A stretch of 64,000 nucleotides of DNA from the NCBI RefSeq assembly GCF_029581395.1, contig NZ_CP121113.1, positions 2,910,001 through 2,974,000 on the forward strand. Reading direction: 5' to 3'. The translations under genes were made by a program, and so were the position numbers. The DNA is from Roseinatronobacter sp. S2 (GTDB taxonomy: Bacteria > Pseudomonadota > Alphaproteobacteria > Rhodobacterales > Rhodobacteraceae). Of the stretch, positions 1-64,000 are shown piece after piece. Below the pieces are notes generated by a model. The model saw nothing but the letters and a program-made list of their open reading frames with translations, was not told the origin of the DNA and did not search any database. Numbering within the stretch: the first letter of the stretch is position 1; every line of letters begins with the position of its first letter.

Positions 1-560
1 GGGGCGCGGAATATCTGGCCTGCGCGCAAAGGCTGGCCGCCGGTCAGGAAATAATCGCGCGCGCGCCCTTGCAGGTTTTGCGCACGCGCCCAGTCGAATG
101 CCGTGCGCGGGGCGACCGGCACGCCCGCATCGGCATAGGTGATCGCAGGCGCCAGAATATCGGCCAGCGCCATGCGCCCCCAATCGGCATTCAGACGGCA
201 GAAGGCATCCACAGCGCCCGGCAGGGTCACGGCATCCACGCCGAATAATGACACGGTGTCATGCCCGCGCGCGCGCAGGGCGGCGGCATTTTGTGCCGCA
301 GGCGCGCGCCCCGACCCGTTCAGCGCGACAATGCGATCTTCGCCTGCGGGTTTCAGCAGCACGAAACAATCGCCCCCGATCCCTGTCATCTGCGGTTCGC
401 ATATGCCCAGCAGGACCGCAGCGGCAATGGCGGCATCGGCGGCGTTGCCGCCTGCTTGCAAGATATCGACCGCCGTTTTCGCCGCCAGCGGGTGCGAGGT
501 GGCACATATGCCGTTGCTCGCATAGACCGCCGACCGGCCCGGATATTGAAAATCGCGCAT
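1..560 (-). CDS. ggt: Gamma-glutamyltransferase family protein, N-terminal part (runs off the left edge)
   Basis: The first 186 codons of a gene read leftwards from ATG at 558-560; the 3' part, including the catalytic threonine of the small subunit, lies outside the window. The N-terminus has the family's early signatures: a segment around residues 20-40 ending GGNAADAAIAAA, then PQMTGIGGDCF, where substrate and subunit contacts lie in gamma-glutamyltransferases. Family members cleave gamma-glutamyl bonds of glutathione and related amides after autoproteolysis. No secretion signal is visible before residue 10, so this resembles the cytoplasmic or 'GGT-like' type rather than a classic periplasmic enzyme. 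Substrate cannot be told from this fragment. Confidence 0.85.
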   Translation of the reverse strand, partial: MRDFQYPGRSAVYASNGICATSHPLAAKTAVDILQAGGNAADAAIAAAVLLGICEPQMTGIGGDCFVLLKPAGEDRIVALNGSGRAPAAQNAAALRARGHDTVSLFGVDAVTLPGAVDAFCRLNADWGRMALADILAPAITYADAGVPVAPRTAFDWARAQNLQGRARDYFLTGGQPLRAGQIFRA

Positions 561-626
561 CTGGCCCCCGCTTTGAATCATTTCACGCGTTCAGTATAGG
601 CCACGCGCCATGCGGGTCCAGCGCAT

Positions 627-653
627 AAAAAAACCCCGCCAATTCAGGCGGGG
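627..653 (-). terminator. Rho-independent terminator of ccrM
   Basis: A 7-bp GC stem (CCCCGCC at 634-640 with GGCGGGG at 647-653, loop of 6) is flanked on the left by seven A's, which read as a U-run on the minus strand. It sits 57 bp beyond the ccrM stop codon and also separates ccrM from the next leftward gene. Confidence 0.85.
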
Positions 654-709
654 TCAGTGGGTGTCCCGGCGGGAACCAAGGACACCGGCGGTAACTGTAA
701 TACGAAAGG

Positions 710-1918
<1,209 letters not shown>

Positions 1919-1927
1919 TCATGTAAG

Positions 1928-2551
1928 CTATGGACACAAGATTTTGCGTATGGGGGCGAATGAACGTCTATGCTCTGGGGTTAGCCCCAAATCTGCTATG
2001 GCATTTTTGTGACGCTTTGTCGGATATCCGGCGTTCACCTCCCAACCGTAACCCGGGTAGTCCCGCGCAAGGTCTGCCATGATCCGATCACGCGTGACCT
2101 TGGCTATGATGGACGCGGCCGCGATGGACAAAACCCGCCCGTCCCCCTTGACCACAGCCTGCGCGGGCGCGGGCAATGCGGGCGGCAGGCGGTTGCCGTC
2201 GATCAGCAGATGGTCGGGCGGAACGCGCAGCGCGGCAATGGCGCGCTGCATCGCCAGATAGGTGGCTTGCAGGATATTGATCTGGTCAATCTCGGCCGCT
2301 GTCGCATGGCCAATGCCCACATCGGCACTGGCCATGATGGCGGCGAATATCCGTTCGCGTGCCTGCGCGCTTAATCGTTTGGAATCCGCCAGCCCCGCAG
2401 GCAGGGCGGCGGGGTCCAGCCAGACTGCCGCCGCCGTCACAGGGCCGCACAGCGGGCCGCGCCCCACTTCATCAACGCCTGCGATGCGACAAGCGCCTTG
2501 CAGGGCTGCAAGGCGCTCATGCTCATAATCGGGGGCGGCGTTCGAGGTCAT
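1928..2551 (-). CDS. rnhB: Ribonuclease HII
   Basis: Cuts the RNA strand of RNA-DNA hybrids and starts removal of single ribonucleotides from DNA. The 207-residue protein (ATG at 2549-2551) shows the family's acidic active-site order: [10 protein letters not shown] near residue 25 (Asp-Glu), the DSKRLS loop, LLIDGN (Asp) near 115 and SIIAKVTRD near 145. A TTG at 2587 in the same frame would add 12 residues with no family likeness. It lies 39 bp after the stop of the secreted Cys-repeat gene and 114 bp before ccrM, all read leftwards, so co-transcription with the upstream gene is possible. Confidence 0.95.
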
Positions 2552-2590
2552 GGGCCAGTAATGCCCGAACGCCCCCCATCTGTGCAACCA

Positions 2591-3265
2591 TCAACGGCGA
2601 TGGGTGCGATAGCCGCGTTCGGTCAGGCATTGTGCGGAATAGATTGTCCCGCTGGTGCTGCGCACTTCACAGGTGGCGGGCAGATTGCGAACGCCGCTTT
2701 GCTGTAGACAAGACCCGCGATACCCCGCCAGTGTCTGCCCGCCATAGCGGTAGGAAATCAGGCATTGCTGCGGCAGTTGTGTGCCACTTTGCCATCCCCC
2801 ACCGCGCGGCGGGGTGGGCTGGTGACGGTCGCGCCCGCGATTGGGCGCGCTGCGTTCAGGGTAATAGCCCGCATCATGCAAACAGGCCGCACGATACACG
2901 CTGCGCTGGCCGCGATTGGTGCGGGTGTTTTCCAGACATTGGCGCGGCAGGTTGCGTAACCCCGCATCGCGCAGACATTGCGCATTATAAAGCGAGATGT
3001 TGCGATTGCGCACCGACCATGTTTCCTGGCAATGGCTTGGCAATTCGCGGCTGTTTTGCGGGGGACGGCCACGGTTGCTGCTGTTGTCCGATCGCGCGGC
3101 GTGCACGACAATTGCAACGGCGGCCGCCCCCAGCAGGAATTTAACAAGCGCATCATCTGATGCCTGCGCAGGTGTGGCGGGCAAGGTCATCGCGCCCATG
3201 GCAACACCGGCTGCCATCAGGGCACCGGTGGTTCGGATTCTCAGGTTGCTGAAAAAAGTGGTCAT
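2591..3265 (-). CDS. Exported protein with four Cys-pair repeats, function unknown
   Basis: A 224-residue protein starting at ATG 3263-3265 after a clear AAGGAA ribosome site. It begins with a signal peptide ending near residue 36 (PATPAQA), followed by a second hydrophobic stretch at about 42-57, so it may be periplasmic or membrane-tethered. The remainder is rich in Arg, Asn and Gln and contains four imperfect units of about 30 residues, each opening LPxxC and closing with xCLxxxG, that is two cysteines about 18 residues apart per unit. Even Cys spacing suggests one disulfide per repeat in the periplasm (inference). I do not recognise a named family. It precedes rnhB on the same strand. Confidence 0.75.
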   Translation of the reverse strand: MTTFFSNLRIRTTGALMAAGVAMGAMTLPATPAQASDDALVKFLLGAAAVAIVVHAARSDNSSNRGRPPQNSRELPSHCQETWSVRNRNISLYNAQCLRDAGLRNLPRQCLENTRTNRGQRSVYRAACLHDAGYYPERSAPNRGRDRHQPTPPRGGGWQSGTQLPQQCLISYRYGGQTLAGYRGSCLQQSGVRNLPATCEVRSTSGTIYSAQCLTERGYRTHRR

Positions 3266-3414
3266 GCCTTAGGTTCCTTTCGTAAACGGGCCATGGCATG
3301 ACCCTGCCGCCGCCGCGCCTTGTCGCGCAATAACGCTTGGCCGTTATCCGATAACACCCCTGTCTGAGGGCGGCTGATATTGAATAACCCGGGCGCTGGT
3401 GCGATGGTTCCGGC

Positions 3415-3705
3415 ATGAAAACCGCATTCCTTACTGCTGCATTTCTGGTTCTGGCGCTTGCGGGACAAGCCTCGGGCCAGTGCTACGCAGATTACAAAGC
3501 CAAGCAGGACAACCCGTTGCGCCTGCAATATGGCATCATTGAATTGCCGCAACCGGCTTGCACATCCGCGCAGGCCGCACGCAATTATGCCGAACCTGTC
3601 ATTTCACGAAGCGGCTGGACGCTTCTACAAATCGAATCCATCTTCGGGGAAGACGAATTTCAACGCAGGAGCGTCAATGCAGGGGCAATCCATCTCCGCC
3701 AGTGA
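3415..3705 (+). CDS. Small exported protein, function unknown
   Basis: A 96-residue protein with a typical signal peptide (residues 1-21, ending LALAGQASGQ). The mature part has two cysteines (C23 and one near 49), consistent with a single disulfide, and an aromatic C-terminal segment. No strong ribosome site precedes the ATG. Its last 29 bases overlap the start of the following gene in another frame, which suggests translational coupling. I recall similar short proteins in other Rhodobacterales but cannot name a family; a true CDS is supported by the signal peptide and the coupled neighbour. Confidence 0.65.
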   Translation: MKTAFLTAAFLVLALAGQASGQCYADYKAKQDNPLRLQYGIIELPQPACTSAQAARNYAEPVISRSGWTLLQIESIFGEDEFQRRSVNAGAIHLRQ

Positions 3706-4381
3706 TCTGGCGCGTATAGGTAACCGTGCGGTTGTCTGGGGCATTGCCGCGATTGTGGGTGTGCTGGCGCTAAGTGCTGTGGCGCTGTTTCTGCATCTGC
3801 CTGATGCAGGCGCGTTCAATGCCCGCGTCGAACGTGTGTTCGTTGAAAATGCAGACCTGACCAGCCACGCCGAGATCAAGCTGCTGGAAATTCTGGCCCA
3901 GTCAGGAACGGCATTTTCCGAAACGCTGGTATCCTACAGGGTGGTGATTTTCGTGTTGCTGGTTTTTGCCACCGGGCTTTTGATTACGTCTTTCGTGATG
4001 ATTGTCATGTTGATCACGCTGAACCGGCGCATGGTGCAGGTTGAAAAGCAGGGGTTGCAGGTGTCGCAACTGGTTATTGACCGCGCGACAAATGCGGTCA
4101 CCCTGAATGATATGGAATTCCGGCTGACCCCTGCCGCGGTCGAAACGCTGGCCGTGCTGGCCGAAGCCTGCATTGACGACGAAGTGCTGTCCGGCGCCGC
4201 AATCGAGGCCGTGATTTCCGGCCGCAAGGAGTCCGATTGCGATGAAGCCGCAGGTGCCACCCGCATCAAGCGCCTGCGCGATACACTGGGCAACCAGTTG
4301 ATCAGCGAAGTTCTGATCCGCAATATTGCGCGGCAGGGCTATATGCTGGCCATTGACCGCAAGGTCATTTCCCTGCGTTAG
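3677..4381 (+). CDS. Membrane-anchored winged-helix (OmpR-type fold) protein
   Basis: A 234-residue protein starting at ATG 3677 behind AGGAG (3667-3671); longer in-frame starts exist but lie inside the preceding small gene and lack a ribosome site. It has two predicted membrane helices, about residues 20-42 and 92-117, enclosing a ~50-residue probable periplasmic loop. The C-terminal ~100 residues resemble an OmpR/PhoB winged helix: an LVIDRATNAVTL beta opening, a helical LTPAAVETLAVLAE segment, then RIKRLRDTLG and RQGYMLAI, the usual recognition helix and wing. So it may be a one-component regulator acting from the membrane, like ToxR or CadC but with two N-terminal helices. The target is unknown. 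It may sense through the overlapping small exported protein (inference). Confidence 0.7.
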   Translation: MQGQSISASDLARIGNRAVVWGIAAIVGVLALSAVALFLHLPDAGAFNARVERVFVENADLTSHAEIKLLEILAQSGTAFSETLVSYRVVIFVLLVFATGLLITSFVMIVMLITLNRRMVQVEKQGLQVSQLVIDRATNAVTLNDMEFRLTPAAVETLAVLAEACIDDEVLSGAAIEAVISGRKESDCDEAAGATRIKRLRDTLGNQLISEVLIRNIARQGYMLAIDRKVISLR

Positions 4382-4446
4382 CGCGCTGTCCCTTGAAACC
4401 CTGCCCCCCGAATGCAAGATAGTGAACATGTGCATAGCAGGAGGGT

Positions 4447-5895
4447 ATGATGCTGGACAAACGGCAATTCTATATCAACGGGGAATGGGTCGCGCCACGC
4501 GAAGGGCGTGATCTACCGGTCATTGACCCCTCGACCGAAGACGCCTGCGCCGTCATCTCGCTTGGTGGACAGGCCGATACGGATGCAGCGGTCGCCGCCG
4601 CGCAAGCCGCCCTGCCTCGCTGGATGCATACCGACCCCGCCGACCGGCTGGCGCTGGTCAAACGCATAGCCGAAGTTTATGCCGCGCGTTCGGCGGATAT
4701 GGCACAGGCCATCAGCCTTGAAATGGGCGCGCCCATCGACATGGCCAGCGGCTCTCAGGTCGGTGCGGGGGCGGCGCATATCCGCAATTTCATCACCGCG
4801 TTTGACAAAATCCGCTTTATCGAACCCTTGGGCGATCATGCCCCCGATGACCGCATCATCCGCGAGGCCGTGGGGGTCTGCGCGCTGATCACACCATGGA
4901 ACTGGCCGATGAATCAGGTCACGCTGAAGGTGATCCCCGCGCTTCTGTCAGGCTGCACCATGGTTCTGAAACCGTCCGAGATTGCACCGCTGTCGTCCAT
5001 CATCTGGTCTGAAATCCTGCACGACGCCGGAACCCCGCCGGGCGTCTATAACATGGTGAATGGTGATGGTCCGGGTGTGGGCACGCAGCTGTCCACCCAC
5101 GCGGATGTCGATATGGTCAGCTTCACCGGATCGACCCGCGCGGGCATTGCGATTTCCAAAAATGCCGCCGAAACCCTGAAGCGCGTGCATCTGGAACTGG
5201 GTGGCAAAGGCGCAAATATCATCTTCGCCGATGCTGATGAAAAGGCCGTGCAACGCGGTGCGGCACATTGCTTCAACAACTCCGGCCAGTCCTGTAATGC
5301 GCCCACGCGCATGCTGGTGCAGCGCGACATCTACGACAGCGCCGTGGAAACCGCCCGCGAACTGGCCGAAGCCACCGCCGTTGGCCCTGCCCATCAGACG
5401 GGCCGCCATATCGGGCCTGTGGTCAGTCAGGCGCAGTTCGACAAGGTGCAGGACCTGATCGCCAAGGGCATATCGGATGGCGCGCGACTGGTCTCAGGCG
5501 GGCTGGGACGCCCCGAAGGCATGAATCGCGGTTATTTCGTGCGCCCCACAGTCTTTGCCGATGTCACCAATGAGATGACCATCGCGCGCGAAGAAATCTT
5601 CGGGCCGGTCCTGTCCATCATCCCCTTCGATTCTGAAGATGACGCGCTGCGCATCGCAAATGACACAGTCTACGGGCTGACCAACTACGTCCAAAGCAGC
5701 GATGGCGCGCGCCGCAACCGCATGGCACGGCATTTGCGCGCCGGCATGGTCGAAATGAACGGCAAATCCCGCGGCGCAGGCGCGCCTTTTGGTGGCATGA
5801 AACAATCGGGCAACGGGCGCGAAGGCGGCATCTGGGGCATTGAGGATTTTCTGGAAGTCAAAGCCGTCTCCGGCTGGGACAGCGCTGCCGGGTAA
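4447..5895 (+). CDS. NAD(P)-dependent aldehyde dehydrogenase family protein
   Basis: A 482-residue enzyme starting after an AGGAGG ribosome site (4439-4444). It carries the standard aldehyde dehydrogenase order: PWNWPMNQ near residue 155 (cofactor binding), FTGSTRAG near 228, general base Glu in LELGGKG near 250, and catalytic Cys in NNSGQSCNAPTR near 284. Closest in type to broad-range medium-chain or betaine-aldehyde-like enzymes; substrate not predictable. It stands alone between the winged-helix protein and a set of strong hairpins. Confidence 0.9.
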   Translation: MMLDKRQFYINGEWVAPREGRDLPVIDPSTEDACAVISLGGQADTDAAVAAAQAALPRWMHTDPADRLALVKRIAEVYAARSADMAQAISLEMGAPIDMASGSQVGAGAAHIRNFITAFDKIRFIEPLGDHAPDDRIIREAVGVCALITPWNWPMNQVTLKVIPALLSGCTMVLKPSEIAPLSSIIWSEILHDAGTPPGVYNMVNGDGPGVGTQLSTHADVDMVSFTGSTRAGIAISKNAAETLKRVHLELGGKGANIIFADADEKAVQRGAAHCFNNSGQSCNAPTRMLVQRDIYDSAVETARELAEATAVGPAHQTGRHIGPVVSQAQFDKVQDLIAKGISDGARLVSGGLGRPEGMNRGYFVRPTVFADVTNEMTIAREEIFGPVLSIIPFDSEDDALRIANDTVYGLTNYVQSSDGARRNRMARHLRAGMVEMNGKSRGAGAPFGGMKQSGNGREGGIWGIEDFLEVKAVSGWDSAAG

Positions 5896-5901
5896 TGCGC
5901 G

Positions 5902-5995
5902 CTGCCCCTGCACATTCCGTGCAGGGGCAGGCACCCGCAACGCGGGTGATCCGGTGGGGCAGGCAAGGGGCGGCTCGTCCGCCCCTTGCCTGCCC
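5902..5995. terminator. Triple hairpin between convergent genes
   Basis: Three perfect hairpins follow each other: a 12-bp stem at 5902-5913/5919-5930, a 7-bp stem at 5932-5938/5942-5948, and a 17-bp stem at 5957-5973/5979-5995. They lie between the aldehyde dehydrogenase (+) and the sulfotransferase (-). No U-run follows on either strand, so termination may be Rho-assisted, or the structures may protect the 3' ends. Confidence 0.6.
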
Positions 5996-6020
5996 ACACC
6001 CCCTTTCGCATAGGGGAACT

Positions 6021-6860
6021 TCAGCTTCCCAGCCCCGCCCAATGCGGCGCATGCGGGTCCGCCAGTCGCTGGTTTATCACCGCCAGATCAAGCGCCCCCG
6101 GTGCGCGCGCGTCCGGGTCAAACCGGTCATATCCGAACAACTCGAAATCCCAGCGATACAACTCCTGCATCAGATGCAGGCTCAGATCATCGAAATATTC
6201 CGCCAGCGGCGCGGCAGGTTTTGGCCCGCTGTTGAACCGTGGGACCATATCGGGCCTGTGCGCCTGCGGTATGTGCTCCAGCACCGGCACAATCCCGCTG
6301 TCCCAATCCTCTATGCGGAACAGATGGCTGAAGGCCACGCCATTCAACGTGACCGCGCGCAAATGCTGCGCCTGCGGGGTCCAGTGCCGGTCGAACCAGA
6401 ATCGCTGGCGAAACACATGCGCATCGCGCACAAACAGCAAAAACCGCCGGAACGCGGGCACAGGGTCGGCACCTTCGCGCAGATCAGCCCCGTAGCGTTC
6501 CCACAGCATCTGGGGCAATGTCCCGCGATAAGGCTGGCCATCGCGTTGCAGCGTGCAGATCTTCTCCTGAAAGGTGGATAATATCCGCGCAAACGGGTTG
6601 CGCACCGCCGAAAACACGAAGGCCTGTCCCGCCCGCGCAGGCCCCATCAGATCGGGCGCGAACGGCCATTTGACAACACCTTGCGCAGCATCATGAATGT
6701 CGCCGTCGAAAAACCTGCCGTGATCGGTGTGATAGACCAGTTGCGCCAAGCTCGAGCAGGCCGCTTTTGGCACTTCGCGGTAGACAAAGCGCCCGTCACG
6801 GGCCAGCCAGCAGCCATCATACTGCTGCGGTGCCAGATCCATCCCGCTCGAATGCTCCAT
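6021..6860 (-). CDS. Sulfotransferase family 2-like protein
   Basis: A 279-residue protein read leftwards (ATG 6858-6860; a second ATG at 6842 is also possible). It has the two PAPS-binding elements of the Sulfotransfer_2 family: a 5'-phosphosulfate loop at VPKAACSSL near residue 32 and a 3'-phosphate motif VRNPFARILSTF near 87. Members transfer sulfate from PAPS to carbohydrates or other acceptors; the acceptor here is unknown. It is isolated, with the HIT-family gene transcribed divergently. Confidence 0.8.
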   Translation of the reverse strand: MEHSSGMDLAPQQYDGCWLARDGRFVYREVPKAACSSLAQLVYHTDHGRFFDGDIHDAAQGVVKWPFAPDLMGPARAGQAFVFSAVRNPFARILSTFQEKICTLQRDGQPYRGTLPQMLWERYGADLREGADPVPAFRRFLLFVRDAHVFRQRFWFDRHWTPQAQHLRAVTLNGVAFSHLFRIEDWDSGIVPVLEHIPQAHRPDMVPRFNSGPKPAAPLAEYFDDLSLHLMQELYRWDFELFGYDRFDPDARAPGALDLAVINQRLADPHAPHWAGLGS

Positions 6861-6949
6861 CAAGTGCCTGCCTGTCCGTTTTCAGGGGTGACGCCCTGCC
6901 CCGTTGCGCTTACCTTGCGCGCCAGACCCATTCATTGCAAGAGGACGCG

Positions 6950-7333
6950 ATGCCCTACATCTATGACGATCAGAATATCTTCGCCAAAATCCTGCGCGGC
7001 GAAATCCCCTGCAACAAGGTTCTGGAAACCGAACATGCGCTGGCCTTCAGCGATATCGCCCCCAAAGCCCCCCATCATGTGCTGGTCATCCCCAAAGGCC
7101 CATATGTCTGCCATGATCATTTCGCGCTCGATGCCACGGATACCGAAATTGTGGATTTCACCCGCACAATCGGCCGGATCTGTGCGCAACTGGGCGTCAC
7201 CCCCGGCGCGGATGGGGCCGGATACAGGCTGATTTCCAACGCCGGCAATGATGGTGTGCAAGAAGTCCCGCATCTGCATGTGCATATACTCGCAGGCCGC
7301 AATATCGGCCCGATGGTGATGGCCCGCGACTAA
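6950..7333 (+). CDS. HIT family nucleotide-binding protein
   Basis: A 127-residue protein with ATG at 6950 behind AAGAGGA. The histidine triad HLHVHILAGR lies at residues 110-119; the middle histidine attacks the alpha-phosphate in nucleotide hydrolases and transferases of this family. The N-terminal core IFAKILRGEIPCNKV is the usual HINT/PKCI-type opening. Likely a purine nucleoside phosphoramidase. Confidence 0.92.
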   Translation: MPYIYDDQNIFAKILRGEIPCNKVLETEHALAFSDIAPKAPHHVLVIPKGPYVCHDHFALDATDTEIVDFTRTIGRICAQLGVTPGADGAGYRLISNAGNDGVQEVPHLHVHILAGRNIGPMVMARD

Positions 7334-7382
7334 GAAACGGCCTTGACGCGGACGGCCAGACTGCGTATCCGCTTGGCCCAGA

Positions 7383-7456
7383 GGCGAGTTGGCGGAGTGG
7401 TTACGCAGCGGATTGCAAATCCGTGAACACCGGTTCGATTCCGGTACTCGCCTCCA
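7383..7456 (+). tRNA. tRNA-Cys (anticodon GCA)
   Basis: A complete cloverleaf with a 7-bp acceptor stem (GGCGAGT / ACTCGCC), anticodon loop centred on GCA at 7414-7416, a TTCGATT T-loop, and an encoded CCA end at 7454-7456. Confidence 0.97.
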
Positions 7457-7566
7457 TTAGCATTCAAACACTTGGCCAGATTCTGCCTCCACGCAAATTT
7501 TGCGTGTCAAAAGCCGTTTCAAGATTCCTGTCCTGGCTTCGTTTTGTTGCTATCCGACGGACTTCC

Positions 7567-8217
7567 TTAACCCTGTATCTTTTGCGGCACCGCTACATGC
7601 CGGGCGTAAATGTATATCATCCAGCCCAGCATGACCGCGTTCAGGATATGCCACATGAAATGCGTGCCCAGCGGGAACCCGTCACAGACACTGGCATCGG
7701 CCATGCGGAAGCCAAGTGACACGCACAAAAGCGCCGCGCCGCCCAGCAAGCCTTTTCCGACGGGTGTCTGTCGCAGCCATGCCCCGTAGCCCGCGATCAG
7801 TATGGCAACGCTGAAATAGGCTGCATTTGCCCCCGCAGCAGGCCAGACCAGCCCGACCGCCCATGACACCCCAGCCGCATAAGGGATGAACAGCGCGCCC
7901 ACAATCAGCGCCAGCCACACCGGCGCCCGCAAGTAGTCGCGCGTCGCGGCGAACAGATATAACAGGATAAACACCAAGATTGGCAGCACATCCAGAAGGC
8001 CCGCCCAAGCGGTTGCATGGGTGTGCCACAAAAACGATCCGACCCCGATTGCGACCAGCACAACAGCCATCATCCGGGCAAGCACATGGCCACGGGCATT
8101 CGGCCAGACCACGGCAGCGGCTATCACAAACGCAACATTTGTCACGGCATTGACGGGTTCAGCCCAATAGGAAAAATCCGTTCTTTCACAATAGGCTATG
8201 ACTTGCTCTTGCCACAT
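7567..8217 (-). CDS. Ceramidase-like integral membrane protein (CREST superfamily)
   Basis: A 216-residue protein with about seven membrane helices. It has the alkaline-ceramidase hallmarks: YCERTDFSYWAEPVN at the N-terminus, SFLWHTHATAWAGLLD near residue 61 and GTHFMWHILN near 184, giving the metal-binding His/Asp set of the CREST superfamily of hydrolases. Such enzymes cleave amide bonds in lipids at the membrane. It begins 6 bp after tadA on the same strand, so the two are probably co-transcribed, although no functional link is obvious. Confidence 0.75.
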   Translation of the reverse strand: MWQEQVIAYCERTDFSYWAEPVNAVTNVAFVIAAAVVWPNARGHVLARMMAVVLVAIGVGSFLWHTHATAWAGLLDVLPILVFILLYLFAATRDYLRAPVWLALIVGALFIPYAAGVSWAVGLVWPAAGANAAYFSVAILIAGYGAWLRQTPVGKGLLGGAALLCVSLGFRMADASVCDGFPLGTHFMWHILNAVMLGWMIYIYARHVAVPQKIQG

Positions 8218-8223
8218 TGGAAC

Positions 8224-8676
8224 CTACCGCAACTTGTCAAAAAACGATTTCAGCAAGGATTCAGCGTCACTGGCACACAAGCCTTCGTATATTTCGGGAA
8301 CATGATGACATTGCGCATGCGCAAACACGCGCGCGCCTTGCGCAACACCGCCGGATTTCGGGTCAGACGCGCCGTAATACAGCCGCGATATCCGTGCATG
8401 CGCCATGGCCATGGCACACATGGCGCATGGCTCCAGCGTGACATAAAGATCATAACCTGTCAGCCGTTCCTGCCCCAACGCCGTGCAGGCCGCGCGAATT
8501 GCCAGCATCTCGGCATGTGCGGTCGGATCATGCAACTCTCGTGTGCGATTGCCCGCCGCCGCAATCACCCGCCCGCCCGGATGGGCAATCACCGCGCCCA
8601 CAGGCACTTCGCCGCGCTGTGCTGCGGCCCGCGCCTCGGTCAGCGCCAGTTGCATATGACTGCGAAAGGGACTCAT
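8224..8676 (-). CDS. tadA: tRNA adenosine(34) deaminase
   Basis: Converts A34 of tRNA-Arg(ACG) to inosine. The 150-residue protein has the zinc site HAEM (His-Ala-Glu near residue 54) and PCAMC near 83, with the PVGAV segment upstream, all in the order of TadA. Length is normal for the family. It precedes the ceramidase-like gene with a 6-bp gap and lies downstream of nrdR-ribD, separated by a dispersed repeat. Confidence 0.93.
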   Translation of the reverse strand: MSPFRSHMQLALTEARAAAQRGEVPVGAVIAHPGGRVIAAAGNRTRELHDPTAHAEMLAIRAACTALGQERLTGYDLYVTLEPCAMCAMAMAHARISRLYYGASDPKSGGVAQGARVFAHAQCHHVPEIYEGLCASDAESLLKSFFDKLR

Positions 8677-8729
8677 GCCCTATCAGATGGCCTGCAAGCG
8701 CGCGCGATACAAGCAAAATGAATTCCAGA

Positions 8730-8751
8730 TTTCATCTTGCCCCAAATACTC
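8730..8751. repeat. Dispersed Rhodobacterales-type 3' element (short copy)
   Basis: A short copy (TTTCATCTTGCCCCAAATACTC) of an element also found near 44973, 50021 and 56779. It lies just past the ribD stop codon, the same position relative to a leftward gene as the other copies. Confidence 0.55.
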
Positions 8752-8766
8752 AAACCTTACGCCACA

Positions 8767-9870
8767 TCACCCCGCGCCGCGCGCCCAGACCTGCATGACA
8801 TCGCCGCCCACAGGGTGCACCTGCGCCAGCCGGAAACGCGGCGCATCGTCAAGCTGCGACAGCCCCAACGCGCCAAGTCCGGCACGCCCCTCGGACCCGA
8901 TCAGCTTGCCTGCGCTGAACACCACCATCTGATCCACCAGCACTGCGCGCAGCAGACTGGCGGCAAGTGCGCCGCCGCCTTCGCAAAACACCCGCGTCAG
9001 CCCCTGTGCGGCAAGGGTCTGCATCATGGCAGCCGGGTCCAGCCCATGAGCGCCATCTGCAAGCTGACAGGCCAGCGTTTTTGCCCCTGTGCCCTGCCAT
9101 GCCGCCACGCGTTCAGCGGGCGCTTGCGGCCCATGCAGCACCCAGACAGGCGCATCTTCTGCGGTCCGGCCCAGACGGCTGTAAATATCCAGATCAAGCC
9201 GTGGCATGGCAACAACCCGCACGGGCTGATGTCCGGTGCCAAGCCCCCGCACCCGCAGATCGGGATCATCGGCGCGCGCTGTGCCCGCCCCCACCAGCAC
9301 CGCGTCGTGGCGCGCGCGCATGGCGTGGACTACGCGGCGCGCATCCGGTCCCGTGATCCAGCGGCTTTCGCCCGTGGCAGTGGCAATCCGCCCGTCCAGT
9401 GTCATGGCCAGTTTCAGGGTCACAAAGGGGCGATTTTGCGTCAGGCGCAGCAAAAAACCGGCATTTGCCGCATAGGCGGCGGCGGCTTCGACCCCTTCGA
9501 CCACGTCCAGACCGGCGGCGCGCAGCATGGCATGCCCGCGCCCCGCTACACGCGGATCGGGGTCCGTCAGCGCGGTGACAACACGCACCACCCCTGCATT
9601 TATCAGCGCGTTGGAACAGGGCGGCGTCTTGCCATGATGGGCGCAGGGTTCCAGACTGACATAGGCCGTGGCCCCGCGCGCATCACATGCTGCCAGCGCC
9701 ATTGCTTCGGCATGGGGGCGCCCGCCCGGCTGTGTCCAGCCACGCGCCAGAATGCGCCCGTCCCTGACGATCACGCAACCAACGGCAGGATTGGGCCAGA
9801 CGCGCCCCAGAACGCGCCGGCCCAGCGCGATGGCCAGACGCATAAAGGCGGGATCAATCCTGTCAGGCAA
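8767..9870 (-). CDS. ribD: Bifunctional riboflavin biosynthesis deaminase/reductase
   Basis: Catalyses the second and third steps of riboflavin synthesis: deamination then NADPH reduction of the pyrimidine ribosyl intermediate. The N-terminal ~145 residues are a cytidine-deaminase fold with HAEAMAL near residue 53 and PCAHHGKTPPC near 78 binding zinc. The C-terminal half is the reductase (PFVTLKLAMTLDGRIA near 147; FCEGGGALAASLL near 300). The start is a TTG at 9868-9870, three bases after the nrdR stop; a later ATG at 9843 would cut into the conserved first helix. It is the second gene of an nrdR-ribD pair. Confidence 0.93.
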   Translation of the reverse strand: MPDRIDPAFMRLAIALGRRVLGRVWPNPAVGCVIVRDGRILARGWTQPGGRPHAEAMALAACDARGATAYVSLEPCAHHGKTPPCSNALINAGVVRVVTALTDPDPRVAGRGHAMLRAAGLDVVEGVEAAAAYAANAGFLLRLTQNRPFVTLKLAMTLDGRIATATGESRWITGPDARRVVHAMRARHDAVLVGAGTARADDPDLRVRGLGTGHQPVRVVAMPRLDLDIYSRLGRTAEDAPVWVLHGPQAPAERVAAWQGTGAKTLACQLADGAHGLDPAAMMQTLAAQGLTRVFCEGGGALAASLLRAVLVDQMVVFSAGKLIGSEGRAGLGALGLSQLDDAPRFRLAQVHPVGGDVMQVWARGAG

Positions 9871-9873
9871 GGT

Positions 9874-10341
9874 CTATTCGGCCTCTTTGGGTTCGGGGCG
9901 CAATTCGGAAACGAATTTGTCAAAATCATCCGCTTCCTGAAAATTCTTGTAAACGCTAGCAAAGCGCACATAGGCAACCGTGTCGATCCGCGCCAGCGTT
10001 TCCATGACAATCTCGCCGATCATCTTGGACGGGATGTCGGTATCGCCCAGCGATTCCAGCCGCCGGACCATGCCTGAAATCATCTGGTCAATGCGCTCAT
10101 GCTCGATCGGGCGTTTTTGCATGGCAATCCGGATGGAGCGTTCCAGCTTCTCGCGGTCAAACGCTTCGCGGCGGCCATTGGTCTTGACGACAACCAGATC
10201 GCGCAGTTGCACGCGTTCATATGTTGTAAAGCGCCCCCCGCAGGCCGGACAGAAGCGTCGCCGCCGGATGGCGCCATGATCCTCGGCGGGGCGTGAATCC
10301 TTCACTTGCGTGTCGGTATTGCCACAGAACGGACAGCGCAT
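9874..10341 (-). CDS. nrdR: Transcriptional repressor NrdR
   Basis: ATP/dATP-responsive repressor of ribonucleotide reductase genes. The 155-residue protein begins with a zinc ribbon (MRCPFCG at the start and [13 protein letters not shown] near 31-43) followed by an ATP-cone domain ([20 protein letters not shown] onward). ATG at 10339-10341 is preceded by a GGGAGAGG ribosome site; longer open frame upstream is not conserved-looking. Coupled to ribD, three bases downstream; pairing of nrdR with riboflavin genes is common in proteobacteria. Confidence 0.96.
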
Positions 10342-10612
10342 GACCTCTCCCTCGGGTTTGTTCGGGTGTCTGACGCAAGAACTATAGGCAAACCCCGACG
10401 GCTTGGGTAGCGTGAAATGCCTGCCACCAGATACGGCGGCTATGTTGTTGCATGCCGGACTCAGGCGGCACATGGCGGGGCGCGGGCGGGGCGGCGCATC
10501 AGCCCTGCCGCGCGGGCACTGTGTCAGGGTCGGGTATTTTCAATGCGACAGCGCTGCCCTGTGCGGCAAGCTGGCCCTTGTCTTGGCCGCGAACCAGTGG
10601 CAATGAACGCCC

Positions 10613-11287
10613 ATGACACACGAACACCACAAAAAGCTTGCCCTGATCACGGGCGCATCGCGCGGCCTTGGCGCTGCATTGGCACAAACCCTTGCGGGGG
10701 CGAGCTGGCATATTGTTGCCGTCGGGCGCACCCTGGGCGCGCTGGAAGAACTGGATGACCGCATTCAGGCATCGGGCGGCACCGCGACACTGGCGGCGCT
10801 GGACATCACCAATGATGACGCCATGCGCCATTTATGCCGCGACATACATGACCGCTGGGGCGCGCTGGACCTGTGGGCGCATACGGCCATTTACGCTCCG
10901 CCCATGACCCCCGCCGACCATGTGCCGCTGAAGGACTGGGAAAAATGCGTGGGCGTGAACATGCGGGCCACGGGCTTTTTGATTCCCATGATCGCGCCCC
11001 TGCTGGCGGCCAGTGCCGGGCGTGGCACTGCGCTGTTTGTCGATGACCCCGCCGCCTATGGGCGGTTCATGGGGGCATATGGCGCATCCAAAGCGGCGCA
11101 AATGACATTGGCGCGCGCGTGGCAGGACGAAAGCACCAAGACCGGCCCGCGCGTAGTCATTGAACCCTGCGGCCCCATGCCCACCGCCACCCGCGCACGC
11201 TTTTTCCCCGGCGAGGACCGCGCGCAACTGACGCCGTGTGCCGATGAAGCGGCACGACTGACGGCGATCTTGCACGCTGACGGCTGA
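10613..11287 (+). CDS. SDR family oxidoreductase
   Basis: A 224-residue short-chain dehydrogenase/reductase with the Rossmann motif TGASRGLG near residue 14 and the catalytic YGASK at 157-161. The usual catalytic Ser position reads as Asp-rich FVDDPAAYG, and the NNAG-like motif reads HTAIYA, so it is a divergent member and activity is not certain. Divergent from nrdR across 271 bp. Confidence 0.8.
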   Translation: MTHEHHKKLALITGASRGLGAALAQTLAGASWHIVAVGRTLGALEELDDRIQASGGTATLAALDITNDDAMRHLCRDIHDRWGALDLWAHTAIYAPPMTPADHVPLKDWEKCVGVNMRATGFLIPMIAPLLAASAGRGTALFVDDPAAYGRFMGAYGASKAAQMTLARAWQDESTKTGPRVVIEPCGPMPTATRARFFPGEDRAQLTPCADEAARLTAILHADG

Positions 11288-11342
11288 CAGGTAATGCACC
11301 GATTTGGGCGCAATGACGCCCAAATCCCGCCACAATAAACAA

Positions 11343-11362
11343 CTAATTTTACCAATAATTAG
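11343..11362. promoter_or_regulatory. AT-rich dyad upstream of the TadG/TadE-like operon
   Basis: An inverted repeat CTAATT (11343-11348) and AATTAG (11357-11362) with an 8-bp centre lies about 80 bp before the first pilus-like gene, in the only AT-rich stretch nearby. It could be an operator or part of the promoter; no protein can be named. Confidence 0.3.
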
Positions 11363-11440
11363 ATGTTTAGCGCGCCGCCCGCAATGGGGTGCGCCGGCCG
11401 CTGTTTTTGTAGCTGCCTTGTTGGTAACAGGTGCGATTTA

Positions 11441-12754
11441 ATGCTTGAACGAACCCGCCGTTTTCCGTTTTCATTCCGCCATCGTCTGGCGCTGTTTCAG
11501 CGCGCCGAAGATGGGGCAATTCTGGTTTTCGGGCTGTTTGCCTTCGTGATCATGCTGATGGTTGGCGGCATTGCCGTTGACCTTATGCGCTATGAAGCCG
11601 ATCGCGTCCACATGCAGGGAACTGCCGACCGTGCGGTTCTGGCCGCCGCCATGCTGCGAGAGAACCCCGCCAACCCCCGCCCGGAAGATGTTGTACAGGC
11701 CTATTTCGATGCCGAAGGACTGGGTGATCATGTGCGCGGACGCATTGATGTTCAGCAATCCGCAACGCAGGGGCGCACAGTCACAGCTTCACCTGAAGGG
11801 CGCATGAACACCTTTTTCATGCGGTGGAGCGGGGTCGACACCCTGAACATGAGAACTCCGGCCACCGCAAGCGAAGGTCTGGCGGCGGTGGATATTGAAA
11901 TCGTCATGGTTCTCGATGTGTCGGGGTCGATGATGGACTTCAACCGCATGGAAAACCTGCGAACCGCCTCTATCGATTTTGTCGAGGATCTGCTGGGCAA
12001 CAGCCATAACGGCAATGTCGCCATTACATTCGTGCCCTACAGCACCGAGGTCATCATGCCTGCGGGCACGCTGGGGTATTTCAACAATCTGGCCGATCCG
12101 CATTCAGGGTCGATGCATAATGCGTTCTGCATTGATTTCTCAACATGGGACAGCGTGACGGACACCATCAACACGCCCATGTTCCGCCGCAACTGTGACC
12201 TGGGTTCGAACACCGAATACCTGATCACGGATATGCCCATCCGGCCCTATATCAACGACGTCAACACCGCCGTGAATTACATCAATTCGCTTGGGCCAAA
12301 CTGGGGCACATCCATTGATCTGGGCCTGCGCGCGGGCGCAATGTTCTTTGACCCGACCATGCGCCCGATCATCGACCATCTGATCGACAATGGCGACGTT
12401 GACCCTATTTTCGCCAACCGCCCGCATGACTGGAACCGCCCCGCCACCGCGCGTGCCGTGGTCCTTATGACAGATGGCGAGAATTGCTGCTTTCACCCGG
12501 GCCACCCGGCCACGCGCAAACCCAATCTGGAAACGCAGGACGCTGACACATTGTCCGTGTGCAATGCGCTGAAGGCCCAGAATGTGCAAATCTATGGTGT
12601 GGCATTCGAGGCCCCGCCTGCCGGTGTCGCGCTGATGGAAGCCTGCGCATCATCGCCCAACCATTTCTTTAACAGCAGTGGTGAAGAACTGATCGCGGCC
12701 TTTCAATCCATCGCCACGCATGTGCAAACCTATTCGCTGCGGTTGACACAATGA
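11441..12754 (+). CDS. TadG-like Flp-pilus protein with von Willebrand A domain
   Basis: A 437-residue protein (ATG 11441; an upstream in-frame ATG at 11363 gives an unlikely Cys-rich leader). It starts with a basic segment and a TadE/TadG-type membrane helix (DGAILVFGLFAFVIMLMVGG, about residues 24-43), then a VWA domain whose MIDAS begins MVLDVSGSMMDF near 155 and continues with TDGE near 340. TadG-type proteins act at the envelope in tight-adherence pili or in surface complexes. Its stop overlaps the next start (ATGA at 12751). Confidence 0.8.
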   Translation: MLERTRRFPFSFRHRLALFQRAEDGAILVFGLFAFVIMLMVGGIAVDLMRYEADRVHMQGTADRAVLAAAMLRENPANPRPEDVVQAYFDAEGLGDHVRGRIDVQQSATQGRTVTASPEGRMNTFFMRWSGVDTLNMRTPATASEGLAAVDIEIVMVLDVSGSMMDFNRMENLRTASIDFVEDLLGNSHNGNVAITFVPYSTEVIMPAGTLGYFNNLADPHSGSMHNAFCIDFSTWDSVTDTINTPMFRRNCDLGSNTEYLITDMPIRPYINDVNTAVNYINSLGPNWGTSIDLGLRAGAMFFDPTMRPIIDHLIDNGDVDPIFANRPHDWNRPATARAVVLMTDGENCCFHPGHPATRKPNLETQDADTLSVCNALKAQNVQIYGVAFEAPPAGVALMEACASSPNHFFNSSGEELIAAFQSIATHVQTYSLRLTQ

Positions 12755-13302
12755 CACAGATACTCCGCCCGAAAAACTGGCTATACCGCTTTCGCCACAA
12801 TGACGATGGCGCGGCCACAGTCGAATTTGTCATCCTGTTCCCGCTGATTCTGGCCATGATGCTGGGTGCCATCGATCTGGGGATCACCATGGTGCGTCAG
12901 GTCATGCTTGACCGCGCTGTGGATATTACCGTGCGCGATGTGCGCCTTGGCAAGATCGGAACGAACAGTGCAGACCGTATGTCGGACCTGATTTGCGCCA
13001 ACAGCATGATGCTGCCAAACTGTGCAAGCAATATTACCGTAGAAATGATGCCGGTGAATACATCGGATTTTTCGGGTCTTGACGGGCCGTTTCCCTGCAT
13101 TGACGACCAGCAGCAAATAACCCCCGCTGTGACCTTCGACCCCGGCGCTGGCGGCGGGGCGCAGGAATTGATGCTGTTGCGCATTTGCGTTGTCGCCGAA
13201 CCCTTCTTGCGCGTGACCGGCCTTTTTTCCGGTCTGGATATTAACCCTGACGGACAACTTGTGCTGACCAGCCGAAGTGCTTTTGTCAACGAACCAAGGT
13301 AA
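12751..13302 (+). CDS. TadE-family pseudopilin-like protein
   Basis: A 183-residue protein with a short basic leader and the TadE motif GAATVEFVILFPLILAMMLG at about residues 20-39, with the invariant Glu five residues into the helix, as in type IV-like pseudopilins. The rest is exported and has several Cys. It overlaps the TadG-like gene by 4 bases and precedes the third gene by 6. Confidence 0.8.
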   Translation: MTQILRPKNWLYRFRHNDDGAATVEFVILFPLILAMMLGAIDLGITMVRQVMLDRAVDITVRDVRLGKIGTNSADRMSDLICANSMMLPNCASNITVEMMPVNTSDFSGLDGPFPCIDDQQQITPAVTFDPGAGGGAQELMLLRICVVAEPFLRVTGLFSGLDINPDGQLVLTSRSAFVNEPR

Positions 13303-13308
13303 AACGCC

Positions 13309-15303
13309 ATGAATTTTCATATGAATTTCCGCCCCCTTGTCACGCGCCTGATGCGCCCGGTCACGCAGTTTCGCGCCGATATTCGCGGGTCTGTCAGTGT
13401 GGAACTTGTTGTGGTTTTGCCAATCCTGATTTTCGCCTATGTCGCGAGTCTGGTGTTTTTCGACGCCTTTCGCGCGCGCAAGGATGCACAGGCCGCGGCG
13501 CTGACCGTGGCCGATCTGTTGTCGCGCAACACCGAAGCGGTCAGCACAGCCTATATGGATGGCCTGAACGAAGTGTATGATTTCCTGACATCAGGCAATC
13601 AGGAAACGCGGCTGCGCATGTCATCTGTCATGTGGGATCATGTTGCCAATGAACCCCAAGTCATGTGGTCCTATGGCACGCGCGGGTTTCTGTCGCTTGA
13701 AGATTATGCCGCGATCACTGCCGATGATGACAGGGCCGAGGATTTTGCCGCAAGCCGTGGCTTGAACATCGGGCTTGGCAATCTGGCACAAGCGCAGGTC
13801 AACGGTGGCGGGGTTGGCCTTGCTGTGGCGCAGGCGCGGATAAACGCGCGCCTTGGCAGTGTTGATTCAGGCGCGCCCGACTATGACCCCAACGCACATG
13901 GCCGGTTCAACAGCGCCGACCTGCACGCCCCTGTTGACGATCTGAACGGGCGCATTCCGCCCATTCTGCCGGGTGAAGCATTGCTGTTGGTCGAAAGCTT
14001 CAGCATGTGGCAGCCGCTATTTACACAGATTCTTCCGTCAACGCGGTTGACACCGATTGCCATAACTCGCCCGCGTTTTTCGCCGTTCATCAATTACGAA
14101 GGCAACACCGAGAATTTCCCCGAAGGATTGCCCGAAATCAACCCCGAAGTGGGCGTTCCCGAAGCCCCGATTGAAGAAGAGGAAGAAGAAGAGCCGCCCG
14201 CAGAACCGGAAACCAATGTCACAATCATTGATACGGATTTCACTGGCGGAAATCTGGCAGGCTGGTCCACCAACGCGGTGACGCAAACCGCCAACCCTGC
14301 GATCGGAAATTTCCTTGGCCCGTTTGGTGGCGAAACATGGGCCACCCCAGTGACCTATGCGGTCAATCTGGGCGAGCAGTCCCGATCCGCACGGTTTGAA
14401 TTCGACCTGTTCATCATTGACAGCTGGGACGGATATAGCCCGTCATGGGCGCGGCCCGAAGGTGAAATGCTTGCGATCACAGTGAATGGCCAGTCCATTT
14501 CGTCCGAAGCGTTTCTGGCAGGCCCATGGGGCAACATGACAGCCACGCGCAGCACTGTGGCATCGCGCGCTGAAGGGCGCTTCACCACCACAATGACCCT
14601 GACCGAAAGCAACCAAAACCATTGGGGCAACGGCTGGACCGACCAGATCTGGCGCGTGGTGATTGATGTGGAAAACCCGTCCAATACCTTCACGCTGGGT
14701 TTCGCCGCCAATCTGGATGAAGCCATTGACAACGAATCCTTTGGTCTGCTGAATTTCCGGCTGACAGCGGAACGTGGGCGGCATGGCAGCCATTTCATTC
14801 CGCCCGCAAATTTCGGATTGAACGCCACAAACAAATTCCCCCGCTATGCCGGCTGCCCCGATACACGCCTGTCCGCCAAGACGCATAGCTTCAGCGTGGA
14901 TGATTTGTGGTCGCCGGAACTTATCCACCTGGCCCGTGCGGGCGGTGGCCAGCGCCTGACCAGTTGCTCGGGTTTTGGCGGCTGGCTAAGCCCCTATAGC
15001 GGCTATTTTGACGCAAATCCCAGCTTTGTCATCAATTACGACAAACAAGGCACGAACTGGAGTGGCAGCCGCCTGCGGGTCGAGACGGATGACGGTAATT
15101 CAGGCTATAGCTGCAATTCCGCATTGCTGGCACGCGATTCCGTTGGCCAATGGCATTTCAGCGACAGCGTGAGTTTGCTGGGTTTGAGGAACAGGAACGC
15201 ACGCCTGAATATGGGTCACGTCCCCAGCGGTGACATTCATGTCTGGGTCGGGCGGTCATCATCGGGGCAATGCAACACAAATATCGGGTTCAGCAATTAC
15301 TGA
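13309..15303 (+). CDS. TadE-type pseudopilin fused to a large beta-rich extracellular region
   Basis: At 664 residues it is about four times the size of an ordinary TadE protein. Residues ~25-50 are a TadE helix (GSVSVELVVVLPILIFAYVA). A region to ~265 resembles TadE proteins; then comes a Pro/Glu linker (seven Glu in a row near 290), a ~190-residue beta-rich segment with TDFTGGNLAGWS that looks lectin- or carbohydrate-binding-module-like, and a ~150-residue C-terminal segment with six Cys and many Gly/Ser/Asn. I infer a pseudopilin-anchored adhesin or minor tip pilin. No Tad secretion ATPase or prepilin peptidase gene is in the window, so assembly must rely on genes elsewhere. Confidence 0.7.
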   Translation: MNFHMNFRPLVTRLMRPVTQFRADIRGSVSVELVVVLPILIFAYVASLVFFDAFRARKDAQAAALTVADLLSRNTEAVSTAYMDGLNEVYDFLTSGNQETRLRMSSVMWDHVANEPQVMWSYGTRGFLSLEDYAAITADDDRAEDFAASRGLNIGLGNLAQAQVNGGGVGLAVAQARINARLGSVDSGAPDYDPNAHGRFNSADLHAPVDDLNGRIPPILPGEALLLVESFSMWQPLFTQILPSTRLTPIAITRPRFSPFINYEGNTENFPEGLPEINPEVGVPEAPIEEEEEEEPPAEPETNVTIIDTDFTGGNLAGWSTNAVTQTANPAIGNFLGPFGGETWATPVTYAVNLGEQSRSARFEFDLFIIDSWDGYSPSWARPEGEMLAITVNGQSISSEAFLAGPWGNMTATRSTVASRAEGRFTTTMTLTESNQNHWGNGWTDQIWRVVIDVENPSNTFTLGFAANLDEAIDNESFGLLNFRLTAERGRHGSHFIPPANFGLNATNKFPRYAGCPDTRLSAKTHSFSVDDLWSPELIHLARAGGGQRLTSCSGFGGWLSPYSGYFDANPSFVINYDKQGTNWSGSRLRVETDDGNSGYSCNSALLARDSVGQWHFSDSVSLLGLRNRNARLNMGHVPSGDIHVWVGRSSSGQCNTNIGFSNY

Positions 15304-15324
15304 CCTATCCTGCGCGTCGGCGCG

Positions 15325-15392
15325 AACCGGCCTTGTGCTTCCTGAACACGCGACATCCAGCGCGTCAGATGGAAGGACAGGGCCGGTTTTTT
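15325..15392 (+). terminator. Rho-independent terminator of the TadG/TadE-like operon
   Basis: A long imperfect stem (15325-15342 with 15371-15388, 16 of 18 pairs) with an inner ACGCG/CGCGT stem is followed by six T's at 15387-15392. It lies 22 bp after the last pilus-like gene. Confidence 0.75.
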
Positions 15393-15646
15393 GGCCTGAA
15401 GGGAACGTTGAGGTCATGGATAAAGCCCGCGCTACCGGTGGGCCGGGGTCTGCCGGTCCGGCGTTGGTGAAGTTCACCTTATGCAGGCTGCATACTCCTG
15501 ACTCTCAAGGCTTGGACTGTCATCAGCCAAATCGGCAGGCCGCGGGACGGCCCGCCGATAGCGCGGCGGCCTGCGGCCTTTGCTCCGCGCCTTGGGGCAC
15601 CCCCTTCAGGCAAGGACTGAACACAACGTCCCCGCCACTTGCGCGA
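15393..15646. other. Intergenic stretch with one GC hairpin
   Basis: No credible gene on either strand. The only structure is a hairpin with arms AGGCCGC (15537-15543) and GCGGCCT (15573-15579), which lies beyond the ribH stop on the minus strand and may end ribH transcription; it lacks a U-run. Confidence 0.5.
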
Positions 15647-16117
15647 TCAGGCAGCGGCACTTGCCGCCACCTGCGGCAGCGCGTTATGCAGTTGCGTCAC
15701 CTGAAGCGCGGCATCGGCGGCTTCGCGGCCTTTTTTCACGAAATGCTCATGAAAGAACGCTTCATGTTCCGCAGATGGCTGGAAATGATGCGGCGTCAGC
15801 GACACCGACAGCACCGGCACACCGGTTTTCAACCCCGCGTCCATCAGGCCGGACACAACCGCCTGCGCCACGAAATCATGGCGGTAAATGCCGCCATCCA
15901 CCACCAGTGCTGCGGCGGCAATCGCGTCATACCCGCCCGTTGCCGCCAGTCGTTGCGCCAGAAGCGGCATTTCAAACGCACCGGGCACATCAAAACAGTC
16001 GATTTCGGCATCGACACCAAGTTCGGCCAGCCGCGCGCGGAAACCCGCAAGCGCCTGATCCACAATATCCGCATGCCAGCGCGCCTTGATAAAGGCAAAT
16101 TTTGGGGATTTTGTCAT
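15647..16117 (-). CDS. ribH: 6,7-dimethyl-8-ribityllumazine synthase (RibH2 type)
   Basis: Joins the pyrimidine and butanone-phosphate precursors in the penultimate step of riboflavin synthesis. The 156-residue protein has the lumazine-synthase pattern FDVPGAFEMPLLAQ near residue 47, AAAALVVDGGIYRHDFVAQ near 73 and the C-terminal FFHEHFVKKGREAADAAL. The GGIYRHDFV form and the GLMDAGLKTGVPVLSVSLTPHHF segment resemble type II enzymes known from Brucella and Mesorhizobium rather than the usual icosahedral RibH1. ATG at 16115-16117 follows GGAG. It is controlled by its own FMN riboswitch and is separate from ribD. Confidence 0.9.
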   Translation of the reverse strand: MTKSPKFAFIKARWHADIVDQALAGFRARLAELGVDAEIDCFDVPGAFEMPLLAQRLAATGGYDAIAAAALVVDGGIYRHDFVAQAVVSGLMDAGLKTGVPVLSVSLTPHHFQPSAEHEAFFHEHFVKKGREAADAALQVTQLHNALPQVAASAAA

Positions 16118-16187
16118 AGCTCCAGATCCTTTCAACATGACAGAATCCCAGAGCGTCAGGGCCGGGCGGACCTGCGCCCGACCGTCC

Positions 16188-16316
16188 CCATTCTCTCCCA
16201 TCCGGACTATGACCGTCGGCCCCGGAATTTCACCGGATCTGCTGACCCTTTCAAATAAGAAAGGCGCTCGCGGGCTGTAACCGCCGGTGGGGAATTTCAC
16301 CCCGCCCTGAGAATGG
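16188..16316 (-). promoter_or_regulatory. FMN riboswitch (RFN element) controlling ribH
   Basis: Read on the minus strand, the closing stem AGAATGG/CCATTCT brackets the conserved RFN core: AGGGCGGGGTGAAATTCCCC, ACCGGCGGT, AGCCCGCGAGCG, GATCCGGTGAAATTCCGG, CCGACGGTCATAGTCCGGATG. It ends about 70 bases before the ribH start. A GGGC/GCCC hairpin between them is a possible expression platform. Binding of FMN normally lowers expression. Confidence 0.96.
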
Positions 16317-16376
16317 CAGTCAGGTAGGCGGTGACGCAGCGCTTGTCAATCACCCAAAGGGACTGGCAGGCGCGGG

Positions 16377-17099
16377 TTATTGCGCGGCGGCACCACGCAC
16401 ACCCAGCGCCGCGCGCAGATCGGCGGCAGGGGATTTTGCGTCATTCAGTTGCAGCGCCGATTCAAGATGATGCAAATGATGCTCCATCAGGTCTGCTGCA
16501 CGGGCCGTGTCACGCGCCTCAATGGCATTGACGATGGCTTCATGTTCGTCTGGACCACAGGTCTGGGTGGTTTCACTTTGATACATCGCTGTGATCAATG
16601 ATGTTCTGGTGGTCAGGGTGCGCAGGATTTCGCCAAGAAAGCGCGCATCGGTCAGCCGCGCAATCAACAGATGAAATTCCCCCGACAGCCGGATGATCGC
16701 TTCGCTGTCCTGCCCTGCATGCGCGGCGCGTTCTTTCGCGATATGATCGCGCAGCGCGGCAATATCTGCATCGGTTGCGGACTCGCACAGCCGTTCGACC
16801 AGACGTTTTTCAATGAAACCGCGCGTATAGAAGGCATCGCGCGCTTCACTGACACCGGGTTCGGCAATGCAGGCCCCACGGTTGGGAACCAGTGACACCA
16901 GCCCGTCCTTTTCCAGCAACGCCAGCGCCTGCCGCACCCGTGCCCGAGAGACGCCAAAGACTTCGGCCAGATCTTCTTCCTTCAGGCGCGCACCCGGTCG
17001 CAGACTGCGCTGCACCACAGCCATCCAGACCCGATCACAGATCAGAAGGACGGCGTCATTATTCGTTACGTCTGTCAGCCAAGGCATCCGATTACCCAT
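16377..17099 (-). CDS. GntR family transcriptional regulator (FCD subfamily)
   Basis: A 240-residue regulator. Residues ~15-80 form the GntR winged helix (GARLKEEDLAEVFGVSRARVRQAL then LEKDGLVSLVPNRGACI); residues ~95-225 form the all-helical FCD ligand domain with its metal-binding histidines (FHLLIARL, EHEAIVNAIEARD, HLHHLESAL). ATG 17097-17099 is chosen; ATG 17123 is an alternative. It is divergent from a hydantoin-type racemase and next to a peptide-type ABC transporter. Identical palindromes upstream of both suggest that it controls them, probably as a repressor responding to an amino-acid-like ligand (inference). Confidence 0.88.
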   Translation of the reverse strand: MGNRMPWLTDVTNNDAVLLICDRVWMAVVQRSLRPGARLKEEDLAEVFGVSRARVRQALALLEKDGLVSLVPNRGACIAEPGVSEARDAFYTRGFIEKRLVERLCESATDADIAALRDHIAKERAAHAGQDSEAIIRLSGEFHLLIARLTDARFLGEILRTLTTRTSLITAMYQSETTQTCGPDEHEAIVNAIEARDTARAADLMEHHLHHLESALQLNDAKSPAADLRAALGVRGAAAQ

Positions 17100-17172
17100 G
17101 TCGTTGCATATGCTTACTGCCATAACGCGCGAATGCAAAGCCGGTTCAGGCAACTGCGACAGAAGCGGCTGA

Positions 17173-17197
17173 ATTGTCGACAATAAAGTTGACAATA
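17173..17197. promoter_or_regulatory. Putative GntR operator (racemase/regulator side)
   Basis: ATTGTCGACAAT, a perfect 12-bp palindrome at 17173-17184, is followed by an imperfect second copy (AGTTGACAAT, 17188-17196). It lies between the divergent GntR and racemase genes. The same 12 bases occur upstream of the ABC transporter's binding-protein gene at 23702-23713. TTGTxxACAA cores are typical of FCD-type GntR operators. Confidence 0.7.
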
Positions 17198-17256
17198 TAG
17201 TCAGAAACCAACACAATTCATCTGTGCCACCACGCGCCCGACCAGAAAGATGGACC

Positions 17257-18003
17257 TTGCAGTTATTCGTATACAACCCCAATTCCAGTGCCGCCATGAC
17301 GGCGCTTATTGCGCGACAGGCCAGGGCTGCTGCGGGCGCGGGCGTGACAATTCTGGCAGGCGGGGCATCTGCGCCGGTTCCACCCAGCATTGAAGGACAT
17401 CATGATGCGGCCATGGCCGTTCCCCCCATGCTGGACGCGCTGCGCCGTGCCGAAGCTGCGGGGGCGGATGCGCATGTGATCGCCTGCTTTGACGACCCCG
17501 GCATCGCAGCGGCGCGCGAAGTGGTGCAAGGGCCGGTCATCGGAATTGCACAGGCTGCGATGCAGATCGCCAGCCTTCTGGCCAGCCGCTTCAGCATTGT
17601 CACCACCCTGCCGCGTTCGGTGCCCATAATCGAGGATCTGGCCCTGCATTACGGCATGTGCCACGCCCTGCAAGCTGTGCGCGCGGTTGACCTGCCCGTG
17701 TTGTCGCTGGACGCAGACCCAGACCATGCGCGCGCCCTGTTGCGCCGCGAAATCATACACGCGCGCGACCATGACAGGGCCGAGGCGGTTATTCTGGGCT
17801 GCGCCGGCATGTCCGACATGTGCCAGACGCTGAGTGATGAAACCGGCATTGCGGTGATAGACGGGGTGCATGCGGCGGTGCGTCTGGCGGGCGCATTGGC
17901 GGGGGGCGGCTACAAGACGGCCAAAACAGGGGCGTATGGCTGGCCACGCGACAAATCGGGCGATCAGCATCAGGTCAGCCCGCTGCTCAAACCTGCACAA
18001 TAG
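17257..18003 (+). CDS. Asp/Glu/hydantoin racemase family protein
   Basis: A 248-residue protein with the family opening LFVYNPNSSAAMTA; a TTG start at 17257 fits the usual N-terminus (M-x-L/I-x-x-x-NPNSS), while GTG 17224 would add 11 residues. Two catalytic cysteines sit in VIACFDDPG near residue 79 and ILGCAGMSD near 178, which swap protons in racemases of this type. Members racemise hydantoins, aspartate or related compounds. It is divergent from the GntR gene and convergent with the ABC transporter operon; together they look like an uptake and conversion locus for an amino-acid-derived substrate. Confidence 0.85.
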   Translation: MQLFVYNPNSSAAMTALIARQARAAAGAGVTILAGGASAPVPPSIEGHHDAAMAVPPMLDALRRAEAAGADAHVIACFDDPGIAAAREVVQGPVIGIAQAAMQIASLLASRFSIVTTLPRSVPIIEDLALHYGMCHALQAVRAVDLPVLSLDADPDHARALLRREIIHARDHDRAEAVILGCAGMSDMCQTLSDETGIAVIDGVHAAVRLAGALAGGGYKTAKTGAYGWPRDKSGDQHQVSPLLKPAQ

Positions 18004-18085
18004 CGCGCCCGCCCCCCTTTCACACCTGACGAGGCAACGCGGACCGGCACCTGTCGGGCACATAAGACCCGGCCCGCGCTGATGC

Positions 18086-19081
18086 CTATATGGCGGTTTG
18101 CGGTTCAAGTGTTTGCGCCAGCCTAAGGCAGCGCGCCTGATGGGTTGCGCCAATCTGCTGCATCTGAACCGCACCGGTGGTGCAGTCCGCATCGGCCAGA
18201 AAGCACCTTGGCGCAAACGGGCAGCCTTGTGGCAGGTTTGCCAGATCGGGGGGCGCGCCGGGTATTGCCTCCAGCCTTTCGCCTTTGACCATGGCCCCGT
18301 CGGCGCGGCTTTTCAGCAGGCCCAGCGTATACGGGTGACGGGGGGTGCGGATCAACTCGCGCGCCGTGGCCTGTTCCACAATCTGGCCTGCATACATCAC
18401 GGCAATGCGGTCGGCCACTTCGACCGCCGCGCCAATGTCATGGGTCACAAAAATGATCGACAGGCCCAGATCGCGCTGCAATTCGCGCAGCAGCAACAGA
18501 ACCTGAATTTGCACGGTGGCATCAAGTGCGGTGGTCGGTTCATCGGCCAGCAGCAGTTTGGGCCTGCATGACAGCGCCAGCGCAATCATCGCGCGCTGGC
18601 GCATGCCGCCCGACATTTCATGCGGGTAATTGTCCAGCCGCGATTTGGCCGACGGAATGCGCACGCGTTCAAACAACTCCAGCGCGCGGGCGCGGGCTGC
18701 ATCGCGGCTTATGGGTTCATGCCGGCGGATGGTTTCGACAATCTGGTCCCCCAGCGAATAGACAGGATCCAGCGCCAGCAGCGGTTCCTGAAAGATCATC
18801 GCGGCCTGCGCACCGCGCAGCGACGACATTTCGCGCGGGGTCATTTTCAGAATATCGCGGCCACCCAGTTCGATACTGCCTTGCAGTTTCGTGCGCTTTT
18901 CAGGGTTCAGCCGCATGATCGCGCGCATGGTTACCGATTTGCCGGACCCCGATTCACCGATCAATGCGACAGCTTCGCCCTGCGCGACGTCCAGCGACAC
19001 ATCATTGACTGCACGCACAGGCCGCGTGCCGCCGGTGAAGGCAACGCCAAGATTGCGGATAGAAAGGAAAGGGGCGTTCAT
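18086..19081 (-). CDS. Peptide/nickel-type ABC transporter ATPase (DppD/OppD type)
   Basis: A 331-residue ATPase with Walker A GESGSGKS near residue 38, signature [17 protein letters not shown] near 155, Walker [13 protein letters not shown] near 178 and switch His in FVTHDIGAA. The C-terminal oligopeptide extension contains the CPFAPRC cysteine motif usual in this family. It overlaps the upstream ATPase gene by 4 bases (ATGA) and is the last gene of the operon. Confidence 0.92.
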
Positions 19082-20094
19082 TCTGCGGCCTCCTGTCGGG
19101 ATGGGGCGACATAGCCGGATGCGGGGTCATGCGCATGGCACGCCACCAGATGGCGCGCCGCGCGCTGCGTCAATGCGGGAACCTGCTGCGCGCAGACATC
19201 GGCGGCGACAGGGCAGCGCGTGTGAAAACGGCAGCCCGAAGGCGGGTCAATCGGGTTGGGCGGGTCGCCCGTCAGCGCGGGTTCCTGTGTCCGGTTGTCA
19301 GGGTCCATCGACGGCATGGACGACAACAGCGCACGCGAATAGGGGTGCAGCGGCGTGTCATAGAGCGATTCTGCCGTGCCGATTTCTGCCACCTGCCCCA
19401 GATACATCACCATCACCCGGTCGGAGACAAACCGCACCACATGCAGATCATGACTGATGAACACATAGGTCAGGCCAAATTCGGCCTTCAGGTCGGCAAG
19501 CAGGTTCAGAACCTGTGCTTCCACCGATTTGTCCAGCGCCGACACCGCTTCATCCAGAATAATGACCTTGGGGCGCAGCGCCAGCGCCCGCGCGATATTG
19601 ACGCGCTGGCGCTGGCCGCCCGACAATTCATGTGGATAGCGGCCCGCAAAGCGCGCAGGGTCCAGCCCGACACGGTCCAGCAGGTCATGTGTGCGCGACA
19701 GTGCTTCCTGTGCGGGGGTTCCGTGAACACGCGCGCCAAAGGCGATGTTGTCTTCGATCGTCAGGCGCGGGTTCAGCGATGAATAGCTGTCCTGAAACAC
19801 CATCTGCACCTGACGGCGATACGCCTTCAGCGGCAGCTCGGGGCTGCCCACCAGCTTGCCTTCGAAATACAGCGCGCCCTGATCGGGGTTGATCAGATGC
19901 ATCAACAGCCGCGCCGTGGTGGATTTGCCGCAACCCGACTCGCCCACGACGCCCAGCGTTTCACCGGCAAACACCTCCAGATCGACACCATCGACGGCAT
20001 GCACATTCTTGACGGTCCGGCCAAGGATGCCGCCCTTGATGGGGAAGTATTTGCGCAATCCGCGCACAGTCATAATGGCCCCTTGCGTGGTCAT
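19078..20094 (-). CDS. Peptide/nickel-type ABC transporter ATPase (DppF/OppF type)
   Basis: A 338-residue ATPase with Walker [13 protein letters not shown] near residue 52, signature [17 protein letters not shown] near 158 and Walker [13 protein letters not shown] near 180; the extension near 280 carries [10 protein letters not shown]. Works as a pair with the following ATPase to power import through the two permeases. Overlaps both neighbours by 4 bases. Confidence 0.92.
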
Positions 20095-20979
20095 TGGCGC
20101 ACCTCCATCGCGGACCGCAGCCCGTCAGACAACATGTTGAACGAAATCGACACCATGAAAATCATCGCACCGGGCAGCGCCGCGACCCATGGTTGCACAT
20201 AGATGGCCGTGCGCAGGGTGTTCAGCATCAGCCCCCATTCGGGGCTTGGCGGACGCACCCCAAGACCCAGAAATGACAGACCGGATGCAAGGATCATGCT
20301 GACCGCAATCAGCGATGTGGCATAGACAAAGATCGGCCCCAGAACATTGCCCAGCACATGGACCCGCACAATGGTCAGGGCATCTGCCCCCGATGCGCGC
20401 GCCGCTTCAATGAAATCCGAACTGCGCAGCCGGGTGGTGACCGATTCCGCCACCCGCGCAATCGGCGGGATGAACACCACCGTCAACGACAACAGCGCGT
20501 TGCCCAAACCCGCCCCCAATGCGCCCGACAATGCCACCGCCAGCAACACGGACGGAAACGCATAGAACACATCAATGGTGCGCATGATGATGGTGTTGGT
20601 CCAGCCCCCCGCATAGCCTGCGATGATACCAACGGCCGATCCGATGATGAACGCCAGCACCCACCGGCGTGACCCCCATCAGCAGCGACAGGCGCCCGCC
20701 CCAGATCAGCCGCGACAGCATATCGCGGCCCAACTCGTCCGTGCCCAGCAAATGCCCTTCAGTTCCGATGGGTTTCAGGCGGTTGGTCAAACGCCCGTCC
20801 AGCGGGTCCAGCGGGGCGACAAGCGGCGCAAAGATTGCTGCCAGAACCAACAGCAGCAGCACCGCAGCCGCCGCCATCGCGGTTTTGTCGCGCACCAGCC
20901 GCGCGCCCACATTCTGCCAGTAGCCTGCGCTGCGCACGGCATCCAGCGGCTGCAATTGCGTCAAGGAAATATCAGCCAT
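20091..20979 (-). pseudogene. ABC transporter permease (DppC/OppC type), frameshifted
   Basis: Two open frames together make one normal ~295-residue permease. The N-terminal part (from ATG 20977-20979) reads through LGTDELGRDMLSRLIWGGRLSLLMGVTPV and then shifts into nonsense. The C-terminal part continues in the next frame with LAFIIGSAVGIIAGYAGGW through the EAA-like loop to VRQ at 20091. The break is at 20663-20668: one extra G in a GGTGGG run turns the expected GTG-GTG-CTG (V-V-L) out of frame. Either a true recent inactivation or a homopolymer sequencing error; the rest shows no decay and neighbours keep tight overlaps. If real, the importer may be non-functional. Confidence 0.85.
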
Positions 20980-20987
20980 GTTGTGCG

Positions 20988-21938
20988 TTACCTTTTGATG
21001 CGGGGGTCAAGTGCGCTTTGCAGCACGTCCACGGCCAGATTCAGCACCACGAAGAACAGCGCCAGAACCAGAATTGTGCCCTGCAACAGCGGCAGGTCAC
21101 GCTGGAAAATGGCCGAGTTCAGCAACATCCCCGTTCCGGGCCAGCTGAACACGGTTTCAATCAGGATGGACCCGCCCAGCAGATAGCCAAGCTGCACCCC
21201 CATCACGGCCAGCGCCGTGGGGGCCGCGTTCTTGACGACATGCAAGAACACGCCAAATTCCGACAGCCCGCGCGCGCGCAGCCCGATGACAAATTCCTGC
21301 GCCAGAATTTCCGCCACCAGCGCACGCACTGTGCGCGCGATAATGCCCATGGGAATGACACTCATCGTCAGGGCGGGCAGCACCATGTAGCTGAGATGCA
21401 CCATGTCGAATTTCCACTGGCTGGACCCACCGGGGCCTGCGCCCGCAGCCGGCAACCAGCCCAACTGCGCCGAGAAGATGATCACCAGCACCATACCCAG
21501 CCAGTAATGCGGCACCGACACGCCGAACACGGCGGCCGCAGACGCGGCCTTGTCCAGTGGCGAGTTGCTGAAATAGCCTGCCACAAACCCGAAAAAACAC
21601 CCCAGCACGAAGCCAATGAATGTCGCCACCGCCGCCAGCATCAGTGTATTGGCAACAGCCCGCATGACTTCGGTGGTCACAGGGCGTCCGGTGGCGATGG
21701 ATGTGCCAAGATCGCCTTGCAGCGCGCGCCCCAGCCATAAGATGAACTGTTCGGGATAGCTGCGGTCAAACCCGTAAAGCACACGAAGGCGGTTTTGCAG
21801 GTCGACCGAGGCATCGGCAGGCAGGATCGAGATCAGCGGATCACCGGGGGAAATATGCACAAGCGCGAAACAAACCACTGCGACCCCCAACAAAACGGGC
21901 GCCGTATAGATTATGCGTCGCAAGGTGTAGCCAAACAT
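20988..21938 (-). CDS. ABC transporter permease (DppB/OppB type)
   Basis: A 316-residue permease with six membrane helices. It opens with the typical LRRIIYTAPVLLGVAVVCFALVH, has the FVIGLRARGLSEFGVFLHVVKNA EAA loop near residue 208 and ends with VDVLQSALDPRIKR. It lies 9 bp upstream of the second permease and 72 bp after the binding-protein gene. Confidence 0.93.
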   Translation of the reverse strand: MFGYTLRRIIYTAPVLLGVAVVCFALVHISPGDPLISILPADASVDLQNRLRVLYGFDRSYPEQFILWLGRALQGDLGTSIATGRPVTTEVMRAVANTLMLAAVATFIGFVLGCFFGFVAGYFSNSPLDKAASAAAVFGVSVPHYWLGMVLVIIFSAQLGWLPAAGAGPGGSSQWKFDMVHLSYMVLPALTMSVIPMGIIARTVRALVAEILAQEFVIGLRARGLSEFGVFLHVVKNAAPTALAVMGVQLGYLLGGSILIETVFSWPGTGMLLNSAIFQRDLPLLQGTILVLALFFVVLNLAVDVLQSALDPRIKR

Positions 21939-21974
21939 GGGCTGTCCTTTCGGATGGCAAGCTGGGGTCAGGGA

Positions 21975-22003
21975 ACAGGCCCCGGATCAGATCCGGGGCC
22001 TGT
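21975..22003 (-). other. Intercistronic hairpin between binding protein and permease genes
   Basis: A perfect palindrome with 14-bp arms around a single central base, in the 72-bp gap between the binding-protein gene and the first permease gene. In ABC operons such structures commonly let the binding protein be made in excess by partial termination or by protecting its mRNA from decay (inference here). No U-run follows. Confidence 0.6.
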
Positions 22004-22010
22004 GTGGTGC

Positions 22011-23639
22011 TTATTCGATATCCATCGGCGCAATGTCGATGAACCAGCTTCTGGGCTGGACAACCCCTGTCACACGCGTGGACATGGCGCGCGGCCCCGC
22101 GTCATGGGCCACCCAGACAAAGGGCGCTTCTTCCACCAGCCGTTTGTGCAGCCGCCCCAAAGCTTCGTCGCGGGCGTCATCTTCAAACGTGGTGCGCGCA
22201 TCGGCAATAAGCGCGTCGAATTCGTCATTGCCGAAATAGCCCCAGTTGTTGGACACAGGCGGGAATGTCCCTGTTGAACTGAAGCGCACCATTGCAAAGA
22301 ACGGGTCCATGGTGGCAAAGGTCACGTTGATGGCATGTGCGCCATTCGCGCTTTCATCGGTCGCCCCGCGCCGCCAGTTGGTGAACAGCGTGTTCCATTC
22401 GATGACATCCAGTTCGACATCGAAATAACAATCCCGCAGCGCCTGTTGCAGATATTCGTTCATGGGGATGGGTTGCATCTGCCCCGACCCCGAAGCTGAT
22501 GTCTGCACCTTCACGGTAAGCGGATTTTCTGCCGAAAAGCCTGCTTCCGTCATCAGGCGCTGCGCTTCATCCAGATCATAGCGGATGTCGAAATCAGGAT
22601 TGCCCCACCATGGGTGCGTCGGGTCAACAGTGCCCTTGGGAATGCCCATATAGCCGCCCAGCAGGATTTGCAGGTCTTCGCGGTCAAAACACAGGTTGGC
22701 GGCGTGGCGCACGCGTCTGTCCAGCCATGGCGACCCTTCTGCAAAGGACAGTTGCCATGGCCAGACATGGGGCTGCGGGTTGGCATAGATGGTGAAGCCA
22801 CGCGATTCAATCTGGGGAATGGCATCAGGCGCGGGCGCTTCGATCCAGTCCACCTGTCCCGACAACAACGCCGCCGTGCGCGCATTGGCTTCGGGCAGCG
22901 GCACCAGAACCACACCATCCAGTTTGGGCGTGCGATCGGGGTTCCAGTAGTCAGTATTGCCTGCCAGTTCCAGCCGTTCGCGCGGCACAAACCCTGTCAC
23001 GCGGAACGGGCCGGACCCGGACGGATCGGCCGCAAAAGCCGCCCATGCGGATTCCGCATCGCCGGTTTCATCGAATTTCGCCTGCCAATGGCTGGGCGAC
23101 GCCATGAACAGGTTGGTCAGGTTGATGGGCAGAAAGCTGTCGGGTTCCGATGTCGTCAACTCGACAGTGAATTCGTCGATCACTTGCGCCGAACGCAAGG
23201 TCGGCATGCGCGATGCGGTCACACCCACCTGACTTGCATCAAAATGGGGCGCGTCTTCGTCCAGCACTTTCTGGACATTCCACACCACTGCTTCGGCATT
23301 GAAGGGGCTGCCATCATGGAATGTGACATCATCGCGCAGGGTGAAGGTCCATTTGGTGGTGTCGTCCGGGTCCACCGCCCATTCTGTGGCCAATGATGGA
23401 ATAACCACCGAGGCTTCGTCTTCCTTGCTCAGATCCCAGGCTGTCAGACTGTCATAGATGGTCATGCCGGTGAAACGGTTCCCTTCGAACCCCTGATCAG
23501 GCTGGCCAAGGGTGCGCGGAATATCTGCTGCGGTCATACCAATGCGTAAAATTTTGTCCTGCGCATGTGCCACAACCGGAACGGACAGGACTGTGGTTGC
23601 AAGCAGGACAGCGGTAAGGGTGAATTTGGCGTGCGCCAT
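22011..23639 (-). CDS. ABC transporter substrate-binding protein, family 5 (peptide/nickel/opine type)
   Basis: A 542-residue periplasmic binding protein. ATG at 23637-23639 has AGGAG upstream and opens a signal peptide cleaved near residue 26 (VVAHA-QDK). The mature protein follows the SBP_bac_5 pattern: YDSLTAWDL, VDPDDTTKWTFTLRDDVTFHDGSPF near 80-110 and a long C-terminal lobe. The ligand cannot be told; neighbours suggest an amino-acid derivative or short peptide. First gene of the operon, behind a GntR-type palindrome at 23702. Confidence 0.93.
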   Translation of the reverse strand: MAHAKFTLTAVLLATTVLSVPVVAHAQDKILRIGMTAADIPRTLGQPDQGFEGNRFTGMTIYDSLTAWDLSKEDEASVVIPSLATEWAVDPDDTTKWTFTLRDDVTFHDGSPFNAEAVVWNVQKVLDEDAPHFDASQVGVTASRMPTLRSAQVIDEFTVELTTSEPDSFLPINLTNLFMASPSHWQAKFDETGDAESAWAAFAADPSGSGPFRVTGFVPRERLELAGNTDYWNPDRTPKLDGVVLVPLPEANARTAALLSGQVDWIEAPAPDAIPQIESRGFTIYANPQPHVWPWQLSFAEGSPWLDRRVRHAANLCFDREDLQILLGGYMGIPKGTVDPTHPWWGNPDFDIRYDLDEAQRLMTEAGFSAENPLTVKVQTSASGSGQMQPIPMNEYLQQALRDCYFDVELDVIEWNTLFTNWRRGATDESANGAHAINVTFATMDPFFAMVRFSSTGTFPPVSNNWGYFGNDEFDALIADARTTFEDDARDEALGRLHKRLVEEAPFVWVAHDAGPRAMSTRVTGVVQPRSWFIDIAPMDIE

Positions 23640-23690
23640 TATGTGATCTCCTGTTGGGCCGTTTTGTATGTCGAATGAATTGATGTCAGG

Positions 23691-23713
23691 TTGCCTACAA
23701 TATTGTCGACAAT
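23691..23713. promoter_or_regulatory. Putative GntR operator of the ABC transporter operon
   Basis: ATTGTCGACAAT at 23702-23713 is identical to the palindrome at 17173-17184, 6.5 kb away; a weaker TTGCCTACAA unit precedes it at 23691-23700. It sits 52-74 bp upstream of the binding-protein start. Confidence 0.7.
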
Positions 23714-23899
23714 TTAAAGACTGAGATCGTTCCCTATATTCAGTCAAGTTTTTTTGTACAGGGGCACCCACATACCGCGAAGTCTGACAACACGCATAAA
23801 ATTAGAACAACCCACCCGGACTTCGCCTGCAAAATGGGCACTGCAAAAACGCCAACTGTATCCGGCAAGCTGCGCGGCAGCGCGACACATCGAATCCGG

Positions 23900-23924
23900 G
23901 GAACCCTAAGGGAAGTTTCGCGTT
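23900..23924 (+). promoter_or_regulatory. EcfG-type promoter of csbD
   Basis: GGAAC (23900-23904), 16-bp spacer, CGTT (23921-23924): the established consensus for EcfG general stress sigma factors. Predicted start about 35 bp before the csbD ATG. Confidence 0.8.
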
Positions 23925-23965
23925 CTATTCGCATGACCCAATTGCAACACGCACAGGAGTTTGAA

Positions 23966-24163
23966 ATGAACTGGGATATTGTAGAAGGTAAATGGAAGCA
24001 GTTTACAGGGTCCGCCAAGGAAAACTGGGGCAAGCTGACCGATGATGATCTGAATCAGGCTGCGGGCAAGCGAGACCAGTTGGTCGGCAAGATTCAGGAA
24101 AAATACGGCGTCGCCAAAGATGAGGCCGAAAAGCAGGTCGATGCTTGGTCATCCAAGCTGTGA
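23966..24163 (+). CDS. CsbD family stress protein
   Basis: A 65-residue hydrophilic protein with the CsbD pattern MNWDIVEGKWKQFTGSAKE then LTDDDLNQAAGKRDQLVGKIQEKYG. CsbD proteins are widespread general-stress markers of unclear molecular role. ATG 23966 follows CAGGAG; the longer frame upstream covers the promoter. It is the left-most member of the stress island. Confidence 0.93.
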   Translation: MNWDIVEGKWKQFTGSAKENWGKLTDDDLNQAAGKRDQLVGKIQEKYGVAKDEAEKQVDAWSSKL

Positions 24164-24170
24164 TTGGCGC

Positions 24171-24192
24171 AATCCCGCGCTATCGCGGGATT
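24171..24192 (+). terminator. Hairpin after csbD
   Basis: A 9-bp stem AATCCCGCG/CGCGGGATT with a 4-base loop, 8 bp after the csbD stop. The following T-run is weak, so read-through into the next two genes is possible. Confidence 0.55.
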
Positions 24193-24279
24193 TGACTAGT
24201 CGAAGCCAAATCACACTTTTTTCAATGAAATTTAAACCGGCGACGCAGCAAACACGCACGCGCCGGCAGGAGGCTTGAA

Positions 24280-24681
24280 ATGTCCAGACAACCCGAAGCG
24301 AAGCTGAAACAGGAAAGCAAGGAAACCGCCGCGAATGTGAAAAGACACGCAGATGCGGCGGCAGATGAAATATCTGATCTGGCCGATCTGACCTATGAGG
24401 AGTTGAAAGAGCAACTCGCCCTTGTCAAATCCGACCTTGCAGAGTTGACCGAGGCCACCAAACAGGCCGGATACGCGAAAGCCCGACAGGCCAAGGCAAG
24501 GGCGCGCCGCACCGGCCGCCGCGCGGTCAGCATGGCCGAGGATGGCTATGACTATGCCACCGACCAGATTGATGAAGCGCTGGAAAGTGCTGAAACCTTC
24601 ACCAAAGAACGCCCTGCAATGGCGATGGGCATAGCTGCGGGCGCAGGGTTCCTGCTGGCACTGGCCCTGTCGCGCCGCTGA
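24280..24681 (+). CDS. DUF883 / ElaB-YqjD-like membrane-tail protein
   Basis: A 133-residue protein: a charged helical region (residues 1-110, Glu/Lys/Ala-rich, probable coiled coil) and a C-terminal hydrophobic anchor (MAMGIAAGAGFLLALALSRR). This is the layout of ElaB/YqjD/DUF883 proteins, of which YqjD can tether ribosomes to the membrane in stationary phase in E. coli. AGGAGG stands 5 bp before the ATG. It overlaps the next gene by one base (TGATG). Confidence 0.85.
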   Translation: MSRQPEAKLKQESKETAANVKRHADAAADEISDLADLTYEELKEQLALVKSDLAELTEATKQAGYAKARQAKARARRTGRRAVSMAEDGYDYATDQIDEALESAETFTKERPAMAMGIAAGAGFLLALALSRR

Positions 24682-25058
24682 TGTTGCAAACCGTTCACCA
24701 TATGAAACGCCAAGCCCAATGGCATGGCGGCAATGTCGCGCTGGCACTTGTTGCGGGCGCGATGTTTGCCGTGGGCATCGGGTTTATGGTGGCCGCCATC
24801 TGGATGATGCTTGCGCAACAGTTCTCGGCCTTGATTGCAACTTATGCAATCGGGTTGGTGTTTCTGGGGCTGTCAGGCATATTGCTGCTTGTAAAACGCC
24901 TGCGACGTGCGCCGCCAATCCCCAGCCTTGATGCACAGCTGCGGGCGAATGCGGCGCAGGGGCGGGCCTATCAGCCAAGGGGCGAATTTCCGGCCCTGCT
25001 TGAAGCGTTCCTGTTTGGCGTGAACACCTATGTTCAGGTGCGCAACCGCCGCCGCTAG
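24681..25058 (+). CDS. Phage holin superfamily / YqjE-like membrane protein
   Basis: A 125-residue protein with two membrane helices (about residues 19-42 and 50-71) and a basic C-terminal tail. In enterobacteria YqjD is followed by YqjE, annotated as a putative actinobacterial holin-X/holin III-like protein; size, topology and gene order here match that pair. Despite the family name there is no phage context. Translationally coupled to the DUF883 gene. Confidence 0.75.
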   Translation: MLQTVHHMKRQAQWHGGNVALALVAGAMFAVGIGFMVAAIWMMLAQQFSALIATYAIGLVFLGLSGILLLVKRLRRAPPIPSLDAQLRANAAQGRAYQPRGEFPALLEAFLFGVNTYVQVRNRRR

Positions 25059-25070
25059 GGCAATTTCAGG

Positions 25071-25158
25071 AAAAGTTGGCAGACTTTTTCGGTTCAAAAT
25101 TGCGACAAAACCGAAAGCTTAATGCGTTTCTGGCGATTCACCAAAAGCCGAAACGCTT
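25071..25158. repeat. 88-bp dispersed repeat, copy 1
   Basis: Matches 33343-33431 with 7 substitutions and one indel (about 91% identity). It contains two short hairpins: TTCGGTT/AACCGAA and GCGTTTC...GAAACGC. In the second copy one base pair of the latter becomes a G-T pair, so pairing is kept. It is non-coding in both copies (the indel shifts any frame). Located between the holin-like gene and the AI-2E family gene. Confidence 0.75.
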
Positions 25159-25183
25159 CAAGCAACCACACATACAGCCCGAC

Positions 25184-25224
25184 AAAAGCCGCCGCGCCAT
25201 TCACTGGCGCGGCGGCTTTATTTG
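25184..25224. terminator. Bidirectional terminator
   Basis: A 14-bp perfect stem (25185-25198 / 25206-25219) flanked by A's on the left and a T-rich ATTT on the right. It can end transcription of the holin-like gene (+) and of the AI-2E family gene (-). Confidence 0.8.
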
Positions 25225-25357
25225 TGCCGGACATATGGAAGTAACGGTGACCCCATCAATCATGAAGGACGAGAGCGGCAAGAATTGCGGCTCCCCCCCC
25301 GCGCGCGAGCCTACGCCGCCAGACGCTGGATAATCATGCACATGCCATAAAGGGGGT

Positions 25358-26521
25358 CTATTGCGGCGGGGCTGGCACGCGGGGCTGTGTGTCATCAGAC
25401 AGCAGGTTCGCAACCTTTGCTGCACCGGGGAACTGCTCCAGTATCACGCGCACCATCACCAGCAGGGGTACCGCGATAAGCATCCCCAGAAACGACCACA
25501 TCCATGCCCAGAATGCCACCGACAAAAACACCAGCACCCTGTTCATGCGCAAACGCCGCGCCAGCATATGCGGGGTTATCAACTGCCCTTCCAATGAGGT
25601 CAGCGTGAAATAGGCCAATGTCACCATCAGCACGCTTCGCAAATCATCAAACCACAGAATCGCAACCATGCTTGTCAGCACAACACCCGTCACAGCGCCC
25701 AGATAGGGAATGAAATTCAGCGTGAATGCCAGCACCGCAAACAGCAGCGGCACCGGCATTCCCAGCGCCCACATGGCCAAGCCCACACAAACCCCAAGCC
25801 CCGCATTAATAAAGGCAACGGTTCCAAGATACCCGCCAAGATCGTGTTCAATCTTGTGCAAGGTGTTGATTGCGATGCGCTTATCGGAAAACGCGCCAAA
25901 ACTCTGGACAATTTTCAGATAGATCAGCTCGCTTGAGGACAGCAGGAAAAACAGCAAGATCAACATGAACAGCACCTGCGCCACTTTTGCAGGGGCTTCT
26001 GCCAGATAGGTCAATGCACCGCTGGCCGTGGTCAGCAAGAAATCCGCACCGCCGCCATCATCCGCATCTTGCAGGGCTTCGGTCGCACGCAGATCGGGGA
26101 CAAAGCCCTGTTCGCTTTCGCCCAGCGTGTTCATCAGGTTTAGCATTGCGCCCTGTATGGCCGTCAAGCGCCGGGTGATATCACGGACAATATCGGGCAT
26201 ATTGTCGGCAAGCTGCATCACAGGGCCACTTAGCAGCACGAACACGGCGGCAATACCGGCCATCAGCCCCAGAACCAACCCTGCGGCAACCGGCGTGCCG
26301 GGCAAGCCAACCCCCAGCAGACGACGCTGCAAGGGCATGAACACGAAAAACAGCAATACCGCCGTGACAACCGGCAACAGAAAATCGCGCGCATAATGGA
26401 CCGCGCCCAGAACCAGAATAATGAAAATGCCCGTCAGCACCATAGATGCGCGCGGGCTGCCTTCCACCTTGGCAAGGGCCGGAACAGGGGCTTTGCCCGA
26501 CCGGCTGTGTGACAGGGGCAT
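25358..26521 (-). CDS. AI-2E family transporter (PerM/YdiK-like), first copy
   Basis: A 387-residue integral membrane protein with about eight helices in the AI-2E pattern: an N-terminal pair, a long extramembrane region (residues ~95-160), then LAFTLNFIPYLGAVTG near 267 and a final LRMNRVLVFLSVAFWAWMWSFLGMLIAVPLL. Members export autoinducer-2, act as Na+/H+ antiporters or are of unknown function. Start ATG 26519-26521 follows AAGAGGA. An exact EcfG-type promoter lies about 50 bp upstream, so stress-induced expression is predicted. Confidence 0.9.
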   Translation of the reverse strand: MPLSHSRSGKAPVPALAKVEGSPRASMVLTGIFIILVLGAVHYARDFLLPVVTAVLLFFVFMPLQRRLLGVGLPGTPVAAGLVLGLMAGIAAVFVLLSGPVMQLADNMPDIVRDITRRLTAIQGAMLNLMNTLGESEQGFVPDLRATEALQDADDGGGADFLLTTASGALTYLAEAPAKVAQVLFMLILLFFLLSSSELIYLKIVQSFGAFSDKRIAINTLHKIEHDLGGYLGTVAFINAGLGVCVGLAMWALGMPVPLLFAVLAFTLNFIPYLGAVTGVVLTSMVAILWFDDLRSVLMVTLAYFTLTSLEGQLITPHMLARRLRMNRVLVFLSVAFWAWMWSFLGMLIAVPLLVMVRVILEQFPGAAKVANLLSDDTQPRVPAPPQ

Positions 26522-26573
26522 AATGATCCTCTTGGGTTTTGGGAAGGCAGGGTAAATTCAGGGTCGCAGGGTA

Positions 26574-26598
26574 AACGCGGGCCACGGCGCGCGGTTCC
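26574..26598 (-). promoter_or_regulatory. EcfG-type promoter of the first AI-2E family gene
   Basis: On the minus strand GGAAC (26594-26598), 16-bp spacer, CGTT (26574-26577). The predicted start is about 46 bp before the ATG. It is back to back with the rightward site at 26648. Confidence 0.75.
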
Positions 26599-26647
26599 CG
26601 AAATATGCAGGAAGCGGCGGAAATCAGCGCACCCCCCACCCCGACAC

Positions 26648-26672
26648 GGAACCCAAGGACCGGACATGCGTT
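26648..26672 (+). promoter_or_regulatory. EcfG-type promoter of the 90-residue membrane protein
   Basis: GGAAC (26648-26652), 16-bp spacer, CGTT (26669-26672). It would give a leader of about 120 bases before the ATG at 26800. Confidence 0.75.
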
Positions 26673-26799
26673 GATTATATGACAGGTCGCCACGCATGCG
26701 CGCAACAACGGGCGTGGCGCACCAAACACCGGACGGCATGGGGGCGAAACGATTGCCCGACCATAGGCCGCACCGGCCCTGAAAAGGAAAGGAACAGAA

Positions 26800-27072
26800 A
26801 TGAGTGCTCCTGACACAAATCTGAAAAAGCAGACATGGCGCCACCGCGGGCCACTTGTCGGCATGGCGCTGGCAGTCATTCTGGCAGTCGCGTTTCTGGG
26901 GTGGCTGCTGGTCAGAATGCTGGTGGTCGAACCCGAACAGCCAACACAAGCACCGGCTGAGCAAACGGAAAGTGACACTGGCATTCCGGCCGAAGGCACT
27001 GTAACCGGCCCGGCGAACGAGCCTGAGGACGCGCCCCAGATTATTGATGAACCGACCGTGCCCGCTGATTGA
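26800..27072 (+). CDS. Small single-pass membrane protein, function unknown
   Basis: 90 residues: a basic N-terminus, one membrane helix (about residues 21-43) and an acidic, Pro/Glu/Thr-rich tail of ~45 residues that would lie in the periplasm. AAGGAAAGGAA precedes the ATG. It sits between the two AI-2E family genes and has its own EcfG-type promoter and terminator. No family recognised. Confidence 0.75.
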   Translation: MSAPDTNLKKQTWRHRGPLVGMALAVILAVAFLGWLLVRMLVVEPEQPTQAPAEQTESDTGIPAEGTVTGPANEPEDAPQIIDEPTVPAD

Positions 27073-27131
27073 TCCGTTTGCGCCCTGCCCGAAGGTTGCA
27101 CAACACACCCGCACCCTGCTGCCACCAGTTC

Positions 27132-27160
27132 AAGGCCCCTGTGATGACAGGGGCCTTTTT
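27132..27160 (+). terminator. Rho-independent terminator
   Basis: An 11-bp stem (27132-27142 / 27147-27157) with a 4-base loop followed by TTT-G-T. It ends the 90-residue gene and lies just past the stop of the second AI-2E family gene. Confidence 0.85.
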
Positions 27161-27163
27161 GTA

Positions 27164-28273
27164 TCAAGGCGCATTACCGGATCGGCCACTGCCTTGATAC
27201 AAGCTGCTTTGCCGGTAGCGCTGTGCACCAAATCTGACAATCACGCCTGTCGCCGCCGCCAGCGGAACCGCCATCAATGCGCCCACAAACCCGAATACTG
27301 TGCCAAAGGCAATCACCGCGAAAATCAGCCAGACCGGGTGCAGATTGACCGCATCACCGACCAGACGCGGCACCAGAATTTCGCTTTCGGCAAACAGACC
27401 TATGGCATAAATGCCCAGCACGGCAGCAATCCAGACCGGATCGCCCCAGAACTGCCACATCGCAATCCCCACGCCCAGTGATGTGCCGATGAACATACCC
27501 ACATAAGGAATGAACGACACAGCCCCCGTCACCGCACCCACGGCAATGGCAAACGGCAACCCCACCAATGACAGTGCAGTGCTGTAATACACAATCAGGA
27601 TCGAGCAGACCATCACCTGCCCGCGAATATAGCCCGCCAGCGCCGCGTCGATGTCATGGGCCAGCCCGCGCAGGGTGGGCGCCTGCGGGCGCGGCAACAA
27701 ACTGTCGACCGATGCAATCAGGCGCGGCCAGTCAATCAACAGATACACCGTGACAACCGGCATCACGACCCAGAACATCAGCACCGACAGCAACCCGGAC
27801 ACGCTTCCCGCCATCTGCTCGGTTACATCCGGCAAGGTGCCGCGCAGTGTCTCCAGCGCCTGCCCCACCAGATCCCCGACCCCGGTGAAGCGCGCCTCGA
27901 CTGCGTCGGGGATGGTGTCTTCCAGTTGTTCTTCGGCCTCGGCCCAGCTGTCTGGCAACATGCCCATCAATTCGGCCCCTTGTGCAAACACCAGCGGCAC
28001 CATGCCGCCCACCAGCGCCAGCAATGTGCCAAAGGTGGCCAGGGCCACAAGCAATGCCGCGATCACCCGCGACAGGCCGCGCCGTGTCAGCGCACGCACT
28101 GCGGGATCAAGGAAATACGCAAGGATCAGCGCAATCACAAAAGGCAACAGCATCGACGACAGCAGCCATAAAAGCCCCCCTGCAACAAGGGCGATGCCCA
28201 CCCATGCGAAGAATTTGCGATAGGGCTGCATCGTGTTTTCGGGCGCATCGCGCTGCGGGTCATGGGCCGTCAT
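27164..28273 (-). CDS. AI-2E family transporter, second copy
   Basis: A 369-residue paralogue type of the gene at 25358, with the same fold: N-terminal helices, an amphipathic linker (residues ~85-150), GAVTGAVSFIPYVGMFIGTSLGVG near 250 and LHPVWLIFAVIAFGTVFGFVGALMAVPLAAA near the end. Low similarity to the first copy suggests separate subfamilies, not recent duplication. ATG 28271-28273 follows AAGGAA. No exact EcfG motif was found on its own strand upstream. Confidence 0.9.
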   Translation of the reverse strand: MTAHDPQRDAPENTMQPYRKFFAWVGIALVAGGLLWLLSSMLLPFVIALILAYFLDPAVRALTRRGLSRVIAALLVALATFGTLLALVGGMVPLVFAQGAELMGMLPDSWAEAEEQLEDTIPDAVEARFTGVGDLVGQALETLRGTLPDVTEQMAGSVSGLLSVLMFWVVMPVVTVYLLIDWPRLIASVDSLLPRPQAPTLRGLAHDIDAALAGYIRGQVMVCSILIVYYSTALSLVGLPFAIAVGAVTGAVSFIPYVGMFIGTSLGVGIAMWQFWGDPVWIAAVLGIYAIGLFAESEILVPRLVGDAVNLHPVWLIFAVIAFGTVFGFVGALMAVPLAAATGVIVRFGAQRYRQSSLYQGSGRSGNAP

Positions 28274-28345
28274 CGGTCATTCCTTCGTGTTCGTGGCGTC
28301 TTGGGCGCGGCGCTGTTCCAGCCCCGACATTTGCCGTATTTTTCT

Positions 28346-28370
28346 GGAACCAATCGGAATTGGGCGCGTT
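28346..28370 (+). promoter_or_regulatory. EcfG-type promoter of a probable small RNA
   Basis: GGAAC (28346-28350), 16-bp spacer, CGTT (28367-28370), pointing rightwards into a region with no rightward gene but with a strong terminator about 100 bp on. Confidence 0.75.
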
Positions 28371-28376
28371 TTAGTA

Positions 28377-28477
28377 TTGTCCCTGTTGGGGCATTAGGCT
28401 TTTGTCCTGCCTGATGTCTTCCAGTCCCGACTTGCCCATCCTGTGGCCGATTGGCGTGCAGGATGGGCTTTTTCTTT
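28377..28477 (+). ncRNA. Candidate stress-induced small RNA (about 100 nt)
   Basis: The stretch is bounded by an exact EcfG-type promoter (28346-28370) and a strong intrinsic terminator (28434-28477), and holds no open frame with a ribosome site. Start is inferred as ~7 bases after the -10. The terminator hairpin would be the 3' domain; the 5' half includes CUGUUGGGG and CUUUUGUCCUGCC single-stranded candidates. EcfG-controlled small RNAs are known in alphaproteobacteria (for example GsrN in Caulobacter), but no sequence match is claimed. Confidence 0.55.
28434..28477 (+). terminator. Rho-independent terminator of the candidate small RNA
   Basis: A 10-bp stem GCCCATCCTG / CAGGATGGGC with an inner GCC/GGC stem, followed by TTTTTCTTT at 28469-28477. 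Confidence 0.85.
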
Positions 28478-28509
28478 GGCACCGGACCCGCCTGCTGCAC
28501 CATACCCCC

Positions 28510-28824
28510 CTAACAACTGGTGATCATCAGCACCGGAAACAGGGTAAATGCCGTAGCCCCCAGCCCGATCCATGCACCCGCGCGCGGCATATATTGCGAC
28601 AGCGCAGGCCCGGCAGGCAGCGCGCGCAACAGCACCACATGACCCAGCAGCCCCAGCACCCACACCGCAATCAACCCCATGCGCGCGCCCGTGCCCAGCG
28701 TTTCGGGGGCCAGACTTTCCGCAGGTGGCTGACCCGCGCAGGCGACCCCGTGCAGCGCATAAACTGCGACGAATACGACGGCCCATAGCGTCGGGCCGGC
28801 CAGTGACAGCGCAACCCACTTCAT
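28510..28824 (-). CDS. Small membrane protein at the end of the cytochrome oxidase operon
   Basis: 104 residues with three membrane helices (about residues 5-22, 45-66 and 80-100). ATG 28822-28824 overlaps the ctaD stop by 4 bases. No family is recognised; position suggests an accessory or assembly subunit of the oxidase. Confidence 0.7.
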   Translation of the reverse strand: MKWVALSLAGPTLWAVVFVAVYALHGVACAGQPPAESLAPETLGTGARMGLIAVWVLGLLGHVVLLRALPAGPALSQYMPRAGAWIGLGATAFTLFPVLMITSC

Positions 28825-31379
28825 GCGACACCTGCCTGCACCACAAAAACTGCGGCAGTGATTATGGCCGTGATCGCGGTAAAGGCCTGCCAGCTCGCCC
28901 ATGCAGGGATCGCACCAACACCCGTGTGCGGCGAAATTTCGCCACGCCGGAACTGGTCGGCGGTGAACGCGGCCATCGCACCCGCCACCACCACATGCAA
29001 CCCGACATAGCCCGCCATGGCCGCACGCAGCGCATCACGCGCATGGGCGCGCGGGTCGTCCAGTTGCGTGACCAGCCATGCCAGCACGACAAGCGCCACA
29101 AGGTTGCACACCAACCCTGCCCATGACGCCCAGCGCCCTGCCCGCCCCATGGTCAACAACCGCGCGGCACCTGCCCCCAACGCAAGTGCACCGGCAATGC
29201 CCGCCAGACCAAGGGCCACTGAACTGTTTTGCGCCAGTGCGGGCGGTGGCGGCGGCCCTTGGGTGACGACCGACAAGAACCCCACCCCGAACAGCAGGGA
29301 TGCAAACAACGCGCCATCCGCCACCAGAAGCGCATGCACCCCGCTTTGCGCCAGTGTCGGGCGCGTTGCGCGGTGATGCACCGGCACCGTTGTCCCCGGT
29401 GCAATCGTGACCGCGCGCAAATCCCCCAAGGGCGCCATGCCGCGCACCCATAGCCAGACCAGCACTGCAACCGGCAGCAACGCAACAGCCGCCAGCGCAT
29501 ACAGGCTGGCCAGCATCAACAGCACAAACACCGCGATCGACCCCGCCAGCACCAAAGGCAGCGCCGTGTTGCCCGGTAGCACTGCCACATGACAGGGCCG
29601 CGCAGTGCCCGCGCTGGTGACAAGCACTTCACGCCGCCCGCGCGGCGCACCGGCCAGCGCACCGATCCCGCGCGCCAGCGCCTGAATGACATCGCGCGCA
29701 GGCCCGCCCTGATGGCGCACCAACGGAAGCGAGGCAAAGTTGTAATTGGGTGACGGCACCGGCATCGCCCAGTCCAGCGTCGGCGCGCGCCACGGGTCGC
29801 GGCGCGCGCGTTTGCCAAGGCTGGCCTGCAAGATCAGATCCAGTGCAAACATGGCAAAACCGATGGTCAGCACGAACCCGAAGATCGACGATGTCAGGTT
29901 CAGCGCCATCCATTCGGGATTCTCGGGATACACATCAATCCGGCGCGGCATGCCCAGCAGACCAGTCAGGTGCATGATGAAAAACGTGCCATGGAACCCC
30001 AGAAGAATGACCCAGAACGCGGCCTCTCCCAGCCCGTTGACGCGTGCCTTGCCGGTAATCAGCGGCATCCAGTATGTGGCCGCCGCCATCATGGGAAACA
30101 CAAACCCGCCGATCAGCACATAATGCAGATGCGCCGTCACAAATGCCGTGTCATGCGCCTGCCAGTTGAAGGGCACGATGGCCAGCATCACACCTGTCAG
30201 CCCCCCCATCACGAAGGTCAGGAAAAACCCCAGAATATGCAGCATGGGCAAATGCAGTTCCGGCCGCCCCTTCCACATGGTGCCGATCCACGCAAAAACC
30301 TGCACCGCTGTGGGCACCGCCACCAGCACCGATGCGGCGGAAAAGAACGCCAGCGCCATATGCGGAATGCCCACCGTGAACATGTGGTGCACCCATAACC
30401 CAAAGGACAGGAACACCAGCCCCAGAATGGCGGCCGCAATCGCGCCATAGCCCAGTATGGGCGTGCGGCACATGACCGGGATAATCGTGGACATGGCCCC
30501 CGCTGCGGGCAGAAAGATGATATACACTTCCGGATGGCCAAACAGCCAGAACAGGTGTTGCCACAACAGCGGGTCCCCCCCGCGGGCCACATCGAAAAAC
30601 GGCCAGTCAAAGGCGCGTTCCACCTCCAACAGCACCGACCCCGCAATCAGCGGCGGGAAGCCCACCAGCATCATGGCACTGGTGCCCAGCATATACCACG
30701 CAAACAGCGGCATTTCGGTCAGCTTCATCCCCGGCGCGCGCTGGCGCAGGATGGTGACGGTAATTTCCACCGCCGCCGCGATGGCCGAAATTTCCACGAA
30801 GGTCACCCCCAGCAGCCACACATCGGCATTTATGCCGGGGCTGTGCGTGGCATCGGACAGCGGCGTATACATGAACCAGCCGTCGCGCGGGGCCACACCG
30901 AACAAAAGCGCCGTCAGCATGATCAGCCCGCCAAACAGATAGCACCAATACCCCAGCGCGGTCAGGCGCGGGAATGCCATATCGCGCGTGCCCAGAAGTT
31001 TCGGCAACAGCCAGATGCCCAGCCCTTCCAGCATGGGAATGGCGAACAGGAACATCATGATGCTGCCATGCATGGTGAATATCTGGTTATACAGTTCCGT
31101 ATCCAGAAACGCGCCCTGCGGGGTGGCAAGCTGCGCGCGGATCAGCATCGACAAGATACCGCCGATGGCAAAGAACACAAACGCCGTCGCCATAAAACGC
31201 AGGCCCAGCGTTGTGTGACTAACCGCCGTCACCTGCCCCCATAACCCGCGATCATTGGCCCAGACGCGCGCCAATTCGCGGTGCAACCGCAAGGCGCGTT
31301 GCGGTGCATTGGCGGGAATATCTGCCAGTGCGGTGCCGTCAGACAGCGGGGGCAGGTTTGGGTTCGGGGTGTCGGTCAT
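28821..31379 (-). CDS. ctaD: Cytochrome c oxidase subunit I fused to a subunit III-like region
   Basis: An 852-residue heme-copper oxidase catalytic subunit. Residues ~55-540 are subunit I with all metal ligands visible: low-spin heme His in TMHGSIMMF, the CuB site with GHPEVYIIFLP (His and cross-linked Tyr), VHHMF (two CuB His), and HLHYVLIGG (heme a3 and heme a His). After ~600 come two extra helices and from ~680 about four-five helices resembling a shortened subunit III. Such I/III fusions occur in alternative (CoxMNOP-like and caa3-like) oxidases. It overlaps coxB by 4 bases. Likely a second, stress- or condition-specific terminal oxidase, as the operon lacks ctaB and a separate ctaE. 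Confidence 0.93.
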   Translation of the reverse strand: MTDTPNPNLPPLSDGTALADIPANAPQRALRLHRELARVWANDRGLWGQVTAVSHTTLGLRFMATAFVFFAIGGILSMLIRAQLATPQGAFLDTELYNQIFTMHGSIMMFLFAIPMLEGLGIWLLPKLLGTRDMAFPRLTALGYWCYLFGGLIMLTALLFGVAPRDGWFMYTPLSDATHSPGINADVWLLGVTFVEISAIAAAVEITVTILRQRAPGMKLTEMPLFAWYMLGTSAMMLVGFPPLIAGSVLLEVERAFDWPFFDVARGGDPLLWQHLFWLFGHPEVYIIFLPAAGAMSTIIPVMCRTPILGYGAIAAAILGLVFLSFGLWVHHMFTVGIPHMALAFFSAASVLVAVPTAVQVFAWIGTMWKGRPELHLPMLHILGFFLTFVMGGLTGVMLAIVPFNWQAHDTAFVTAHLHYVLIGGFVFPMMAAATYWMPLITGKARVNGLGEAAFWVILLGFHGTFFIMHLTGLLGMPRRIDVYPENPEWMALNLTSSIFGFVLTIGFAMFALDLILQASLGKRARRDPWRAPTLDWAMPVPSPNYNFASLPLVRHQGGPARDVIQALARGIGALAGAPRGRREVLVTSAGTARPCHVAVLPGNTALPLVLAGSIAVFVLLMLASLYALAAVALLPVAVLVWLWVRGMAPLGDLRAVTIAPGTTVPVHHRATRPTLAQSGVHALLVADGALFASLLFGVGFLSVVTQGPPPPPALAQNSSVALGLAGIAGALALGAGAARLLTMGRAGRWASWAGLVCNLVALVVLAWLVTQLDDPRAHARDALRAAMAGYVGLHVVVAGAMAAFTADQFRRGEISPHTGVGAIPAWASWQAFTAITAIITAAVFVVQAGVA

Positions 31380-32044
31380 GGCCTGTCCTGCGTCGTTTCG
31401 GGGTCGGCGGGGGGCCAGTCATCATGCGCGATCACCTCAAAGCGCATGCCCGCATGCCCCAGCCCGCAAAATTCTGCACACAGTCCGTCAAACCGGCCCG
31501 CATTGTCGGCCTGCACGCGCAGGCGGTTCACACGGCCGGGAATGGCATCCATCTTGCCGCCAAGGCGCGGCACCCAGAACGAATGGATCACATCTTGTGA
31601 CGTAATCAGAATATCCACCGGCTGACCTGCGGGAATATGCAGCGTGCCTTCACCTTCGACCAACTGGCCGTCGACGCCATCATGGGCGAATTCCCAGCCC
31701 CATTGAAACGCGTGCGCACGCACAGTGACTGCGCCATCATCACGCGGCAGAATGCGTTCGCCCACCCATAGCCCTGCGGCCAGAACCGTGCTTAGAACCG
31801 CCAGCGAGAACCACAGGCCCATACCATATACCCAGCGTCTTTGCGTGGTTTCGCGGGGCCGCCCGAATGCGACCGCAAGCAGCACCAGCACAAAGACAGT
31901 GATCAGCCCCGCGCCTGCGAACATGCCCCACCACAGCCATGCAATATCGCGCGCGATATGCCCGCCGGGGTCCAGTGTGGACAGCGGCCCCGAACACCCG
32001 GCCAACGCCACGGGCGTGGCCCATATCGCATACCGCGCCATCAT
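31376..32044 (-). CDS. coxB: Cytochrome c oxidase subunit II with CuA site
   Basis: A 222-residue protein starting MM at 32044/32041. It has a lipoprotein-type leader (VALAGCSG, Cys 18), two membrane helices (about 35-57 and 73-95) and a C-terminal cupredoxin domain with the full CuA set: His in HSFWVP, CAEFCGLGH and Met in HAGM. Presence of CuA marks it as a cytochrome c oxidase, not a quinol oxidase; there is no fused cytochrome c domain. It overlaps both neighbours. Confidence 0.94.
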   Translation of the reverse strand: MMARYAIWATPVALAGCSGPLSTLDPGGHIARDIAWLWWGMFAGAGLITVFVLVLLAVAFGRPRETTQRRWVYGMGLWFSLAVLSTVLAAGLWVGERILPRDDGAVTVRAHAFQWGWEFAHDGVDGQLVEGEGTLHIPAGQPVDILITSQDVIHSFWVPRLGGKMDAIPGRVNRLRVQADNAGRFDGLCAEFCGLGHAGMRFEVIAHDDWPPADPETTQDRP

Positions 32045-32547
32045 AAGGGATTAAGCCGCGCTGGAATGGTATGCCCGCGCGGCTCGCGCAGGAATTCGGG
32101 AAACAGCGCGATCAGATCATCCAGCGCGGGCTTGGCCAGCACCAGCCACAGCACCAGCCCCATCAGGGGCACCAGTATCACCAGCGCCAGCGCGGCAGGT
32201 GGCAGGCGGTAGGCATTGCGCCGCTCTCCCGCCAGCACGATCACATGCCCCAGCCACGCATGCACCACCACCATACCGGACACGGCAACCAGCTTGGCCA
32301 GCATCCAGATATCCAGCACTTCAAGGGCAAAAATCAGCACCGTTCCCGCAGAAATGGCAATAACCGCAGCGGGCGTCAGCACCAGCCTGTAGGCGTGATG
32401 CGTCAGCCAGCGGAATTCGGTGAACCCAGCCTGATTGCGCGACGCGTAATCACGCCTGTGCGTCTGGATGACGATCGGCAGCAAGATCAGCCCGGCGCAC
32501 CAGACCGACAAGGCGGCGATATGCAGCGCCTTGAGCAGGGCAATCAT
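32041..32547 (-). CDS. CopD-like four-helix membrane protein
   Basis: 168 residues, about four membrane helices, with histidines in the first and second helices (LKALHIAALSVWCAG, LTHHAYRL) and one in HAWLGH, as in CopD/YcnJ-type or heme-binding helical proteins. ATG 32545-32547 overlaps the ctaG stop. Position between ctaG and coxB suggests a part in copper or heme delivery to the oxidase (inference). Confidence 0.75.
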   Translation of the reverse strand: MIALLKALHIAALSVWCAGLILLPIVIQTHRRDYASRNQAGFTEFRWLTHHAYRLVLTPAAVIAISAGTVLIFALEVLDIWMLAKLVAVSGMVVVHAWLGHVIVLAGERRNAYRLPPAALALVILVPLMGLVLWLVLAKPALDDLIALFPEFLREPRGHTIPARLNPL

Positions 32548-33266
32548 GCGCGCGCCCCCTGCCACAGGGCCTGCCATATCATAATCGCGGCCAGAATGCC
32601 CAAAGGCACCATCCCCGGCACCCACATGATCAGGCCCGCCAGTTGCTGATCTTCCAGCGCGCTGAACCCGAACCGCGGCGCATGGGCCAGATGTTCCATG
32701 TAAAACGCGCGGGGGGCAAAGGTCAGCAACGCGCCAAGCACCCCCATCTGGCCCACCAGCGACACCAGCCAGACCAGACCCGCAACATTGTCACGCCGCG
32801 ACCCCAGAAGGGACGACCAGAACACCCAACCCGGTATAATCAATGCCAGCTGCAACCCCCAATAGACCGATGCACTGTCCCATGCGGCACTATAGACAAC
32901 CGGCAAGTGCCACAGCCATAATGCGCCCGACAGTATAAGAAACGCCAAAGCCTGCGGGCTGCGCCGCAACGGGAACGCCAGCGCAAGCGCCGGTGCCAAC
33001 AGCACAATCACCACCAGATGATGCAGCGTGCTTGCGGAAAACAGTGCAACCGTCATCGCACATAGCGGCGACACGAACGCCAGCATCGCGGCAATTACGG
33101 CAACGCCGAAGGCGCGCTTGCGCATAATGCCCCCGTCGCGCAACAGCCAAAAGCCGCCTGTGGCCAAAGCGCCAAGGCAGCCGATCAGCACAGGGTCAAG
33201 GTTCCACGCCGTGATCCATGCATGCGGGTCAGGCGCCGGTCCGCAATAGGGCAAGTCGGGTTTCAT
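32544..33266 (-). CDS. ctaG: Cytochrome c oxidase assembly protein, caa3-type CtaG
   Basis: A 240-residue, roughly seven-helix protein of the caa3_CtaG family (distinct from the Cox11-type CtaG). Seen: MTVALFSASTLHHLVVIVLLAPALALA, GALWLWHLPVVYSAAW and a long tail with MEHLAHAPRFG, supplying the conserved histidines. It is the first gene of the oxidase operon. A GTG at 33269 directly precedes the chosen ATG. An EcfG-type promoter with a 17-bp spacer lies ~35 bp upstream. Confidence 0.9.
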   Translation of the reverse strand: MKPDLPYCGPAPDPHAWITAWNLDPVLIGCLGALATGGFWLLRDGGIMRKRAFGVAVIAAMLAFVSPLCAMTVALFSASTLHHLVVIVLLAPALALAFPLRRSPQALAFLILSGALWLWHLPVVYSAAWDSASVYWGLQLALIIPGWVFWSSLLGSRRDNVAGLVWLVSLVGQMGVLGALLTFAPRAFYMEHLAHAPRFGFSALEDQQLAGLIMWVPGMVPLGILAAIMIWQALWQGARA

Positions 33267-33298
33267 CACACTCCAGTGTTGATCATGTCTTGTGATCC

Positions 33299-33324
33299 AA
33301 CGCAGCGCGGGGCGTCGCGGTTCC
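33299..33324 (-). promoter_or_regulatory. EcfG-type promoter of the cytochrome oxidase operon
   Basis: On the minus strand GGAAC (33320-33324), 17-bp spacer, CGTT (33299-33302). Predicted start ~24 bp before the ctaG ATG. Confidence 0.75.
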
Positions 33325-33342
33325 GCCTAAAGCGATTTCATA

Positions 33343-33431
33343 AAAAGTTGACAGACTTTCTCGGTTCGAAATAGCGACAAAACCGAAAGCTTTATGCGTT
33401 TCTGGCGATTCAACAAAAAGCCGGAACGCTT
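33343..33431. repeat. 88-bp dispersed repeat, copy 2
   Basis: Second copy of the element at 25071-25158, same orientation, about 91% identical, with the two hairpins conserved. It lies between the oxidase operon promoter and the terminator of the 25-residue peptide gene. Confidence 0.75.
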
Positions 33432-33447
33432 TGGCCACGCAGGAAAT

Positions 33448-33480
33448 GACAAGGGCGCGGCAAATGCACGCGCCCTTGGT
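33448..33480 (-). terminator. Hairpin after the 25-residue peptide gene
   Basis: A 9-bp stem AAGGGCGCG / CGCGCCCTT (33451-33459 / 33469-33477), 24 bp past the peptide stop on the minus strand. The U-run is weak. Confidence 0.55.
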
Positions 33481-33500
33481 CACCAGATTAATGGGTGCGA

Positions 33501-33578
33501 TCAGAACACACCGAACAGAAACAACAGAATAATCAACGGAATCGGAACGCCGATCGCCCACAATAATATTCCACGCAT
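33501..33578 (-). CDS. 25-residue hydrophobic membrane peptide
   Basis: MRGILLWAIGVPIPLIILLF plus LFGVF, a single membrane helix with a Gly-Val-Pro-Ile-Pro kink. The ribosome site AAAGGAAG is well placed and an exact EcfG-type promoter lies 50-75 bp upstream, so the gene is credible despite its size. Short stress-linked peptides with an IGVPIP core occur in other proteobacteria as far as I recall; function unknown. Confidence 0.8.
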   Translation of the reverse strand: MRGILLWAIGVPIPLIILLFLFGVF

Positions 33579-33627
33579 CTTATCTTCCTTTCGCTGTCAA
33601 AACAGGTTTCATCTGCGTCTTGTACAT

Positions 33628-33652
33628 AACGGGCAAGGCAACCCAAGGTTCC
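33628..33652 (-). promoter_or_regulatory. EcfG-type promoter of the 25-residue peptide
   Basis: On the minus strand GGAAC (33648-33652), 16-bp spacer, CGTT (33628-33631). Predicted start ~40 bp before the ATG. Confidence 0.8.
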
Positions 33653-33683
33653 GAAATAATTTCACAAAGTATTGATAAATAAC

Positions 33684-33711
33684 AAAAAGCCCCGCCGGTT
33701 TCCGGCGGGGC
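33684..33711 (-). terminator. Rho-independent terminator of the PRC-barrel gene
   Basis: Stem GCCCCGCCGG / CCGGCGGGGC with a 3-base loop; five A's on the left are the U-run on the minus strand. Confidence 0.88.
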
Positions 33712-33754
33712 CACTTGGTATATTCACAGGGAACTTCCCCTGCCCTCTACCGGA

Positions 33755-34699
33755 TTACCCTTCGTATTCAGGCAGGCTTTCCAGTTGTTCTTGCGTCATC
33801 GAAACGTCAACACGCACGTCGCCGTCTTCATCGTTCCACATGATTTCGACGTCATCGACTTCAAGGGCGATGGTGTGGCTCGCAAGTCCAAGAAACCCGC
33901 CCACATCCATGACAAGATGGGTCATGGTGCCATCGTCGGCCATAACAACATCATCGACCGTGCCGATATTGTCGCCTTCGCCACCATAAACATCGGCGCC
34001 CAGCAGGTTTTCAGCGGTGCGGTCTTGCTCGGTCATTTCGCTGTAACCGTCCGTTGCGGGGGCTGCATCAGGTGTCGCTGTCTGTTCGGTCATGGCATCG
34101 CCTTGATCCTGCATGCCCATATCTGCACCGGCAGACGCATCATCATAGGCCTGCGCCTCATAGCCGATTGTCAGTTGCTCTTCGTCCCATTCCGGCAGGG
34201 CTTCAAGCTGGTCCTGGCTCATGGCGGCCACGACAAAGAAATCGGACAGCTCTTCCGGCGCGGTGTCATCGGCCACGAAATACAGATCGCTGATATCAAC
34301 CATCACAGTGCGTGCGCCCAGACCCAGGAAACCGCCGACATCAATCAAGACGCCGCGAACTTCGCCGTCCTTGGTCATGACAATGTCCTGAATATCGCCG
34401 ACATTTTCCCACGCATCGCGTTCGGACGCAAAGGCATCACTGCTTTCCCAGCGCATGCTGGTACGATCCCATGCGCTGGCGTCTTCGGCAGCGCGGTCCT
34501 GTGTCAGGGTGCGGGTTTGTTCCGTGTCCAGCGTATACAGGTTCTTGCCGGTGAAATCAGATGACAGGAATGCCGGAATGAACTGGCTGGACTCTGTCAT
34601 GGCGGCATCATCACCATTCATTGTGGTGTCGCTTGTCTGTGCAACTGCCCCCATCGAGGTTACAGCTACAATGGCGGTGGTAAGCATAAGCTTGTTCAT
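33755..34699 (-). CDS. Exported protein with two PRC-barrel-like domains
   Basis: A 314-residue acidic protein with a signal peptide (cleavage near AVAQ, residue 21). Two PRC-barrel-like units are visible, each with a 'V(D)DVVM..DG..(T/R)......DVGGFLGLG..T' core: residues ~95-145 and ~235-285. They are joined by a Gln/Asp/Ala-rich linker. ATG 34697-34699 follows AGGAGAG. Exported PRC-barrel proteins of this kind are common in alphaproteobacteria and often stress-related; molecular role unknown. Confidence 0.85.
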   Translation of the reverse strand: MNKLMLTTAIVAVTSMGAVAQTSDTTMNGDDAAMTESSQFIPAFLSSDFTGKNLYTLDTEQTRTLTQDRAAEDASAWDRTSMRWESSDAFASERDAWENVGDIQDIVMTKDGEVRGVLIDVGGFLGLGARTVMVDISDLYFVADDTAPEELSDFFVVAAMSQDQLEALPEWDEEQLTIGYEAQAYDDASAGADMGMQDQGDAMTEQTATPDAAPATDGYSEMTEQDRTAENLLGADVYGGEGDNIGTVDDVVMADDGTMTHLVMDVGGFLGLASHTIALEVDDVEIMWNDEDGDVRVDVSMTQEQLESLPEYEG

Positions 34700-34749
34700 A
34701 TTATTCTCTCCTAGTTTGTCGATGACCTTCTCAAAGGCTCTGCACATAC

Positions 34750-34774
34750 AACAGTCCGTTGGCAGCAAAGTTCC
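34750..34774 (-). promoter_or_regulatory. Near-consensus EcfG-type promoter of the PRC-barrel gene
   Basis: On the minus strand GGAAC (34770-34774), 16-bp spacer, TGTT (34750-34753), one mismatch in the -10. About 50 bp before the ATG. Confidence 0.5.
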
Positions 34775-34897
34775 AATCTTTTTAAAAAAGAATAATTATA
34801 ACAATATCTTAACAATGAAGACGCAAAACGACACCAGACCAGCTATGGCCTGATGCGATTTGCTGAATAATTATGGATACCGGGCGCTTGGGTTGTG

Positions 34898-35119
34898 TCA
34901 GCGCCGTTCGCGCGACCGTTCCCGCGCGGGTTTGTCACCCACATCGTCCAACGCGCCTGACGGTGCCTGATCAAGATGCTCAATCGGGTGCATACCCAGA
35001 TCCGCAGTCTGATCCGTAGGGTATGCCTGGGTTTTATCTGCCCCTTCGGCCTTCAGCTTGTGCGCTTTCTTGGTATAGTCTTGCTGGGTCTTGTTCGGGG
35101 TATTTTCAGGGGTGCTCAT
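34898..35119 (-). CDS. 73-residue hydrophilic protein, function unknown
   Basis: A Lys/Asp/Gln-rich, probably unstructured protein without membrane segments. The start MM lies at 35122/35119; the second ATG has better spacing to AAAGGG. Its N-terminal part (QQDYTKKAHKLKAEGADKTQ) repeats basic residues, and it ends in an Arg/Glu tail. An EcfG-type promoter lies upstream. No family recognised. Confidence 0.7.
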   Translation of the reverse strand: MSTPENTPNKTQQDYTKKAHKLKAEGADKTQAYPTDQTADLGMHPIEHLDQAPSGALDDVGDKPARERSRERR

Positions 35120-35161
35120 CATCCGCCCTTTCAAGGTCGTATTGCGTGGCATTCATGTAAA

Positions 35162-35187
35162 AACGCCTGCCAGCATGAAACGGTTCC
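35162..35187 (-). promoter_or_regulatory. EcfG-type promoter of the 73-residue protein
   Basis: On the minus strand GGAAC (35183-35187), 17-bp spacer, CGTT (35162-35165); predicted start ~35 bp before the ATG. Confidence 0.75.
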
Positions 35188-35225
35188 TGCCACTGCGCAC
35201 ATATCGGCGACATTGCGCCCGCAGC

Positions 35226-35253
35226 AAAAAAAACGCTGGCCAGAAGGCCAGCG
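35226..35253 (-). terminator. Rho-independent terminator of the PLDc_N gene
   Basis: An 8-bp stem CGCTGGCC / GGCCAGCG with loop AGAA and eight A's on the left (U-run on the minus strand). Confidence 0.88.
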
Positions 35254-35298
35254 CAAGGTATGCCGATTGGGCGTCACCATTCGACACGAGGGAAAGTT

Positions 35299-35490
35299 TC
35301 AGCCTTTCTTGGGACCGGCAATGAACCAGATGATCAGGCCGACAACGGGAAACAGCAGAACAAGCAATATCCACAAGACCTTTTGCCCCTGACTGGACCC
35401 TGACCCCAAGATTGACACAGCCGCCCAGATGACCAGCGCCAGATGGATAATACCCAGAAAACCTGTGAAATTCGCATTCATTGAATTCAT
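35299..35490 (-). CDS. PLDc_N domain membrane protein
   Basis: 63 residues, two membrane helices (about 9-28 and 38-57) and the closing FPVVGLIIWFIAGPKKG. This is the stand-alone 'phospholipase D nuclease N-terminal' domain, which has no catalytic residues of its own. An exact EcfG-type promoter precedes it by ~30 bp. Confidence 0.88.
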   Translation of the reverse strand: MNSMNANFTGFLGIIHLALVIWAAVSILGSGSSQGQKVLWILLVLLFPVVGLIIWFIAGPKKG

Positions 35491-35518
35491 GCCTTTTCAG
35501 TTAAACTATCTGACACCA

Positions 35519-35543
35519 AACGCCTTCATGTGCATTCGGTTCC
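35519..35543 (-). promoter_or_regulatory. EcfG-type promoter of the PLDc_N gene
   Basis: On the minus strand GGAAC (35539-35543), 16-bp spacer, CGTT (35519-35522). Confidence 0.8.
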
Positions 35544-35564
35544 GCAAAAACATCAGGTTACAGT

Positions 35565-35657
35565 TTACCCCATGCCAGCCTGTGCCAACCAGCCCGCAAG
35601 AACAACAGCAAGCGTGGTCATTGAAAGTGCAAAGATAAGGGCAAGTTTCGGGCGCAT
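35565..35657 (-). CDS. 30-residue hydrophobic peptide after the ferric-reductase-like gene
   Basis: ATG at 35655-35657 lies four bases after the stop of the upstream reductase gene and opens MRPKLALIFALSMTTLAVVL, a basic start plus one membrane helix. Coupled translation is likely, as no separate ribosome site is seen. A real gene is plausible but unproven at this length. Confidence 0.45.
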   Translation of the reverse strand: MRPKLALIFALSMTTLAVVLAGWLAQAGMG

Positions 35658-35661
35658 GATC

Positions 35662-37062
35662 TCAGACCAGTTCAAAAATTTCATAATCGATATGGCGGTC
35701 GTGAACCCCAAGCCGGTGCAGATCGCCGCGCAAGGACGCAATCATCGGGGCAGGACCACATAAAAGATGCGGCCAGTCGCGCGTGTCAGCCGCAAGATGG
35801 CGTGTCAGAATGTCGAAATCAATCTGGCCATGCTCGCCGTCCCAATCTTCGGGCGGGTCATCCAGAACATGCACCAGCGTCAGGTTCAGCCGCTTGCGCA
35901 AAGCGTCCAGTTCATCGCGAAACGCCATATTGTCCCATGTGGGGTTCCCATAGATCAAGATGATCGGGCGCAGGTCATTGCGCGCATCCAGCGCATGCAG
36001 GTTTGACAGGATGGGGGTAATGCCCACCCCGCCGGCAATCATGACAAACCCCTGCGCCCCCGCCATCCGGTCCACGGAAAACGCGCCATATGGTCCATCC
36101 ACATAGGCACGCGCGCCGATTTCAGTTTGCGCCAGTTCGGTGCTGTGATCCCCCAGCGCCTTGATCGCAAAAGACAGGTTTGGGCCCTTTTCCGGCGCGG
36201 TGGAAATGGTGAACGGGTGTTCAATCAGTCCATAAGGGGACCGGTCGATTTTCAGCCAGGCGAATTGTCCCGGTTTCCAGCGTGTCAGGGCGCGGCCTTC
36301 GGGGGCAAGTTCCAACCGGCGCACGCCGCCGCCTTCATCGTGATTGGCCACAACGCGCCACGGGTTGCGCGACTGCATCCATGGACGGATCAGCCGCGCA
36401 AACACCAACAGCCCGACCCAGCCCAGCGTTGCCCCAAGCCACAATGCACGCTTTTCGGCTGTGTCCGTCAGGTTACCCACGCCCAGAACATGCGCAATCG
36501 CGGCCACAAACCCCGTGATCGCCAGCGCCAGATGCAGCTTGCGCCACCATTCATAGGACAGCCCCAGCAGCTTGCGCCATTGCGATGTGATGACAAGGCC
36601 AGCAAAACACAGCAGCGACACGCGGCCTGCGGTCAACTCCCACCGCGCCTGAAGCGGGTTCAACTCGCCAAGTGCGGGTTGATGAAAGACATAGAGCACC
36701 GCAAAATGCGCCCCCATCAATGCCAGCGCGCCCCAGCTAAGGTAACGGTGTGTCAGATAGACAATATCGGCCCCGAACGGATGCGTAATCCAGCGCAGCC
36801 GCCCCGTCAGCGCGAACTGCAAGGCAATCATCGCCAGTGCGCCAAACCCCAGCCCCATGCTGAAATCCCATGTCAGGCCGCCGGATGGCACGGCCTCGCC
36901 CACGAATACGATCACTGCAAACGGCAGGCACAGCGCCAGAAGGCCCAGTGCCAGCACCGCACAGGCATGTGCCATCACAACCAAGCGCCGATCATGACGC
37001 GGCTGATACCGGCGCGCAACTGTGGCGTTTGCGCTGCCAGTTCGGGGGAAAATTCTGTTCAT
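35662..37062 (-). CDS. Ferric-reductase-like transmembrane protein with ferredoxin-reductase domain
   Basis: A 466-residue flavocytochrome-like protein. Residues ~30-220 hold six membrane helices with haem-ligand histidines (RYLSWGALALMGAHF, WWRKLHLALAITGFVAAIAHV). Residues ~235-460 form an FAD/NAD(P) module: HPFTIST (FAD), AGGVGITPILSNL (NAD(P)) and LLCGPAPMI near the end. It moves electrons from NAD(P)H across the membrane to an external acceptor, possibly Fe(III) or oxygen. ATG 37062 is preferred over GTG 37080. It lies 48 bp after the DUF2231 gene, in one operon. Confidence 0.85.
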   Translation of the reverse strand: MNRIFPRTGSANATVARRYQPRHDRRLVVMAHACAVLALGLLALCLPFAVIVFVGEAVPSGGLTWDFSMGLGFGALAMIALQFALTGRLRWITHPFGADIVYLTHRYLSWGALALMGAHFAVLYVFHQPALGELNPLQARWELTAGRVSLLCFAGLVITSQWRKLLGLSYEWWRKLHLALAITGFVAAIAHVLGVGNLTDTAEKRALWLGATLGWVGLLVFARLIRPWMQSRNPWRVVANHDEGGGVRRLELAPEGRALTRWKPGQFAWLKIDRSPYGLIEHPFTISTAPEKGPNLSFAIKALGDHSTELAQTEIGARAYVDGPYGAFSVDRMAGAQGFVMIAGGVGITPILSNLHALDARNDLRPIILIYGNPTWDNMAFRDELDALRKRLNLTLVHVLDDPPEDWDGEHGQIDFDILTRHLAADTRDWPHLLCGPAPMIASLRGDLHRLGVHDRHIDYEIFELV

Positions 37063-37109
37063 CCTTATCCAACGTGGCACCAGCGGTGCCGGTTCCCTGT
37101 GCTGCGAAA

Positions 37110-37619
37110 TCAGGATGGGTCTTCGGGCATTTTTGTGCCGATCTGATAATCAAACACCAGCTTGCCCCCATGCCAGCCTGTGATCGCGGTCAACCCCGCC
37201 GCCACGGCCGACAGGCACAACCCCAGTGGCAGGACCGCGTCTTCAGGCTGACCAATGCGAAAGCCCCAATTCGCCCCGATCAGCGACAGCAGCATGACCG
37301 CCAGAACAAAATGCGTCCAGCTGGCCGAACGGTTGCGGATACCGCGCACGACAAGCAATTCCACCGTGCCGGTAATTCCGGCAATGACACCCATTACAAA
37401 CGCGCCGAATGCCGCCCAGCCCGCAACCCGTGTCCAGAACGCATCGGCGGTCCACCAATACAGCAGGTCTGCCCCCAGCACCGACATTGTAAGGGCGATG
37501 GGAAACGCAACCAGCATTGCATGCAAAGGGTGGCCAGCAATCGCAATGCGCGATTCCGTTGCCAACAGGGCGCGGTGTTCTTCGACCGGATCGGTGAAGC
37601 GGGAATTCTTGGGGGCCAT
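37110..37619 (-). CDS. DUF2231 membrane protein
   Basis: 169 residues, four membrane helices, with the DUF2231 opening AIAGHPLHAMLVAFPIALT near residue 25; its two histidine positions suggest haem or redox function. ATG 37617-37619 follows AGGAAAG. DUF2231 and ferric-reductase-like genes are often neighbours, supporting a shared redox role. It starts ~95 bp after the histidine kinase stop. Confidence 0.85.
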   Translation of the reverse strand: MAPKNSRFTDPVEEHRALLATESRIAIAGHPLHAMLVAFPIALTMSVLGADLLYWWTADAFWTRVAGWAAFGAFVMGVIAGITGTVELLVVRGIRNRSASWTHFVLAVMLLSLIGANWGFRIGQPEDAVLPLGLCLSAVAAGLTAITGWHGGKLVFDYQIGTKMPEDPS

Positions 37620-37713
37620 AGGTTCGCTTTCCTGGATCGGGGTTCCTTTTCGAATATCCGGGCCATATTGTGCAGCCCGCAAAGTTCCGCAGCACTTGCG
37701 CGAAAGCGCCGCT

Positions 37714-39444
37714 TCAGGGCAAAGTTGCGGTCTGCGATACCTGTTGTTCGGCGACACGCAGACAAACCTGCCAACCGTGGCACCCGTCCCGCGCGCTGGG
37801 GCCGATCTCGATATCGCCGTGAATCTGAAGCGCAAATGCGGTCATCAACTCCCGTCCCAACCCATCGCCCGGCAACTGCTCCAGCGGTTCCGACACGGAA
37901 TTCCACACGCTAAGTTCGGCAAACCCGCCCTTGCTGCGCAGGCTGATATCCAGCTGGCTGGTTCCACCCTGCGCGCCGGACGCATATTTCAGCGCGTTGG
38001 TCAGTGCTTCGGCAAATAACAATGATGCCGGAATGATCTTGTCATGGGCCAGATCCACTGACTCAAACTGTTTCGTCACGGTCAGATCAGCCGCGTCCGC
38101 TTTTGCCAGCGACAGCGTCTCTTGTAAAATGCTGTCAAAGAAACTGGCCGCATAGCGTTCGGCAATGCGGTCTTGTTCGTAAAGCGTGCGGTGAATAGTC
38201 GCCAGCGACCGCACACGCGCCTGAACACCTTTCAGGATCTGGCGCGCATCGGGGTCTTGCAAGCGGCGCATCTGCAAATTCAGAATAGACCCGATAAGCT
38301 GTAGGTTGTTTTTCACACGGTGGTGAATTTCCTTCAGCAGAATGGTCTTTTCTGCAAGCGCTTCTTCGCGTTCGCGTTCGTCACGACGGATCAGCAACGC
38401 CATCTTGGAAAAGGTGGAATCAATCTCGCGCAATTCGGTCGGCGCCTCATCGGGCAGGCGCTGAAATTCCGCACGGTTGCCCAAAGCAAAACGCCGCAAC
38501 TGCGAATTCAGCCGCTTCAGATGGCGCACAACCATGTAATCAACCGCGAACATAACCACGGCCAATGATGCAAACCACATCAGGACAGGAAAGCTTAACC
38601 GCCACAGGTTCATCGCAGCCGCAAACGGCAACTGGTCGCTGGACCAGCTTCCCAAGGCATAAAGCTGGCCGGGAATAACCTCTGCTATGGTGAATGTGCG
38701 GCTTTCGCCGTTCTCGCTGATGCCCCGCAAGACACCGTTGCGCGCATCCAGCAAGGAATTCAGCGTAGCGCCATCAGGCAGCATATCCACGGATTCGGCA
38801 TTATCCGCACTGGTCAGCGTGTCGCCGGACCGGTTGACCAGATATGTCATGCGCAGCCCGGTCTGCTGGTCCGGTTCTGTGGCAATCAAGGTGAATGTAT
38901 GCCGCGAAATCGAGATGCTGACATATCCCAGAAAATCGCCATCATCATAAACCGGCCTGTTGGCCAGCACGACGGGCCGCCCCGTGATCGCCCCTGATGG
39001 CTGAAAACTGAAAAAGCTGCGCGGGTTTTCCATATCCGCCTGCAAGGTCTCGGAATCGCTGAAATCCACCTCGTCACCCTGCGACACACAGCGCATCACA
39101 CCATCATGCGCAATGAAACCTGCGAAAGCATACAGACCGGTCGCATCGACAAATTCCCGCAAAAACCCTGAACATGCCGCAGTATCATCCAGACGGTCCA
39201 GCAACAGCGGCGTCAACCGGTGCGCCGACAACATTGCACTTTCCAGCAAACCCCGTTGTCCCGCAACCGCATCGGCAGTGCGCGAAACAAGCATCGCATC
39301 ATCCGACCGCGCCTGGTCGCGCAGCGACTGGTATTCGGAATAGATGGAAATCGCCCCCAAAGGTGCAAGCGCCAGCGTCATCAGAATCGCCAGACGGGTC
39401 GCCAGCTTGTCATTGAACTCGAACACTGCCAATGCTTGTTTCAA
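37714..39444 (-). CDS. HWE/HisKA_2-type sensor histidine kinase of the general stress response
   Basis: A 576-residue kinase with a membrane helix at ~17-37, a periplasmic sensor of ~240 residues (dCACHE-like), a second helix at ~285-308, a HAMP-like linker, then HisKA_2 with phospho-acceptor LLKEIHHRVKNNLQ near residue 370 and a C-terminal ATPase with FAEALTNALKYA and DGLGREL. HisKA_2/HWE kinases of this kind (PhyK, LovK, PakF) phosphorylate PhyR. It begins 13 bp after ecfG and is probably the third gene of the nepR-ecfG operon. Confidence 0.9.
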   Translation of the reverse strand: MKQALAVFEFNDKLATRLAILMTLALAPLGAISIYSEYQSLRDQARSDDAMLVSRTADAVAGQRGLLESAMLSAHRLTPLLLDRLDDTAACSGFLREFVDATGLYAFAGFIAHDGVMRCVSQGDEVDFSDSETLQADMENPRSFFSFQPSGAITGRPVVLANRPVYDDGDFLGYVSISISRHTFTLIATEPDQQTGLRMTYLVNRSGDTLTSADNAESVDMLPDGATLNSLLDARNGVLRGISENGESRTFTIAEVIPGQLYALGSWSSDQLPFAAAMNLWRLSFPVLMWFASLAVVMFAVDYMVVRHLKRLNSQLRRFALGNRAEFQRLPDEAPTELREIDSTFSKMALLIRRDEREREEALAEKTILLKEIHHRVKNNLQLIGSILNLQMRRLQDPDARQILKGVQARVRSLATIHRTLYEQDRIAERYAASFFDSILQETLSLAKADAADLTVTKQFESVDLAHDKIIPASLLFAEALTNALKYASGAQGGTSQLDISLRSKGGFAELSVWNSVSEPLEQLPGDGLGRELMTAFALQIHGDIEIGPSARDGCHGWQVCLRVAEQQVSQTATLP

Positions 39445-39457
39445 CCTTGTTGAGTTA

Positions 39458-40033
39458 TCAAAATCCGTTGGGTGCGCCAGCCATCACCATCGCAACAGAT
39501 TTATCTGTTGAATCAGGAAGTTCACCTTTTTCAAGATGCAGAATTTCCACCAATGCCTTGCGCGCACGGTTGGCGCGGCTTTTTATCGTGCCGGGGGCGC
39601 AACCACAGGTTTGCGCGGCTTCCTCGATGGAAAACCCCATGGCACCGACAAGAATAAGCGCCTCTCGCTGCTCGACCGGCAGAAGTTTCATCGCTGCGTT
39701 CAACTCTTGCAGGGCAAGGCGGCCGTCATGGTCGGGCTTGGACGCCATACGCGCGGCGAACACCCCTTCCCCATCGGACACTTCACGCGATTGCTTGCGG
39801 CGTTTTGACAAATAGGTGTTGCGCAAAATCGTGAACAGCCAGGCACGCAGGTTCGTGCCCTCGTTATATTGCGAAAACTTGCTCCATGCTTTCAGCACAG
39901 TTTCCTGCACCAGATCATCCGCGCCCGACACATCCCCTGTCAGGCCACGCGCGAAGGCGCGCAGGGCTGGCAAATGGGTGACAATTTCATCGCGCGGATC
40001 AATAAATTCTTGTTGTTCTGGGGTATCGTTCAT
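39458..40033 (-). CDS. ecfG: EcfG-type general stress sigma factor
   Basis: A 191-residue ECF sigma factor (ECF15 type). Sigma-2 spans ~15-85 (RAFARGLTGDVSGADDLVQETVLKAW and the WLFTILRN -10 recognition part) and sigma-4 ~110-165 (LPVEQREALILVGAMGFSIEEAAQTCGCAPGTIKSRANRAR). It directs RNA polymerase to GGAAC-N16/17-CGTT promoters. It overlaps nepR by 3-4 bases (ATGA), the normal order for this system. Confidence 0.96.
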   Translation of the reverse strand: MNDTPEQQEFIDPRDEIVTHLPALRAFARGLTGDVSGADDLVQETVLKAWSKFSQYNEGTNLRAWLFTILRNTYLSKRRKQSREVSDGEGVFAARMASKPDHDGRLALQELNAAMKLLPVEQREALILVGAMGFSIEEAAQTCGCAPGTIKSRANRARKALVEILHLEKGELPDSTDKSVAMVMAGAPNGF

Positions 40034-40218
40034 TTTTCCCCCGCCTTCTTTTGCGCATCCTGTTGTCGAAGCGCTTCCAGAAGATCAGTCAGGGATTTTG
40101 GCAATTCCTCAGAAGCCGCGTCGCTGTAAAGCCGCTTGAGGTTTTCATCAATCTGCTTGGAAACAGCCGGTGCGATGTCCTTTCTGTTTCCATTTCGTTT
40201 CCCACTCATAATCGACAT
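40030..40218 (-). CDS. nepR: Anti-sigma factor NepR
   Basis: 62 residues from ATG 40216-40218 (AAAGG four bases upstream); a second ATG at 40209 gives 59. The helix core ISKQIDENLKRLYSDAASEELPKSLTDLLEAL-like segment (here VSKQIDENLKRLY...) is the NepR signature. It binds EcfG, or PhyR when that is phosphorylated (partner switching). Confidence 0.95.
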   Translation of the reverse strand: MSIMSGKRNGNRKDIAPAVSKQIDENLKRLYSDAASEELPKSLTDLLEALRQQDAQKKAGEK

Positions 40219-40297
40219 ACAGCCTTTTGCTCCACAAATTTCACTCTGGCAGCTTCCGATCTGCTGCGCAACCATCGCAGCAATCGTGACAACCTTT

Positions 40298-40329
40298 GGA
40301 ACCAAACGCCTTGCACTGCGTTCGGTTCC
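40298..40329. promoter_or_regulatory. Overlapping divergent EcfG-type promoters for phyR and nepR-ecfG
   Basis: Rightward: GGAAC 40298-40302, 16-bp spacer, CGTT 40319-40322, for phyR. Leftward: GGAAC 40325-40329, 16-bp spacer, CGTT 40305-40308, for nepR. The two promoters occupy the same 32 bp, each -35 lying outside the other's -10, so polymerase can bind in only one direction at a time. Confidence 0.88.
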
Positions 40330-40412
40330 AAAGAATGTTTGTTTTTCATGTGTGCCTGAAGCGGGCCGAAAGTAGGGAAGTTCAAAGAATGCCGGAAGTT
40401 CAAGGAGAGACC

Positions 40413-41207
40413 ATGTCTATGTCGATGCGTATTGCGAAGGAACTGCCCTATTTGCGCCGGTATGCGCGGGCACTGACGGGCAGCCAGCAAACCGGCGACA
40501 GATATGCCGCCGCCACATTGGAAGCCATACTTGAAGACAGATCCCTGCTTGATAACGAAATCGCACCCAGGCTGGCGCTGTTCCGGGCATTTCATACCGT
40601 GTGGCAGACAACCGGCGCGCCGGTCAGCGAAGAGGTCGGCACCGGAACCGAGGCCCGCGCACAATCCCTGCTTGCCAACCTGACCACCAACACCCGAGAG
40701 GCGCTGTTGCTCCGCTCGCTTGAGGAGTTCAACTACGCTGACATCGCGCAGGTCATTCAGGTCACCGAGGATGAGGCCCGCGAACTGGTGTCGATTGCCT
40801 ATACCGAAATGTCGCGTTCGGTGCAGGGACGCATCCAGATTATCGAAGACGAGCCGCTGATTGCGCTGGATATCAAAAGCATTGTCACCGAGATGGGCCA
40901 TGACGTCACAGGGATTGCGCGCACCCATAAAGAAGCAGTCGCACTGGGCCAGAAGACACGCCCTGATCTTATTCTTGCCGACATTCACCTTGCAGACGAT
41001 TCCTCAGGGGTGGAAGCGGTCGCCGAACTGCTGCGCGACAACGCAGACATTCCGGTGATTTTCATCACCGCCTATCCCGAACGCCTGCTGACCGGCGAAA
41101 AGCCGGAGCCTGCCTTCCTGATCACCAAACCGTTCGAGGAAGAGCAGGTTCGCTCCGCAGTGTCACAGGCGATGTTCTTTGCATCCACAAAAACGCTAAA
41201 CGCCTGA
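40413..41207 (+). CDS. phyR: General stress response regulator PhyR
   Basis: A 264-residue anti-anti-sigma factor. Residues ~1-130 are an EcfG-like (sigma-like) domain: ELPYLRRYARALTGS and NTREALLLRSLEEFNYADIAQVI. Residues ~138-255 are a receiver with IIEDEPLIALD, the phosphorylated Asp in LILADIHLADDSSG and Lys in LITKPFEEE. Phosphorylation frees the sigma-like domain to bind NepR and release EcfG. ATG 40413 follows AGGAGAG. Confidence 0.96.
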   Translation: MSMSMRIAKELPYLRRYARALTGSQQTGDRYAAATLEAILEDRSLLDNEIAPRLALFRAFHTVWQTTGAPVSEEVGTGTEARAQSLLANLTTNTREALLLRSLEEFNYADIAQVIQVTEDEARELVSIAYTEMSRSVQGRIQIIEDEPLIALDIKSIVTEMGHDVTGIARTHKEAVALGQKTRPDLILADIHLADDSSGVEAVAELLRDNADIPVIFITAYPERLLTGEKPEPAFLITKPFEEEQVRSAVSQAMFFASTKTLNA

Positions 41208-41215
41208 ACCAGATC

Positions 41216-41248
41216 GTCGGCAAGCCCGAATTGCAACGGTTTGCCGAC
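41216..41248 (+). terminator. Hairpin after phyR
   Basis: An 8-bp stem GTCGGCAA / TTGCCGAC nine bases after the phyR stop. The U-run is weak. The rest of the gap to 41394 is AT-rich with a short CGTGTCAGACACG palindrome and no gene. Confidence 0.5.
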
Positions 41249-41394
41249 AGTTTCACCAAACTGAAAATGCAATTAAAGCGTCAGTTCAATCAACCAAAGA
41301 AAACACTTCTTTTCAGCTGAATATTCCTGAAAAATAACTCATCCATTTTAATTCAGATATTCACTATGTAAACATTTCGTGTCAGACACGAATT

Positions 41395-41419
41395 GGAACC
41401 AACAGCCCCGTCATCCGTT
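41395..41419 (+). promoter_or_regulatory. EcfG-type promoter of the DUF1328 gene
   Basis: GGAAC (41395-41399), 16-bp spacer, CGTT (41416-41419); predicted start ~42 bp before the ATG. Confidence 0.82.
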
Positions 41420-41468
41420 TCATTTTCATATGCCGACATATCGGCCCTGAAAAATGAAAGGAAACACT

Positions 41469-41642
41469 ATGCTAGGCTGGGCACTTACTTTTCTTATCGT
41501 CGCGCTGATTGCAGCAGCACTTGGTTTCACCGGCATCGCAGGTGCGGCATCGTCGATTGCACAGATCCTTTTCGTAATTTTCCTGATCCTTTTCGTCGTT
41601 GCCATGATCGCTCGTGCTGTTCGTGGACGCCCTCCGTTGTAA
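41469..41642 (+). CDS. DUF1328 small membrane protein
   Basis: 57 residues, two membrane helices, with the family pattern [20 protein letters not shown] then [17 protein letters not shown] 41469 follows AAAGGAAA; an ATG at 41454 would add five residues. DUF1328 proteins are regular members of EcfG regulons. Followed after 31 bp by the four-helix protein, probably in one transcript. Confidence 0.93.
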
Positions 41643-41673
41643 TGCACGATTAACCCCACATGGGAGAATCATC

Positions 41674-42183
41674 ATGAAAGCCACTGACATCAAACACTTG
41701 CACCCAAAGGTTGCCGCAGGCGCCGCAGACGCGCCCACGCCGCCCGCAAGTGCATCGCCAAACCCCGACGACGACCGCATACAGCTGATCGGCGAAGTTC
41801 ACACGCGCGTTCTGGATACAATCGCAGGCTTTGAAAAAGTCGTCGAAAGAGCCGAACCTGAATTCAAACCTGTTGCAGAAACCTTTTTGTATATGCACAG
41901 AAAGCACGAAAGCGAACTAACCGCGTATTTGCAGAAATGCGGATATGCGCCTGAAAATGACGGGTCGTTTTTTGGCACTGTGAACAAGGCTGTGGTTGAA
42001 ATGCGATCCTGGTTTGAGGATGTTTCCGAAAATATCATGGACCGCATTATTCAAGGCGAAAAACATGTTCTGGAAGCATATGAAAACGCGCAATCCGTCG
42101 GGCAGACGGTTGAAGCAAACGCAATGCTTGCCAAGCATATGGCCGAATTGGACGCCATGATGCAAAAAAACGCACATGTCTAA
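41674..42183 (+). CDS. PA2169/DUF2383-type four-helix-bundle protein
   Basis: 169 residues. After an Ala/Pro-rich leader the helical region runs IQLIGEVHTRVLDTIAGFEKVVERAEPEFKPVAETF, then LYMHRKHESELTAYLQKCGY and VEMRSWFEDVSENIMDRIIQGEKHVLEAYENA, the ferritin-like helix bundle of DUF2383 proteins with Glu/His residues that could bind metal. GGGAGA precedes the ATG. Often stress-regulated in proteobacteria. Confidence 0.8.
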   Translation: MKATDIKHLHPKVAAGAADAPTPPASASPNPDDDRIQLIGEVHTRVLDTIAGFEKVVERAEPEFKPVAETFLYMHRKHESELTAYLQKCGYAPENDGSFFGTVNKAVVEMRSWFEDVSENIMDRIIQGEKHVLEAYENAQSVGQTVEANAMLAKHMAELDAMMQKNAHV

Positions 42184-42195
42184 ACGCAGATATCT

Positions 42196-42230
42196 CAGGC
42201 CGCCGGTAACAGGCGGCCTGATCTGTTTTG
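42196..42230 (+). terminator. Rho-independent terminator at the end of the stress island
   Basis: A 9-bp stem CAGGCCGCC / GGCGGCCTG followed by ATCTGTTTT. From here to the tRNA at 42387 I see no gene or other element. Confidence 0.75.
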
Positions 42231-42386
42231 GCGTTTGAAAGTGGCATACATCACCAAAACACATCAATTGCGGCGGCTCACGGGGGAAGTCAGCTTCTCG
42301 CCCCCCCAGCCTTGCAAACAAACCACGCTTCACCGCGCCGTCTGTCAGGCTATTTTGTGCACAATATTCATGGCCAAAAAGGAAGG

Positions 42387-42463
42387 TGGCGCACCCAGTA
42401 GGATTCGAACCTACGACCTTCGCCTTCGGAGGGCGACACTCTATCCAGCTGAGCTATGGGTGC
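42387..42463 (-). tRNA. tRNA-Arg (anticodon CCG)
   Basis: A complete cloverleaf on the minus strand: acceptor GCACCCA/TGGGTGC, anticodon stem TCGCC/GGCGA around CTCCGAA (anticodon CCG), T-loop TTCGAAT and encoded CCA. The 150 bp between it and sufS hold no feature I can support. Confidence 0.97.
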
Positions 42464-42613
42464 AGTCTGCTTGCGCGTCTCTTACGCCAGATTCTCTGGA
42501 AATGAAAGAGCAGACTGACAACACCGCCGGTCTTTATCCTGTCCCTCAATCCGGTGTGGCAATGTATGACAATCTTCGTCGTCAACAGGAAGACGCCCGC
42601 CCTGGAACACCAG

Positions 42614-43834
42614 TTACGCGAACAGATCGTGGCACAACTCCAATGCCTCGACCAGTTTATCCACATCGTCACGGGTATTATACATCGCAAATGACGCGCG
42701 GCACGTCGCAGTAACCCCCAGATGCTCCATCAGGGGCGCGGCACAATGCTGGCCTGCGCGCACGGCAATGCCTTTCTTGTCCAGCACGGTCGAAATATCA
42801 TGTGCATGCGCAGCCCCTTCCAGCGTGAAGCTGAAAATCGCCCCCTTGTCCGGTGCGCAACCTTGAACATTCAACCAGTTCAGCCCCGCAAACCGGCGGG
42901 TCGCATAGTCACGCAAATCAGCCTCATGGGCGGCAATCGCATCCATGCCGATCCCGGTCATATAATCGATCGCAACGCCCAGCCCGATCTGCTGGACAAT
43001 GCCGGGCGTGCCCGCCTCGAATTTATGGGGCGGGTCGTTATAGGTCACGCTGTCGCGTGTCACATCGCGGATCATATCGCCCCCGCCCATGAAGGGGCGC
43101 ATCTGGGCCTGCCGGTCACGGCGAATATAAATCGCCCCCGATGCCGATGGGCCGTACAGCTTATGCCCCGTCACCGCATAGAAATCGCAGCCAATGGACT
43201 GCACATCGACCGGCATATGCACGGCTGCCTGCGATCCATCGACCAGAACTGCAACACCGCGCGCCTGCGCATTTGCGCAAATTGCGCGCACATCCACAAC
43301 TGTGCCCAACACATTGGACATATGCGTGATGCCCACCAGTTTCGTGCGCGGGCCAATGGCATCCATCACCGCCTGCGGATCAAGACTGCCATCAGGTGCC
43401 GTGTCCACCCATCTGATTACCGCACCGTGACGTTCGCGCAAGAAATGCCACGGCACGATATTGGCATGATGCTCCATGATAGACAGGACAATCTCGTCAC
43501 CGGGTTCAAACCGCGGCATCGCCCAGCCATAGGCCACAAGATTGATGCCCTCGGTGGTGCCTGTGGTGTAAATTATCTCATCCTCATGGGCGGCCCCCAG
43601 AAAACGCTGCAACTTGCCCCGCACGGCCTCATATTTGTCGGTGGCAAGATTGGACAGGTAGTGCAGCCCCCGATGCACATTCGAATACTCTTCCGCATAG
43701 GCACGGGTCACGGCATCAATCACCACCTGCGGTTTCTGGGCTGACGCCCCACTGTCCAGATACACCAGCGGCTTGCCATTCACCTGACGCGCCAGAATCG
43801 GGAAATCCGCGCGAATTGCGGCAATATCCAGCAT
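42614..43834 (-). CDS. sufS: Cysteine desulfurase SufS
   Basis: A 406-residue PLP enzyme that supplies sulfane sulfur for Fe-S clusters. PLP lysine in DFYAVTGHKLYGPS near residue 225; active-site Cys in TATCRASFAMYN near 379, in the short extended-lobe form of group II (SufS) desulfurases. ATG 43832-43834 overlaps the stop of the Yip1-like gene by one base. Last gene of the suf operon. Confidence 0.95.
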   Translation of the reverse strand: MLDIAAIRADFPILARQVNGKPLVYLDSGASAQKPQVVIDAVTRAYAEEYSNVHRGLHYLSNLATDKYEAVRGKLQRFLGAAHEDEIIYTTGTTEGINLVAYGWAMPRFEPGDEIVLSIMEHHANIVPWHFLRERHGAVIRWVDTAPDGSLDPQAVMDAIGPRTKLVGITHMSNVLGTVVDVRAICANAQARGVAVLVDGSQAAVHMPVDVQSIGCDFYAVTGHKLYGPSASGAIYIRRDRQAQMRPFMGGGDMIRDVTRDSVTYNDPPHKFEAGTPGIVQQIGLGVAIDYMTGIGMDAIAAHEADLRDYATRRFAGLNWLNVQGCAPDKGAIFSFTLEGAAHAHDISTVLDKKGIAVRAGQHCAAPLMEHLGVTATCRASFAMYNTRDDVDKLVEALELCHDLFA

Positions 43835-44412
43835 CACACAGCCCCCCCGGGACCAAAGCCCAGCAATGTCAGCAAAAATGCAAGAACCATCACCACGCCA
43901 AAGAATGAAAAGATGATGCCCACAAAAACCTTCATCGCCGATGTGAACCCATGCAGCACCAGAACAAAATTCGTCAACAACCACATGAACACCGCCAGCG
44001 CCAGCAGCGTGATCACGCCAAACATCGGCGGAATGACGACCAGCGCCACAATCTGCACAAACTGCACCACAAGCATGACGAATTGCAGCCAGGCCAACAG
44101 CAACAAAGTGTCGGGAAAATTGCCCTTGCCCCCCAGCGCACGGCCCACCCCCTGAACCGCAACCACCATTCCCAACAGAACAGAGGTCTGGAACATCGCC
44201 ATGAACAACAGCCCCCCGCCCATGGCTTCGCCATCTTCCATCAGCAAAACAGAAGCCTGGCCCAAAAGCACGCTCAGCACGACGACAATGACAAACCCCA
44301 GCCAGCGCGCATCATCAGGCACACCCAGCGCAATCAGGCGTGCAGCCGCCTCGCGCGGGCGGGTCAGTGTCAGGCGAACCAATGCGCTGACCGCGGCAAC
44401 ATTCAACTGCAT
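43834..44412 (-). CDS. Yip1-family membrane protein (suf operon)
   Basis: 192 residues, five membrane helices. ATG 44410-44412 follows AAGGAAC. The protein shows the Yip1-like hydrophobic core (TLLLLAWLQFVMLVVQFVQIVALVVIPP). Two such genes in a row lie between sufD and sufS; they recur in Rhodobacterales suf clusters as far as I recall. Role unknown. Confidence 0.8.
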   Translation of the reverse strand: MQLNVAAVSALVRLTLTRPREAAARLIALGVPDDARWLGFVIVVVLSVLLGQASVLLMEDGEAMGGGLLFMAMFQTSVLLGMVVAVQGVGRALGGKGNFPDTLLLLAWLQFVMLVVQFVQIVALVVIPPMFGVITLLALAVFMWLLTNFVLVLHGFTSAMKVFVGIIFSFFGVVMVLAFLLTLLGFGPGGAV

Positions 44413-44440
44413 GATGGGTGTTCCTTCGTGCTTGCTATCG

Positions 44441-44947
44441 TCAAGGGGTCTCAAAGCCATCACGCACCAGCCGGATGATTTCGCGCACCCCCAAACCCGT
44501 TATGTAAATGAAAGCGCCCGCCACGACAAACCCGAAAGCCTGCACTGCGCCAACAGGCCCCAGCATCGCCGAAAGCCCCCCATGCAGCAACATCAACGGT
44601 GTCACGGCCAGCAACGACCAAAACAGCACCAGCCGCACCCAAAGCCCGGGCACAGGCACACGCGCCAGTCGCACCCCCCCCTGCAACAGCCATGCCACCC
44701 CATACAGAATCAACGGCAACACGAACATGACGGCAAATAATGCCCCCCCCATGCGTTGCTCGAACGTCACCGACGGATCAAGCGTGGCGTCGCGCGACAA
44801 TCGCGGCCATTGCGACACAAATATCAGGCCGCACGCCAGAAGATTGAAAAACAGCACCTGCGGCTCTCGGATACCCTGCACAATCATAGCCCGCACCACA
44901 TCTGCGGGCGCCCGGTAACTTCGTGCAATATTGTGCATCAGGGACAT
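44441..44947 (-). CDS. Yip1-family membrane protein (suf operon), second
   Basis: 168 residues, four to five membrane helices, ending in GLGVREIIRLVRDGFETP. ATG 44945-44947 lies about 10 bp after GGAGAGG; in-frame ATGs further upstream fall inside the dispersed repeat at 44972 and are not favoured. It is 28 bp upstream of the other Yip1 gene. Confidence 0.75.
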   Translation of the reverse strand: MSLMHNIARSYRAPADVVRAMIVQGIREPQVLFFNLLACGLIFVSQWPRLSRDATLDPSVTFEQRMGGALFAVMFVLPLILYGVAWLLQGGVRLARVPVPGLWVRLVLFWSLLAVTPLMLLHGGLSAMLGPVGAVQAFGFVVAGAFIYITGLGVREIIRLVRDGFETP

Positions 44948-44971
44948 ATCGCCAACGCCTCTCCGGCCTCT

Positions 44972-45052
44972 ATTCATTCTGGTCCAAATATCCCGGGGGA
45001 CGGGGCGCGGCCCCTTGGGGGGCCGTGGTCCGGGGGGCAGCGCCCCCAATCC
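44972..45052. repeat. Dispersed Rhodobacterales-type 3' element
   Basis: ATTCATTCTGGTCCAAATATCCCG followed by GC-rich hairpin arms (GGGGCGCGGCCCC... and GGGGGGCAGCGCCCCC). It follows the sufD stop on the minus strand. Related copies at 8730, 50020 and 56778. Confidence 0.7.
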
Positions 45053-45085
45053 ACGCATCTTATAACACGCGCGCGCTGAGGTCGC

Positions 45086-46383
45086 TCATGAATGGCGCTG
45101 AAGCCAGGTTTCCATACGTCCGCGCAAATCCTCGGCCAGATCGGGATCGGCAATTTCTTCCAGCGCTTCGGCCAGGAATGCCAGCACCAGCAACATTTTT
45201 GCCGAAGCCTCGGGCAGTCCCCGCGCGCGCAGATAGAACAATTGCTCCGGGTCAATCTCGCCCGATGTGGACCCATGGCTGCATTTCACATCATCCGCGT
45301 AGATTTCCAACTCGGGCTTGGCCAGAAACTGCGCATTTTCATCCAGCAACAGCGCCTGACTGATCTGGTAGCCATCCGTCTGCTGGGCCGCCTGTTCCAC
45401 CAGAATCTTGCCCTGAAACACACCAACGGCCCCGTTGCGCAACACTTTCTTGAACACCTGACGGCTTTCGCAGCCCTGCGCCCCATGGGTGACAAACACA
45501 GTGTCATCATGATGAAACGCGCCATCCCCAACAGTAGCCCCTGCCAGATGCGCAGAACCGCCCTGCCCGTCCAGCCAGATCATCGATTCGTTGCGCACAA
45601 GCCTGCCATTCGCGGTCAGGGTAAAGGATTTCAGTTGCGCCCCCTGCCCCAGCTGCGCAAACACATGCGCACTTCCTGCGCGGTCATGGTCGCGCCCTTG
45701 GGTGCGCACATGATGCAGCGTGCCGCCTGCGGCGACATCCACCTCGATCACCTGATTGAACCGCGCCGCAACCGGCCCGTTTTCCAGCAATGTCAGCTCT
45801 GCCTCCTGCTCCACGCGGATAACGTGGTGCATGATGGCATCCGCATCCTCGCTGCTGCGCAGATAGACCAGCGCCACAGGTTTTGCAGCTTTGCCTGTTG
45901 CGCGGATCAGGACACCTTGTTGCGCAAATGCGGTATTGAACGCGGCCAGCGGACGGTCGACAGGCGATTGCCCGCGCGCTTCCAGCTTGCCATAGATATC
46001 CTGCACCCAATGCAGATCCGTCATCGCCACATCATGCAACAGGCTGATTTCCACACCGGCCAGCGCGGGATCATCCGACGATGCGGGGTCAAACACACCA
46101 TCCACAAAAACCAGTTTCACACGGTCGAACGCGGAAAAGACTGGGTCTTCATCCGTGACATTCAGCACCTTGGCCGCAGCGACCTGATCTGACGACAGAT
46201 CGCGCGGATCGGTATAGCGCCAGTATTCATCGCGCTTGACGGGCATGCCCATATCCAGCAGCCGCGCTTTCGCCGCATCGCGTGCGCGTGTGGCCCATCC
46301 GCCGCCTTGGGGCAGCGACAGCGCGGCCAGACGGGCCTGCGCCGCATCGCGTTTTTGCGCTTTCAGCTTCGCCCTTGGCATCA

Positions 46384-46384
<1 letters not shown>
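45086..46384 (-). CDS. sufD: Fe-S cluster assembly protein SufD
   Basis: 432 residues with the SufD layout: N-terminal helical part with DEYWRYTDPRDL near 65, a right-handed beta-helix core, and C-terminal KCSHGSTSGEIDPEQLFYLRARGL near 365. Forms the scaffold with SufB and SufC. It overlaps sufC by one base. Confidence 0.94.
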
Positions 46385-47142
<758 letters not shown>

Positions 47143-47158
47143 CTTCTTCCTCTTTCAT

Positions 47159-47374
47159 TCACTCGGCGGGTGGGCACCGGCGCAACCACCATCCCGCAAT
47201 CCAAAACGTGGCGAAATATTGTATCAGACCGGCCAGCAGGACCAGAATCCATGACTCGGGGTTCCACAGATACGCCACAGCAATAGCAAAGCCCCCACTG
47301 AACGGCAGTGCCACCAGCGCACTTGTCAACAGCCCCAGAACAGATATCTGAAAACCGCGCCTGAAATTGTGCAT
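47159..47374 (-). CDS. Small membrane protein between sufB and sufC
   Basis: 71 residues (ATG 47372-47374; a GTG at 47386 is possible) with two membrane helices (about 10-35 and 42-62). It sits 16 bp before sufC and 24 bp after sufB within the operon. No family recognised. Confidence 0.65.
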   Translation of the reverse strand: MHNFRRGFQISVLGLLTSALVALPFSGGFAIAVAYLWNPESWILVLLAGLIQYFATFWIAGWWLRRCPPAE

Positions 47375-47398
47375 GATCCTAGTCACCTGACTTAGCCA

Positions 47399-48910
47399 TC
47401 ACCCTACAGAGCCTTCCAGCGAAATCGCGACCAGCGCCTGCGCTTCCATGGCGAATTCCATCGGCAATTCCTGCAACACTTCCTTGCAGAATCCGTTGAC
47501 CACCAGGGCCACCGCTTCTTCTTCATCCATGCCGCGTTGACGGCAATAGAACAGCTGGTCGTCATCAACCTTGCTGGTCGTCGCCTCATGCTCCACGCGG
47601 CTCGATGCATTGCGCACTTCAATATAGGGCACAGTATGCGCGCCGCATTTATCGCCAATCAGCAGGCTGTCGCATTGCGTGTAATTGCGCGAATTCGTGG
47701 CCTTGGGGTGCATCGACACCAGCCCGCGATAGGTGTTTTGCGCATGCCCTGCCGAAATGCCCTTGGACACAATGCGCGAACGCGTGTTCTTGCCCAGATG
47801 CACCATCTTTGTGCCGGTATCGGCCTGCTGCCAGTTATTGGCAATGGCGATCGAATAGAATTCACCCTGCGTGTCATCGCCGCGCAAAATGCAGGACGGG
47901 TATTTCCATGTAATGGCGCTGCCGGTTTCCACCTGCGTCCACATCACTTTCGCGCGGTCCTCGCGGCAATCGGCGCGTTTGGTCACGAAATTGTAAATCC
48001 CGCCCTTGCCGTTTTCATCGCCCGGAAACCAGTTCTGGACGGTCGAATATTTGACATCGGCATCTTCCAGAATGACAATCTCGACCACTGCCGCATGCAA
48101 CTGCGTCGTGTCGCGCTTGGGCGCGGTGCACCCTTCCAGATAGCTGACAGATGCGCCCTTTTCCGCCACAATCAGCGTGCGCTCGAACTGGCCGGTATTT
48201 TCGGCATTGATGCGGAAATACGTGGACAACTCCATCGGGCATTTCACACCGGCAGGGATGAACACAAAACTGCCGTCTGAGAACACCGCCGAATTCAGCG
48301 CCGCAAAGTAATTGTCATTCTGCGGCACGACGGACCCAAGGTATTTTTTCACCAGATCAGGATGATCCTGCACCGCCTCCGAGATGGAACAGAAAATAAC
48401 GCCCGCCTTCTTCAGCTCATCCTTGAAGGTGGTGCCCAGTGACACGGAATCAAACACCGCATCCACGGCCACCTTGCGCCCTTCATCCGCCCCCTCAACA
48501 CCCGCCAGGATCATCTGTTCCTTCAGCGGAATGCCCAGTTTCGCGTAGGTTTCCAGCAGCTTCGGGTCCACCTCATCCAGCGATTTGGGCTTTTCAACCA
48601 TGGATTTGGGTTTGGCGTAGTAATACTGCTCCTGATAGTCGATCTCAGGAATTTTCAGCATGGCCCAATCGGGGGATTCCATGGTCAGCCAGCGGCGATA
48701 CGCCTCCAGCCGCCAGTCCAGCAACCATTGCGGTTCCTTGTTCTTTTCCGAAATCAGACGCACGATATCCTCATTCAACCCTTTGGGGGCGAATTCCATC
48801 TCGATATCGGTTTCCCAGCCATGCTTATAGGTGCCCGCCATGGACTGCACGGTTTCGACAGTCTCGCGGTCCACACCTTCGCGCAGTTGGGTTTCATCCA
48901 ATGCAGCCAT
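47399..48910 (-). CDS. sufB: Fe-S cluster assembly protein SufB
   Basis: 503 residues; ATG 48908-48910 follows AAGAAGGG. Contains the SufB beta-helix core with [26 protein letters not shown] near 300 and C-terminal [27 protein letters not shown] near 440, where the conserved Cys/His and Glu residues serve cluster assembly. Confidence 0.96.
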
Positions 48911-48958
48911 GTCTTTTCCCTTCTTCACGGCAGCCACAGGGCCGCACGCTCTCTCAAA

Positions 48959-50005
48959 TCAGACCGCGCCCTTAGCAACAACGCGGCGGTATTCCTTCAG
49001 CCAGGCTTGTGCAAAGCGCAGCACATCTTCCCTCGTTACATCCGGTCCCAGTGACACACGCACCGCACCCGCAGCCGTTGCATCATCGAACCCCATCGCC
49101 TGCAACACTCCCGAGGCCCGCAGCTTGCCCGAAGAACAGGCAGACCCGGCCGAAATCGCAAAGCCTGCAAGATCCATCTGCATCACCTGCAACTCGCCCC
49201 TCCAACCCGGTGTTGCAAGGCACAGCGTGTTGGGCAACCGTTGCACGTCTTTCCCGACTAAAATAGTCTTGCTTGCCTCTGCGTCCAGTGCCTCTTCTAG
49301 AATATTTCTAATTACAGATACACCTTCCCAGACCCCGTTGGCAAGATCACGCGCGGCAGCTTCTGCCGCAGCCCCGAATCCCGCAATGGCGACAATATTC
49401 TCGGTGCCGGCGCGGCGGCCCATTTCCTGCCCGCCCCCCCTGATCTGCGCGGCCAGTTCCGTGCCGCGCGTCATGACCACAGCGCCAATACCTTTCGGCC
49501 CCCCCAGCTTATGCGCCGATATCAGCCCCATCTGGACATTCAACCAGTTGAACGCAAAGGGCAGCTTGCCAAACCCCTGCGTCAGATCACTGACCGCCAG
49601 ACCCGCAGGCAAATCCTGAACGAGTCCGGTTTCCGAATTCGCCAGTTGCAACGTGGCCTGCTCCGGCACGGGGGGGTGCACCCGCCCTTGCGCATCAACC
49701 GCCAATGAATCCGCACACCAGGCCCGCACCGCGTCATGCTCGACCCGCGCACAAGACAGGCCGCGCCCGCCAAGCGCCAGTGACGCCGCTTCCGTCGCCC
49801 CCGAGGTAAAGACAATCTCCGCCCCGTCAGCCCCCAGCGCCCCCGCCACCTGTGCGCGCGCCTTCTCGACCAGCGCGCGCGCCTGCCGCCCTTCGGCATG
49901 CACCGAAGACGGGTTGCCCACGACATCCATCGCGGCCACCATCGCCGCGCGGGCCTCATCGCGCAAAGGCGCTGTGGCATTATAATCAAGATAGACGCGG
50001 CGCAT
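48959..50005 (-). CDS. iscS: Cysteine desulfurase, IscS/NifS group
   Basis: 348 residues with VYLDYNATAPL at the start, PLP lysine in ISAHKLGGPKG near 188 and the mobile active-site Cys in SAGSACSSGKLRAS near 310 (group I loop). It stands between the IscR-type regulator and sufB; together with SufS the operon carries two desulfurases, the usual arrangement in Rhodobacterales. Confidence 0.92.
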   Translation of the reverse strand: MRRVYLDYNATAPLRDEARAAMVAAMDVVGNPSSVHAEGRQARALVEKARAQVAGALGADGAEIVFTSGATEAASLALGGRGLSCARVEHDAVRAWCADSLAVDAQGRVHPPVPEQATLQLANSETGLVQDLPAGLAVSDLTQGFGKLPFAFNWLNVQMGLISAHKLGGPKGIGAVVMTRGTELAAQIRGGGQEMGRRAGTENIVAIAGFGAAAEAAARDLANGVWEGVSVIRNILEEALDAEASKTILVGKDVQRLPNTLCLATPGWRGELQVMQMDLAGFAISAGSACSSGKLRASGVLQAMGFDDATAAGAVRVSLGPDVTREDVLRFAQAWLKEYRRVVAKGAV

Positions 50006-50019
50006 CACTCGCCCTTGTA

Positions 50020-50077
50020 TTTCATTCTGGCCCAAATATCCCGGGGGGTCACCGAAGGTGACGGGGCAGCGCCCCTA
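50020..50077. repeat. Dispersed Rhodobacterales-type 3' element
   Basis: TTTCATTCTGGCCCAAATATCCC plus hairpin arms (GGTCACC/GGTGACG, GGGGCAGCGCCCC), directly after the iscR stop codon. Confidence 0.7.
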
Positions 50078-50533
50078 TTCATCCACAACCTCGAACAAGG
50101 TCGGCACTGCGGGACAGGGCGTCAGGCTGTTGCCCGCGACATCGGACAACCGTGTCTGGTGCAAAAAGACATAGACATGCGCCGACAACCCTTCCCACAG
50201 GCGGTTTGTCATCGATTGCGCCCGCGACCCCGACACACCGCCGGACGCACCGGCGCCCGAATGCATGGCGCTGACTGTTTCGTCAACTGCTTCCAGCACC
50301 TCGGACACACGAATGCTGTCTGCGCCCCGCGCCAGACGATACCCGCCGCCCGGACCGCGGACCGATTCAACAAGGCCCGCACGCCGCAACTTGACGAAAA
50401 GCTGTTCCAGATAGGCCAGCGACACCTGTTGCCTTGCCGAAATCTCATTCAACGAGACCAGCCCGCCCCCCGGGGCCATCGCCAGATCAACCAGCGCAAC
50501 CATTGCATATCGCCCTTTGGTAGAAAGTTTCAT
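50075..50533 (-). CDS. iscR: Rrf2-family regulator (IscR) without the cysteine triad
   Basis: 152 residues. The winged helix is clear: MKLSTKGRYAMVALVDLA, QVSLAYLEQLFVKLRRAGLVESVRGPGGGYRLAR. In classic IscR three Cys follow at about 92-104 and bind [2Fe-2S]; here that stretch (SAMHSGAGASGGVSGSRAQSM) has none and the only Cys of the region is near the C-terminus (LTPCPAV). IscR of Rhodobacter sphaeroides is known to be a variant with an unusual cluster site, so this may be the same type. First gene of the suf operon. Confidence 0.9.
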   Translation of the reverse strand: MKLSTKGRYAMVALVDLAMAPGGGLVSLNEISARQQVSLAYLEQLFVKLRRAGLVESVRGPGGGYRLARGADSIRVSEVLEAVDETVSAMHSGAGASGGVSGSRAQSMTNRLWEGLSAHVYVFLHQTRLSDVAGNSLTPCPAVPTLFEVVDE

Positions 50534-50729
50534 TCCGTGTGTTCCCCGATCTCTTTCATCAAGCGCCGGTTCCATGTTACAGCATGCATATGGCCCGCGC
50601 TTGCGCCGCCCGTCAGATTTCATAGCCTGTCGTCGCGCTACTGCGCCAGCTTAAAGGTTGACGCGGGCAGGGCACACGCCTAAGTCTATGCGGCCTCATA
50701 TCTGACGAAATCACGGTGACCACGGGTGG

Positions 50730-50746
50730 TTTAGAATCTTTCTAAT
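50730..50746. promoter_or_regulatory. Irr-like box upstream of the isc-suf operon
   Basis: TTTAGAATCTTTCTAAT, an inverted repeat TTAGAA-N3-TTCTAA, matches the general form of the Irr box (iron control element) of alphaproteobacteria. It lies ~200 bp before iscR and ~107 bp before the divergent hydrolase. The rest of the 319-bp gap (50534-50852) holds no gene. Confidence 0.6.
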
Positions 50747-50852
50747 CATACCAAAAGAAAAGAGTCAACAATACATGCAGTCGCTGCACATCCCTGATCA
50801 GCCGTTTTTCGTTACCGCGCCGACACCACATAATCCCAACAGGTAAGCCCCT

Positions 50853-51512
50853 ATGCCCGAGATCATTTTCCCCGGCCCCGAAGGTCGCCTTGAAGGCCGC
50901 TACCATGCGCAGCCCAATCGCGATGCTCCGATTGCAATTTTGCTGCATCCGCACCCGCAGTTCGGTGGCACCATGAATAACAAGGTCGTCTACAACCTGC
51001 ATTATGCCTTCCACAAGATGGGCTTTTCAGTGATGCGTTTCAACTTCCGGGGCGTGGGTCGGTCGCAAGGCGAATATGATCAGGGCGTGGGTGAATTGTC
51101 CGACGCCGCAGCGGCGCTGGATTACATGCAGGCCATGTCGCATAATGTGCGTCATTGCTGGGTTGCGGGCTTCAGCTTCGGCGCATGGATCGGCATGCAA
51201 CTGCTGATGCGTCGCCCCGATATTACCGGTTTTGTATCGGTCGCGCCGCCTGCCAATCTGTATGATTTCAGCTTCCTTGCGCCCTGCCCCGCATCCGGCC
51301 TGATCATCAATGGCAGCGCGGACCGTGTCGCCCCGCCGCGCGATACCCGTTCGCTGGTGTCGAAATTGCAGGAACAGCGCGGAATCACCATCACGCATAC
51401 GGAAATCGACGGTGCGGATCACTTCTTCAAAGATGAAGAAACCCATATGCAACCCATGCTGAACACGGTTTCAGATTACGTCGCCAACCGCCTGACGGAA
51501 ACCACGCGCTAA
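50853..51512 (+). CDS. Alpha/beta hydrolase
   Basis: 219 residues with the oxyanion region HPHPQFGGTMNNK near 32, RFNFRGVGRSQGEY near 62, nucleophile elbow AGFSFGAW near 107 and catalytic His in GADHFFKDEE near 194. This short form (no lid) is common and often of unknown substrate. Confidence 0.9.
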   Translation: MPEIIFPGPEGRLEGRYHAQPNRDAPIAILLHPHPQFGGTMNNKVVYNLHYAFHKMGFSVMRFNFRGVGRSQGEYDQGVGELSDAAAALDYMQAMSHNVRHCWVAGFSFGAWIGMQLLMRRPDITGFVSVAPPANLYDFSFLAPCPASGLIINGSADRVAPPRDTRSLVSKLQEQRGITITHTEIDGADHFFKDEETHMQPMLNTVSDYVANRLTETTR

Positions 51513-51651
51513 ACCGCCCCCGCAGGCGCGGTGCCGGGCGCGCCATGCAGGAATGCAGATTTTTCGTATACAACGGCATACTGTGCTTTGCATCCTGCAC
51601 TGAATGGGGTATGAGGGCGCAAATCGACTCATCCAAAAGGCGGAGGATCAC

Positions 51652-52863
51652 ATGAGCAAGATCAAGGTAGCAAACCCGGTCGTGGAACTTGACGGCGATG
51701 AAATGACCCGGATCATCTGGGATTTCATCAAGAAAAAGCTGATCCTTCCCTATCTGGACATCGATCTGAAATATTACGATCTGGGGATCGAAGAACGCGA
51801 CCGCACCGATGACCAGATCACTGTTGATGCAGCAAATGCCATCAAACAATATGGCGTGGGCGTCAAATGTGCGACCATCACCCCCGATGAAGACCGCGTT
51901 GAAGAATTTGGCCTGAAGCGCATGTATCGCTCGCCCAATGGCACGATCCGCAACATTCTGGGCGGCGTCATCTTCCGCGAACCGATCATCTGCCGCAACG
52001 TGCCGCGCCTTGTTCCGGGCTGGACGCAGCCCATCGTCGTGGGCCGCCATGCATTCGGTGACCAGTATCGCGCCACAGATTTCCGCTTTCCGGGCGCAGG
52101 CAAGCTGACGATCAAATTCGTAGGCGAAGATGGTCAGGTTATCGAAAAGGAAGTTTTTGATGCGCCTTCATCGGGCGTCACCATGGCGATGTATAACCTT
52201 GACGATTCGATCCGCGATTTCGCACGCGCATCCATGAATTATGGTCTGTCGCGCGGCTGGCCGGTTTATCTGTCCACCAAGAACACCATTCTGAAAGCCT
52301 ATGACGGGCGCTTCAAGGATCTGTTCGCCGAAGTGTTCGAGGCCGAATTTGCCGACAAGTTCAAGGCAGCCGGCATCACCTATGAACACCGCCTGATCGA
52401 TGACATGGTGGCCTGCGCGATGAAATGGTCCGGCGGCTATGTCTGGGCCTGCAAGAACTATGATGGTGACGTGCAGTCCGACACAGTTGCGCAGGGCTTC
52501 GGCAGCCTTGGCCTGATGACCAGCCAGTTGATGACCCCGGACGGCCAGATCGTCGAGGCAGAGGCCGCACATGGCACCGTCACCCGCCATTACCGCCAGC
52601 ATCAGGCAGGCAAGGAAACCTCGACCAACTCCATCGCGTCGATCTTTGCATGGACCGGCGGGCTGAAGCACCGCGCCAAGCTGGATGACAACGCAGAACT
52701 GCTGAAATTCGCTGAAACGCTGGAAAAAGTGACGGTCCAGACTGTTGAGGACGGCTTCATGACCAAGGATCTGGCGCTTCTGGTCGGTCCCGACCAGAAA
52801 TGGCTGACAACCATGGGCTATCTGGAAAAAGTCGACGAATACCTGAACAAGGCGCTGGCCTGA
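51652..52863 (+). CDS. icd: NADP-dependent isocitrate dehydrogenase
   Basis: 403 residues, the homodimeric type shared by alphaproteobacteria and eukaryotes. Seen: [32 protein letters not shown] near 93-106 (substrate Ser/Asn/Arg), [24 protein letters not shown] (metal Asp) and TVTRHY with [15 protein letters not shown] cycle step making 2-oxoglutarate and NADPH. GGAGG precedes ATG 51652. Confidence 0.97.
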
Positions 52864-52886
52864 AGGTTCCGCACGTCCGACACATG

Positions 52887-52912
52887 AAAAAGGGGGCAAA
52901 TGCCCCCTTTTT
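52887..52912 (+). terminator. Rho-independent terminator of icd
   Basis: A 12-bp stem AAAAAGGGGGCA / TGCCCCCTTTTT, 24 bp after the icd stop. Confidence 0.92.
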
Positions 52913-53004
52913 CTATGCCCTGCGCAAAGCTGTGAACTTTGCTTGGTTGCCCTGGGCGCAGTTGCCCGCTAGATGATGGGACACTTGCACACAGGAAAAA
53001 TCCG

Positions 53005-53733
53005 ATGCAGATCTCCCACCTCCTTCGCAAAGGCGCTGCCATTGGTGTGGCTTTGCTGCTGTCTGCGTGCCAGATGGCACCCGTCGTCATGGCCCCGCCA
53101 CAGCAGGCCGCACCCGCACAGGGCGCATCTGTCACGCGCGCCGAATTTGGCGCTGTTGTGGCCCGCATGCGCCCGGTCGCAACGCAGGTTTGCCGCGACC
53201 GCAGCCCGCAGCTGGATTGCAATTTCAACGTCATTCTGGACGACCGCCCCGGCCAGCCGCCAAATGCGTTTCACACACGCGACGAACAGGGCCGCCCCAT
53301 CATCGCCTTCACACTCGCACTGCTGGACGAATTGCGCAGCGCCGATGAGGTCGCGCTGATTTTCGGACATGAAGCCGCCCACCATATTGCCGACCACCTG
53401 CCCCGCATGCAAAATCAGGCCATGACCGGCGCGTTGCTGGGCGGTTTGGTGGCCACATTGTCGGGCGCGGACCAGACCACGGCACAACGCATCGTCAATG
53501 CAAGCGCAACAGTCGGCGCCCGCCGCTATTCCAAGGCGTTCGAGTTGGAGGCCGACCGCATCGGCGCGTTTATTGCAGCACGCGGCGGCTATGACCCGCT
53601 GGCGGGCGCGGCATTGTTCCGCCGCATTCCAGACCCCGGCAACCAGTTTCTGGGCACCCACCCGCCAAATTCGGAACGCTTGCGTGAAATCGAACGCGCA
53701 GTGGCCGACATGGCCGCAGGCCGCCCGATCTGA
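53005..53733 (+). CDS. M48 family zinc metallopeptidase, lipoprotein
   Basis: 242 residues starting behind ACAGGAAA. A lipoprotein signal (LLLSAC, Cys 20) is followed by an M48-type domain: HEAAHH near 127 (HExxH zinc site) and ELEADRIGAF near 183 (third ligand Glu). Likely an outer-membrane-attached protease of the BepA/LoiP kind, acting in envelope quality control. Confidence 0.9.
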   Translation: MQISHLLRKGAAIGVALLLSACQMAPVVMAPPQQAAPAQGASVTRAEFGAVVARMRPVATQVCRDRSPQLDCNFNVILDDRPGQPPNAFHTRDEQGRPIIAFTLALLDELRSADEVALIFGHEAAHHIADHLPRMQNQAMTGALLGGLVATLSGADQTTAQRIVNASATVGARRYSKAFELEADRIGAFIAARGGYDPLAGAALFRRIPDPGNQFLGTHPPNSERLREIERAVADMAAGRPI

Positions 53734-53743
53734 AGGACACGCG

Positions 53744-54067
53744 ATGCACTGGCTCTTTCTGGCAATCGCCATCGTCTTTGAAACGCTGGGCACAACAGCG
53801 CTGAAGGCCAGCGACGGCATGACACGCCTGCTGCCCGCAACGGCCGCAGTTCTGGCCTATGCGCTGTCCTTCTGGTTGCTGGCGCTGGTGTTGCGCGTGA
53901 TCCCCGTGGGTGTGGCCTATGCCATCTGGGCGGGGCTTGGCATTTGTCTGATTGCGCTTCTGGGCTGGATCATTTTCGGGCAGAAACTGGATATGCCCGC
54001 CATCATCGGAATTTCACTGATCATCGCTGGTATTGTGGTCATCAACCTGTTCAGCGCAAGGGTCTGA
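53744..54067 (+). CDS. Small multidrug resistance (SMR) family transporter
   Basis: 107 residues, four membrane helices. The membrane-embedded Glu is in AIVFETLGTTALKAS near residue 13, and VAYAIWAGLGICLIALLGWIIFGQKL near 60 is the SMR core. Acts as a dimer for proton-coupled export of cations or as a guanidinium-type exporter. Confidence 0.9.
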   Translation: MHWLFLAIAIVFETLGTTALKASDGMTRLLPATAAVLAYALSFWLLALVLRVIPVGVAYAIWAGLGICLIALLGWIIFGQKLDMPAIIGISLIIAGIVVINLFSARV

Positions 54068-54071
54068 TATA

Positions 54072-54674
54072 ATGGCTGATACCCCCCGCCATACCCGCAT
54101 GGAAGACGCCCAAGGGCTGGTTTTCGGGGCCGCCATGTGCGCCTTCGGGCTGTTGGTGTTGACCGGCGCGGGGCTGGTCACGGGCCAGACCGCCGGTTTG
54201 GCCGTGTTGATATCCTATGCGACGGGCTGGGCCTTCGGGCCGGTATTCTTTGTCATCAATATCCCGTTCTACATTCTGGCCTGGGTGCGGCTTGGTCCGG
54301 AATTCACCATCAAGACGCTCATCTCGGTCACGCTTATTTCGGTCATGTCGGGGTTCATGGGCGATCTGGTCACGGTAATCCCGCAAAACCCCGCCATTGC
54401 GGCTGTGCTGTTTGGCATGATCACGGGCGCCGGCCTTCTGGCCATTTTCCGCCACCGTGCCAGTCTGGGCGGGGTGGGAATTGTGGCCTATGATTTGCAG
54501 GAACGCTTCGGCTGGCGCGCGGGACTGGTGCAACTGGCCTTCGATCTGGTTCTGTTTGCCGTGGCCTTTCTGATATTGCCGCCCAATCTGGTTTTGTGGT
54601 CGCTGTTGGGGGCCGTGGTGCTGAACGCAATTCTGGCCATCAATCACCGCCGTGACCATTATATCGCAACGTAA
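54072..54674 (+). CDS. YitT family membrane protein
   Basis: 200 residues, five membrane helices with the repeated YitT half-units (GLVTGQTAGLAVLISYATGW and GFMGDLVTVIP...). No C-terminal DUF2179 domain, so a short form. ATG 54072 is five bases after the SMR stop; no ribosome site is clear, suggesting coupling. Substrate unknown. Confidence 0.8.
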   Translation: MADTPRHTRMEDAQGLVFGAAMCAFGLLVLTGAGLVTGQTAGLAVLISYATGWAFGPVFFVINIPFYILAWVRLGPEFTIKTLISVTLISVMSGFMGDLVTVIPQNPAIAAVLFGMITGAGLLAIFRHRASLGGVGIVAYDLQERFGWRAGLVQLAFDLVLFAVAFLILPPNLVLWSLLGAVVLNAILAINHRRDHYIAT

Positions 54675-54745
54675 TGCGATCAGGGCTGGCAATTCTGGCG
54701 ATCTTCGGCTAATGCGGCGGCGCAGCATGAAAAGGCACTTTTGTT

Positions 54746-56566
54746 ATGGACCTTCGCAATATCGCGATTATCGCCCACGTTGACCACGGCAAGACAACAC
54801 TTGTCGACGAACTTCTGAAACAGTCGGGCACCTATCGCGAAAACCAAGCCACCACCGAACGCGCAATGGACAGCAATGATCTGGAACGCGAACGCGGGAT
54901 CACGATTCTGGCCAAGGCAACTTCGGTTGAATGGAAAGACACACGCATCAATATCGTGGACACCCCCGGCCACGCCGATTTCGGCGGCGAGGTGGAACGC
55001 ATCCTGTCCATGGTCGATGGCGTTGTCTTGCTGGTCGATGCCGCCGAAGGCCCGATGCCGCAAACAAAATTCGTCACCTCCAAAGCGCTGGCGCTGGGGC
55101 TGCGCCCGATTGTCCTTCTCAACAAGGTGGACAAACCCGCAGCCGAACCCGACCGCGCGCTGGACGAAGTGTTTGACCTGTTCGCCAATCTGGGCCCCAG
55201 TGATGAACAGCTTGATTTTCCGGTGCTTTATGCCTCTGGCATCAATGGCTGGGCGGATGTGGAACTCGATGGCCCGCGCCAGGACATGTCCGCGCTCTTT
55301 GATCTGGTTGTGGCCCATGTGCCCGCACCTGCACAGATCGCGGCGCGCAATGACCCGTTCCGCATGCTGGCCACCACGCTTTCCGCAGATCCCTATCTGG
55401 GCCGCATTCTGACGGGCCGCGTTGAATCCGGCACACTCAAGGCGGGCGAAACCATCAAGGCGCTCTCGCGCGATGGCAAGAAACTTGAACAATTCCGCGT
55501 CACCAAGGTTCTGGCGTTTCGCGGCCTTGGCCAGCAGGCCATCGATGCTGCCGAAGCAGGCGACATCGTCACCCTTGCAGGCATGTCCAAGGCCACAGTG
55601 GCGGACACGCTGTGCGCGGTCGAGGTTGAAACAGCACTTGATGCCCAGCCCATCGACCCGCCGACCATCTCCGTGACCTTCGGCATCAATGATTCGCCGC
55701 TGGCCGGTCGTGATGGCGCAAAGGTGCAAAGCCGCGTTATCCGCGAGCGCCTGATGCGCGAGGCAGAACTCAACGTCGCCATCAAAGTCAGCGACACCCC
55801 GGGCGGCGAGGCATTTGAAGTGGCCGGGCGCGGCGAATTGCAAATGGGTGTGCTGATCGAAAACATGCGCCGCGAAGGGTTCGAATTGTCAATCTCGCGC
55901 CCCCGCGTGCTGATGCGCAATGAAGACGGCCAGCGTCTGGAACCGATTGAAGAAGTCACCATCGATGTGGATGATGAATATACCGGCACCGTCATCGAAA
56001 AACTGACCGGTCCCCGCCGCGGCGATCTGGCCGAAATGAAACCTGCGGGCGCAGGCAAAACGCGCATCATCGCGCATGTGCCCTCGCGCGGGCTTATCGG
56101 CTATCATGGCGAATTCCTGACCGACACACGCGGCACGGGGGTTCTCAACCGCGTATTCCACGATTGGGCACCCTATAAAGGTGCCATTCCCGGCCGCCGT
56201 CAGGGTGTGCTGATCTCGATGGAAGATGGCACCGCCGTGGCCTTCGCATTGTGGAATCTCGAAGATCGCGGGCGCATGTTCATCAACCCCCAGGAACCGG
56301 TCTATCAGGGCATGATCATAGGCGAGCATTCGCGCGACAATGATCTGGAAGTGAACCCGCTCAAAGGCAAGAAACTGACCAATGTGCGCGCATCAGGCAC
56401 CGATGACGCTGTAAAACTGACGCCTGCCACGATCATGTCGCTGGAGCAGGCGATTGCCTATATCGATGATGATGAACTGGTCGAGGTCACGCCAAATGCG
56501 ATCCGGTTGCGCAAGCGCTTCCTTGATCCGCATGAACGCAAACGTCAGGCCAAGGCCAGCGCCTGA
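54746..56566 (+). CDS. typA: Translational GTPase TypA/BipA
   Basis: 606 residues with full G motifs: [10 protein letters not shown] (G1) near 11, RERGITI (G2), [14 protein letters not shown] (G3) near 72, LNKVDKP (G4) near 127; then EF-G-like domains and the BipA C-terminal domain. It binds the ribosome and helps assembly and translation under cold or other stress. Confidence 0.97.
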
Positions 56567-56599
56567 ACCCCACTCAGAAAACGCATGCATCAGATGTAT

Positions 56600-56704
56600 A
56601 GAGCATGTTGCTCAAAAGTGGGAACCGGTTTTGAGCTTCTCGAACATGCGCAATCAATAAGTTAGAGCATGTCTCGTGAATGCGAATGAACGTGATATGC
56701 TCTA
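56600..56704. repeat. Palindromic intergenic repeat of alphaproteobacterial type
   Basis: Two modules: TAGAGCATGTTGCTC...GAGCTTCTCGAACATGC and TAGAGCATGTCTCG...GATATGCTCTA, the latter closing an 8-bp stem (56663-56670 / 56697-56704). GAGCATG...ATGCTCTA palindromes are dispersed in many Rhizobiales and Rhodobacterales chromosomes. Only copy in this window. Confidence 0.6.
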
Positions 56705-56705
56705 G

Positions 56706-56736
56706 AAAAAGGCCATCTTGACGATGGCCTTTTTTG
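56706..56736 (+). terminator. Rho-independent terminator of typA
   Basis: Stem AAAAGGCCATC / GATGGCCTTTT with loop TTGAC and a run of six T's. Confidence 0.9.
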
Positions 56737-56777
56737 CCTATCTCCGCCAACCCGCACGCGCGCTCACATCCTGCGGC

Positions 56778-56874
56778 TTTCATTCTGGCAAAAATATCCC
56801 CCGACACGGGTTTCTCAAGGGGGGCACGCCCCCCTTGAGGCAGGGGGTTTGGGGGGCAGCCGCCCCCAAGCCAC
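56778..56874. repeat. Dispersed Rhodobacterales-type 3' element (long copy)
   Basis: TTTCATTCTGGCAAAAATATCCC followed by a 12-bp-armed hairpin (CTCAAGGGGGGC/GCCCCCCTTGAG) and GGGGGGCAGCCGCCCCC. It follows the stop of the gamma-carbonic-anhydrase gene on the minus strand. Confidence 0.7.
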
Positions 56875-56896
56875 CCCGATGACACACAAGGCACAC

Positions 56897-57424
56897 TCAG
56901 ATCGCGCGCAACCCCGCCCGGAACCGCGCCATATTCGCGCGGTACCCCGCCGCGGATTGCACCAACCGCGCGCGCGCGGCCTCATCCAGCTGCCGCACGA
57001 CGCGCCCCGGTGCGCCCATCACCAGCGACCCGTCCGGGATTTCCTTGCCTTCGGTCACCAGCGCGCCTGCCCCGATCAGGCAGCCTTTGCCAATCACCGC
57101 ACCATTCAGGACTGTTGCACCCATACCAATCAAGGACCCGTCCCCGATGGTGCAGCCATGCAAGATCGCCTTATGTCCGATCGTGCACTGCGCCCCGATG
57201 CTCAGCGGATAGCCCATATCCGTATGCAGGATGCAGTTTTCCTGAACATTCGTCCCCGCGCCCAGAACAATCGGTTCATTATCGCCGCGCAAGGTGCATC
57301 CGAACCAAATGGATACGCCCTGCCCCAAAACGACATTGCCAATGACATGCGCCCCCGGTGCCACCCAGAAATCGCCGTCCTCGGGCACGTCTGGCCGCTG
57401 CCCGTCCAGTTCATACAGCATCAT
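56897..57424 (-). CDS. Gamma-carbonic anhydrase family protein
   Basis: 175 residues of left-handed beta-helix hexapeptides. Zinc-site histidines appear in ENCILHTDMG near 68 and IGHKAILHGCTIGD near 83-90, as in Cam/YrdA proteins. Carbonic anhydrase activity is not assured in the short YrdA type. Start MM at 57424 overlaps the dehydrogenase stop (ATGA). Confidence 0.9.
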   Translation of the reverse strand: MMLYELDGQRPDVPEDGDFWVAPGAHVIGNVVLGQGVSIWFGCTLRGDNEPIVLGAGTNVQENCILHTDMGYPLSIGAQCTIGHKAILHGCTIGDGSLIGMGATVLNGAVIGKGCLIGAGALVTEGKEIPDGSLVMGAPGRVVRQLDEAARARLVQSAAGYRANMARFRAGLRAI

Positions 57425-58305
57425 TTCCCCCCGTAGGATGGCGCGCGCAACCGCTCGATCAGGCTTGATGTGTCCCAGCGCCCGCCCCCCATGCGCTGGA
57501 TATCCTTGTAAAACTGGTCAACCAGCGCCGTCACCGGCAGGGACGCGCCCACATCCTCTGCCGCCGCCAGACAGATGGCCAGATCCTTGCGCATCCAGTC
57601 CACCGCAAAGCCGTGGTTGAATTCACCATCCAGCATGGGCGCATGCCGGTTGGCCATTTGCCACGACCCCGCCGCACCCTGACTGATCACCTCGACCACG
57701 GCGCGGCCATCCATGCCTGCTTTTTCCCCGAAATGCAGCGCCTCGGACAAGCCCTGCACCAGCCCCGCGATGCAGATCTGGTTCATCATCTTGGCAATCT
57801 GTCCCGCGCCGCTGTCGCCCATGCGTTTGCACACGCGTGCATAGGTGGCCATGACCGGTTCCGCGCGTTCAAACGCCGCACCGTCGCCACCGCACATGAT
57901 CGACAGCACGCCATTTTCCGCGCCCGCCTGCCCGCCGGAAACCGGCGCATCCACAAACCCCACACCTTCCGCGCCGGCAATACTATGCAATTCGCGCGTC
58001 ACCTGCGCCGACACTGTGGTGTGATCTACAAAAACGGACCCTGTTGCCATGCCGGCGAAGGCACCGTCCTCGCCCAGGCAGACGCTGCGCAGATCATCAT
58101 CATTGCCCACACAAGCCATGACAAATTCCGCGCCATGGGCCGCCGCGCGCGGGGTTTTCGCCCAATCACCGCCATGTGCGGCACCCCAGGCTTTCGCCTT
58201 GGCGGTTGTGCGGTTATAGACTGTCACATCATGGCCTGCACGGGCCAGATGCCCCGCCATTGGCCCGCCCATGACCCCCAGCCCAAGAAACGCGATTTTC
58301 GCCAT
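57421..58305 (-). CDS. NAD(P)-dependent beta-hydroxyacid dehydrogenase (3-hydroxyisobutyrate type)
   Basis: 294 residues with Rossmann GLGVMGGPMAGHLARAGH at the start, substrate loop DAPVSGGQAGAENG near 117-130 and catalytic Lys in GQIAKMMNQ near 170. Substrate may be 3-hydroxyisobutyrate, tartronate semialdehyde or similar. ATG 58303-58305 follows AGGG. In one operon with the gamma-carbonic-anhydrase gene. Confidence 0.9.
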   Translation of the reverse strand: MAKIAFLGLGVMGGPMAGHLARAGHDVTVYNRTTAKAKAWGAAHGGDWAKTPRAAAHGAEFVMACVGNDDDLRSVCLGEDGAFAGMATGSVFVDHTTVSAQVTRELHSIAGAEGVGFVDAPVSGGQAGAENGVLSIMCGGDGAAFERAEPVMATYARVCKRMGDSGAGQIAKMMNQICIAGLVQGLSEALHFGEKAGMDGRAVVEVISQGAAGSWQMANRHAPMLDGEFNHGFAVDWMRKDLAICLAAAEDVGASLPVTALVDQFYKDIQRMGGGRWDTSSLIERLRAPSYGGK

Positions 58306-58402
58306 AGCCCTGCCCTCTCCAATACTTGTGATTGCGCTTGATCTGCCCAGATAATAGGTATCATGGCTATACTGACCGTCAACCGAAAGCCGTTTTGCGC
58401 CC

Positions 58403-60859
58403 ATGTTTACCCTGTTTCGCTGGCTCGTATATATTCTGTCCGGTCTGCTGGCCCTGACAGCACTGACGGCGCTGGCCTTCTATTTCTTCCTGTCACGGTC
58501 TTTGCCCGACTATAATGAAGATTTCACGCTGGACGGGCTGAACGCCCCGGTCGAGATCCTGCGCAACACCCATAACGTGCCGCATATTTTTGGCGAGTCC
58601 GACGAAGATGTGTTTTTCGGCCTTGGGTTTGCGCATGCGCAGGACAGGTTGTGGCAAATGCAGGTCCTGCGCCGCACCGCACAAGGGCGCTTGTCCGAGA
58701 TGTTCGGCCGCCGCACCCTGCGCACCGATGAACTGATGCGCAGGCTGGATATTTACGGTCTGGCGCGCGCGTCCTTCGATGTGCAGGATGCCGCCACGCA
58801 AGACGCATTGCGCGCCTATGCCAACGGCGTGAATGCGTGGCTGCGGCTGACATCGGATCGCGCGCGCGGTCGAGGTGCGCCGGAACTGTTCATGTTCAGG
58901 GCCGAAACGCCCCTGTGGCAACCGGCAGATTCACTGGCCATCCTGAAACTGCTGTCAGTGCAGCTTAATTCACAGATTTCAACAGAGGTGCTGCGCGCCC
59001 GGGCCTCTGCAATGCTGGACAATGACCGCCTGCGTGATCTGATGCCAGATGCGCCCGGCGCGGGCATGGCCGAAGTGCCGGAATATTCCAGCCTGTTTCC
59101 CGATCTGCCCGCCTCGACGCAGGTTGCGACCTTTGACGACCCGCTGTCGCCTGTGCGGCCCTATTCGCTGGCGGGTGCGTCCAACAGTTTCGCGGCCGCC
59201 CCCGCGCGGGCTGCGGGTGACGGGGCGCTGCTGGCAAATGATCCCCATCTGGAACTGACCGCACCGGCAATCATGTATCTGGCCCGTTTGGAATTGTCCT
59301 CGGGTGGGGTGATCGGGGCCACAATTCCGGGCATTCCGGCAATCCTGTCGGGCCGCTCAAACGCATTGGGCTGGGGCATTACATCGGCCTATGTAGATGA
59401 TGCCGATGTCTTCATCGAAGAACTGAACCCTGCGAATTCGGGACAATACCGCACCCCCGACGGCTGGGCCGAATTTGAAACCCGCGGCTCCATCATCCGC
59501 GTCAAGGACGAAGATCCCCTGACCCTAACCTTGCGCTGGTCCCAGAACGGGCCGGTGCTGTCGGGGGCGTTGTATGATCTGGGCACCGTCACACCACCGG
59601 GGCATGTTGCAACCATCGGCTGGACCGCCCTGACCAGTGATGACACCACCATGAGTGCCGCCATCCGCCTGATGCAGTCGCAAACGATTGAAGACGCGAT
59701 TGATGCAGGCGAATTATTCGTGGCTCCCGCACAGAACCTGATGCTGGCCACCCGCGACCGCGTGGCCATGCAGACCGTGGGCCACCTGCCCCGCCGCAAT
59801 GCAGACCACCAGACCCAGGGCCGCATGCCCGCACCGGGATGGCGTGCTGAAAACCGCTGGCTGGGCACCTTGCCCTATTCGGCCAATCCGCGGTTTCTGG
59901 ACCCCGAAAGCGGGCTTCTGGGCAATACCAACAACAAGATCCTTGATCGCCCCTTTCCGCTGCACGTCAGTCATGACTGGGGCGACACGCAGCGCATCAC
60001 GCGGTTTTTGCACCTGATGCGCGCGCGCAGCGTTCACACCCGCGACAGTTTCATCGAGGCGCAGCTGGACACGGTCAGCCCCGCCGCGCGCCTGCTGTTG
60101 CCGTTGGTGGCCGCCGATCTGTGGTTCTCGGGCGAGGCCGCACCAGAAGGCACCCGCGCCCATCTGCGCCAGCGCGCCCTCAGCCTGCTGGCCGACTGGA
60201 ACGGTGAAATGAACGAACATCTGCCCGAACCCCTGATCTATTCGGCATGGATGCGCGCCCTTCAGACCCGCCTGATCCGCGATGAGCTTGGCCCGCTGGA
60301 AGATGCCTTCATTCACGTTAACCCCGATTTCATTGAACGGGTGTTCCGCGACACGGACGGGGCGGCGGAATGGTGCAATGTGGTCCAGTCATCCGTGCGC
60401 GAAAGCTGCACCGACATGGCCCTTCTGGCGCTGGACGAAGCGCTGCTGCGCCTGACCGAACGCTATGGCACATCGGTTGAAAGCTGGCGTTGGGGGGACG
60501 CGCATACGGCCACGCACCGGCATGCCGCATTGGGCAATGCGCCGGGCCTGCGCGCCTTCGTCAATATCCGGCAATCCACATCGGGCGGCGACCACACCCT
60601 GATGCGCGCCCGCACATCAGGGCGCGATCCCGACCCGTTTGCCAATGTTCATGCGGCGGTTTACCGCGCCGTGTATGATTTCGCCGATCCTGAAAGTTCG
60701 GTGTTTATCCTGTCCACCGGCCAGTCCGGGCACCCGCTGTCGCGCCATTATGACGATCTTGGGGAATTGTGGCGCCGGGGCGAGTATATTCCCATGACAC
60801 TGGACCCTGATCTGGCCCGCGGCGGCGCAGTGGGGCTGACGCGGCTGCGCCCGAATTAA
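58403..60859 (+). CDS. Penicillin acylase family (S45) N-terminal nucleophile hydrolase
   Basis: 818 residues with an N-terminal signal/anchor (residues 7-31), an alpha chain and a beta chain that should begin at Ser260 in LAGASNSFAAAP after self-cleavage. Downstream LLANDPHLELTAP and GRSNALGWGITSAY are typical of the family. Members cleave acyl-homoserine lactones, beta-lactam side chains or other amides in the periplasm; quorum quenching is possible but not shown. Its start is 97 bp from the divergent dehydrogenase. Confidence 0.9.
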   Translation: MFTLFRWLVYILSGLLALTALTALAFYFFLSRSLPDYNEDFTLDGLNAPVEILRNTHNVPHIFGESDEDVFFGLGFAHAQDRLWQMQVLRRTAQGRLSEMFGRRTLRTDELMRRLDIYGLARASFDVQDAATQDALRAYANGVNAWLRLTSDRARGRGAPELFMFRAETPLWQPADSLAILKLLSVQLNSQISTEVLRARASAMLDNDRLRDLMPDAPGAGMAEVPEYSSLFPDLPASTQVATFDDPLSPVRPYSLAGASNSFAAAPARAAGDGALLANDPHLELTAPAIMYLARLELSSGGVIGATIPGIPAILSGRSNALGWGITSAYVDDADVFIEELNPANSGQYRTPDGWAEFETRGSIIRVKDEDPLTLTLRWSQNGPVLSGALYDLGTVTPPGHVATIGWTALTSDDTTMSAAIRLMQSQTIEDAIDAGELFVAPAQNLMLATRDRVAMQTVGHLPRRNADHQTQGRMPAPGWRAENRWLGTLPYSANPRFLDPESGLLGNTNNKILDRPFPLHVSHDWGDTQRITRFLHLMRARSVHTRDSFIEAQLDTVSPAARLLLPLVAADLWFSGEAAPEGTRAHLRQRALSLLADWNGEMNEHLPEPLIYSAWMRALQTRLIRDELGPLEDAFIHVNPDFIERVFRDTDGAAEWCNVVQSSVRESCTDMALLALDEALLRLTERYGTSVESWRWGDAHTATHRHAALGNAPGLRAFVNIRQSTSGGDHTLMRARTSGRDPDPFANVHAAVYRAVYDFADPESSVFILSTGQSGHPLSRHYDDLGELWRRGEYIPMTLDPDLARGGAVGLTRLRPN

Positions 60860-60916
60860 CCATATAGTAAATGATTCGCTGTAACACGGGAACAATATCC
60901 GGTGGCGGAAGTTAGT

Positions 60917-60962
60917 TGACGCCAAGTCAAGTGCGACAGTGACGCTAAGTCAGATGCGACAG
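60917..60962. promoter_or_regulatory. 23-bp tandem repeat upstream of the FadL-like gene
   Basis: Two directly adjacent 23-bp units (60917-60939, 60940-60962), 20 of 23 bases identical, each holding a TGACG...GTCA dyad and ending TGCGACAG. They lie 73-118 bp before the porin start. A repeat of about two helical turns suggests a dimer-pair operator. Confidence 0.6.
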
Positions 60963-61034
60963 ATTTGCGAATGCCCTGCTAAAAATAGCATGGGCAAAAC
61001 TGGTGCCCTGTCCGGAAAGAAGGAGGAGATTTCC

Positions 61035-62123
61035 GTGCGCAGTTACATCACATTTGGCCTTATGGCCCTGGGTGCAAGCCCCGCATTGGCAGGCGGCATT
61101 GAACGCAGCCCGCAATCCATGAACATTCTGTTTCAGGAAGGCAACTATCTGGAAGTTGGCGCAACCTATGGTGCGCCGCGTGTCAGCGGCAACGCACCGG
61201 GTGCGACAGGCAATATCGCGCGCAACTTTTTCACCGGATCGATTGCCTTCAAGGGCGATATCAACGACCAACTGTCCTATGCCATCATCCTCGATCAGCC
61301 TTTTGGTGCAGGTATCCGGTTTCCGACCGGAACAGGCGCGGATCTTGCAGGCTCGACCGCCAAAATCGATAACACAACCCTGACAGGGGTCCTGCGCTAC
61401 AAATTCGGCAACGGTTTCAGCGCACATGCGGGGTTGCGGTCATCATGGACCAGCGGCTCTGTCGACCTTACCTCCTTGGGGTACACAATGTCGATCGACC
61501 GCGATCAGGCATGGGGCTATCTGGTCGGCGTGGCGTATGAGCAGCCTGAAATTGCCCTGCGTGTGGCCCTGACCTATAATTCCTCGATCAAGCATACATT
61601 CAATGCAAGGGAGACGGGACCGACTTTTATACCTTTCACTGATCCTGGCACGAACCAGACAACGTTCTCAACCAAAATACCGGAATCCGTAAACCTTGAA
61701 TTCCAGACTGGTATCGCCGAAGACACGCTTGTGTTCGGGTCCGTGCGCTGGGTGAACTGGAAAGATTTTGTCATCGCGCCCAGCCAATACATGGCATTTC
61801 CACTCGCATCACTGCCGCCTCTGGTCGAATACCAGAAAAACTCCGTCACCTACACATTGGGTGTGGGCCGGCGTTTCAATGAAAACTGGTCCGGTTCGGT
61901 TTCATTGTCGCATGACACCGGAAATGGCAGCCCGACCAGCAACCTTGGGCCGACCGGCAAACGCAATGCCATCGGGCTGGGCGCGTCCTACACCAAGGAC
62001 AACATGACCATCAGCGGCGGGGTCCAATACACCAGGATTGGCAGTGCCACCACCAATACCGGTGGCCAGTTCGGCAGCAACTCCGCCATTGGTGCAGGGA
62101 TCCGCGTGGGCTTCAGCTTCTGA
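61035..62123 (+). CDS. OmpP1/FadL family outer membrane transporter
   Basis: 362 residues from a GTG at 61035 directly behind AGGAGGAGAT. Signal peptide ends at PALAGG; the mature N-terminus GGIERSPQSMNILFQEGNYLEVG is the FadL hatch/strand region, and the chain ends in Phe (RVGFSF) as outer membrane beta-barrels do. Somewhat short for FadL (usually ~420). Imports hydrophobic compounds such as fatty acids. Confidence 0.88.
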   Translation: MRSYITFGLMALGASPALAGGIERSPQSMNILFQEGNYLEVGATYGAPRVSGNAPGATGNIARNFFTGSIAFKGDINDQLSYAIILDQPFGAGIRFPTGTGADLAGSTAKIDNTTLTGVLRYKFGNGFSAHAGLRSSWTSGSVDLTSLGYTMSIDRDQAWGYLVGVAYEQPEIALRVALTYNSSIKHTFNARETGPTFIPFTDPGTNQTTFSTKIPESVNLEFQTGIAEDTLVFGSVRWVNWKDFVIAPSQYMAFPLASLPPLVEYQKNSVTYTLGVGRRFNENWSGSVSLSHDTGNGSPTSNLGPTGKRNAIGLGASYTKDNMTISGGVQYTRIGSATTNTGGQFGSNSAIGAGIRVGFSF

Positions 62124-62150
62124 TCAAGCGCCCCCCTGTATGACCATACC

Positions 62151-62180
62151 AAGGCCCTGCCCCCGCGGCGGGGCCTTTTC
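62151..62180 (+). terminator. Rho-independent terminator of the FadL-like gene
   Basis: GC-rich stem AAGGCC(C)...GGGGCCTT ending in TTTTC, 28 bp after the stop. Confidence 0.75.
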
Positions 62181-62251
62181 ATGTGGCATTGACCCCGCGC
62201 GCGCCTGTGGCTAGGCAGTGTCACCACCTTGCCACCAAGGACTGCACGCCC

Positions 62252-63109
62252 ATGTTGTACCCCAATGCCGATACCTGGCGAGATGCTACCGCAAAGCGTG
62301 TCATGCTGTTTGGCATGTCCGGCCTTGGCAAAACGCATCTGTCAAAACTGCTGCGCGACGCGGGCGACTGGTTCCACTATTCCGTCGATTACCGGATCGG
62401 CACGCGCTATATGGGCGAATTCATTGCCGATAATTTCAAGCGCGAAGCGATGAAAGTGCCGCTGCTGCGTGAATTGCTGTTGTCGGATTCGGTCTATATC
62501 AGCTCCAACATCACCTTTGACAATCTGGCGCCGCTATCCACCTATCTGGGCAAACCGGGCAACCCCGATCAAGGCGGGTTGCCGTTTCATGAATATATGA
62601 CCCGTCAGGAACAACACCGCGCCGCTGAAATCGCGGCCCTGTCAGACACCGCCCATTTCATTGCCCGCGCGGGCGATCTGTATGGATACGCAAATTTCAT
62701 CTGCGACACTGGCGGATCAATCTGCGAGGTGATCAACCCCAACGACCCGCAAGACCCGCTGATGACGCGTTTGACAAAACATGTGCTGCCGGTCTGGATA
62801 AAGGGGTCCGATGCGCATACATCCGAACTGATCCGCCGTTTTGACCGCGCCCCCAAGCCCATGTATTATCAGCCTGATTTCCTGCAAGATGCATGGGCCG
62901 CCTATCAGCGTGAAACCAACCTGCCCGCCGCGCGTATCAACCCGGACGCCTTTGTGCGCTGGACCTATGCACGCGCGTTGGCCCATCGCGCGCCCCGTTA
63001 CGCTGCCATGGCCGAAAACTGGGGACTTACCGTCACCGCAGAGGAGGTTGCAAATATACGCACCGCCTCTGATTTCACGGACCTGATTGCCGGAAAACTG
63101 CCCGACTGA
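62252..63109 (+). CDS. P-loop ATPase-like protein, function unknown
   Basis: 285 residues with a clear Walker A near the start (VMLFGMSGLGKTHLSK, residues 17-32), a kinase-like layout and no membrane segments. Similar proteins seem confined to alphaproteobacteria as far as I recall, annotated only as ATPases. It lies 28 bp before metA and may share its transcript. Confidence 0.75.
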   Translation: MLYPNADTWRDATAKRVMLFGMSGLGKTHLSKLLRDAGDWFHYSVDYRIGTRYMGEFIADNFKREAMKVPLLRELLLSDSVYISSNITFDNLAPLSTYLGKPGNPDQGGLPFHEYMTRQEQHRAAEIAALSDTAHFIARAGDLYGYANFICDTGGSICEVINPNDPQDPLMTRLTKHVLPVWIKGSDAHTSELIRRFDRAPKPMYYQPDFLQDAWAAYQRETNLPAARINPDAFVRWTYARALAHRAPRYAAMAENWGLTVTAEEVANIRTASDFTDLIAGKLPD

Positions 63110-63137
63110 CGACTGACTGACCAAGGAAACGCCGCCC

Positions 63138-64000
63138 ATGCCCATCAAGCTGCCTGCCATGCTGCCTGCCTTTGACGTGTTGTCACGCGAAGGGGTCATG
63201 GTCATGTCCGACACGGACGCCGCGCGGCAGGACATCCGGCCCCTGCGCATCGGGCTGTTGAACCTGATGCCCAAGAAAATCCAGACTGAAACCCAGTTCG
63301 CGCGGCTGATCGGGTCCACCCCCCTACAAATCGAACTGTCGCTGATCCGCATGTCGGAACATGAAACCAAGAACACCGCCGCCGAACATATGGCCGAATT
63401 CTACCGCCCGTTTCAGGACGTCAAGGATGAACGCTTTGACGGGCTGATCATCACCGGCGCCCCGATCGAGCATTTGCCCTATGAAGATGTGACCTATTGG
63501 GATGAACTGACCCAGATTATGGACTGGACGCAAACCCATGTGCACAACACGTTCGGCGTGTGCTGGGGGGGCATGGCCATGCTGTGGCATTTCCACGGGA
63601 TCAACAAGCACATGCTGGACACCAAGGCGTTCGGCTGTTTCCGGCACCGCAATCTGGCACCGGCTTCGCCCTATTTGCGGGGGTTTTCGGATGATCTGCT
63701 GATTCCCGTCAGCCGCTGGACCGAATTGCGCCAGACCGATATTGACGCGGTCACGGGATTAAGCACGCTTATCGCGTCTGATCAGGCAGGCCCTTGTCTG
63801 GTCGAGGACCCTAAGCACCGCGCGCTGATGATCTTTAACCATTTCGAATATGACAGCACCACGCTGAAGGATGAATATGACCGCGACATCGCCGCCGGAA
63901 AGCCCATAAATGTGCCCCAAAACTACTATCCTGATGACAATCCCGCGAAAATGCCCCTCAATCGCTGGCGAAGCCACGCGCATCTTCTATATGGCAACTG
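63138..64000 (+). CDS. metA: Homoserine O-acyltransferase MetA (runs off the right edge)
   Basis: The first 287 codons of a ~305-residue enzyme that acylates homoserine with succinyl- or acetyl-CoA for methionine synthesis. It opens [20 protein letters not shown] and has [13 protein letters not shown] near 43, [20 protein letters not shown] near 107, catalytic Cys in [10 protein letters not shown] near 142 and His in [11 protein letters not shown] near 237. ATG 63138 follows AAGGAAA at 63123. The last ~18 codons are outside the window. Confidence 0.95.

Follow-up and report, generated by a model that had tools for sequence, protein, structure and literature searches.

Genes and sites of the locus

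The window, by which we mean the whole 64-kb stretch of DNA analysed, from a relative of Natronohydrobacter, holds between positions 23900 and 41419 what, judged from its sequence, is a PhyR-NepR-EcfG general-stress locus together with its adjoining regulon (Table 1). The nepR and ecfG genes overlap and form one operon beside phyR, whose product combines sigma-like and receiver domains (Pfam PhyR_sigma2, PhyR_sigma-like and Response_reg). As in the alphaproteobacterial PhyR-NepR-EcfG (ECF15) system, every core protein is present, a kinase gene lies in the neighbourhood and sites stand before phyR and nepR-ecfG. The motif of the island, as we will call this 17.5-kb stretch, is also that of Rhizobium etli, given as GGAAC-N16-CGTT in a study of that organism (PMC3892343). 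Two things set it apart from the usual system: target density about the locus falls towards the upper end of the range, and the predicted promoters of phyR and nepR interlock.

Most of the gene names in the original prediction agree with the Pfam matches. Two membrane genes beside csbD, which we take to be yqjD-like and yqjE-like, also adjoin csbD in several relatives and are probably read together with it. The COX1 protein of the cytochrome oxidase operon is 852 aa long and carries a C-terminal extension; the 130-aa protein of the same operon has no Pfam match, and the 25-, 73- and 90-residue proteins belong to no family in Pfam or NCBIfam. The real start codon of the ferric-reductase-like gene may lie further downstream.

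Table 1. Features of the locus. Promoters are predicted EcfG promoters; fractions give the orthologues in relatives that carry the site.
Feature	Position	Strand	Remarks
csbD promoter	23900..23924	+	exact; 10/10, 8 exact
csbD	23966..24163	+	Pfam CsbD 3.7e-22
yqjD-like and yqjE-like membrane genes (presumed)	24280..25058	+	DUF883_C and holin-type matches under Pfam cut-off
AI-2E family transporter gene 1	25358..26521	-	Pfam 6.4e-43
AI-2E gene 1 promoter	26574..26598	-	exact; 7/7, 6 exact
90-residue membrane protein gene promoter	26648..26672	+	exact; 9/9 exact
90-residue protein	26800..27072	+	one hydrophobic stretch
sRNA promoter	28346..28370	+	exact
EcfG-dependent sRNA (predicted)	28371..28478	+	covariance model R1
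sRNA stem 1	28390-28397/28411-28418	+	C-rich loop, then C/U-rich linker
sRNA terminator stem	28434-28443/28459-28468	+	intrinsic-terminator-like
Cytochrome oxidase operon	28510..33269	-	Pfam CtaG-like, UPF0093-like, COX2, COX1; also 130-aa protein
Oxidase operon promoter	33299..33324	-	exact; ctaG-like 9/9 exact
25-residue hydrophobic peptide	33501..33578	-	kept in relatives, 73-100% identity
25-residue peptide gene promoter	33628..33652	-	exact; 6/6 exact
Double PRC-barrel protein	33755..34699	-	Pfam PRC 3.1e-15, two stretches
PRC-barrel gene EcfG site	34750..34774	-	one mismatch; 6/6, 2 exact, 4 one-mismatch
73-residue protein gene	34898..35119	-	
73-residue protein gene promoter	35162..35187	-	exact; 1/2
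PLDc_N gene	35299..35490	-	
PLDc_N gene promoter	35519..35543	-	exact; 7/7, 6 exact
Ferric-reductase-like transmembrane flavoprotein	35662..37062	-	Pfam Ferric_reduct, FAD_binding_8, NAD_binding_1
Ferric-reductase-like gene promoter	37071..37096	-	exact; 8/10, 4 exact
HisKA_2/HWE histidine kinase, Cache-like sensor	37714..39444	-	Cache match under Pfam cut-off
ecfG	39458..40033	-	sigma-70 regions 2 and 4
nepR	40030..40209	-	Pfam NepR 3.9e-11
Palindromic bidirectional promoter	40298..40329	both	+ site 40298-40322 to phyR; - site 40305-40329 to nepR-ecfG
phyR	40413..41207	+	Pfam PhyR_sigma2 1.1e-25; NCBIfam PhyR family 354 bits (cut-off 240)
DUF1328 gene promoter	41395..41419	+	exact; 11/11, 9 exact
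DUF1328 and DUF2383 genes	41469..42183	+	

Density and inheritance of the sites

An EcfG site was defined as an exact match to GGAAC-N16/17-CGTT, with GGAACC as the extended form. Such promoters precede both the regulators and the targets. The window contains 12 exact matches, every one within the island, and all 12 face either the small RNA or a start codon at a distance of 8-127 nt. The original prediction had listed 11, all of them indeed inside the stretch, and had missed the site before the ferric-reductase-like gene; the one-mismatch site that it placed before the PRC-barrel gene was found. Dinucleotide shuffles of the window gave a mean of 0.80 exact sites per window and a maximum of 4. 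The predicted clustering is borne out by a scan of the whole genome (4,445,845 bp in 6 contigs) with the exact motif: the island, 0.39% of the genome, has 12 of the 76 sites (binomial P ~3e-16), with the other 64 elsewhere and at most 2 in any other 17.52-kb stretch. The genome background of 0.25 per 17.5 kb agrees with the earlier chance estimate of about 0.3. For the extended motif, 12 of 31 occurrences are in the island.

Clustering of this kind is probably ordinary in many Alphaproteobacteria, with stress genes being drawn to the locus, EcfG sites therefore gathering beside phyR, and this genome simply standing at the dense end. Around 71 PhyR loci outside Rhodobacteraceae, 1,397 kb of sequence contain 249 exact sites, and within 10 kb of those loci there are 1.78 sites per 10 kb, compared with 0.13-0.21 for five control patterns. 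Thus, the claim that EcfG targets are usually scattered was overstated, the density near such loci already being ~9-14 times that of the controls. By the same ±10 kb measure the window has 8 sites (~3.8 per 10 kb) and would stand about seventh beside 80 loci; those of a Hyphomicrobium MAG and of Maritalea porphyrae are denser than the island. Ordinary clustering is compatible with the stress-locus explanation; it covers the density but leaves the palindrome and the small RNA unexplained.

When gene order was compared across relatives, as had been proposed with the original prediction, the genes proved to be rearranged but the target genes retain their sites. A site is kept in 98 of 102 cases (76 exact and 22 with one mismatch), whereas other island genes, used as a control, have one in 13 of 101 (3 exact and 10 with one mismatch). 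The site is 188-231 nt distant in four of the nine ctaG-like orthologues. PhyR is present in 19 of 37 congeners. The COX1 gene occurs in 18 of the 19 PhyR-positive and 1 of the 18 PhyR-negative congeners, and the ferric-reductase-like gene in 18 and 2, respectively; this shared presence and absence supports the suggestion that the module is inherited as a unit. In one congener (G016), both genes are found on a different contig, differently arranged and without an exact site.

The further suggestion that the module could move was not upheld, as no mobility machinery was found. It is unlikely that the island is a mobile genomic element carrying the stress module between strains, even though members of the genus mostly have it whole or lack it whole, its chromosomal place varies among species and in this genome it adjoins tRNA-Arg(CCG), tRNA genes being frequent insertion points of genomic islands. 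The 3' end of the tRNA has no second copy in the window, Pfam scans of 30 window proteins revealed no integrase, and the island's G+C range (52-65% per 2 kb) and the window's overlap. Gene order is shuffled between species, unlike that of a single moving cassette. In addition, PhyR and the chromosomal SufS are similarly conserved in five congeners (79-91% and 84-89% identity), as would fit an island that was inherited vertically from long ago and has since been rearranged and, in some lineages, lost as a block.

We also consider it improbable that the sites belong to another ECF sigma factor, such as the EcfG-like paralogue (43-45% identical) encoded on the 613-kb contig C3. The existence of this paralogue favours the idea, as does the recognition of the Rhizobium etli phyR promoter by both EcfG paralogues, described in the study cited above (PMC3892343). 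However, congener G012 has the same sites and a single EcfG match at the threshold used, and in the parts of C3 examined, the paralogous gene set comes without an exact site.

The predicted interlocked promoters of phyR and nepR-ecfG

Sites before phyR and nepR had been predicted, and both are present; overlooked was that they form one pseudo-symmetric 32-bp palindrome in which predicted promoters on the two strands overlap. The -35 element of each promoter sits 2 bp past the -10 element of the other (1-3 bp in relatives). A search allowing core lengths of 6-12 bp found the exact palindrome in 64 of 394 Rhodobacteraceae genomes, always with a core of 10 or 11 bp, and a reversed control in none. 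All 64 genomes are PhyR-positive, compared with 189 of the 394 in the family overall. In each of the 30 family matches fetched besides the window's own, the palindrome lies between phyR and nepR-ecfG. Among 60 further PhyR-positive family genomes, 53 have it with at most 2 mismatches in 18 positions (shuffles, 0/60); of the other seven, 4 lack the overlap and 3 differ at three positions. Altogether, 117 genera of Rhodobacteraceae have the palindrome, 64 exactly and 53 with up to 2 mismatches, and 49 of the 59 mismatches hit the first base of CGTT. In an alignment of 17 of the 32-bp palindromes, each promoter base carries 2 bits and most of the core ~0.1 bit. None of the 71 PhyR loci outside Rhodobacteraceae has the palindrome, and matches are nearly confined to the family. 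The PhyR-positive congener G029 lacks it; phyR and ecfG are on separate contigs there, with an exact site near each.

An almost perfect inverted repeat whose arms keep a fixed distance might be the operator of a dimeric transcription factor, its likeness to EcfG promoters a by-product, but we give this very little credence: each arm is exactly a -35 GGAAC plus the -10 of the opposite promoter, at the 16/17-bp spacing of other EcfG sites; the remaining 10 exact island sites have no exact mirror partner; phyR and nepR here would be left without an exact EcfG site, while an exact site faces phyR within 300 nt in 45 of the 71 loci outside the family; and the mismatches of inexact relatives fall mostly on one promoter base, as given above.

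Read as a pair of EcfG promoters, the palindrome has its -35 and -10 elements so close that one polymerase would exclude the other. Bidirectional promoters of E. coli, as described by Warman, Grainger and colleagues (PMC12825309), likewise consist of one pseudo-symmetric element giving divergent RNAs, at which polymerase binds in a single orientation at once. Those are of the sigma-70 type, with a common -10 element, low basal activity and starts commonly 10, 18 or 23 bp apart. In contrast, the palindrome here comprises two complete ECF promoters with -35 interlocked against -10, has predicted starts ~31 bp apart and is kept family-wide at one locus. According to the same work (PMC12825309), most of the E. 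coli promoters have too little basal activity for polymerases to compete, which counts against exclusion.

A candidate small RNA and the proposed circuit

The small RNA that had been suspected behind an EcfG site appears to belong to a structured family, with strong covariation and an abutting site. All 8 pairs of stem 1 vary on both sides across the alignment, and the covariation score is 0.42, compared with at most 0.096 when slid. The 15 matches of model R1 at or above 31.8 bits, 9 of them outside the model-building set, all abut an EcfG site (10 exact and 5 with one mismatch). At this threshold the RNA is present in 13 of the 19 PhyR-positive congeners and none of the 18 PhyR-negative ones; R1 does not find it in the other 6, including the complete genomes G031 and G017. 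It has no match in Rfam, and R1 has none over 80 named PhyR loci, of which 71 lie outside Rhodobacteraceae.

Folds and alignments place a C-rich loop on the 5' side of the RNA. GsrN of Caulobacter and GsrN-like RNAs (e.g. ReC64 of Rhizobium etli) share an EcfG promoter, a C-rich loop near the 5' end and a typical place beside the stress locus; the likeness is one of features. The GsrN homologues described in one published study come from Caulobacteraceae and Rhizobiales, whereas this RNA is from Rhodobacteraceae, and unlike GsrN its family has a second-replicon copy and a covarying stem of its own. We predict a previously unrecognised GsrN-like family, which probably regulates mRNAs in the manner of GsrN.

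It is very likely that the island encodes a complete PhyR-NepR-EcfG stress response with many targets around it, the small RNA and the interlocked palindrome. The sites, gene families, conservation, covariation and the palindrome with its distribution are properties of the sequence; from them we infer transcription, mutual exclusion, kinase pairing and the function of the RNA. The HisKA_2/HWE sensor kinase would phosphorylate PhyR, PhyR would pull NepR off EcfG, and EcfG-RNA polymerase would then fire ~13 nearby promoters (12 exact and 1 degenerate). Both phyR and nepR-ecfG would be fired from the same 32 bp, each binding event yielding PhyR, the activator, or else NepR, the inhibitor, together with the sigma factor. 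Exclusive binding may set the ratio of PhyR to NepR-EcfG and damp EcfG's positive autoregulation. Whether the Rhodobacteraceae stress response as a whole uses a 32-33 bp palindrome as a single-molecule direction switch, hard-wiring this ratio and limiting feedback and noise, with a GsrN-like RNA contributing post-transcriptional control in one genus or more, is to our minds an evenly balanced question. If so, it would be, to our knowledge, the first dedicated bidirectional promoter for an ECF sigma factor.

The palindrome poses a testable design question for a known partner switch: is the PhyR:NepR ratio set by exclusive firing, and with it the noise of the stress response? It is also a one-line sequence signature by which this stress locus can be recognised across a large family. 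The general stress response has seemed marginal in Rhodobacter sphaeroides, a member of Rhodobacteraceae; candidates for its role in the genus studied here are the family of small RNAs, the conserved peptide of 25 residues and the oxidase operon that is inherited along with it.

Clustering of EcfG sites and their conservation in relatives

The window contains 12 exact EcfG sites (GGAAC-N16/17-CGTT, the motif reported for EcfG1 of Rhizobium etli; PMC3892343), against an expectation of 0.80 from shuffling, and every one of them lies in the island at 23900-41419; in all 12, a C directly follows GGAAC on its 3' side. The clustering described in the original prediction stands, and its count of 11 was slightly too low. 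Among the island proteins, Pfam recognises PhyR and NepR together with an ECF sigma factor and a kinase of the HisKA_2/HWE type; PhyR also exceeds its NCBIfam cut-off, and the match of the kinase to a Cache-type sensor falls slightly under that of Pfam.

Coordinates (window positions) of the additional EcfG site, the interlocked promoters and the predicted small RNA
Feature	Position	Strand	Remarks
Twelfth EcfG site	37071-37096	-	Exact match, just upstream of ferric-reductase-like flavoprotein gene
phyR EcfG site	40298-40322	+	Overlaps nepR-ecfG site by 18 bp
nepR-ecfG EcfG site	40305-40329	-	Overlaps phyR site by 18 bp
sRNA EcfG site	28346-28370	+	Upstream of sRNA
sRNA (predicted)	28371-28478	+	Stem with C-rich loop, C/U-rich linker, intrinsic-terminator-like stem and T run

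Comparing site density inside and outside the island over the whole genome (4.45 Mb in six contigs, with the window in the 3.48-Mb contig C1) confirms the concentration: of 76 exact sites, the island has 12 in 0.39% of the genome, and no other 17.52-kb stretch has more than two. The reversed control is unusable as a base rate, since the forward motif is rarer (76) than the control (234). The extended GGAACC motif gives at least 31 sites genome-wide, 12 of them in the island.

The clustering is only partly unusual. Stretches of up to 10 kb on either side of 71 PhyR loci from beyond the family (so assigned from record titles and PhyR identity of at most 55%), as far as the contigs extend, hold 1.78 exact sites per 10 kb versus 0.13-0.21 for five control patterns, and thus the gathering of targets at phyR is widespread. 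Rhizobial loci mostly have 3-5 exact sites near phyR, and many Sphingomonas loci have one. By the same 10-kb measure the window, with eight sites in about 20.8 kb, would rank about seventh beside 80 loci. Higher densities are seen in Maritalea porphyrae and in a Hyphomicrobium MAG.

Sites upstream of orthologues were compared in 12 congeners and in three loci recorded under the names Pararhodobacter, Roseicyclus and Loktanella (the last probably a congener, with PhyR at 80%); G012 was excluded as too similar. A site was scored if it lay within 250 nt upstream of the orthologue on the same strand. The cut-offs were 35% identity (raised to 45-50% for the AI-2E and PRC genes) and 40% coverage, and matches below either were discarded, as were site-less genes with <60 nt of upstream sequence; a genome with several matches was represented by the site-bearing one, whether the gene was a target or not. 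The 12 promoter-bearing island genes yielded 102 assessable cases: an exact site in 76, a one-mismatch site in 22 and no site in four. In several relatives a single site serves the 25-residue peptide gene together with the following ctaG-like gene, and it was scored for each of them. The 11 other island genes gave three exact and 10 one-mismatch sites in 101 cases. A separate site for yqjD is found in three congeners (G021, G020 and G010) and in Roseicyclus. The order and orientation of island genes vary from species to species, so the sites move along with their genes (98 of 102 cases); they are predicted to behave as promoters.

Several further features were seen along the way. In G021, G010 and G020 (loci L066/L067, L069 and L074), the AI-2E gene is flanked by two back-to-back EcfG sites, and another lies about 1.6 kb further, before the gene for a 90-residue protein; this suggests an extra gene in that place, absent here (window 26598-26800). 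The -10 element of the ferric-reductase-like gene (35662-37062) ends 8 nt 5' of the assumed start codon, so that either the transcript is nearly leaderless or the real start is further in. The COX1 protein (28821-31379) has 852 residues, with the COX1 domain at 58-503 and a C-terminal 349 residues without a Pfam match. A 92-nt intergenic repeat occurs twice within the island, 8.3 kb apart (25055-25146 and 33327-33418; 88% identity).

Inheritance of the island

PhyR is present in 19 of the 37 genomes of the genus. The 852-aa COX1 gene accompanies it in 18 of these 19 versus one of 18 PhyR-negative congeners (Fisher P 2e-8), and the ferric-reductase-like gene in 18 of 19 versus two of 18 (P 2e-7); the four genomes that break these co-occurrences are 75-90% complete. 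One of the four, G014, which has no PhyR, carries a cox variant without an exact EcfG site; the PhyR-positive G016 has such a variant too, on a different contig from phyR. The variant operon, in which a DUF2231 gene lies antisense between cox genes, is found in G014 (L161), G016 (L162) and contig C3 of the window's own genome (L165). This 613-kb contig (L164, L165) carries a second, divergent set: an EcfG-like gene (45%), a PRC-barrel gene (28%), the cox operon and yqjE-yqjD-csbD. The C3 stretches examined contain no exact EcfG site. A dipeptide ABC transporter was dropped as a module member, having just weak paralogue matches beyond G012.

The original prediction of a stress module that could move or be inherited as a unit thus holds for inheritance as a block. 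A mobile island at tRNA-Arg was rejected: in this genome the island adjoins tRNA-Arg(CCG) and the suf operon, but four of nine congeners examined (G018, G021, G010 and G031) carry it elsewhere, and it is absent from their suf/tRNA-Arg neighbourhood. The operon and the tRNA gene are neighbours in eight of the nine, and about 2.6 kb apart in G028. Mobility is unproven, because neither a second copy of the tRNA end within the window nor an integrase among the 30 window proteins scanned with Pfam was seen. In five congeners PhyR identity is close to SufS identity, and recent transfer seems less probable than block loss combined with rearrangement.

A candidate small RNA family

Six genomes of the genus supplied the sequences for a covariance model of the predicted RNA, with the promoter excluded, and the model was searched over all 37; a locus search supplied one additional match (L170). 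All 15 matches of at least 31.8 bits, nine of them not used in the model, are directly abutted by an EcfG site (10 exact, five with one mismatch), whereas none of the six weaker matches inspected has one; three more score lower still. The 15 include a second copy in the window's own genome (C3 39211-39313, minus strand); a phospholipase-D-like gene (Pfam PLDc_2), with its own exact site about 200 nt upstream, precedes this copy. Matches at this level occur in 13 of 19 PhyR-positive and none of 18 PhyR-negative genomes; scoring covered no more than 105 of roughly 1,000 candidates in each genome, so absences are weak evidence. Among the 15 sequences, each of the eight base pairs in stem 1 varies at both of its positions, with a covariation score of 0.42 (slid partners at most 0.096, shuffles 0.157 on average), in an alignment fitted to the model, which favours covariation, and with 13% unpaired cells in this stem.

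No Rfam family match overlaps the sRNA, and homologues outside the genus were sought and rejected: covariance model R1 finds no match in 80 named PhyR loci. A second model, R2, run over 394 family genomes with nine candidates scored in each, gives eight weak matches besides the source genome, seven without an exact EcfG site; the eighth, in G567, has one 33 nt upstream. This locus (L296, G567:C1:533574-533667, from another genus; 33.9 bits) has a fold with two main hairpins. At L203 (G035:C347:7216-7314) there are two stem-loops, each exposing a CCTCCTCC-type loop, with no EcfG site just upstream; we take these to resemble CcsR/cuckoo sRNAs.

The Caulobacter RNA GsrN is described as having an EcfG-type promoter and a 5' C-rich loop, with relatives usually at the stress locus (PMC5869019), and ReC64 of Rhizobium etli as an RNA that has been mapped to that locus and depends on EcfG (PMC3892343). 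The sRNA appears to resemble GsrN in promoter type, 5' C-rich loop and location, a likeness of build that may or may not reflect homology. We found no published report of a GsrN-like RNA in Rhodobacteraceae, subscription journals being mostly out of reach, and the predicted family is among the more novel content.

The interlocked phyR and nepR-ecfG promoters

The phyR and nepR-ecfG sites together form a palindrome, GGAAC-NN-AACG-N10-CGTT-NN-GTTCC, with 2 bp from each -35 element to the -10 of the opposite promoter. It was searched for as 18 fixed bases with core lengths of 6-12. Among 394 family genomes (393 genera), exact palindromes occur at 65 places in 64 genomes from 64 genera, always with a core of 10 or 11 bp; the reversed control gives none. 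All 64 genomes are within the 189 of the family that have PhyR, and in each of the 30 loci fetched besides the window the palindrome separates phyR from nepR-ecfG.

From the 125 PhyR-positive genomes without an exact palindrome we took 60, a sample that is not random because those with PhyR most similar to that of the window were chosen. The overlap is present with zero mismatches at slightly different spacing in seven, one mismatch in 33, two in 13 and three in three, and is lacking in four; it occurs in 0/60 shuffled sequences. In genomes with at most two mismatches, 49 of 59 mismatches are at the first base of CGTT. Other offsets at that tolerance give 13/60 (-4 to -1), 4/60 (+1 to +4) and 1/60 (+6 to +9), some of which the palindrome itself can produce, and no pairs at -14 to -11 or -19 to -16. 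Of the 19 PhyR-positive genomes in the genus, all but one contain the palindrome; in the exception, G029, phyR and ecfG are on separate contigs with an exact site near each.

The overlap with two or fewer mismatches is absent from all 71 PhyR loci from beyond the family; in one of them, L147, two sites overlap at offset -2. Across 385 genomes of the class (five from the family), the exact palindrome is found in two, the source genome and G241. It was rejected as a phyR/nepR element outside the family, the G241 match (L204, C17:42086-42117) not being at phyR/nepR; it adjoins genes for a receiver-only response regulator and an SMP-30/gluconolactonase-like protein. Two congeners differ in layout. 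In G021 (L065, 6415-8268), the phyR match begins at residue 22, the stretch examined has a stop, and about 1 kb lies between phyR and the palindrome, which looks like the result of an insertion. The draft genome G013 (L072, L034) has two PhyR and two EcfG loci with an interlocked pair at each, which may reflect a true duplication or an assembly of mixed origin.

Alignment of 17 of the 32-bp palindromes gives 2 bits per promoter base, 1.0 and 1.7 bits at the core ends (like the extended GCGTT at other sites) and about 0.1 bit at the eight inner core positions, save one at 0.5. By this measure, selection maintains the two promoters and little besides. No published report of an interlocked phyR/nepR promoter was found, again with subscription journals mostly out of reach; on these sequence comparisons the arrangement is widespread in the family and among the more novel content.

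Since 32 bp cannot hold two polymerases, the phyR and nepR-ecfG promoters would exclude each other, as is likewise argued for bidirectional promoters of E. coli (PMC12825309). The latter are described there as having a common -10 element, the usual distances between starts being 10, 18 or 23 bp; unlike these, the palindrome comprises two complete, interlocked ECF promoters, and the predicted distance between their starts is about 31 bp. EcfG should drive transcription in either direction, so each firing would yield either the activator (PhyR) or the inhibitor and sigma factor (NepR-EcfG). Most of the E. coli promoters are reported to be too weak at basal activity for polymerases to compete (PMC12825309); under stress, an EcfG promoter could be in its activated state. 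We infer that the arrangement would tie PhyR to NepR-EcfG and cap the feedback once EcfG is plentiful.
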